Positions 1 to 20,160 of a DNA stretch of 20,160 bases are shown piece after piece (position 1 is the first letter of the stretch; every line of letters starts with the position of its first letter). The notes under the pieces are model-generated. The model did not search any database and was not told where the DNA came from. It saw nothing but the letters and a program-made list of their open reading frames with translations. The translations under genes and the position numbers were made by a program. Source of the DNA: a virus; IMG/VR virus record IMGVR_UViG_3300034407_003972, positions 1-20,160 of that record; one strand, written 5' to 3'.

Positions 1-818
1 GTATTAGTATGAGTAAGTAATCCTTTTACTCTACCATAATAAGCATCTTCTTTCCAATCAAATGCTTTAACACCTTCCTCTTTAATCCATTTCTGAAGAC
101 CATCTCTAACATCAATATTATCTCTTTCAGCAATGAATAGAATCCACTTTCTAGTAGCTTCAATTTGTTTATCTGAGTAACGATGCCAAGTTTTATATCC
201 TCTAAATGCTTGGGGTAATTCAACTTTCTGCGATTCAGCGACAGTGGTGCCAGCGTAGGTTTTTCCGTTTTTCACATATCCAAAATTGCAAATCTCAATA
301 CCAACTGAGTGCTTATGCATATGCTGAGATCCATTTTTTCCTAAATGCCAAGCATATCCTCCTTCAGGAAAAGCCTGAACCATTTCACCATCATATTTGT
401 CGTCATTTCCCTTAACAGATCCACCTCCTAATACAAATTCAGTAGCAATTCTACCCCTATTATCTCTACCCCATGAATCAATACACTTGTAAGGGTTATG
501 CCATCCAGCAGTATGGTGAAGGAAACAATATTCTTTCTTAGTAGGTCCATCTAAATATTCACCTCGAGGTAAAAAGTGTTGGTGGATAACTAATCCATTT
601 TCCGTAGTATAAGTTTGTTCTGATACGTCTGTATCTAACAAATCCATAGCTTCTAACGTAGCAGGTCCCACTAAACCATCAGCGTCTAGTCCATTTGCTG
701 CTTGCCATTTTTTAACTGCTTCAGCTGTTGCAGGGCCAAAAATACCATCTGCACCCGAGCCTACTACTTCTTGAATATCTTTAACTACTTGTCCTCTTGA
801 ACCTATCTTATATACCAT
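1..818 (-). CDS. N-acetylmuramoyl-L-alanine amidase endolysin with N-terminal peptidoglycan-binding domain (3' end outside window)
   Basis: Probable endolysin that cuts the amide bond between muramic acid and the stem peptide. The frame is open to the window edge (272 full codons read), so the C-terminus is missing. Residues 5-57 form a PG_binding_1-like domain with the repeated signature DGIFGPAT and DGLVGPAT. Residues about 95-273 are an Amidase_2 (T7-lysozyme/PGRP-like) domain: the HHTAG motif at 101-105 supplies one zinc histidine, followed by AWHLG, SVGIEICNFG and, at the edge, LTHTNT with the likely second zinc histidine (270). The last ligand, expected about ten residues on, lies outside. 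No signal peptide is visible, so export presumably depends on a holin. The start at 818 is preceded by AAAAGGCA and by an ATATTTAT motif, fitting late expression. Confidence 0.9.
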   Translation of the reverse strand, partial: MVYKIGSRGQVVKDIQEVVGSGADGIFGPATAEAVKKWQAANGLDADGLVGPATLEAMDLLDTDVSEQTYTTENGLVIHQHFLPRGEYLDGPTKKEYCFLHHTAGWHNPYKCIDSWGRDNRGRIATEFVLGGGSVKGNDDKYDGEMVQAFPEGGYAWHLGKNGSQHMHKHSVGIEICNFGYVKNGKTYAGTTVAESQKVELPQAFRGYKTWHRYSDKQIEATRKWILFIAERDNIDVRDGLQKWIKEEGVKAFDWKEDAYYGRVKGLLTHTN

Positions 819-830
819 TGCCTTTTAGTG

Positions 831-838
831 ATAAATAT
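831..838 (-). promoter_or_regulatory. ATATTTAT late-promoter-like motif before the endolysin gene
   Basis: ATATTTAT on the coding strand ends 12 bases before the endolysin ATG, inside a 20-base gap between genes. The same octamer recurs in six other places, all in gaps. No TTTG box lies about 20 bases upstream. The assignment as a promoter is inference. Confidence 0.45.
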
Positions 839-1141
839 CTAAAAATTCAGTACACTACGAATTTCAGCTAAAGTATCATCATACTTTTGAACGTATTCTT
901 TAATAGAAGAATAATGAATTCTTTCATCACCTTTTTTCTTATTTAGAATAACTCTTACTGCACTACCTAAAGTAGATGGGTGTGAAATCACATCTACATA
1001 TGGGGTACCTGTAGTGTTAATGTCAACACATACATTGTATCCACCATGAGTATTCTTAGTGATAAAATACGGCTCTAGATTTTCGTCCATAATTGCCGTC
1101 TTATTTTTGATAAAATCCTCTCTTGTTGTTTGTTGCCTCAT
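839..1141 (-). CDS. Hypothetical protein, 100 aa
   Basis: I do not recognise this protein. It is soluble and mixed in charge, with no signal peptide or membrane segment. A run near residue 50 (TPYVDVISHPSTLGSAVRVI) suggests a compact alpha/beta fold; the C-terminal third is predicted helical. The ATG at 1141 is preceded by TAAGTT, a start context shared with several neighbours. A promoter-like site (TATATTTA) lies in the 43-base gap upstream, so this gene probably starts a transcript. Its stop codon is 20 bases before the endolysin start. No function is claimed. Confidence 0.75.
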   Translation of the reverse strand: MRQQTTREDFIKNKTAIMDENLEPYFITKNTHGGYNVCVDINTTGTPYVDVISHPSTLGSAVRVILNKKKGDERIHYSSIKEYVQKYDDTLAEIRSVLNF

Positions 1142-1156
1142 AACTTATTTATACTG

Positions 1157-1188
1157 TAAATATACGAAAAATATCTGAGGTATCCTAC
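1157..1188 (-). promoter_or_regulatory. Bacteroidota-type promoter, weak -33 box (GTAG-N20-TATATTTA)
   Basis: On the minus strand TATATTTA (1157-1164) is separated by 20 bases from GTAG (1185-1188), a poor match to TTTG. The sequence around the two elements, GGATAC and TTTCG, closely resembles the better site before 19537, so they are probably the same type. The -33 part overlaps the stop codon of the upstream gene. Confidence 0.4.
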
Positions 1189-1517
1189 TTATTCTGTAGT
1201 TTAGTTATCTCAGCTTTTAATTTCTTTAATTCCTTTATTTGGTCACTAGTATGTAAGTTCCCCATTGTCATTACTACTTTACATAACATAGTAGTAATAA
1301 TAATTAAACCTATACCCAACATAAACTCTTTTAAATCAGCTACTCTATTAGCCATAAGATAAACATAGGTTCCACTTACAAACATATTAATCATCATAGC
1401 ACTCATAATAAACATGAATACTGACTTTCCATCATATCTAAAAGACATCATTGTTAAAGTGATGTTTACAGGTAATAGTACTAAACCTAATCCTAATCCT
1501 AATAATAAACTATTCAT
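1185..1517 (-). CDS. Three-helix membrane protein with C-terminal coiled coil, 110 aa
   Basis: Unrecognised membrane protein. Hydrophobic segments at about residues 2-25, 32-55 and 65-86 are long enough to cross the membrane. Residues 91-110 (KELKKLKAEITKLQNK) form a short heptad-type amphipathic helix that probably lies in the cytoplasm and may oligomerise. The ATG overlaps the stop codon of the 24-aa membrane microprotein upstream, implying coupled translation. Size and topology would allow a holin or an inner-membrane exclusion protein, but no family motif supports either. Confidence 0.75.
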   Translation of the reverse strand: MNSLLLGLGLGLVLLPVNITLTMMSFRYDGKSVFMFIMSAMMINMFVSGTYVYLMANRVADLKEFMLGIGLIIITTMLCKVVMTMGNLHTSDQIKELKKLKAEITKLQNK

Positions 1518-1584
1518 CCTTTAAAATTAAATATAAAGCAATGTAAACAGTAAAAGCTAATACAAAAAATGCAAATTTTTCCAT
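1510..1584 (-). CDS. Single-pass membrane microprotein, 24 aa
   Basis: A short frame beginning MEKFAFFVLAFTVYIALYLI and ending LKDE: a single hydrophobic helix with a charged tail. It starts two bases after the stop of the upstream gene and overlaps the ATG of the next gene, exactly filling an otherwise empty 69-base gap in a densely packed operon. That packing is the main evidence; a frame this short could arise by chance. If translated it would sit in the inner membrane, perhaps with the three-helix protein encoded next. Confidence 0.45.
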   Translation of the reverse strand: MEKFAFFVLAFTVYIALYLILKDE

Positions 1585-1586
1585 GA

Positions 1587-1805
1587 TTATCTATTCCAAG
1601 GTCTAAAATCCTTATCTTTTTTTACAATTTTAGTTATTTTAGTATCACAAGCATATTCATGCCCATGCCAGTGTTTTTTAATTGAATTGATTGCTCCCGG
1701 TTTACTTTTAGCAAACACATACATTTTAGCAGGGAATAATGTTGGTTTATGTCCCCAATGTATCTCATAACATGTTTCACTTCTTTCCATCTGATGGTTT
1801 TTCAT
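1587..1805 (-). CDS. Hypothetical basic protein, 72 aa
   Basis: Unrecognised small protein, rich in Lys, His and Trp, with the motifs CYEIHWGHK and KKHWHGHEY; the histidines and two cysteines could bind metal, but no known finger is evident. Three in-frame ATGs are possible (1814, 1805, 1790). I chose 1805 because GAGGA lies just before it; 1790 would leave the shortest overlap with the upstream gene, which ends at 1777. No signal peptide or membrane segment. Confidence 0.65.
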   Translation of the reverse strand: MKNHQMERSETCYEIHWGHKPTLFPAKMYVFAKSKPGAINSIKKHWHGHEYACDTKITKIVKKDKDFRPWNR

Positions 1806-1920
1806 CTTCCTCACATAAAATTCGTTTCAACCCACTCCAAGCATTAAACTCTTCAGTTGATACTCTTAACCAAACATCTCCCACCACTTTAATTTCATAA
1901 ATTAGCTTATTCTTGCTCAT
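1777..1920 (-). CDS. Hypothetical protein, 47 aa
   Basis: Unrecognised protein beginning MSKNKLIYEIKVVGDVWLRV. An in-frame ATG exists further upstream (2004), but it would bury 98 bases inside the preceding gene; the ATG at 1920 leaves a 14-base overlap, typical for this operon. The product is a short beta-rich segment followed by a charged Glu/Asp/Lys tail. Function unknown. Confidence 0.6.
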   Translation of the reverse strand: MSKNKLIYEIKVVGDVWLRVSTEEFNAWSGLKRILCEEDEKPSDGKK

Positions 1921-2137
1921 TACCTTTATGTTTTGTTTTACGAGAATATTTAGTTTTATCTTTAACCGTCTGTTGAGTAGTTCGTTTACTGATATGGTGA
2001 GCAATCTCTCCCCTACTCATACCATCACCGGTTTGAATAAGTTTCCATTTACCATTTTCCTTATCCCTCACCCACTTAAATCCAGCTGGTGCAGGCGCAA
2101 AATCATGAAATTCCATATTTGGCTTATTAATACTCAT
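1907..2137 (-). CDS. Hypothetical basic protein, 76 aa
   Basis: Unrecognised. The N-terminal half carries FAPAPAGFKWVRDKENGKWK, a Pro- and Trp-rich stretch; the C-terminal third is strongly basic with many Lys/Thr (KTKYSRKTKHKGNEQE) and is probably disordered or nucleic-acid binding. The ATG at 2137 abuts the TAG TAA that closes the upstream gene, consistent with coupled translation. No membrane segment. Confidence 0.65.
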   Translation of the reverse strand: MSINKPNMEFHDFAPAPAGFKWVRDKENGKWKLIQTGDGMSRGEIAHHISKRTTQQTVKDKTKYSRKTKHKGNEQE

Positions 2138-2140
2138 TTA

Positions 2141-2347
2141 CTAAACGTATTTTTCCTCTCTATTTAAGGGATCCATTGTAGTTATATGTCCGTCTTCATA
2201 ATATAAAGTTACATGGTGTTGGGGATAATCCTTACGTGCTTCATTTATAACTTTATACAACGTTGACTCCGTATATTCTACATTCCAAGATACGGACTGA
2301 TTTTTGCTATTCCAAGGATCAAACGCAAATATTTGTAGTTTTTTCAT
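2141..2347 (-). CDS. Hypothetical protein, 68 aa
   Basis: Unrecognised soluble protein. It begins MKKLQIFAFDPWNSKNQSVS and has a probable helix followed by a strand-turn-strand (HHVTLYYEDGHITTMDP), suggesting a small alpha/beta fold. The start lies two bases after the stop of the upstream gene. No catalytic motif or export signal is visible. Confidence 0.65.
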   Translation of the reverse strand: MKKLQIFAFDPWNSKNQSVSWNVEYTESTLYKVINEARKDYPQHHVTLYYEDGHITTMDPLNREEKYV

Positions 2348-2349
2348 TT

Positions 2350-2508
2350 TTAATTATTATCAAACCACCACATTCGTCTTTGTTGGCTTTCGCCTTCCAA
2401 ACGATAGTGAACCATACCATCTCCCATGTCAACTACACACCAGTCAACTTTCTTAAGGAATTTATCTTCTAAGTACTTACGTACAAACGGATTTTGTTCT
2501 TTAATCAT
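2350..2508 (-). CDS. Hypothetical protein, 52 aa
   Basis: Unrecognised protein beginning MIKEQNPFVRKYLEDKFLKK and ending with an aromatic tail, RRMWWFDNN. A longer frame starts at 2544, but ATG 2508 overlaps the upstream stop by only eight bases (AATGATTAA) and is preferred. Basic first half, beta-like second half (VDWCVVDMGDGMVHYRL). Confidence 0.65.
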   Translation of the reverse strand: MIKEQNPFVRKYLEDKFLKKVDWCVVDMGDGMVHYRLEGESQQRRMWWFDNN

Positions 2509-2722
2509 TTTTTTCTTCAATTGTAAACTCAGTACTGTCGTCAATGATTTTGTCTCGAACTAAATCCATATTTATTTCGAATTCTTCAGAATAAAGATCA
2601 TAAAATGCATCTTCATCATTTTCTAATAAATCATCTAATTTATCAGCCTGCTCGTCTGTTACATCAACAGCATACCAACAAATAGTTGTATAAACTTCTC
2701 TTTTTACTAATCGTTTTGCCAT
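2501..2722 (-). CDS. Hypothetical acidic protein, 73 aa
   Basis: Unrecognised. A basic start (MAKRLVKREVYTTICWYAVD) is followed by a long acidic region with Asp/Glu clusters around residues 23-55. The strand-then-acidic-helix layout resembles small phage regulators or inhibitors in general, but no specific family can be named. TAAGTT directly precedes the ATG, as before 1141 and 4123. Overlaps the downstream gene by eight bases. Confidence 0.7.
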   Translation of the reverse strand: MAKRLVKREVYTTICWYAVDVTDEQADKLDDLLENDEDAFYDLYSEEFEINMDLVRDKIIDDSTEFTIEEKND

Positions 2723-2725
2723 AAC

Positions 2726-2929
2726 TTACTTTTTATTTTTACGAGGTCGTCCTCTACGCTTCTTACCTTTAGCAGCGTCAACTACATCACATGCTTGGTT
2801 ACCCACTTCCTTAAGTGAAGCACCAACGTCCTTAAGCTCCTCTTTTACTCGCTTAGCACGCTCAATTACAATGTCATCAACTTCTGTTTTACTCCAAAGC
2901 TTTTTCCACAATCGTTTAAAAATATTCAT
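2726..2929 (-). CDS. Small basic protein with C-terminal AT-hook-like motif, 67 aa
   Basis: An amphipathic N-terminus (MNIFKRLWKKLWSK) is followed by a Val/Ala/Glu/Lys-rich helix at about 17-55 and a basic tail, GKKRRGRPRKNKK, containing RGRPRK, the core of an AT-hook that binds the minor groove of AT-rich DNA. Similar short proteins with a helical middle and a Lys/Arg/Gly tail are familiar to me from marine T4-like phages, without known function. DNA binding is inferred from the tail. Starts one base from the neighbouring stop. Confidence 0.7.
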   Translation of the reverse strand: MNIFKRLWKKLWSKTEVDDIVIERAKRVKEELKDVGASLKEVGNQACDVVDAAKGKKRRGRPRKNKK

Positions 2930-2930
2930 A

Positions 2931-3107
2931 TTACAAATTTATATCATTATTATTTAATAATTTCAGTATTTCCTCTAGCACTCGTTTTTTATGTTTTAAA
3001 TGAGCCATTACTACACCTGGTAAGTTACCTCTACCCCTACTCTCACCATGCATTATTTCTTGGTCCATTTTCTCAATTCGTTTTTCTACGTGTTGCTTTA
3101 GTTTCAT
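2931..3107 (-). CDS. Hypothetical helical protein, 58 aa
   Basis: Begins MKLKQHVEKRIEKMDQEIMH and is mostly helical and basic. An in-frame ATG at 3164 would overlap the preceding gene by 61 bases; ATG 3107 forms an ATGA overlap with that gene's stop and is chosen. Central SRGRGNLPG links two helices, suggesting a helical hairpin. Function unknown. Confidence 0.65.
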   Translation of the reverse strand: MKLKQHVEKRIEKMDQEIMHGESRGRGNLPGVVMAHLKHKKRVLEEILKLLNNNDINL

Positions 3108-3274
3108 ACCATTTCCTCTATAACACCAATTACTTCTGCTGCTACCAATAATCCAGCACCCCACATAATATTAAAGGGTAAAAACCCATAACCTACAAAA
3201 CGTACTGCTGATTTTACAAAGCTCATGTACATGTGCCATTTAGGATCGGGCACCCAACCATTTTTTACTTCCAT
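3104..3274 (-). CDS. Small membrane-associated protein, 56 aa
   Basis: Begins MEVKNGWVPDPKWHMYMSFV. Residues about 25-53 are hydrophobic (VGYGFLPFNIMWGAGLLVAA) and could make one membrane helix or a hairpin. The reading frame fills the space exactly: it starts one base after the upstream stop and ends in an ATGA overlap with the next gene. I recall similar short proteins in marine phages, but no function. Confidence 0.65.
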   Translation of the reverse strand: MEVKNGWVPDPKWHMYMSFVKSAVRFVGYGFLPFNIMWGAGLLVAAEVIGVIEEMV

Positions 3275-3275
3275 A

Positions 3276-3452
3276 TTACTCTTTTTCTAATAATTCAATC
3301 TCCAATAACAGTTCATTGGCTTCCAAATACTTTTTGTCACTTTCTGTTCTGTTAATTTTAGATAGTCTATAACCTTCTTCCATTAACGAATCATACTTGT
3401 CTTGTAACTTCTCTGCTTTTGTTTTTCTCTTAAATAACTTCCTCCAATTCAT
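3276..3452 (-). CDS. Lacal_2735 family (DUF6435-like) small protein, 58 aa
   Basis: MNWRKLFKRKTKAEKLQDKY, then YRLSKINRTESDKKYLEANE and ELLEKE: this pattern (short hydrophobic/basic start, KLQxKY, LSxxNRxxSDxK, xAxELLxxIE) matches the Lacal_2735 family of small helical proteins of Flavobacteriia, as I remember it. Usual length about 55-60 residues, so it appears complete. The family's function is unknown. A phage copy suggests acquisition from, or interaction with, a flavobacterial host. Found by reading the gap between neighbours; the start is three bases from the upstream stop. Confidence 0.7.
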   Translation of the reverse strand: MNWRKLFKRKTKAEKLQDKYDSLMEEGYRLSKINRTESDKKYLEANELLLEIELLEKE

Positions 3453-3455
3453 AAT

Positions 3456-3626
3456 TTAAAGTTTTGCCGCCAACAACGTAAATGGTCCAAAAGCCAATGC
3501 TGTCAAAAAATCCATTACTTTGTTCCAGATTCCATAATCATCAGTATAATTAATTGCGTCATCCTTTCTTAATTCAAAGTAACCCCATCCCCCAAAAAAT
3601 ATCCATATTATAATAAATGTAATCAT
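3456..3626 (-). CDS. Small membrane protein, 56 aa
   Basis: MITFIIIWIFFGGWGYFELR forms an N-terminal membrane helix; a polar middle (KDDAINYTDDYGIWNK) is followed by a second hydrophobic segment, DFLTALAFGPFTLLAAKL. A two-helix hairpin is likely, with the polar loop on one face of the inner membrane. No family recognised. Its stop is three bases before the Lacal_2735-like start. Confidence 0.65.
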   Translation of the reverse strand: MITFIIIWIFFGGWGYFELRKDDAINYTDDYGIWNKVMDFLTALAFGPFTLLAAKL

Positions 3627-3629
3627 TGT

Positions 3630-3755
3630 TTATTGGTTTTGTATATACATATTAGGAGGTGGATACGCCAATAGCAAAAGTTTATCTACCTTGACCTCTA
3701 TATTTTTTCTTATAATTTTTACTATGTTTATGTTTTGAAGTTTTAGTTTTGGCAT
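3630..3755 (-). CDS. Possible overprinted small ORF, 41 aa
   Basis: An ATG-started frame overlaps most of the basic 42-aa gene (3682-3810) in a different frame, then continues past its stop as VKVDKLLLLAYPPPNMYIQN and ends three bases before the next ATG. The tight fit to the downstream start is like that of real genes here, and without it a 55-base gap remains. The overlap means codon patterns are constrained by the other gene, so chance is a serious alternative. Confidence 0.3.
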   Translation of the reverse strand: MPKLKLQNINIVKIIRKNIEVKVDKLLLLAYPPPNMYIQNQ

Positions 3756-3810
3756 GAACACCTTTTCTGTTGACTTCTTTTTTATCAAACGTTTCAATCG
3801 TTTTTCTCAC
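3682..3810 (-). CDS. Very basic small protein, 42 aa, GTG start
   Basis: Reads from a GTG at 3810 as (M)RKTIETFDKKEVNRKGVHAK and continues TKTSKHKHSKNYKKKYRGQG, R. Almost every residue in the second half is Lys, Arg, His, Ser or Thr, so it is probably an unfolded nucleic-acid-binding peptide. The GTG overlaps the end of the upstream gene by 17 bases; no ATG is available in frame. I recall similar KGVHAKTKTS...KKYRGQGR peptides in Bacteroidota and their phages, without function. Confidence 0.6.
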   Translation of the reverse strand: MRKTIETFDKKEVNRKGVHAKTKTSKHKHSKNYKKKYRGQGR

Positions 3811-4123
3811 TTTCTAATTTTTTTATGTGGTTAACTACTTTAGTACATAATTCATACTCCTCCTCTTCTTCTACTCTAGGTAAATTTAATTTTAATGCTT
3901 CTAAATAATCTTCTTTAGCACAAGTAACATCCATAGAAAATTCATCATCTAATTCTATTTCTATTGTGATTTCATCTATGTCTTTATCTAATGCAGTACA
4001 AATACTATCACAAATTAAAATGGAAAATTCATTACCCCTTTCTAATAATTTTTGGTGTAATTCACCTGCACCTGTTGGGTCGGGGTGGTAATCATCAAAA
4101 TTAAAATCAAAATCTTCTGTCAT
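3794..4123 (-). CDS. Hypothetical acidic protein, 109 aa
   Basis: Unrecognised acidic protein beginning MTEDFDFNFDDYHPDPTGAG. The middle alternates acidic and hydrophobic residues as in beta strands (IDEITIEIELDDEFSMDV), with helices either side and an EEEEE run near residue 85. No export signal. The start context is AAAGGTAAGTT followed by ATG, where the AGG belongs to the upstream gene's last codons. Its own 3' end overlaps the following basic peptide gene; an acidic/basic pair could interact, but this is speculation. Confidence 0.7.
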   Translation of the reverse strand: MTEDFDFNFDDYHPDPTGAGELHQKLLERGNEFSILICDSICTALDKDIDEITIEIELDDEFSMDVTCAKEDYLEALKLNLPRVEEEEEYELCTKVVNHIKKLESEKND

Positions 4124-4126
4124 AAC

Positions 4127-4390
4127 TTACCTTTTATGGTTAAAATATAATCTTACAGCTGCTCCTAAATCTTGATCATTAGGATATTTTTTTATAAGCT
4201 TTAAAATAGTGTTTTGGTTACCAATTTCTTTTTTTAGGTATTGAGTTAAATCAAGGGCTTCCTCATATGCATGTTGTAACATATCTTGATAATTGTTGTC
4301 ATCAAGTAGATGCCCATATTTGTCTAACCCTCTAGTATTTCTATCATATAAATCTTGATAAATCTCTTTTGATAACTTACTTTCTTGCAT
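4127..4390 (-). CDS. MazG-like (all-alpha NTP pyrophosphatase-like) phage protein, 87 aa
   Basis: The segment RGLDKYGHLLDDNNYQDMLQ followed by HAYEEALDLTQYLKKEI resembles a phage protein family with the pattern KYG...L.D...HAYEE.LDxxxYLK, related to MazG-type all-alpha nucleotide pyrophosphohydrolases. EExxD at about 43-47 would be a metal site; the second Glu/Asp motif of full MazG enzymes is not obvious, so activity is uncertain. Expected role: hydrolysis of (d)NTPs or an alarmone during infection. The ATG directly abuts the upstream TAA. Confidence 0.5.
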   Translation of the reverse strand: MQESKLSKEIYQDLYDRNTRGLDKYGHLLDDNNYQDMLQHAYEEALDLTQYLKKEIGNQNTILKLIKKYPNDQDLGAAVRLYFNHKR

Positions 4391-5062
4391 TTATTTTTTT
4401 GTTAATTTTTGATAATAACTTACCCCAATATACGGATCAATATTAGTGTATCCAACCCCATCGTAAAAGAATTGTACACCTCCATTTAGTCCTAAAATGT
4501 ATCTTCTTTTAGTACGTAATAGCACTCCTAAATTAGCATTAGCTAGATTAAATGGTTTAAGAGCAAACCCTGTATTAAAACCTAGATATAATTCTCTAGC
4601 ATTAATATAATGCTTTTCTGTGATTGTGTTTGTAATAGTTGGGTATAAAATATTATACCTTGAAGATCTACCTGCGATTTGGTTTTGGGTAATTGTATCA
4701 TACACAATAAAAGTAATACTATCAGTATGGATTACAGTATCCACATAATAATACTTAGCAAAATAGTCATCTAAAATAGCTGAAGTATCAGTTGGTTCAA
4801 TTTTATATTCAATCTGGGTAATTGTATCATGAATATATTTTATAGTTTCTCGTTCGTAATATTGAGGGACATAGCTAACTGTTTCATTAGTTACAGTATC
4901 ATAAGTAACTATTGATGTTGTATCTCTAATAATAACAGGTTCAGTGGGACCTCCATTTCCGTCTCCACAGCCTTTCATTAGTAAAACTATAATTAATACT
5001 ACTATTAAAACCGTATTAATTACCCTAAATTTTTCGTAGCTACGAGGTTGTTCTTGCATCAT
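4391..5062 (-). CDS. Inner-membrane-anchored periplasmic protein with beta-rich C-terminus, 223 aa
   Basis: A charged N-terminus is followed by one membrane helix (about 15-29, INTVLIVVLIIVLLM) and then GCGDGNGG; C32 just after the helix might suggest a lipobox, but MKGC is a poor match. Residues 43-150 hold repeated DTxT/DTI strands (RDTTSIVTYDTV, YIHDTITQIEY, VYDTITQNQI) reminiscent of DUF6808-type phage proteins. The last 70 residues (ELYLGFNTGFALK, IDPYIGVSYYQKL) alternate like outer-membrane beta strands. It could bridge inner and outer membranes, a spanin-like layout, but no spanin family is recognised. Two ATGs in a row; the first is used. A two-part promoter precedes it. Confidence 0.7.
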   Translation of the reverse strand: MMQEQPRSYEKFRVINTVLIVVLIIVLLMKGCGDGNGGPTEPVIIRDTTSIVTYDTVTNETVSYVPQYYERETIKYIHDTITQIEYKIEPTDTSAILDDYFAKYYYVDTVIHTDSITFIVYDTITQNQIAGRSSRYNILYPTITNTITEKHYINARELYLGFNTGFALKPFNLANANLGVLLRTKRRYILGLNGGVQFFYDGVGYTNIDPYIGVSYYQKLTKK

Positions 5063-5073
5063 GACTTTTGGCT

Positions 5074-5081
5074 ATAAATAT
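5074..5081 (-). promoter_or_regulatory. ATATTTAT motif overlapping the -7 element before 5062
   Basis: The octamer found in front of structural genes also occurs here, merged with a full TTTG-N20-TATATTTA site. This gene may therefore be read by both kinds of promoter activity. Inference. Confidence 0.35.
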
Positions 5082-5106
5082 ACTAACCAATTTTGTGTTT
5101 TCCAAA
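5075..5106 (-). promoter_or_regulatory. Bacteroidota-type promoter TTTG-N20-TATATTTA
   Basis: TTTG (5103-5106) and TATATTTA (5075-5082) are separated by exactly 20 bases in the 51-base gap between stop 5114 and the start at 5062. This matches the known Bacteroidota -33 TTTG / -7 TAnnTTTG pattern except for the last base. The leader would be only about 8 bases. Confidence 0.65.
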
Positions 5107-5113
5107 TGTTTTA

Positions 5114-5458
5114 TCAGAAATCTGACATTACCTCTTCGTCAATTGCTTCTTGTACTTCCTCTCTTGTTGCGTCTGTTTCAAACATAATGTTAGGAGAAAA
5201 TCTTTCTACTTCTTCGCCTTCATTAAATATTATTAAAGTTGGTACAGCATATATTTTATATTTTTTAGCTGCATCCGGGTCTGTTTCTATACAAATTCTT
5301 TTTTTAGTACAATCTGATACTTTATTTAACCATTCAACATCATTTGCTTCATTCCATGGTGCATTAAATTGCACTACACATAAGTTATACCCACAAGGTG
5401 ATTGTGAATAAACATTAAATCCTATAAATAAAAATATAAGTAATACAAATTGTTTCAT
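5114..5458 (-). CDS. Exported thioredoxin-fold protein lacking the CXXC active site, 114 aa
   Basis: Signal peptide at 1-18 (MKQFVLLIFLFIGFNVYS, cleavage before Q). Residues 27-95 follow the thioredoxin fold: VVQFNAPW strand, helix, CIETDPDAAKKYKIYAVPTL with the cis-Pro loop (P73), then strand-turn FNEGEEVERF. Where active thioredoxins have WCxxC, this protein has W35-N-E-A-N39, so both catalytic cysteines are replaced. Other cysteines are present (C22, C27, C50, C56). It probably binds a partner in the periplasm rather than doing thiol exchange. The ATG overlaps the upstream stop (ATGA): last gene of the coupled envelope run. Confidence 0.75.
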   Translation of the reverse strand: MKQFVLLIFLFIGFNVYSQSPCGYNLCVVQFNAPWNEANDVEWLNKVSDCTKKRICIETDPDAAKKYKIYAVPTLIIFNEGEEVERFSPNIMFETDATREEVQEAIDEEVMSDF

Positions 5459-5784
5459 TTTAAATCGTCTAACTTCTCTTCAATACGTTTCAAATCTTCC
5501 TTTATTTCCGAAACATCTTCTTGAGTAGTCATAATCGTTTGACGAACCATTTGGTCTTTCATATCAAACTCCATTCTCGTAACATCTGGTTCTGGGATGC
5601 GTTCATCTACTTTAGCATCCCATTCTTCATCCCATTCATTTTTAGGCAATTCTTTTGCCTCTTCTATATCTGCTTGTAAAGCAAACCACATTCCCACTAC
5701 AGTAGCTATCCCTACTGCTATACCACCTAAGGTTTTAATACTAACCTTAAATGAAGTATCTTCGTTTAATTCTTTAGTTTTCAT
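5455..5784 (-). CDS. Membrane-anchored coiled-coil protein, 109 aa
   Basis: MKTKELNEDTSFKVSIKTLG leads into one membrane helix (about 17-37, LGGIAVGIATVVGMWFAL). An acidic linker (IEEAKELPKNEWDEEWDAK) is followed by a helical coiled coil at about 68-109 ending KRIEEKLDDLK. I recall this layout, with the phrase EFDMKDQMVRQTIM, from proteins of marine T4-like phages, where it is uncharacterised. Topology suits an inner-membrane protein with a helical arm. ATGA overlaps at both ends place it between the beta-barrel gene and the thioredoxin-fold gene. Confidence 0.75.
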   Translation of the reverse strand: MKTKELNEDTSFKVSIKTLGGIAVGIATVVGMWFALQADIEEAKELPKNEWDEEWDAKVDERIPEPDVTRMEFDMKDQMVRQTIMTTQEDVSEIKEDLKRIEEKLDDLK

Positions 5785-6830
5785 TTTATCAAAGTATAAT
5801 TTAAACCAACACTAAATTTATGCCAACTTCTATTCCAGTACTTATGATAAGTACCTTCAGTAAAGATTCCTAACTGTTTTGTTAGCTTCCATCCAAAAAT
5901 AAATCCACCACCATAATCAACCCAGTTTTTATTTCCAATAGATCTTCTATATGAATACTCACTCTTAAGTGGAATGTGATAAGGTATTACACTACCCCAA
6001 GTATGTACCCAAAAGTCTTTAGTGTAATGATATAAGTCAAATCCTGCTATTAAACTATGATTCCATTGTACAGGTAATTCAGATTCTTTTTTAACCACAT
6101 AATCATCTAGTACGTCTGGAATAACAACTTGTTCCCATACTTCAGGTGATGTAGCTACTAATTCTCCATCTGGGTTAAAGAATTCTCCATTATCATAATC
6201 AACTGTATAGCCTTCTTGTAATGCAAGGTAAGTATAATGTAAATTACCATTATCTAATACCCATTCAGCTAAAGGATCATACCCATATGGTTCAGATATT
6301 CTTTGAACGAATCCAGCATTTAAAGAAAATTTAGTGCCTATCTTCCATCTAAATCTTTGAGATGCTTCAAAGTATTTAATATCAGCAAATCCATTTTGTA
6401 GATATTCAAATTTAGTTAACCACCAATCATCTACATATCTTAAGAAGTGATGCTGGTCTAGATAATTTTGTCCTAATAATCTTCTGTATTGGAATAAGGA
6501 TAAGAATTCAAATCCAGATACTTTACCAATAGTAGCAGCATCACCATAAGATTGCTCAGTACCATCATAAAATACTTTAGCTCTATTTTCATATCCAAAT
6601 CTAGCTATCTTTCTAGCACCTACGCTTACTGAAAAGTCAAATGGTGTTTTAGCTGTTTGTTGCAGTAATGTTCCTGTCGCAACAGAATAAGTATTTACAT
6701 CAGCAATAGAGTTACCTCCATTGATAGCTCCATAAATAGTGGAGTACTTAAATGCACTCTTAATTTTCGGACCAACTTGAGCGTTTGCTATACTAACACA
6801 AAGTACTAATATTAAAGTAATTAATCTCAT
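5781..6830 (-). CDS. Outer-membrane beta-barrel-like protein, 349 aa
   Basis: A clean signal peptide at 1-18 (MRLITLILVLCVSIANAQ) is followed by aromatic-rich alternating strands with polar turns throughout, for example FDFSVSVGARKIARFGYENR, RFRWKIGTKFSLNAGFVQRI, NWVDYGGGFIFGWKL and the ending HKFSVGLNYTLIK. Strand pattern, aromatic girdle (many Tyr/Trp) and a hydrophobic final strand point to an outer-membrane beta-barrel; the terminal Lys is less usual than Phe/Tyr. No TonB box or plug. Phages rarely encode such a protein. Possible roles are receptor masking (superinfection exclusion), altered permeability or outer-membrane weakening at lysis. ATGA overlaps link it to the T9SS cargo gene and the coiled-coil gene. 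Confidence 0.7.
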   Translation of the reverse strand: MRLITLILVLCVSIANAQVGPKIKSAFKYSTIYGAINGGNSIADVNTYSVATGTLLQQTAKTPFDFSVSVGARKIARFGYENRAKVFYDGTEQSYGDAATIGKVSGFEFLSLFQYRRLLGQNYLDQHHFLRYVDDWWLTKFEYLQNGFADIKYFEASQRFRWKIGTKFSLNAGFVQRISEPYGYDPLAEWVLDNGNLHYTYLALQEGYTVDYDNGEFFNPDGELVATSPEVWEQVVIPDVLDDYVVKKESELPVQWNHSLIAGFDLYHYTKDFWVHTWGSVIPYHIPLKSEYSYRRSIGNKNWVDYGGGFIFGWKLTKQLGIFTEGTYHKYWNRSWHKFSVGLNYTLIK

Positions 6831-9295
6831 TCTTTTACTATTGTTTTAATTAATGTTCTACCATTAAATGTCATTACTATATTATAAGTTCCAGCTGCTA
6901 CATCAGATAAATCTATCTCTCTAGGATTATTTTTACTGATAATAACTTGACCTACTATATCTTTTACTTCAACTTTTACTTCCATATCAGTAACAATATT
7001 CAAAGTAGTTCCAACTGGATTAGGATAAACTATAATCTGATTAGGTTTTACATCTGGAAGACCTACTATATCTTGTTGGTCATTACAAACATTATACATT
7101 TCTTGGCATGTTTCATCCCAATTATTATCACAGCAATAATCATCAACTGAAATAACCCAAGCATAACATTGATCATTTAACCAGTATGGATTACCAGGTC
7201 CATCAATACAATCAGCTGCATATAAGCAAGTATCTGGAACGTTAGCATCAGGATCAAAATTATATGCTGAAGCATCCATGCAACCATAAACAGGAATAAT
7301 ACACCCTCCATTATCAACATTTGCTGTTGAGTCATAATTTAGTGCTGTAGGATCTGTACAACCAAATACTGCTAAGGTATAACAAAACTCTTCTGACCAA
7401 TAATCTACTAACGAACTATCAGCTAAATAATATTCTAAGTATCCTGGATTAGAACAAGCTGGTGTGTAATAGCATGAGCCGTCATTAACGTTAGCTGAAT
7501 CTACAAAGTTATAAGCTAGAGAGTCAGTACAACCATATACTTTAGGAATACAATAGTCTCCACAGTATGGAACTCCTTTATATCTAAAAGGAAACTCTTT
7601 GATAGGATCCGTCCATATGTTAGTTCCACCTTGTACTACAGTATCGCCTTCCGGACCTATTAGATAAAAGCCACATTGATCAGCTGAGAAGCCTCCTCCA
7701 CCTTCTGTAAAGAAGAATACTTCAACTTCTTTATTTGCTCTTAGATTTAGAGTAAATGTTTCAGAAATACCATCTTGTGGTCCCATCGTATATCTTGATG
7801 ATATCCAGTTACCTTGTTTTACACCAATCCAGTTACCAAACCAACCATCACCTACTCCATCGGTTATTACTAATGTATAATCACATTCTGGGATGAAGTC
7901 TGGTGTATTAGCAGTTGAATCATAGTTAATTGAATTACTATCTAAACAGCCATACACTTTCAAAGTTTGACAAGCTGGTATGATATTATGAGTAGCTAGA
8001 GGATTATATTCTACATAATTAGAATCAGTACAGCCAAATATTGGCCCTCCAGGATTACAAGGAACCATATTATATAATAAGGATGAATCTACAAATCCAA
8101 AATCTGCATCACCAGGATATAGTTCATAGATTGTATCACAATTACCTTTAGTAACTAATACTTCACCATCTATACCTCCAAAACATGAACCACATAGTCC
8201 GTCTCCAAATTCATCATATAATATAAATTGATATTGACTATTATTTGGTATACAAAGTCTATCCACATAAGTAGTATTACCTTCTTCAAATGGACCTGCT
8301 TGTCCTATAATACTATCATTTTGATCTCTTACTTCCCATTTAGTTTCTTGAGGGTATTGATCAGTTGTTAATTCGATTTCAAGTACTTCACAGCCAGGTG
8401 GACAGGTAATTAAGCAAGTACCATCATCATAATTAGCCCATGGATTCCAGTTAGGTGATGTAGGATCCGTACAACCTGGAATAGCTCCACAAGGTAAGCA
8501 TGATTCCCAACAATATAATGGAAGTACTGTATCACTTTCTAAATCTAATATTCTATTAACGAATCCAAATTCTTCTTCAAAGCATTCATTGTCTTCTCCT
8601 ATAAATGGTAATTCTTGTATATTCCAATTATCTGCTGAGAACTTCCAAGGATAAACTCCTCTTTCTATCTGTAAGGTAGTTTCCCAAATACCATTACCCA
8701 TATCAGTCATTTGGTTACATTCTCCACACCATCCATTGAATACCCCATTTACTTCAGGTGTATCTAAAGGAGGTGCTATAGATACATCTAATCTGAATGT
8801 AACATCATAAATGTATTCGCAAGCAGTTCCAAATAAATCCCATGTAGCAGTTGAATCATAATTAGATGAAGCAGGATCTGAGCATCCTATTATTGGTAAG
8901 AGACATGGATTAGATACAGTAAATGGATACTCCCATTCACTCCAATTAGTATAATCTGGTAAAACTGTAGTGCTAATTTGACCGCACCAATTACCGACAA
9001 AGAAATCTACTTCATCATTTGGTATACTATCGAATCCATTTCCAGCAGCATCCTCTAACCATAGTACATAATCACCTATATTAGGTAGTTCAATGTATTC
9101 AATAATTTCAGTTCGTTGACCTGGAGGTCCATAATTACCTCCTTCATCAATAGTATCTCCAGTTGCTACTTCTTCTACGTACCAAGAAAATTCTTCGGGG
9201 TGAGTATCAGTTTCCAACCTAAATGCTACCCAGCTTGTTTGAGCTGATAGAAATAAAGGTAAAAATGTAAGTAATGTTAATAAATTCTTTATCAT
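6827..9295 (-). CDS. Large secreted multidomain protein with type IX secretion C-terminal signal, 822 aa
   Basis: Signal peptide 1-19 (ending LSAQ) sends it to the periplasm. Two to three beta-domains of the type TxxxPxExxWxVxD...DGxGDG (20-125, 305-395, about 470-560) alternate with seven GC(T/S/L/M)D..A.NY...A repeats (137, 274, 421, 449, 588, 645, 671). Residues 180-230 (VNGVFNGWCGECNQM...WKFSADNW) resemble a carbohydrate-binding E-set domain. Near 717-730 is DDYCCDNNWDETC. Residues 754-822 are a Por_Secre_tail-like domain, IIVYPNPVGTTLNI ... GTYNIVMTFNGRTLIKTIVK, the T9SS sorting signal. So it should cross the outer membrane through host T9SS and be attached or released. About 30 cysteines imply disulphides. 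ATGA overlaps at both ends. Confidence 0.85.
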   Translation of the reverse strand: MIKNLLTLLTFLPLFLSAQTSWVAFRLETDTHPEEFSWYVEEVATGDTIDEGGNYGPPGQRTEIIEYIELPNIGDYVLWLEDAAGNGFDSIPNDEVDFFVGNWCGQISTTVLPDYTNWSEWEYPFTVSNPCLLPIIGCSDPASSNYDSTATWDLFGTACEYIYDVTFRLDVSIAPPLDTPEVNGVFNGWCGECNQMTDMGNGIWETTLQIERGVYPWKFSADNWNIQELPFIGEDNECFEEEFGFVNRILDLESDTVLPLYCWESCLPCGAIPGCTDPTSPNWNPWANYDDGTCLITCPPGCEVLEIELTTDQYPQETKWEVRDQNDSIIGQAGPFEEGNTTYVDRLCIPNNSQYQFILYDEFGDGLCGSCFGGIDGEVLVTKGNCDTIYELYPGDADFGFVDSSLLYNMVPCNPGGPIFGCTDSNYVEYNPLATHNIIPACQTLKVYGCLDSNSINYDSTANTPDFIPECDYTLVITDGVGDGWFGNWIGVKQGNWISSRYTMGPQDGISETFTLNLRANKEVEVFFFTEGGGGFSADQCGFYLIGPEGDTVVQGGTNIWTDPIKEFPFRYKGVPYCGDYCIPKVYGCTDSLAYNFVDSANVNDGSCYYTPACSNPGYLEYYLADSSLVDYWSEEFCYTLAVFGCTDPTALNYDSTANVDNGGCIIPVYGCMDASAYNFDPDANVPDTCLYAADCIDGPGNPYWLNDQCYAWVISVDDYCCDNNWDETCQEMYNVCNDQQDIVGLPDVKPNQIIVYPNPVGTTLNIVTDMEVKVEVKDIVGQVIISKNNPREIDLSDVAAGTYNIVMTFNGRTLIKTIVKE

Positions 9296-9519
9296 GATTT
9301 TGAGCCAAATATTTTTTCGGCTCCCGCAATTCCTAGAGAACCTAATGTTATTAAAACAAATGAATTGTAAATAAATTCATTAATAATTAAATCTTTTCCA
9401 CAGTACCCAGTAGCTAAATCTACTACTGCAAATATTACCATTATGGCAAATGATAAAAATCCAACAACGGATTTTTCATTTATATCATTTTTATCCCTAA
9501 ATAATTCTTTAATCCACAT
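9292..9519 (-). CDS. Two-helix membrane protein, holin-like, 75 aa
   Basis: MWIKELFRDKNDINEKSVVG is followed by helices at about 19-36 (VGFLSFAIMVIFAVVDLA) and 52-69 (NSFVLITLGSLGIAGAEK). Size and two-helix topology fit a class of small phage membrane proteins, some annotated as holins. A longer frame starts at 9543, but the ATG at 9519 has AAAGGA eight bases upstream and a shorter overlap with the holin-like gene, so it is preferred. The stop overlaps the ATG of the T9SS cargo. Confidence 0.65.
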   Translation of the reverse strand: MWIKELFRDKNDINEKSVVGFLSFAIMVIFAVVDLATGYCGKDLIINEFIYNSFVLITLGSLGIAGAEKIFGSKS

Positions 9520-9958
9520 TTCTTTTTCCTTTATGGTTGTCAATTTTATCTAAAATTTCGTTTAATAACTCCATTTTAATAAAACCAGCCATAGAGGCGT
9601 TTTTCAATGCAGAGATGATTTGAAAAACCATGAATGGTAAAACTATAGTTTCGCTTAACCAGGAAACTTTAAATGATACTTCTATACTTAATACTACAAA
9701 TAATATTAACCACCAAGTAAATACATTTCTTAACACTCTTAGGGCTTTGTATGTTTTAAACCCTTCACGCTTTACACCAGCTAATATACCAAAAAATCCA
9801 TCTAATAATACTACAAAACCAACAGATAAAAACTGTTCATTATAAGTCATAGTAATATTAAGGATATGGTCGCAAACGTAGCCCATGAATGCAGAGGAAG
9901 CTAGTATTACCTTTAATGGTAAAGGTAAATTTAAAATTTTTAGTAACGCTTCCTTCAT
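9509..9958 (-). CDS. Putative holin, Phage_holin_4-like, 149 aa
   Basis: Four hydrophobic segments (about 12-30, 44-62, 78-96, 100-118). The second contains VVLLDGFFGILAG, like the LxxLDxxxGxLxA motif of holin family 4, and the C-terminal SALKNASMAGFIKMELLNEI resembles that family's ENxxxLGxP helix followed by a charged tail. It would sit in the inner membrane and permeabilise it at lysis. The resemblance is by eye. It opens a six-gene coupled run and is preceded by an ATATTTAT motif. Confidence 0.6.
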   Translation of the reverse strand: MKEALLKILNLPLPLKVILASSAFMGYVCDHILNITMTYNEQFLSVGFVVLLDGFFGILAGVKREGFKTYKALRVLRNVFTWWLILFVVLSIEVSFKVSWLSETIVLPFMVFQIISALKNASMAGFIKMELLNEILDKIDNHKGKRNVD

Positions 9959-9982
9959 AATGTTTTTTAAAAAACTACACTT

Positions 9983-9990
9983 ATAAATAT
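9983..9990 (-). promoter_or_regulatory. ATATTTAT late-promoter-like motif before the holin-like gene
   Basis: Octamer in the 50-base gap between 10009 and 9958, 24 bases from the ATG. TATATTTA is present, but 20 bases upstream there is CACG rather than TTTG, so it lacks a -33 box. Confidence 0.45.
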
Positions 9991-10008
9991 AATAGCTATT
10001 CTAAAGAT

Positions 10009-11844
10009 TTACGTGTAAGTTCCGGATACTAATTCAGGAGTATACCCTTTAGTTGAGTTAATTGTTTGACCCTTCCGTAATGTTATACCCATATTAAATA
10101 CTGTTAGTGCAGTTTCTTTTTCACCATTAATAATACTAGCACCCTTCGCTCCTAATCCAATAACATATTGTTCGGATTTAGCATTTAGAGTAATAGTAAA
10201 GGAGCCTTTAAAATATATTGTTGTTTTCTTTGTATTTACTTTCTCACTATTTAATGCTGCTGGAATAATTTGACCATTAACCTGCCACGTAGTAACTCCT
10301 GTTTCTTTATCTACAGTTCCTTTATCTGCTATAGCCCATTGTATAGCACGTTCATCAGCCAATCTATCTATAGTATTTTTACCTCCACCACCAGCAGGTT
10401 GGTCTTCATATGCACCAGGTTTAGCAATAATTATAGTATCTTTATTACCAGAGACTATATCTACATATTCTCCTTCAATAGGTAAAGTGCGTCTAAAAGT
10501 AGCTTCCGCTACATAAGGAGCTTTTAAATTATTATCTATAACCCATATTTTGTACTCTGTGTTGTACCATAAAAATGTTGATTCTCCATTAATGGTTCCT
10601 GAATAGGTTGGTAAATCATTAATTTTAGTTTCTAAAGATCGAGTTAACTCTCCTTGAGCATATTTGTTTTCTCCTACTATAGTTACATAATCTACAGTAG
10701 TTGGATATAGATCAGATTGTTTATCTTCAGAAGGCGCTTCCTTATTATCTTCCCCTCTATAAATTTCACCTAAATTATCAAATTCAGCAGTTTCTTTATC
10801 TTTTAAAGTTTCAGCTCCAATTAATCCTTTTAAAGTTGATTTATCAGTAGATTCACTTTTAATTACAGTTTCTACTCTTCCTTTAGTATCTCTTTTAATA
10901 ATTCTATTTTGGGCCATAACTGATGTTACACCAAACTTAGTATCCATATTAGTATCATTAACAATCTCTTCTACTCTCGTTAATTGTATATCTAATTCTT
11001 CTCTAATAGCTTCAGCTTTAACTTCAGTCACACTATCATCTACTCTCATTAATTGATCTCTAAAATCATCTTTTTGAGTATCATTTACTGTATTAGTTTT
11101 AAAATCATTATCGTTACATAGAGTTCCTATTTGCTCATAAAAACTTTCTTTACCATCATCTAGAGTTTTTTCTGATGATGCCTGATTTACTGCTTCACCT
11201 GCTATTTCTGCTGCAGCTTCTAATGTAGTTGTTAATCCTACTACTTTAAGAAAATCAGCATCGTCTGCTGCTAAGTCAATAAAGTTTTCAGATTTCACTC
11301 TATTTCTTTTCTCTACAGGGATATCAATATCATATACTTTACTAGCAAATTCAAAGAAATCAGTAGTAGCTTCTTCTTCTGATTTACCACGATCCATTAT
11401 TGCTTTAATAGCAGTAGTAATAGGAGAGATGATAGTTGAACCTTTAGGAGCTTTTAATTTACCTGTAAATGCTACTCCTGTTACAGCATCTGTTCCTCCT
11501 GTTATTTCTATATCACCTAAAGGAATAAAATCAAATTTAAAGAACCCATTTGAGTCAGTGGTAGTAGTTACTCCTTCAGCTACAGCTAAAACTGTTGCAC
11601 CTGCAATAGGTCCATCAATCCCCTGACCTGAAAAACCCCCAAAAGCTGGTCCATTTCCTGAGGAACCTGCACCTAGTTTTTTTATCATTTGGAGATAAAG
11701 ATTTTCCTTTTCTCTCTTTTCAGCCTCAAATAAAGCTAATTCTTTTAAATATTTTTGCTTTGCTTCTTGAATTGAAAGACCAATATTATCTGGTCTTTGT
11801 AAAAATATTTGCCAAGATCCGGGATTAGGTACACCTAGTAACAT
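10009..11844 (-). CDS. Probable virion structural protein with carboxypeptidase-regulatory-like domain, 611 aa
   Basis: Begins MLLGVPNPGSWQIFLQRPDN, then a charged coiled coil (24-57), a start I associate with structural proteins of marine phages. Residues 62-76 are Gly-rich, and 75-147 (DGPIAGATVLAVAEGVTTTT, DSNGFFKFDFIPLGDIEI) match a CarboxypepD_reg-like beta-sandwich, a domain often used in surface-exposed attachment proteins. Residues about 150-400 are helical and charged; the C-terminal 200 residues are beta-rich with a Gly run (GGGGKN). No signal peptide. Tail or fibre-associated is the best guess. A late-type motif precedes it. Confidence 0.6.
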   Translation of the reverse strand: MLLGVPNPGSWQIFLQRPDNIGLSIQEAKQKYLKELALFEAEKREKENLYLQMIKKLGAGSSGNGPAFGGFSGQGIDGPIAGATVLAVAEGVTTTTDSNGFFKFDFIPLGDIEITGGTDAVTGVAFTGKLKAPKGSTIISPITTAIKAIMDRGKSEEEATTDFFEFASKVYDIDIPVEKRNRVKSENFIDLAADDADFLKVVGLTTTLEAAAEIAGEAVNQASSEKTLDDGKESFYEQIGTLCNDNDFKTNTVNDTQKDDFRDQLMRVDDSVTEVKAEAIREELDIQLTRVEEIVNDTNMDTKFGVTSVMAQNRIIKRDTKGRVETVIKSESTDKSTLKGLIGAETLKDKETAEFDNLGEIYRGEDNKEAPSEDKQSDLYPTTVDYVTIVGENKYAQGELTRSLETKINDLPTYSGTINGESTFLWYNTEYKIWVIDNNLKAPYVAEATFRRTLPIEGEYVDIVSGNKDTIIIAKPGAYEDQPAGGGGKNTIDRLADERAIQWAIADKGTVDKETGVTTWQVNGQIIPAALNSEKVNTKKTTIYFKGSFTITLNAKSEQYVIGLGAKGASIINGEKETALTVFNMGITLRKGQTINSTKGYTPELVSGTYT

Positions 11845-11859
11845 TTGTTATTTTTGTTT

Positions 11860-11867
11860 ATAAATAT
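11860..11867 (-). promoter_or_regulatory. ATATTTAT late-promoter-like motif before the 611-aa gene
   Basis: Octamer in the 23-base gap between 11868 and 11844, 15 bases from the ATG. No TTTG at the expected distance upstream. Confidence 0.45.
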
Positions 11868-12563
11868 TTAACTTTTTATAAGATATCTATTTTTCTTTCT
11901 AATTAAAGTAATAGAGTCAGAATAAAGAGAGTCTCCTTCCATATCCATAATTTCGTTAGGATTGAATTGGGCTCCTAAAAATCTAGTTTCAAAATGTAAG
12001 TGGGGTCCTAATGAATTTCCTGTACTACCTATTCTACCAATTGGTGTGCCATTTATAATAGTATCTCCTTCTTCTACTAATAATTCTCTAAAATGGGCAT
12101 AGTAAGTTTCAATACCATTAAAATGTCTAATAATGACTAAATTGCCATACCCACCATTGTAACCATAACGAGCCCATCTTACTACTCCATCAAAAGCTGC
12201 TCTTGTTGTATCTCTATTATTATAACCAATATCTAGAGCACCATGCCATCCCTGACGTCTGTAACCATAACCACTTGTAACTTTACCTCCTACAGGAAAA
12301 GTAAATTCACCTGTATCTAAAACTAAAACTAAACTTACTGAATCTGGGTACCCATTATAAGGTTTAAAATGCATATAACTAAGATCTCCTCCTTCATATA
12401 GCGTATCAGCTTTTAAAGTGTCGGGAGTTGTAGGTAAAGGTAAAACTGGCTCTTCAATCTGTATTTGGATTAGTTCTGGTACTGGGTGATGTTTAGTATA
12501 TGTTTTTTGCATAAACATAAAGGTAATCGCCAGTAGTAGCATTGCTAAATAATATTTTTTCAT
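11868..12563 (-). CDS. M23 family metalloendopeptidase, exported, 231 aa
   Basis: Peptidoglycan cross-link endopeptidase of the lysostaphin/LytM type. An N-terminal hydrophobic segment (MKKYYLAMLLLAITFMFMQK) is a signal peptide or anchor; a Pro-rich linker follows. The catalytic domain (about 85-200) has all expected motifs: WHGALDIG with zinc ligands H107 and D111, YYAHF with H157, and GPHLHFE with H188 and zinc ligand H190. So it should be active in the periplasm. Export by Sec makes it independent of a holin, and it could be used during lysis or as an envelope-modifying enzyme. It follows tRNA-Lys by 86 bases. Confidence 0.9.
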   Translation of the reverse strand: MKKYYLAMLLLAITFMFMQKTYTKHHPVPELIQIQIEEPVLPLPTTPDTLKADTLYEGGDLSYMHFKPYNGYPDSVSLVLVLDTGEFTFPVGGKVTSGYGYRRQGWHGALDIGYNNRDTTRAAFDGVVRWARYGYNGGYGNLVIIRHFNGIETYYAHFRELLVEEGDTIINGTPIGRIGSTGNSLGPHLHFETRFLGAQFNPNEIMDMEGDSLYSDSITLIRKKNRYLIKS

Positions 12564-12649
12564 AATAAATGTTTAATTGAAAAATATGGCTAGATTAAGC
12601 CGCGATATGTAATCGTTGGAAATACATATGAATAAGATGTTGTAAAACG

Positions 12650-12722
12650 TGACTCGGCTGGGGTTCGAACCCAGGACCCATACATTAAAAGTGTATTGCT
12701 CTACCAGCTGAGCTACCGAGTC
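12650..12722 (-). tRNA. tRNA-Lys (anticodon UUU)
   Basis: Folds by eye into a full cloverleaf of 73 nt: acceptor GACTCGG/CCGAGTC with discriminator A, D-arm GCTC/GAGC with AGCTGGTA loop, anticodon stem ATACA/TGTAT with loop CTTTTAA, T-arm CTGGG/CCCAG with TTCGAAC. No CCA is encoded. Its 5' end lies one base after the stop codon of the DUF6150-like gene, so it must be processed out of a longer transcript. It decodes AAA/AAG, codons frequent in this AT-rich DNA. Confidence 0.95.
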
Positions 12723-12723
12723 A

Positions 12724-13026
12724 TTAGTAGGTCTCCCAAGGATTATTTACTCTAAAAACAAGTTTATCAGCTTGATATCTATAATCCACCCAAAATACTT
12801 TATAACGAGCTTGGTGGGGATAATCAACCATATACCAATGATGCCTTTGTTCATCGGCCTGAAATTGATAATCAGTTATCCAATATTTAATATCAGCTTG
12901 ATAGGGATAATCCACTTCATATAATAAAATATCTGCCTGATAAGCATAGTCTACCTCAAACATTGTTTGAGAAAAACTAATAAAAGGTAAAAATATTAAA
13001 GTAAAAAGTATATTTTTAATAAACAT
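12724..13026 (-). CDS. DUF6150-like exported repeat protein, 100 aa
   Basis: A signal peptide (MFIKNILFTLIFLPFISFSQ) precedes five to six tandem units of 13-14 residues: EVDYAYQAD, EVDYPYQAD, ITDYQFQAD, MVDYPHQAR, WVDYRYQAD and a degenerate VNNPWE. The VDYxxQAD repeat is the hallmark of DUF6150, small Bacteroidota proteins of unknown function, as I recall the family. The product should be periplasmic and beta-structured. The ATG at 13026 is chosen over a TTG six bases upstream; it lies two bases after the upstream stop. Confidence 0.75.
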   Translation of the reverse strand: MFIKNILFTLIFLPFISFSQTMFEVDYAYQADILLYEVDYPYQADIKYWITDYQFQADEQRHHWYMVDYPHQARYKVFWVDYRYQADKLVFRVNNPWETY

Positions 13027-13028
13027 AA

Positions 13029-13223
13029 TCAAAAATAGTTATAACCTACTATTACTACTGTAAAAATACCTACAATTAACATCAAAAAAAATCCAGTCAT
13101 CTTTACAAGAAAACTAGAGCTAATTGGGGTTTGTTCAGCATCAGCTTTAGTACCTTCTGATATTAAAGTATAAACTCCAATAGAAAATAAAGCTGTTACT
13201 AATGATGCTAAAAATCCTACCAT
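13029..13223 (-). CDS. Two-helix membrane protein, 64 aa
   Basis: Begins MVGFLASLVTALFSIGVYTL, then a polar loop (SEGTKADAEQTPISSS) and a second helix (GFFLMLIVGIFTVVIVGYNY). A longer frame reaches 13280, but that part overlaps another gene; ATG 13223 forms a TAATG junction with the upstream stop and is preferred. A hairpin membrane protein of this size could be a holin or antiholin, but no family signature confirms it. Confidence 0.65.
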   Translation of the reverse strand: MVGFLASLVTALFSIGVYTLISEGTKADAEQTPISSSFLVKMTGFFLMLIVGIFTVVIVGYNYF

Positions 13224-13393
13224 TACTGATTTTTTAGAATATTTAAGTAAATGCCAGCACATAAGATGGATGGTACCCATTGACCAACAAACATAGCTTG
13301 TTCTACATTACCTGTAAAATAAAAGTATTCAGAAGCTACTAAACTAATAACTGCTGTACTTAGAATAATAAAATTAGATTTCGAAATTTTCAT
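13223..13393 (-). CDS. Small membrane protein, 56 aa
   Basis: Begins MKISKSNFIILSTAVISLVA; a first helix at about 7-21, a loop with EYFYFTGNVEQ, then a second hydrophobic segment, WVPSILCAGIYLNIL. Found by reading the space between tRNA-Arg and the next gene. It ends in a one-base TAATG overlap with the 64-aa membrane protein, so the two are probably translated together and may form a pair. Unknown function. Confidence 0.6.
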   Translation of the reverse strand: MKISKSNFIILSTAVISLVASEYFYFTGNVEQAMFVGQWVPSILCAGIYLNILKNQ

Positions 13394-13419
13394 AGTATAA
13401 AATTAAAATTAAAAAATAG

Positions 13420-13491
13420 TACTCCCAGGAGGAATCGAACCTCCATCAAAGCTTTAGAAGAGCCTCGTTTTATCCGTTAAACTATGGGAGC
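13420..13491 (-). tRNA. tRNA-Arg (anticodon UCU)
   Basis: A 72-nt cloverleaf: acceptor GCTCCCA/TGGGAGT (one G-U pair) with discriminator A, D-arm GTTT/AAAC, anticodon stem AGGCT/AGCTT with loop CTTCTAA, T-arm GGAGG/CCTCC with TTCGATT. No encoded CCA. It begins nine bases after the nuclease gene's stop. It reads AGA/AGG, which dominate Arg codons here, complementing tRNA-Lys(UUU). Confidence 0.93.
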
Positions 13492-13500
13492 ATAGGTTGA

Positions 13501-13851
13501 TTATCGTTTTCCTCCGTCATAGACTTTAGCATGACCTTCTGTAATTAACATTTCGTTTATACTCCAGCCATCTTGTTTTAAAAATATTTCTCCTAAACAT
13601 CTACCATATTTACCTACACCATGAGAAACTAAAATAAAATTATTATTATTAGATTCTAATTGGTCTATTAAATATTGTTTAGCAGCTAATCCTTTCTTTT
13701 TTTCTTCAAGATTTCTAGTACGAGACTCCCAAGCATCTAACCCATGAAGTCTAATACGAACTTTTTTCCAAGTATCAAATCCTAAATCTACTAGAGCATC
13801 AACAGTATCTCCGTCTACTACTCTATCTACTTTTGCGTTGTATGTATACAT
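13501..13851 (-). CDS. SNase-type (thermonuclease-like) nuclease, 116 aa
   Basis: An OB-fold staphylococcal-nuclease-like enzyme. RVVDGDTVDA (10-19) gives the calcium-binding region, RIRLHGLDAWE (32-42) supplies R34 and E42, and KYGRCLGEIF (81-90) supplies R84, matching the R35/E43/R87 triad of the type enzyme. The closing NEMLITEGHAKVYDGG is also typical. Length 116 is near the minimal domain. No signal peptide, so it likely acts in the cytoplasm, perhaps on host DNA or in nucleotide salvage. It starts four bases after the transglycosylase gene. Confidence 0.88.
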   Translation of the reverse strand: MYTYNAKVDRVVDGDTVDALVDLGFDTWKKVRIRLHGLDAWESRTRNLEEKKKGLAAKQYLIDQLESNNNNFILVSHGVGKYGRCLGEIFLKQDGWSINEMLITEGHAKVYDGGKR

Positions 13852-13855
13852 TATT

Positions 13856-14287
13856 TTAATGGTAATAAGCTAATAAATCAAGTTCCTTTTTTACTTTATT
13901 CCAATAGCATTTAGTTTTATGGTGACTACTGCCTGATGGTCCTCCATTCCAGCATCGTGCTATAGTCTCCCAATCTGAGTCAGAATGGTAGTACTCTCTC
14001 CAGATATGAAACATTTCAATTGATTTCGCTACACTAAGACGATCAGTATAAACATATCGGACATCATTTCCATTTTTTTCTTGGATGCGATTAACTTCTC
14101 TAACCATGATAGGCCATATCTGCAGTACTCCAACTGCCCAACCACGATCACCTTTAGCTGTAGAGTCACCTCTTGATTCAACTTGAATAATTGCTTCAAC
14201 TAAGCAGTCAATAGGCATATCTTCATATTGTGCTTGAGACACACTTAGAGATAAAAATAGTGGGATGGTCAATAATAATTTTTTCAT
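13856..14287 (-). CDS. Exported lytic transglycosylase-like (SLT) enzyme, 143 aa
   Basis: Signal peptide 1-20 (MKKLLLTIPLFLSLSVSQAQ). The mature domain has IIQVESRGD with the likely catalytic Glu37, AVGVLQIWP (the SLT GxxQI-type motif) and ARCWNGGP near 110-117 (like the AYNGGP motif). These mark a lysozyme-fold transglycosylase cutting the glycan backbone. It is compact and would act in the periplasm after Sec export. Preceded by a strong two-part promoter and an ACGTT-ATG start context. Confidence 0.85.
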   Translation of the reverse strand: MKKLLLTIPLFLSLSVSQAQYEDMPIDCLVEAIIQVESRGDSTAKGDRGWAVGVLQIWPIMVREVNRIQEKNGNDVRYVYTDRLSVAKSIEMFHIWREYYHSDSDWETIARCWNGGPSGSSHHKTKCYWNKVKKELDLLAYYH

Positions 14288-14300
14288 AACGTGATTTATT

Positions 14301-14332
14301 TAAATATACAAAACAATTCTAAAATAACCAAA
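14301..14332 (-). promoter_or_regulatory. Bacteroidota-type promoter TTTG-N20-TATATTTA
   Basis: TTTG (14329-14332) and TATATTTA (14301-14308) lie exactly 20 bases apart in the 63-base gap before the transglycosylase gene. Both flanking bases (G after TTTG, G before TATATTTA) match the sites before 5062 and 19537. Confidence 0.65.
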
Positions 14333-14350
14333 TTTATATTGGTTTTTCCC

Positions 14351-14587
14351 CTATAATGGGTTTAAGTATGTGTTCAAGGATTGTACTCCTGTAAAGCGTT
14401 TAACTTCTCTTCCGTCTTTAACTAATACAACTGTAGGAACACTTCTAACTCCATAGTCAGAAACTGTTTGAGCATCTGTATCAACATCAATTTTAGTTAC
14501 AGGGATAGTTTTACTTACTTGTTCCATTACGGGTTTTAGTGTTTGACAAGGCCCACACCATGAGGCACTGAAATAAAGATATTTCAT
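14351..14587 (-). CDS. Thioredoxin, 78 aa
   Basis: MKYLYFSASWCGPCQTLKPV carries the classical WCGPC redox site (C11, C14); IDVDTDAQTVSDYGVRSVPT contains the cis-Pro loop (P51), and VKDGREVKRFTG the final beta hairpin. At 78 residues it is shorter than cellular thioredoxins (about 105), lacking the first strand and helix, as phage versions often do. No export signal: a cytoplasmic reductant, perhaps for ribonucleotide reductase. ATGA overlap with the upstream gene. Confidence 0.9.
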   Translation of the reverse strand: MKYLYFSASWCGPCQTLKPVMEQVSKTIPVTKIDVDTDAQTVSDYGVRSVPTVVLVKDGREVKRFTGVQSLNTYLNPL

Positions 14588-14787
14588 AGTTCTGTTTCTT
14601 TAATTAATTCATTTCCTTTTTCTCTCAATAAATAAGCTGTATGATCTATTCCTAGTGGTTTAGCTTCAGACCAATCACTTGAATATTGAAATTTTCCTCT
14701 TTTAATACCTGTAAATACTTCCCCGTCTTGATTTAATACTACATACATTTCAGGGGCAACATACTTACGATATTTTCTCCTTTTCAT
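14584..14787 (-). CDS. Hypothetical protein, 67 aa
   Basis: A basic start (MKRRKYRKYVAPEMYVVLNQ) is followed by DGEVFTGIKRGKFQYSSDWS and EAKPLGIDHTAYLL. This pattern, a YVVLNxDGxVFTG strand pair and then DWxEAKPL, seems familiar from marine phage proteins without assigned function. The ATG is only four bases after a TATATTTA element, so the message could be nearly leaderless. Confidence 0.65.
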   Translation of the reverse strand: MKRRKYRKYVAPEMYVVLNQDGEVFTGIKRGKFQYSSDWSEAKPLGIDHTAYLLREKGNELIKETEL

Positions 14788-14791
14788 TATG

Positions 14792-14823
14792 TAAATATAA
14801 TAAAAAAAATTTAGATAACCAAA
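14792..14823 (-). promoter_or_regulatory. Bacteroidota-type promoter TTTG-N20-TATATTTA
   Basis: TTTG (14820-14823) and TATATTTA (14792-14799), spacing exactly 20 bases, fill the 40-base gap between the structural block and the thioredoxin pair. TATATTTA ends four bases before the ATG. Confidence 0.6.
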
Positions 14824-14827
14824 TAAA

Positions 14828-15472
14828 TTAAATAGATATCTTTACATTTCCTGATCCGTCTCTATATAACCTACCTGCTATGCCAGGATCAGATGTGGGT
14901 AAATTTGTAAAGTTTATTTCATTACTAGTTACTAATAAGGCTCCAGATCCAGTAATATCCAGGTAGAACCTAGTAGAATTTGTGCCCTGACTAATGTTTA
15001 TAATTGGGTTAGCACCATAACTTTGAAATTTTATGGTGTCAGCTTTTGCAACAAATGATTCTTCACCAGCTAAAGATCCTATTTCAAGTATAGAATTAGC
15101 AGTAGTTCCAAAACTATTTAATATTATCTTACTATCCTCAAATCTAATAAAGGTATCTGCATCTTTTCTAATTTCATCTATATTTGTTATATGACGAAGT
15201 GAACCTGTATTGGCAAAAATATCTCCACTGGCACTCATATTACCAGATGCTGTGATATGATTTGCTATAATATTACCACTTGCACTTATTATAGATGCTG
15301 TTATAGCTGTAGTAGTAGAGGCACCTGCGTTTGTTACTTGCTGAAGTGTAGGTGTACTTCCTCCTCCTCCTGTACCAGATAACCCACTACCATCTCCTAC
15401 AAATGAACCAGAAAACGAACCCGATATGATTATAGTAGATGATAGTTGATTTCCTGTTATTTTTCCTACCAT
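14828..15472 (-). CDS. Fibre-like virion structural protein, 214 aa
   Basis: Gly/Ser/Thr-rich beta-repeat protein: SGSFSGSFVGDGSGLSGTGG near the N-terminus, then repeats such as ITASIISASGNIIANHITAS and GNMSASGDIF. The C-terminus, INFTNLPTSDPGIAGRLYRD and GSGNVKISI, is nearly identical to that of the next protein. LPTSDP...G.L is a common ending in marine T4-like phage tail proteins, as I recall. Likely an elongated trimeric fibre or a tail-decorating protein. It starts 14 bases after the 450-aa gene and probably shares its transcript. Confidence 0.7.
   Translation of the reverse strand: MVGKITGNQLSSTIIISGSFSGSFVGDGSGLSGTGGGGSTPTLQQVTNAGASTTTAITASIISASGNIIANHITASGNMSASGDIFANTGSLRHITNIDEIRKDADTFIRFEDSKIILNSFGTTANSILEIGSLAGEESFVAKADTIKFQSYGANPIINISQGTNSTRFYLDITGSGALLVTSNEINFTNLPTSDPGIAGRLYRDGSGNVKISI
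14829..14906 (-). repeat. Shared C-terminal module, copy 1
   Basis: The end of the 214-aa gene repeats that of the 450-aa gene: 36 consecutive bases are identical (14841-14876 and 15500-15535) and similarity runs on to about 14906. It encodes the TNLPTSDPG...NVKISI ending. Confidence 0.85.
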
Positions 15473-15486
15473 TATATATTTTTACT

Positions 15487-16839
15487 TTATATGGATATTT
15501 TTACATTTCCTGATCCGTCTCTATATAACCTACCTACTACACCAGGGTCGGAAGTAGGTAGATTTGTGAAATCAATACTAGCACCCACAATTTTTAAAGA
15601 ACCAGCTGAACCCGTAGATGTGGCACTACCACTTATATTGGCAGATGCAGTAACATTAGTGGTATTAACATTGGTTATAGTAGTAACATCTAAAGTAGAA
15701 GATTGTATGTGATCAAATGAGCCTGTTATACCAAATACTGTATTACTAGCGCTTACTAGGGATGCTGTTACGTTAGTAGTATTAACATTAGCTATAGTAA
15801 TGACATCCAGGGTGGAGGTTATTATATGATCAAATGAACCCGTTATACCAAACACAGTATTACTTGCGCTTACTAGGGATGCTGTTACGTTAGTAGTATT
15901 AACATTAGCTATAGTAATAACATCTAAAGTAGAGGTTGTTACATGATCAAAATAACCACTTATATATGATATATCACCACTTATACTTACATCAGCTGAA
16001 GCTGTTATAGGTTGTAAAGTTCCAGATCCTATGCGTATAGCTTTACCGAATATTTCTAATTTACTACCAGTTGATCCTAATTCTAAACTACCACTGATAA
16101 ATCTAGCAAATTGTCGTCCGTTTGAAGTAAATCCATTAGCTTCAATAAAACTAGCTGATATATGTTTAAATGAACCCGTTATTCCAAACGTATCCCCACT
16201 AGCACTAATATTTCCTTCAGCCTTAATATTACCTGATGCTGTAACATGGGTAGTATCCACATTAGCTATTTTAGTAACGGATAAAGTATCTCCCGAAAAT
16301 GTTATATCAGCATCATCTGATAAAAGACCATCCGCTCCTGCTAGAACTACACGCCCATTAGTTAAGGAGTCAGCAGTAAGTGTTTGTGCTCTAAAATCAA
16401 AACCTCCAATATCTAAATCATTAGCAGCAGTTAAACTAGAAATTTGATCAAATGTACCTCCTTCTATGTCGGCATGAGCAAAAACTCCCGATATAGCAGA
16501 CATTACACCACTGGCACTAATATTACCTCCAATGCCTGTTGCTGAATCAACTGAAGCTGTTATATGACCTATAATATGTTGGGAAGCTACAAACACATTA
16601 GAAGCTGTAATAGCATAGGAACCTGTTTTTGCTGTAAGAGTATCAACTTTACTAGAAGTAAAATCATTAAATGAAGCAGTAGTAAGATACCTAGATCCTG
16701 AATCTTCAGGAAATATGGCACTATCCATAAGGTTGTTAAGTTCTGCCCTTAACTTGAATGGAGTGATTTGTCCCGTATTATTATTGGGTAAATTGTTTTG
16801 AAAACTTTGGGATAATGCTGTTCTACTTAGTGAGCTCAT
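15487..16839 (-). CDS. Repeat-rich fibre-like virion structural protein, 450 aa
   Basis: The N-terminus MSSLSRTALSQSFQNNLPNN, then FKLRAELNNLMDSAIF, probably docks on the virion. The rest is beta-repeat sequence rich in TAS, SASG and TGSF. Three 39-residue units reading VITIANVNTTNVTASLVSAS then NTVFGITGSFDHI lie near the C-terminus, two of them almost identical in DNA. The last 29 residues match those of the 214-aa protein. This suggests a long fibre with expandable shaft and a conserved tip or trimerisation motif. No chaperone or lectin domain recognised. Two ATATTTAT motifs precede the gene. Confidence 0.7.
   Translation of the reverse strand: MSSLSRTALSQSFQNNLPNNNTGQITPFKLRAELNNLMDSAIFPEDSGSRYLTTASFNDFTSSKVDTLTAKTGSYAITASNVFVASQHIIGHITASVDSATGIGGNISASGVMSAISGVFAHADIEGGTFDQISSLTAANDLDIGGFDFRAQTLTADSLTNGRVVLAGADGLLSDDADITFSGDTLSVTKIANVDTTHVTASGNIKAEGNISASGDTFGITGSFKHISASFIEANGFTSNGRQFARFISGSLELGSTGSKLEIFGKAIRIGSGTLQPITASADVSISGDISYISGYFDHVTTSTLDVITIANVNTTNVTASLVSASNTVFGITGSFDHIITSTLDVITIANVNTTNVTASLVSASNTVFGITGSFDHIQSSTLDVTTITNVNTTNVTASANISGSATSTGSAGSLKIVGASIDFTNLPTSDPGVVGRLYRDGSGNVKISI
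15488..15565 (-). repeat. Shared C-terminal module, copy 2
   Basis: Second copy of the C-terminal module, at the end of the 450-aa gene, 659 bases from copy 1. Direct orientation, so it could support recombination between the two fibre genes. Confidence 0.85.
15711..15944 (-). repeat. 117-bp in-frame tandem repeat in fibre gene
   Basis: Two full copies (15711-15827, 15828-15944) differ at a handful of positions; degenerate copies flank them on both sides. The period of 117 bases is 39 codons, so copy number can change without frameshift. Confidence 0.9.
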
Positions 16840-16847
16840 TTTTAGGT

Positions 16848-16855
16848 ATAAATAT
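16848..16855 (-). promoter_or_regulatory. ATATTTAT motif, proximal copy, before the 450-aa fibre gene
   Basis: Nearer of two octamers in the 36-base gap, eight bases before the ATG; TTTG is absent upstream. Confidence 0.45.
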
Positions 16856-16859
16856 AGTT

Positions 16860-16867
16860 ATAAATAT
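16860..16867 (-). promoter_or_regulatory. ATATTTAT motif, distal copy, before the 450-aa fibre gene
   Basis: Second octamer, 12 bases upstream of the proximal one. Such doubling may raise expression or may be a remnant. Confidence 0.4.
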
Positions 16868-16875
16868 TAGTAAAA

Positions 16876-17667
16876 TTATGTTCTTTTATTAAGTACTAAA
16901 GTAAGAAGACTAGATACCATACTATATACATGTCTAGAAAATCCATTACTAAATCCTGAACTAAAGGCATTAGGATCAAATCTACCTATTGCAGTTACAA
17001 CGTCTGTACTTTGTATGGTGAACCCTACAGAATCTCTTATAAAAGCTACTTCTACCCGTGCATTACTAAGCTCTACTATTTCCCTTACAGTAGTATGAGG
17101 CATTAAAACCCCATTTACGTAATATTGAAAATCATGTTTTTCTAAAGGAGGAAAACCTTCAGGTTGAGGAGCAAAAAAAGCAGGTTGAAATCTAACTACG
17201 TCACATTGGGTAACAGTTCCATCTGCATCAACAAATTGAGCAGGGGTTACTGTATTAGATGAAAGTTCAACTCTAGTATCTAAATACTCTAGTATAGGAG
17301 TTAATTCAAAAGCAGGGTGAATACTACCTGTTATACCCCCAGATACATTTAATGATCCTGTTATAACAGCGGAACCAGTAATAGTAGTAGAACCTGTAAT
17401 AATAGTAGAATCAGAAATTATAGTAGTTGTAGAACCAGATATAATAGTTGAACCCGTTATAAATGTAGGTCCACCTATAGAAGTACGACCTATCACATCC
17501 ATAGAACCTGATACAATAGCTGAGCCTGTGAAGGGTACAGAAAGACCAGGTCCAGTATCTCCTTTTACTCCTTGGGGTCCTTGAGCTGTTACAGTTACTA
17601 TTTGGGTGTTACCCTGTGTTACTGTAACCTGGTTAGTAGTAGTATTTACATTAACTTGGTTAGCCAT
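16876..17667 (-). CDS. Structural protein with collagen-like and ITGS beta-repeats, 263 aa
   Basis: After MANQVNVNTTTNQVTVTQGN there is a short collagen-like GPQGVKGDTGPG (30-41). Residues 47-115 contain many ITGS/ISGS units (FITGSTIISGSTTTIISDS, TIITGSTTITGSAVITGS), the pattern of a beta-solenoid or triple beta-helix shaft. The C-terminal 140 residues are a globular domain (PAQFVDADGTVTQCDVVRFQ; FQYYVNGVLMPHTTVREIVE). The layout, stem then head, suits a tail fibre, whisker or collar protein. It overlaps the BppU-like gene by eight bases. Confidence 0.65.
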   Translation of the reverse strand: MANQVNVNTTTNQVTVTQGNTQIVTVTAQGPQGVKGDTGPGLSVPFTGSAIVSGSMDVIGRTSIGGPTFITGSTIISGSTTTIISDSTIITGSTTITGSAVITGSLNVSGGITGSIHPAFELTPILEYLDTRVELSSNTVTPAQFVDADGTVTQCDVVRFQPAFFAPQPEGFPPLEKHDFQYYVNGVLMPHTTVREIVELSNARVEVAFIRDSVGFTIQSTDVVTAIGRFDPNAFSSGFSNGFSRHVYSMVSSLLTLVLNKRT

Positions 17668-18076
17668 TTTTTGGATTAATAAGAGTTACTTGGGAGGTAT
17701 TTCTAACTTTACCTTCTACTAATCTAATTCTTTCCTGACCATTGGTAAGTTCTAAATCATAAAAGGCTTCATCAAAAGTAAATTCATTAGTTACTGCGTG
17801 TCCTATGTATACTCCTATAGAACCTGAAGATAGGGGATCAGTTAAACTACTGCCAGATAGGGATAAAAATGAACCACTTGCATTTTTAGCATAGGTATCA
17901 CCTAATGAAGAGGTTAAAGTTGCATAAAGAATTGGGCCATTTTTTAGATTTCTAATCTGCATGGCAGCTTCTCTTCCGCGTAAATTTACAGGAACACCAT
18001 CTGAGTCTTTAAATATTATTTCAAAATCAGTAGTAGCACCTTGTTCAATAGTAAAGGAGAATTTTCCCGCCGACAT
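17660..18076 (-). CDS. BppU-like baseplate/tail structural protein, 138 aa
   Basis: FTIEQGATTDFEIIFKDSDG, VPVNLRGREAAMQIRN and the later FYDLELTNGQERIRLVEGKV match a widespread phage beta-sandwich (N-terminal domain of BppU-type proteins) with the pattern QGxTxxxxxxxxDxxGxPxxLxGxxaxMQIR...YDLExT...xRLxEGxV. Such domains attach receptor-binding fibres to the baseplate, and the fibre-like genes directly downstream agree with that. Length 138 is close to a single domain. A late-type motif lies upstream. Confidence 0.65.
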   Translation of the reverse strand: MSAGKFSFTIEQGATTDFEIIFKDSDGVPVNLRGREAAMQIRNLKNGPILYATLTSSLGDTYAKNASGSFLSLSGSSLTDPLSSGSIGVYIGHAVTNEFTFDEAFYDLELTNGQERIRLVEGKVRNTSQVTLINPKNG

Positions 18077-18090
18077 ATCTATGTTTATTC

Positions 18091-18098
18091 ATAAATAT
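18091..18098 (-). promoter_or_regulatory. ATATTTAT late-promoter-like motif before the BppU-like gene
   Basis: Octamer in the 21-base gap between 18098 and 18076, overlapping the upstream stop by one base, 14 bases from the ATG. No -33 box seen. Confidence 0.45.
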
Positions 18099-18406
18099 CA
18101 GGAGATATATTTTAATTCATTTCTACGGGAAGTAGTTTGTTGAGGGGAATTATCACCCCAATTAATACCTGGTTTTAATTGGGATTCAGATACTATTTCA
18201 TTAGTATTATAATAATAAACAGGACCATTATATTCTATTTCTTGATGTTTACCATCAATAATTCCTGCTAATTTTCGTTTACCATTAAAAGACCTAAACA
18301 TTCTTTCAGTGTTATGAACCCATTTATCCTTATTTAGGACATAACAAGCTAAATTAGTATTAAAGTCATAATGCAGCTTACCTATATTACCTTTTTTCTC
18401 AGACAC
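18098..18406 (-). CDS. Hypothetical protein, 102 aa, GTG start
   Basis: Reads (M)SEKKGNIGKLHYDFNTNLAC from a GTG that overlaps the previous stop by eight bases (AGTGTCTGA). Tyr-, Asn- and Trp-rich with strand-like segments (EIEYNGPVYYYNTNEIV), no export signal. I do not recognise it. Position directly before the BppU-like gene hints at a virion or assembly role, but nothing in the sequence shows this. Confidence 0.65.
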   Translation of the reverse strand: MSEKKGNIGKLHYDFNTNLACYVLNKDKWVHNTERMFRSFNGKRKLAGIIDGKHQEIEYNGPVYYYNTNEIVSESQLKPGINWGDNSPQQTTSRRNELKYIS

Positions 18407-18587
18407 TACCTACTTTTATTTTCAATATAACTGCGTTTTTAGGAACACCCGGCCATTTTTTCATTGATAGTACTTCATCAATGTTTTTATTTTTCCAGGT
18501 TTTAGTTTTTACTCTTGCATTTTTCCTAGTTGACGTTTTATAAGTCATTGTAATAGGAGCATTGCCATATGAAGCTTGTCTTGCCAT
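18399..18587 (-). CDS. Hypothetical basic protein, 62 aa
   Basis: MARQASYGNAPITMTYKTST then RKNARVKTKTWKNKN and a C-terminal strand, VPKNAVILKIKVGSV. Strongly basic in the middle, so nucleic-acid or virion contacts are plausible. AAAAGG precedes the ATG by two bases. Unrecognised family. Confidence 0.65.
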   Translation of the reverse strand: MARQASYGNAPITMTYKTSTRKNARVKTKTWKNKNIDEVLSMKKWPGVPKNAVILKIKVGSV

Positions 18588-18594
18588 AACCTTT

Positions 18595-18945
18595 TTATTG
18601 ATACCTTAATGGTAAAGTTTGATCTTCAAATATATGGATTCTACTTAATTCCATTCTAGCTTGAATTTTATTATCCATAATATCGTACATGTACATTTCT
18701 ATTTCAGTTGGGGTGATTCTGCTTACACTCATTTTTCTATCTAAAACATAACCACGTCCAACTGTATAACCTACTGATTTACCATCTATAAAATAACCTT
18801 CTAGTCTGAATGTTGCTTTATGGATTGGGTAAAGGCGTTCATATGATTCACGAACATATTCAAAATATAACGTTTCACCCGCTCCAACAGCAATTAATTG
18901 GTGGTAAACCTCCTTATTGAGTTCTTCTAATTTTTCGTATTTCAT
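18595..18945 (-). CDS. Hypothetical protein, paralogue of its neighbour, 116 aa
   Basis: Shares layout with the 113-aa protein just upstream: helix ELNKEVYHQLIAVGAGETLY then FEYVRES, a strand ATFRLEGYFIDGKSVGYTVG, and MYMYDIMDNKIQARMELSRI, against VYTFDMMGQRTTYQFDLSKI in the partner. All-beta after the first helix. Not recognised, but tandem duplication followed by divergence is clear. Its ATG abuts the partner's stop (TAAATG). Confidence 0.7.
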   Translation of the reverse strand: MKYEKLEELNKEVYHQLIAVGAGETLYFEYVRESYERLYPIHKATFRLEGYFIDGKSVGYTVGRGYVLDRKMSVSRITPTEIEMYMYDIMDNKIQARMELSRIHIFEDQTLPLRYQ

Positions 18946-19287
18946 TTATGCTACAACTCCCTTAGTACGGTAAGCCTCATTATTGAAGGTATAGCCTAGT
19001 ACCACAATCTTAGATAGATCAAACTGGTATGTAGTACGCTGACCCATCATATCAAAGGTATATACTTTCAGGATACCATCCTTAATATAATCTACATTCA
19101 TCTCTTGACCTAGACGCTCTACTGTATAGAATGTTTCTCCATTAGCTTTAGCTCCATGACCTACTAAAGTAAACAAAGCTCTCTTATCCTCTAGTACTGG
19201 ATGCTTGTATTCAAACTTAATAAACTCCCCCTCACTTATAGCTTGAAGGGCTTCCTGATTCATTTTACTGATGTTGATATTACTCAT
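18946..19287 (-). CDS. Hypothetical protein, paralogue of its neighbour, 113 aa
   Basis: MSNINISKMNQEALQAISEG then EFIKFEYKHPVLEDKRALFT and LVGHGAKANGETFYTVERLG: the same helix-plus-beta layout as the 116-aa protein encoded downstream. The two probably form a heteromer or have split roles. Starts in an eight-base overlap with the 85-aa gene. No named domain. Confidence 0.7.
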   Translation of the reverse strand: MSNINISKMNQEALQAISEGEFIKFEYKHPVLEDKRALFTLVGHGAKANGETFYTVERLGQEMNVDYIKDGILKVYTFDMMGQRTTYQFDLSKIVVLGYTFNNEAYRTKGVVA

Positions 19288-19537
19288 AAATTTCTCTTTC
19301 GAACCAATGCTTTACAGGATAGACTTCGTAAGATTTAACATTAGAACTCTCTTCAAGACGATCGATATATTTTTTATAATCTTCAAAAGTCTTAGAAGGA
19401 ACGGAAATGATTGAACCATCCTTATAGGTGGTTTTTATTCTCACACAGTTAAAATCAAACTCATTAAACTTTACCATTTCCTGACAATATTCTCTGAATG
19501 TTTGAAATGTAAAATCTTTATTTGTAATTGTATTCAT
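19280..19537 (-). CDS. Hypothetical protein, 85 aa
   Basis: Begins MNTITNKDFTFQTFREYCQE. A helix, a strand pair (VRIKTTYKDGSIISVPSKTF) and a charged helix (EDYKKYIDRLEESSN) give a small alpha/beta protein. Unrecognised. It leads the operon with the two paralogues: a promoter of the TTG-N20-TATATTTA type lies in the 66-base gap upstream and AAAGGTT precedes the ATG. Confidence 0.7.
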   Translation of the reverse strand: MNTITNKDFTFQTFREYCQEMVKFNEFDFNCVRIKTTYKDGSIISVPSKTFEDYKKYIDRLEESSNVKSYEVYPVKHWFEREIYE

Positions 19538-19565
19538 AACCTTTATTATTTAACCTTATTATACC

Positions 19566-19597
19566 TAAATATACGAACAGTATCTAACGTATCCAAG
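19566..19597 (-). promoter_or_regulatory. Bacteroidota-type promoter CTTG-N20-TATATTTA
   Basis: CTTG (19594-19597, three of four bases of TTTG) and TATATTTA (19566-19573) with 20 bases between, in the gap before 19537. The G on each inner side is conserved with the sites at 5075 and 14301. Confidence 0.6.
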
Positions 19598-19603
19598 TTT
19601 TTA

Positions 19604-19759
19604 TTAAAAAAGGTCTAAGAAGTCTTTATCAATGGGTTTATTCTTTAGCTTACCTGCTTTCTCATCATTTTTGAGCATTTTAGTTGCCAAACGCTCTAAA
19701 TGTTTATGTTTGGCTGCTTTAAAATCCTTATTTATTTCTTTATGTTTTTTGCTTTTCAT
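19604..19759 (-). CDS. Small lysine-rich protein, 51 aa
   Basis: MKSKKHKEINKDFKAAKHKH then LERLATKMLKNDEKAGKLKN and KPIDKDFLDLF. Almost wholly helical and Lys-rich, with a short hydrophobic C-terminus. The ATG overlaps the stop of the HNH-like gene by four bases (ATGA), which supports translation. Function unknown; the stop lies just before the promoter of the next operon. Confidence 0.6.
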   Translation of the reverse strand: MKSKKHKEINKDFKAAKHKHLERLATKMLKNDEKAGKLKNKPIDKDFLDLF

Positions 19760-20160
19760 ATTCTAGATATTAGATCATCTTCTGACTCCTCATCTCCTCC
19801 TAAACCTAATTCTTGTAACCTTTTTAAATGGTAAGGATCTAAATCTAATTCTACTTTTTTAGTAGTTTTAAATTTAGGAACATAATCTTCAAATTGTTCA
19901 AGATCTTTTTCATCAAACACCTCTCCATGATACAAAAAGTAACAATTGTAACAAAGCATTTCTATATTTTCAGAACGGTAGTGTTTTTTATTTCCGTCCT
20001 TAAAATTCATTATAAGTGGCATTTTGTAATCAATAACTCTTCTATCATCAAATCCACACTTATAACATTTTTCTTCTAGGTATCCCTCTGTAATTAATCT
20101 ATCTTTAATTTTTTGGGGATCAAATGAGGATGGGTCTGTTCTACCCTCTATAATATCTAA
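19756..20160 (-). CDS. HNH-like zinc-finger protein with degenerate active site (5' end outside window)
   Basis: The frame is open to the right edge. KCYKCGFDDRRVIDYKMPLI (residues 31-50 as read) and MLCYNCYFLYHGEVF give two CxxC pairs, the treble-clef zinc site of HNH nucleases (pattern CxxCG...LxxDHxxxD...NLxxLCxNCH). Here the catalytic His of DH(I/K) is Asn in LIMNFKDGN and the final His of NCH is Tyr, so nuclease activity may be lost. The C-terminal 45 residues are acidic. It may have become a DNA-binding or structural protein. I recall similar LCYNCYF proteins in marine phages. Confidence 0.65.
   Translation of the reverse strand, partial: LDIIEGRTDPSSFDPQKIKDRLITEGYLEEKCYKCGFDDRRVIDYKMPLIMNFKDGNKKHYRSENIEMLCYNCYFLYHGEVFDEKDLEQFEDYVPKFKTTKKVELDLDPYHLKRLQELGLGGDEESEDDLISRI

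Follow-up and report, generated by a model that had tools for sequence, protein, structure and literature searches.

Late promoters of bacteriophage T4 are read by gp55 together with gp33 and gp45. T4-type late promoters comprise a single AT-rich octamer placed about one helical turn before the transcription start, with no -35 element and with an A/T-rich region downstream (PMC2988020). In the flavobacterial host context, the F. psychrophilum sigma-A recognizes the element TAnnTTTG at positions -12 to -5 (PMC9723704). No paper on late promoters of Flavobacterium phages was found in a search mostly outside subscription journals. The octamer described here resembles the late promoters of T4, the Straboviridae and cyanophages, being a single AT-rich box without a -35 partner, followed by A/T-rich DNA and located before predicted late genes, and the phages that carry it share with T4 the gp17/gp20/gp23 gene set. 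However, the coding-strand box reads TATTTATA/ATATTTAT in these phages and TATAAATA in T4, TATTTATA being the exact reverse complement of the T4 box, as the initial annotation of this DNA had pointed out.

The window, i.e., the whole stretch of 20,160 nt that was analyzed, was scanned on both strands for ATATTTAT. All likely genes of the window lie on the minus strand, which is therefore the coding strand, and the motif, its strand and its location, as computed here, disclose the following features:

3..818, running past the window end, minus strand: endolysin gene, amidase and PG-binding (PF01510/PF01471)
831..838, minus strand: candidate late box ATATTTAT, ending 12 nt before the endolysin ATG
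5074..5081, minus strand: candidate composite box ATATTTAT, ending 11 nt before the ATG of a 223-aa gene; T precedes the box, TTG at exactly 24 nt
5103..5105, minus strand: TTG (-33-like) element of the candidate composite promoter at 5074
9509..9958, minus strand: holin gene (PF05105 / phrog_199)
9983..9990, minus strand: candidate late box ATATTTAT, ending 24 nt before the ATG of the holin gene
10009..11844, minus strand: 611-aa gene, weak match to a carboxypeptidase-regulatory-like domain
11860..11867, minus strand: candidate late box ATATTTAT, ending 15 nt before the ATG of the 611-aa gene
15487..16839, minus strand: 450-aa repetitive, fibre-like gene, no family match
16848..16855, minus strand: candidate late box ATATTTAT, proximal copy of a tandem pair, ending 8 nt before the ATG of the fibre-like gene
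16860..16867, minus strand: candidate late box ATATTTAT, distal copy of the tandem pair, ending 20 nt before the same ATG
17660..18076, minus strand: 138-aa gene, PHROG_1084, function unknown
18091..18098, minus strand: candidate late box ATATTTAT, ending 14 nt before the ATG of the PHROG_1084 gene

The seven positions given in the initial annotation, 8-24 nt before an ATG and in gaps, were recovered, except that the first A of the 18091 box lies in the preceding stop codon. Its statement that no coding-strand copy occurs inside window genes also holds, the sole plus-strand copy (2568-2575) lying antisense within the gene at 2501-2722. As for the genes downstream, the lysin (831) and the holin (9983) belong to recognized families, but the label 'structural' was partly inference, since family profile searches gave no structural family match for the fibre-like, 611-aa and 223-aa genes. 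The box before the 611-aa gene is kept in front of its orthologue in three related contigs (G001, G002 and G003), the distal copy of the tandem pair (16860) is the one kept in G003, and a late box precedes the PHROG_1084 gene in 11 of 12 genomes despite differing flanks.

The raw count of ATATTTAT in the window is unremarkable (8 versus 5.8 expected; 22 of 100 shuffles reach 8). Nevertheless, six copies lie wholly within the 740 nt of window gap, versus 0.41 expected, a number reached by none of 5000 shuffles, and the reverse complement is absent from the window gaps (0 copies). Chance or AT composition as the source of the octamer is thus ruled out by gap location, although the raw count is insignificant. 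The window was then compared with 12 related contigs, a set of 609 kb in which every confidently called gene lies on one strand. The strand-by-strand count of genic and gap copies and the upstream motif discovery, both suggested in the initial annotation, agree: the coding strand carries ATATTTAT 159 times in gaps and 43 times within genes, versus 7 and 30 on the opposite strand, and with a 64-fold gap enrichment the octamer ranks first among all 8-mers. In the same set, ATATTTATA occurs 112 times in gaps and 13 times within genes, with no reverse complement in gaps. In some motif counts the reversed pattern shares letters with the motif or equals it, so that the control columns offer no independent comparison. 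Run blind on T4, the same script returned as its top 8-mer TATAAATA, the known T4 late box, which serves as a positive control.

The alignment of 158 sites defines an extended motif comprising (A/C)TATTTATA and an A-rich start region, with no box at -33. In the logo, the box is followed directly on its 3' side by an A/T-rich segment, A(A/G)A, a purine-rich signature, stands 11-13 nt away from the first A, and these sites display no conserved element upstream of the box, neither at -35/-33 nor elsewhere. The median distance from late box to start is 18 nt; for some boxes, the next called start is 80-480 nt away, in part an effect of the simple script used for start calling. Terminators before late boxes are not significantly enriched compared with other gaps.

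The gene-class bias was computed across annotated functions: a late box precedes 54 of 100 virion genes versus 3 of 77 replication/nucleotide genes (Fisher 6e-14). The nearest isolate to the window lineage is Flavobacterium phage immuto (Immutovirus, NC_055915), whose terminase is 57% identical to that of G001 and which displays the same late box; the terminase tree is a near-polytomy and shows only the window group and the immuto group as close relatives. The early boxes of immuto, 12 in number, are confined to 20-77 kb; of its 37 late boxes, 25 fall at 81-160 kb. In contrast to the window group, which uses almost only ATATTTAT, the immuto clade employs CTATTTAT as frequently as ATATTTAT. MCP gp23 and the protease family have no boxes of their own; if the boxes drive late genes, these genes must be read through from upstream.

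Taken at sequence level, these features make it very likely that the octamer is the late promoter core of flavobacterial T4-like myoviruses, probably read by a gp55-like phage sigma factor. The consensus (A/C)TATTTATA with its A-rich start region would serve a large T4-like myovirus lineage of Flavobacteriia and relatives; the box would occupy the -10/-7 position without a -33/-35 partner, RNA would start at the box, and the genes driven late in infection would be those for virion and lysis proteins. The initial annotation proposed that a phage sigma factor recognizes these boxes as late promoters; this is supported by strand specificity, confinement to gaps, lack of a -33 element, virion and lysis genes downstream, and a sigma-like protein in the lineage.

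A second, separate promoter class was computed in the same phages, TTG-N20-TATATTTA(G/A), which matches host sigma-A promoters. Within the window this class comprises:

14301..14308, minus strand: early box TATATTTA, TTG at 14329-14331, before the SLT-domain gene 13856-14287
14792..14799, minus strand: early box TATATTTA, TTG at 14820-14822, before the gene 14584-14787
19566..19573, minus strand: early box TATATTTA, TTG at 19594-19596, before the gene 19280-19537

The early genes would thus use ordinary Bacteroidota sigma-A promoters, TTG-N20-TATATTTA, and those of immuto would include a gene block ending with the sigma gene. This class bears on the best-surviving alternative, that host RNA polymerase, unmodified though possibly aided by an activator, uses the boxes as mere variants of its sigma-A -7 element (TAnnTTTG). 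The AT-rich -7 region of Bacteroidota sigma-A promoters (TTG / TAnnTTTG) does overlap the late box, as the initial annotation noted, the F. psychrophilum element TAnnTTTG fits (PMC9723704), and ATATTTA is common to late and early boxes; yet the full -7/-33 host signature is found on the early promoters of the same phages and not on these boxes. A TTG lies exactly 24 nt upstream of 71 of 81 and 17 of 33 early-type boxes versus 7 of 159 late boxes, and T precedes 75 of 81 early-type boxes, whereas late boxes of the window group show near-uniform base usage at this position. Late boxes have neither the -33 TTG nor the conserved first T of the -7 box; their last base is T where early boxes have G/A, and the genes that follow them belong to another class. 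The sigma-A pattern (TTG at about -33 with a TAnnTTTG-type -7) is absent from six of the seven window sites and present at 5074, which had been singled out as an exception with an upstream box; the exception is sharper than claimed, its TTG standing exactly 24 nt before the box, the early-promoter spacing. The 5074 site looks composite, in that it would also fit a host sigma-A promoter, and in the immuto clade a TTG at 24 nt accompanies 15 of 88 ATATTTAT sites, both in favor of host sigma-A. Against it, CTATTTAT, as common as ATATTTAT in that clade, breaks the TA of TAnnTTTG, and the host-promoter explanation is on balance improbable.

It is very unlikely that the octamer is instead an mRNA element, a translation enhancer or processing site ahead of the start codon, in a phylum whose mRNAs lack Shine-Dalgarno sequences. 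The median distance of 18 nt to the start, the A-rich region after the box and the lack of SD sequences in Bacteroidota (PMC6847099) agree with such a role, but the distance from box to ATG varies widely while A(A/G)A is fixed relative to the box, tandem boxes exist, replication genes needing the same ribosomes have no box, and T4, analyzed blind, returns a known promoter built in the same way. Comparably little probability attaches to a middle/late promoter read by host sigma-A with a MotA-like phage activator, in which immuto gp118, the candidate sigma factor described below, would have another role: the similarity of gp118 to gp55 is weak and its link to the box indirect, but the 158 aligned sites contain no conserved activator site upstream of the box, and sigma region 2 is the best explanation of the gp118 family. 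Finally, a T4-type late promoter TATAAATA in the opposite direction, making antisense RNA, is suggested by the exact reverse complementarity of TATTTATA but ruled out by the gap counts, with the ATATTTATA reverse complement absent from gaps, by the location of all confident genes of the 13 sequences on one strand, and by the position of the box, directly ahead of the start codons of this same strand.

If a phage sigma factor reads the late promoter, the phages should encode one, and the search for a gp55-like gene proposed in the initial annotation found the immuto gp118 family in the lineage. The protein gp118 (KNV73_gp118) is annotated as 'hypothetical' and forms part of a core family for which IMG/VR contains more than 500 relatives; the family members comprise about 230-250 aa, with sigma-70 region 2 and a C-terminal helical domain. 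Profile comparisons match the family to T4 gp55 and Sigma-70 region 2: (i) it ranks first of 139 families against gp55, and a separate hhalign comparison gives E 2e-5; (ii) the gp55 HMM matches window-clade members at E 3e-4; (iii) Sigma70_r2 is matched by 27 of 32 members (best 5e-5), with the printed score of one member, L306, at 21.5, below the Pfam curated cut-off of 24 bits; and (iv) the PHROG late sigma is matched by 23 and the PHROG sigma factor by 13 of the 32, gp118 being the only PHROG_234 match in immuto. Against PDB, the profile of alignment A3 gave no match and that of A1 weak DinB-like matches only. The homology to gp55 is weak and profile-based, but repeated and top-ranked. In the alignment with T4 gp55, F86 and Y97 are retained by the family, as is an acidic residue at each of E70 and D74, positions with functional roles in gp55 (PMC7892883), whereas Y and G stand opposite the pocket residues H95 and T99; the protein is also larger than gp55, with an extra conserved C-terminal part.

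The neighborhood of the sigma-like gene, computed alongside the family, is conserved: in 18 of 19 genomes, the stop codon of the gp118-family gene is followed at 5-19 nt by a late box. The window and its nearest contigs G001-G003 do not cover the sigma locus, and the gene was not seen there; the direct gp55 search of window-group contigs gave no match, as the sequence of G011 begins five genes past the locus on its downstream side. In a contig whose baseplate gene is identical to that of the window-clade contig G011, a gp118-family gene occupies the predicted place. A weak match to the gp118 profile at G003:732-1334 was discarded as a short coiled stretch. Mel-JY01, which encodes a distant gp118 relative, yields ATATTTAT by the same method. 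An unrecognized protein of these viruses, a distant relative of gp55, probably reads the late box; we infer that the gp118-family sigma, bound to host RNA polymerase, would recognize it on melted DNA. A bacterial-type RNA polymerase beta subunit (RNA_pol_Rpb2_6) was not found, with all 14 controls positive, and the search for a T7-type RNA polymerase ran without a positive control. The T4-type sliding clamp (PF02916) was found in T4 (control 3e-35) and not in immuto, G013, G014 or Mel-JY01. A further, less probable reading is that a large lineage of T4-like phages of Flavobacteriia would run its late genes with a two-domain gp55 relative that reads TATTTATA and works without such a clamp, in a clamp-independent late transcription to which the sigma adds its own C-terminal domain.

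Altogether, the analysis provides a promoter code, early and late, for widespread and little-studied flavobacterial myoviruses, and assigns the role of probable late sigma factor to a core 'hypothetical' family that has hundreds of relatives in IMG/VR. Two questions thereby become accessible to direct testing: how box specificity changes among gp55-like factors, and whether the coupling of late transcription to replication through the clamp is universal in T4-like phages.

Seven coding-strand (minus) copies of the octamer ATATTTAT are present in the window, at exactly the positions recorded in the initial annotation (831, 5074, 9983, 11860, 16848, 16860 and 18091) and, as claimed there, 8-24 nt from an ATG and never within a gene on that strand, the sole further copy (2568-2575, plus strand) being antisense within a gene. 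In this complete 20,160-base IMG/VR record, which has no larger genome behind it, the raw octamer number is about the chance level; its placement is non-random, with six copies wholly in gaps (740 nt; 0.41 expected) and at least six such copies in none of 5000 dinucleotide shuffles of the window.

Two protein scans gathered related contigs of 17-100 kb, twelve of which were taken whole, each with all confident genes on a single strand; together with the window they comprise 609 kb, including 32 kb of gap, with gene starts in the relatives called by a simple script. The strand-wise genic and intergenic count proposed in the initial annotation favours coding-strand gaps, with 159 gap and 43 genic copies of ATATTTAT versus 7 and 30 on the opposite strand, and this is the most gap-enriched of all 8-mers in the pooled set. 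ATATTTATA occurs there 112 times in gaps and 13 times in genes, its reverse complement being absent from gaps. Aligned late-box sites display no upstream element and a near-random base preceding the box; counted from the first A of the box, an A/purine-rich stretch follows at 11-13 nt, where RNA would start if the box occupies about -12 to -4.

The closest isolate is the 160-kb Flavobacterium phage immuto (57% terminase identity to the window-group contig G001), with 31 octamer copies on the coding strand and 4 on the opposite strand. Its boxes fall into two classes: (i) (A/C)TATTTAT(A/T) precedes terminase, gp20, sheath, tube, hub, tape measure and tail spike, and (ii) TTG-N20-TATATTTAG precedes small early-type genes, with none in the immuto virion region. 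TTG starts exactly 24 nt upstream of the A of the box in 71/81 and 17/33 early-type boxes across genomes, and at that distance from 7 of the 159 ATATTTAT boxes of the window group. The early class matches the -7 box of flavobacterial sigma-A promoters (TAnnTTTG, -12 to -5; PMC9723704); early promoters are present in three window gaps, and site 5074 is composite, combining a late box with early-class features. Late boxes stand ahead of 54/100 virion genes versus 3/77 replication/nucleotide genes (Fisher 6e-14), and one is retained ahead of the PHROG_1084 gene in 11 of 12 genomes. A blind k-mer test yields ATATTTAT in phage Mel-JY01; the identical test on T4, as positive control, ranks its known late promoter, TATAAATA, first.

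The search for a gp55-like sigma gene, also proposed initially, identified the family of immuto gp118, a 'hypothetical' protein, as a match to gp55 and Sigma70_r2. PHROG_234 (T4 gp55 family) has one weak match in immuto, gp118 (E 0.008), which a home-made gp55 profile also places first, and of 139 protein families in these genomes, that of gp118 matches gp55 best. gp118 is a core protein whose IMG/VR relatives number over 500, the closest sharing about 60-90% identity; distant homologues occur in Mel-JY01 and in a phage of 484 kb. The gp118-type locus lies outside the window; by synteny, the window-group contig G011 starts five genes downstream of the expected locus, and a scan with its baseplate gene retrieved a contig carrying an identical gene plus a gp118 homologue at the predicted place. 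Window-group members match gp55 better than immuto gp118 does (gp55 HMM E down to 2.6e-4; hhalign E 1.9e-5). Sigma70_r2 is matched by 27/32 members (best 5.1e-5), PHROG late sigma by 23/32 and PHROG sigma factor by 13/32.

In gp55, E70 and D74 contact the polymerase clamp and F86 and Y97 form DNA pockets (PMC7892883); in a weak hhalign alignment these pair with D, E, F and Y of the gp118 family. In the same weak alignment H95 and T99 pair with Y and G, a replacement that would fit an altered box. A late box lies 5-19 nt past the stop codon of the sigma-like gene in 18/19 genomes (e.g. L306:1556-2299, L064:28174-28872 and relatives), and the closest early box in immuto is about 1.9 kb upstream of the gene, which together suggest that the sigma would be expressed early, with the first late promoter directly after it.

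G001 displays a T4-like gene set (terminase, portal, gp23-type capsid, maturation protease, tail sheath), in addition to DnaB-type helicase, UvsX-like recombinase, ssDNA-binding protein, ribonucleotide reductase and queuosine genes. Queuosine/7-deazaguanine genes (QueC, QueD, QueE, FolE, QueF, DpdA) at L063 28-37 kb and G001 57.5-61.6 kb suggest base-modified DNA, a property that might affect how promoters are recognised. In the immuto clade (G013-G021, L063-L066), C and A are equally frequent at the first position of the late box, but nearly every window-group box starts with A, a clade-specific shift in predicted box specificity. Mel-JY01 (PP395634) was deposited as a Microcystis phage, an assignment that may be wrong because its gap motif CGTATATT is Bacteroidota-like and its terminase and gp118-like protein have relatives in flavobacterial phages. 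Other window genes comprise:

6827-9295, minus strand, phage protein of 822 aa whose C-terminus carries a type IX secretion sorting domain (PF18962, E 6e-8)
12649-12722, phage tRNA-Lys(ttt) gene
12724-13032, minus strand, 102-aa protein made of repeats like 'VDYPYQAD'
13419-13491, phage tRNA-Arg(tct) gene

The sorting domain and repeated 'GCTDP..NYD..A' units of the 822-aa protein suggest export via the host type IX system.

The predicted late system would work like T4 late transcription, but the box sequence differs and no T4-type clamp was found in immuto, G013, G014 or Mel-JY01 (T4 as positive control), so membership in the T4 type is partial; a bacterial-type polymerase beta subunit was likewise not found. 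The initial reading of a late promoter recognised by a phage sigma factor is supported: in a lineage of T4-like flavobacterial phages, the octamers are predicted to act as late promoters with a variant box, and a gp55-like protein is newly proposed as their sigma.

Follow-up and report, generated by a model that had tools for sequence, protein, structure and literature searches.

The window analyzed here, the whole 20,160-bp stretch of an IMG/VR virus record, carries a four-gene cassette encoding, in this order, a type IX secretion system (T9SS) cargo protein, an outer-membrane barrel, an inner-membrane coiled-coil protein and a secreted thioredoxin-fold protein. The cassette is found in more than 100 IMG/VR loci belonging to two unrelated groups of marine phages that probably infect flavobacteria, one T4-like and the other podoviral and elemo-like. 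It is a larger point than the cargo alone, which was all that an earlier note on this DNA had covered. We consider it somewhat probable that the phage displays a T9SS-exported modular protein on the infected cell, anchored by a barrel of its own, and that this protein shields the cell. More tentatively, and as a possibility short of probable, the cassette may be a virus-only system for display across the envelope, made of four co-inherited proteins, in which a type A cargo is paired with its own barrel outside PorV, PorP and SprF and which lets two unrelated phage groups swap the surface head while retaining the base.

The cargo gene occupies positions 6827–9295 on the minus strand, begins with ATG and encodes 822 aa, at exactly the coordinates that the earlier note had given without a strand. 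The product is laid out as a signal peptide, beta-sandwich domains, an E-set/CBM-like domain, GCxD repeats, a Cys-rich base and a type A sorting domain (residues 756–822; positions 6830–7030, minus strand). The sorting domain is recognized by TIGR04183 (E 9.8e-8, 31.9 bits against a cut-off of 23, covering all 72 profile positions) and by PF18962 (E 6.2e-8, 33.3 bits against a cut-off of 27, also nearly end to end), and a PF18962 search of 14 control genomes gave no match above the cut-off. The profile of the cargo family also matches solved T9SS sorting domains by sequence, namely 8glk, 8glj and gingipain. In the AlphaFold model of the whole cargo (mean pLDDT 77), the C-terminus is an Ig-like sandwich that aligns with the NucA sorting domain as bound in the T9SS (8glk chain D) over 73 columns with a TM-score of 0.75, 2.4 Å and a probability of 1.00. 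As PF18962 is moreover matched by 33 of 35 distinct cargo relatives, a chance match was ruled out by two curated models, a structural match and conservation together. The earlier note's proposal of a phage gene for a T9SS cargo with a Por_Secre_tail-like end thus passed two of the checks it had suggested, the search against these two models and the structure prediction of the C-terminus. Its reading of a Sec signal peptide agrees with ours: residues 1–19 (MIKNLLTLLTFLPLFLSAQ; positions 9239–9295, minus strand) have the form of a signal peptide, as judged by inspection and hydrophobicity only, and residues 2–17 are helical in the model. The N-termini are signal-peptide-like in 111 of 119 cargos. 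We infer that the cargo would be secreted via the T9SS.

The remainder of the cargo is less uniform. The GCTD-type repeats of the earlier note are real, with seven GCxD copies in the window's cargo and 3 to 27 (median 10) across 82 distinct relatives. Its CBM-like E-set, here assigned as E-set/CBM48-like (residues about 160–260; positions 8516–8818, minus strand), stands in part: the AMPK1_CBM match is weak in the window's copy (E 0.11), whereas the CBM/E-set domain is significant in two relatives (best 2e-7) and the region has fold matches to glycogen-branching enzymes. Outside the sorting domain, Foldseek with the whole cargo gave scattered beta-sandwich matches of low value. The Cys-rich base, at residues about 694–738 (positions 7082–7216, minus strand), includes CYAWVISVDDYCCDNNWDETCQEMYNVC and precedes the sorting domain.

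That the contig is phage rather than host chromosome, as the earlier note had required, is borne out by the virus record itself, by the window's phage lysis genes and by the terminase, portal and capsid genes that its relatives carry, and host contamination was thus ruled out. The window encodes a peptidoglycan-binding amidase (endolysin) and a holin-like protein (phrog_199; positions 9509–9958, minus strand), the latter encoded a short way upstream in the same compact run of genes and not a constant part of the cassette. A small two-TM protein (positions 9292–9543, minus strand) overlaps the cargo gene by 4 bp on its upstream side, and 20 of 68 well-flanked loci have a relative of this protein next to the cassette. 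One relative, with a cargo identity of 79% (L002), lies on an 88-kb contig that includes the T4 gp23 capsid gene, and another (L007) is 99% identical across its 157 available cargo residues and has upstream genes similar to those of the window. Among more distant relatives, L006 has terminase-, portal-, protease- and capsid-like neighbours (the terminase was tested and the others were named by reading the sequence), while L003–L005 neighbour RecA-like, helicase and ribonucleotide-reductase genes, likewise named by reading.

The belief, expressed in the earlier note, that phage-encoded T9SS substrates are rarely, if ever, described is partly right. Three type A cargo proteins, an endoglucanase, a GH39 protein and a PA14 protein, were reported for Cryophage in 2020 (PMC7468147), T9SS sorting domains were reported on gut phage contigs in the BACON paper of 2019 (PMC6949934), and the isolate Flavobacterium phage vB_FspM_immuto has a cargo, immuto136C_15, whose type A sorting domain scores 37.8 bits. 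These phages resemble ours in carrying genes that end in a T9SS sorting domain and presumably hijack the host system, and in Cryophage, too, the cargo differs between relatives. The passages of the two papers considered here, however, describe neither a dedicated outer-membrane barrel nor a conserved cassette, and in comparison with the Cryophage cargos, the ectodomains considered here are modular and non-enzymatic-looking and occur in two other phage groups. Immuto is similar in being a T4-like flavobacterium phage with a type A sorting domain but differs in that its protein is short and cohesin-annotated; the cassette barrel was not found in the immuto, elemo and Manatee Spring phages by a search run without a positive control. 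The cargo alone thus already has phage precedents, while for the cargo-barrel cassette we found no report among open-access papers (subscription papers and preprints being outside this scope), nor did we find in the literature a report of phages using the T9SS for exclusion.

A scan with the barrel found at least 158 viral stretches and 80 of them were retained. Together with the window, 81 barrel-anchored loci were considered, and it should be noted that some contigs were fetched more than once, so that the loci counted here are not all independent. All four genes are present in 68 of the 81. In 52 loci found independently via the thioredoxin-like protein, the barrel is present in 51 and a recognized cargo sorting domain in 40; several of the remaining loci encode a signal-peptide protein whose end resembles a truncated sorting domain (e.g., YDLYGR...KKFIK). 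A 4-bp overlap joins the cargo gene to the barrel gene in 85 pairs, and in some lineages extra genes lie between the two or the cargo lies downstream. Outside the cassette set, a pattern scan and tblastn of 84,980 species genomes, which reach mainly close relatives, revealed no relatives of barrel and cargo, and tblastn of 50,697 GenBank phage records with three barrels, the thioredoxin-like protein and the coiled-coil protein gave none, at a sensitivity that can miss distant relatives. PHROGs yielded no match for either the cargo or the barrel.

The barrel, a phage-only outer-membrane beta-barrel of 349 aa (positions 5781–6830, minus strand), is encoded directly downstream of the cargo gene with an ATGA overlap, as is the case for a PorP/SprF-like shuttle, with a minority of loci showing other spacings. 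Its AlphaFold model, built from a 54-row alignment (mean pLDDT 76), has about 12–13 strands and a low-confidence loop at residues 78–104. Among solved structures, Foldseek retrieved only generic outer-membrane barrels with TM-scores (query) of at most 0.42, including FadL at about 0.35, FadL-type barrels having 14 strands rather than about 12–13. A viral model, A0A516LKJ4, resembles the barrel at 24% identity and a TM-score of 0.61, and a PDB sequence search with the barrel profile gave nothing up to E 10. Membership of the PorP/SprF family was rejected, as none of its models in Pfam or NCBIfam matched any of the 54 members at E 0.5, and so was membership of PorV, no model of which matched among the 54. 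In close pairs, dN/dS is 0.02–0.13, pointing to purifying selection. The barrel's partner cargo is type A and not type B (TIGR04131). Type B genes do occur in five phage records, as separate genes.

In Flavobacterium, type A cargo depends on and is collected by PorV, a general shuttle (PMC12618676), while type B cargo relies on a PorP/SprF-like barrel of its own, the gene for which commonly follows immediately downstream and which is required in stoichiometric amount (PMC12618676, PMC9143113). The phage pair resembles SprB/SprF and PG1035/PorP in combining a T9SS-tagged surface protein with an outer-membrane barrel, which SprB/SprF-like pairs also encode directly downstream, but it differs from both in its type A cargo, in a barrel that no PorP/SprF model matches, in being phage-encoded and in its coiled-coil and thioredoxin-fold partners. 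Likewise, the cargo bears the kind of sorting domain that PorV collects, whereas PorV is one general host shuttle and the phage barrel is not recognized as PorV and is restricted to a single cassette. Because the pair copies the layout of type B cargo and SprF with a type A signal and an unmatched barrel, we propose that the barrel may be a dedicated phage anchor or shuttle for the displayed protein, working in an SprF-like manner, without claiming SprF identity. By analogy, the barrel would bind the cargo. Two points weigh against this reading, namely that known type A cargo uses the general shuttle and not a dedicated barrel, and that the barrel fits none of the shuttle models and is modelled with about 12–13 strands instead of 14.

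The cargo might instead be an ordinary PorV-shuttled type A protein that is released into the medium or bound to surface polysaccharide, with the barrel independent and merely co-expressed. The PorV dependence of Flavobacterium type A cargo speaks for this, as does the existence of lone phage cargos without the cassette barrel, in immuto and, in the passages considered here, in Cryophage (PMC7468147). We nonetheless regard it as unlikely, considering that the barrel is kept in all but one of the independently anchored loci, that the two genes overlap in so many pairs and that the C-terminal base of the cargo tracks the barrel, as described below.

The other two conserved members of the cassette continue the chain of overlapping genes. 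The coiled-coil protein (109 aa; positions 5455–5784, minus strand), with one TM and a predicted periplasmic coiled coil, overlaps the barrel gene by 4 bp, and the secreted thioredoxin-fold protein (114 aa; positions 5114–5458, minus strand), without CxxC, overlaps the coiled-coil gene to the same extent. A CxxC is found in just 2 of 155 thioredoxin-fold members, and the protein is thus not classed as an active thioredoxin. The one-TM coiled-coil protein has the layout of an inner-membrane spanin (i-spanin), and with the barrel as its outer-membrane partner and the cargo loosening the surface, the cassette could be a device for lysis or outer-membrane disruption. This rival has to be taken seriously, given the i-spanin-like coiled-coil protein and the position of the window's cassette beside the holin-like and endolysin genes, a position also seen in L129. 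Relatives of the tested lysis genes are, however, found near just 8 of the 68 well-flanked loci (other lysis families may be missed), the cassette elsewhere lies beside portal, capsid, ribonucleotide reductase or large virion genes, and a lysis role leaves the exchange of ectodomains without a reason. We judge it to be quite unlikely.

This exchange is seen when close cassettes are compared. L039 and L046 have barrels that are 99% identical and sorting domains that are 91% identical, yet in blocks of 50 columns their cargos show mostly 17–59% identity in the N-terminal part and 90–100% in the C-terminal part. L119 and L121 present the reverse pattern, with ectodomains at 92–100% and barrels at 81%. 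Base and barrel remain the same from one close cassette to the next, and it is the ectodomain of the cargo that is swapped. Across 76 loci, the cargo segment that best tracks barrel identity is the one between 160 and 72 residues from the C-terminus (rho 0.74); the ectodomain (0.24), the sorting domain (0.35), the thioredoxin-like protein (0.44) and the coiled-coil protein (0.32) do so less well. As shared phylogeny and gene linkage confound this correlation, and as, in the 27 loci where the cargo lies apart from the barrel, barrel identity is followed to much the same degree by the coiled-coil and thioredoxin-like proteins, a coupling of base and barrel is suggestive only.

The earlier note had proposed that the cargo could coat the infected cell, block other phages, bind polysaccharide or aggregate infected cells; these are candidate roles, and the ectodomain exchange favours one at the surface. 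It would suit a protein that meets a variable partner outside the cell, the simplest candidates being competing phages or receptors. The exchange also bears on one further reading. The cargo could jam or saturate the host T9SS, or displace PorV or SprF, such that T9SS-dependent host surface proteins, possibly phage receptors, are not displayed; the sorting domain indeed resembles domains that engage the T9SS, and the phage barrel could conceivably occupy the shuttle site of the translocon. As jamming does not need a long, repeatedly exchanged ectodomain, we find this improbable. The cargo could also be a virion protein, a fibre or decoration, whose sorting domain is incidental. The GCxD repeats alone match S-CAM3 cyanophages, in Synechococcus phage S-CAM3 within an annotated virion structural protein, as well as a marine virus, and podoviral cassettes sit among structural genes. 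With signal-peptide-like N-termini in most cargos, a sorting domain kept in nearly all of them and a coupling to an outer-membrane barrel, we give this reading very little credence.

As to the carriers, exactly one PF18962 match is found in 36 of 38 long contigs; of the two exceptions, one contig ends within the cargo gene (G001) and the other has a divergent end with 21.9 bits to TIGR04183 (G033). T4 gp23 is present in 8 of the 38, and the terminase phrog_6681, the isolate relatives of which are the Flavobacterium phage elemo and phages of Cellulophaga, Tenacibaculum and Maribacter, is strongly matched in about 27. The two groups differ in terminase, and that of the T4-like group is 57% identical to the terminase of Flavobacterium phage immuto, with a Microcystis phage scoring equally high. 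Because terminase relatives infect flavobacteria, there is good support for a flavobacterial host with a T9SS in the podoviral group; for the T4-like group such a host is likely, and by extension we infer one for the window's phage. In the barrel tree, the copies from podoviral phages cluster together (support 79/83) with T4-like branches around them, which is consistent with few transfers and long inheritance.

In the display reading that we prefer, Sec would export the cargo, which its type A sorting domain would then guide through the T9SS translocon. The barrel, whose gene comes next and is translationally coupled, would receive the cargo and hold it at the surface as SprF or PorP do for type B cargo of the host, while the coiled-coil protein in the inner membrane and the thioredoxin-fold protein in the periplasm may aid folding, assembly or bracing across the envelope. 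An exchangeable head of beta-sandwich, E-set and GCxD domains would thus be displayed. The biological role of this head would most likely be to shield or alter the surface of the cell, against rival phages or re-adsorption of progeny, although an early superinfection exclusion fits poorly with the fact that several phages have the cassette in a region of late or structural genes.

If this is true, the four proteins would provide one component each for the inner membrane, the periplasm, the outer membrane and the surface, and type A sorting domains could function together with a dedicated barrel. It would then be routine for phages of a major marine bacterial phylum to rebuild the surface of the infected cell via the host T9SS with an anchor of their own, a route of surface display outside the known superinfection-exclusion proteins. 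This would also give meaning to a widespread but undescribed set of genes in ocean viromes.

A T9SS type B sorting domain, scoring above the TIGR04131 cut-off, is encoded by a second phage gene, which lies at 17746-19803 of the related viral locus L003 and at 17893-19980 of L004, and occurs also in the long viral contig records G003, G031 and G036. As seen in L003, this gene also carries GCxD repeats, and no PorP/SprF-like barrel was apparent beside it in L003 or L004. At the end of the L003 phage locus, positions 21066-22478 hold the first part of a gene for a SusC/RagA-like TonB-dependent receptor, which may be a true phage gene or an assembly join. In four other related loci, cassette proteins end in shortened or divergent sorting-domain-like C-termini (L144:5320-7545, L176:5319-7373, L183:5375-6409 and L165:5467-5985), none of which was recognized by the sorting-domain profile used here.

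Within the window, a 223-aa protein (4391-5062, minus strand), matched only here among the barrel-bearing loci, combines an N-terminal TM segment with a C-terminal stretch resembling short outer-membrane strands, and could span both membranes in a spanin-like manner. Two neighbouring tail-fibre-like proteins (14828-15472 and 15487-16839, both minus strand) have near-identical C-terminal ends, TNLPTSDPG..GRLYRDGSGNVKISI, which suggests a duplicated C-terminal module. A secreted 102-aa DUF6150 protein (12724-13032, minus strand) is composed of VDYxxQAD-like repeats, and its gene lies close to tRNA-Lys (12649-12722) and tRNA-Arg (13419-13491).

GCxD repeats also occur in Synechococcus phage S-CAM3 (NC_031906.1, about 36814-36981), within a protein annotated as virion structural; the host lineage of this cyanophage is not known to have a T9SS.

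Flavobacterium phage immuto carries a type A T9SS cargo gene (MW353177.1, 12691-13422; locus L135), annotated solely as 'cohesin domain-containing protein', with a C-type lectin-domain gene nearby. Immuto, an isolate with a laboratory host, offers a test system that is already at hand.
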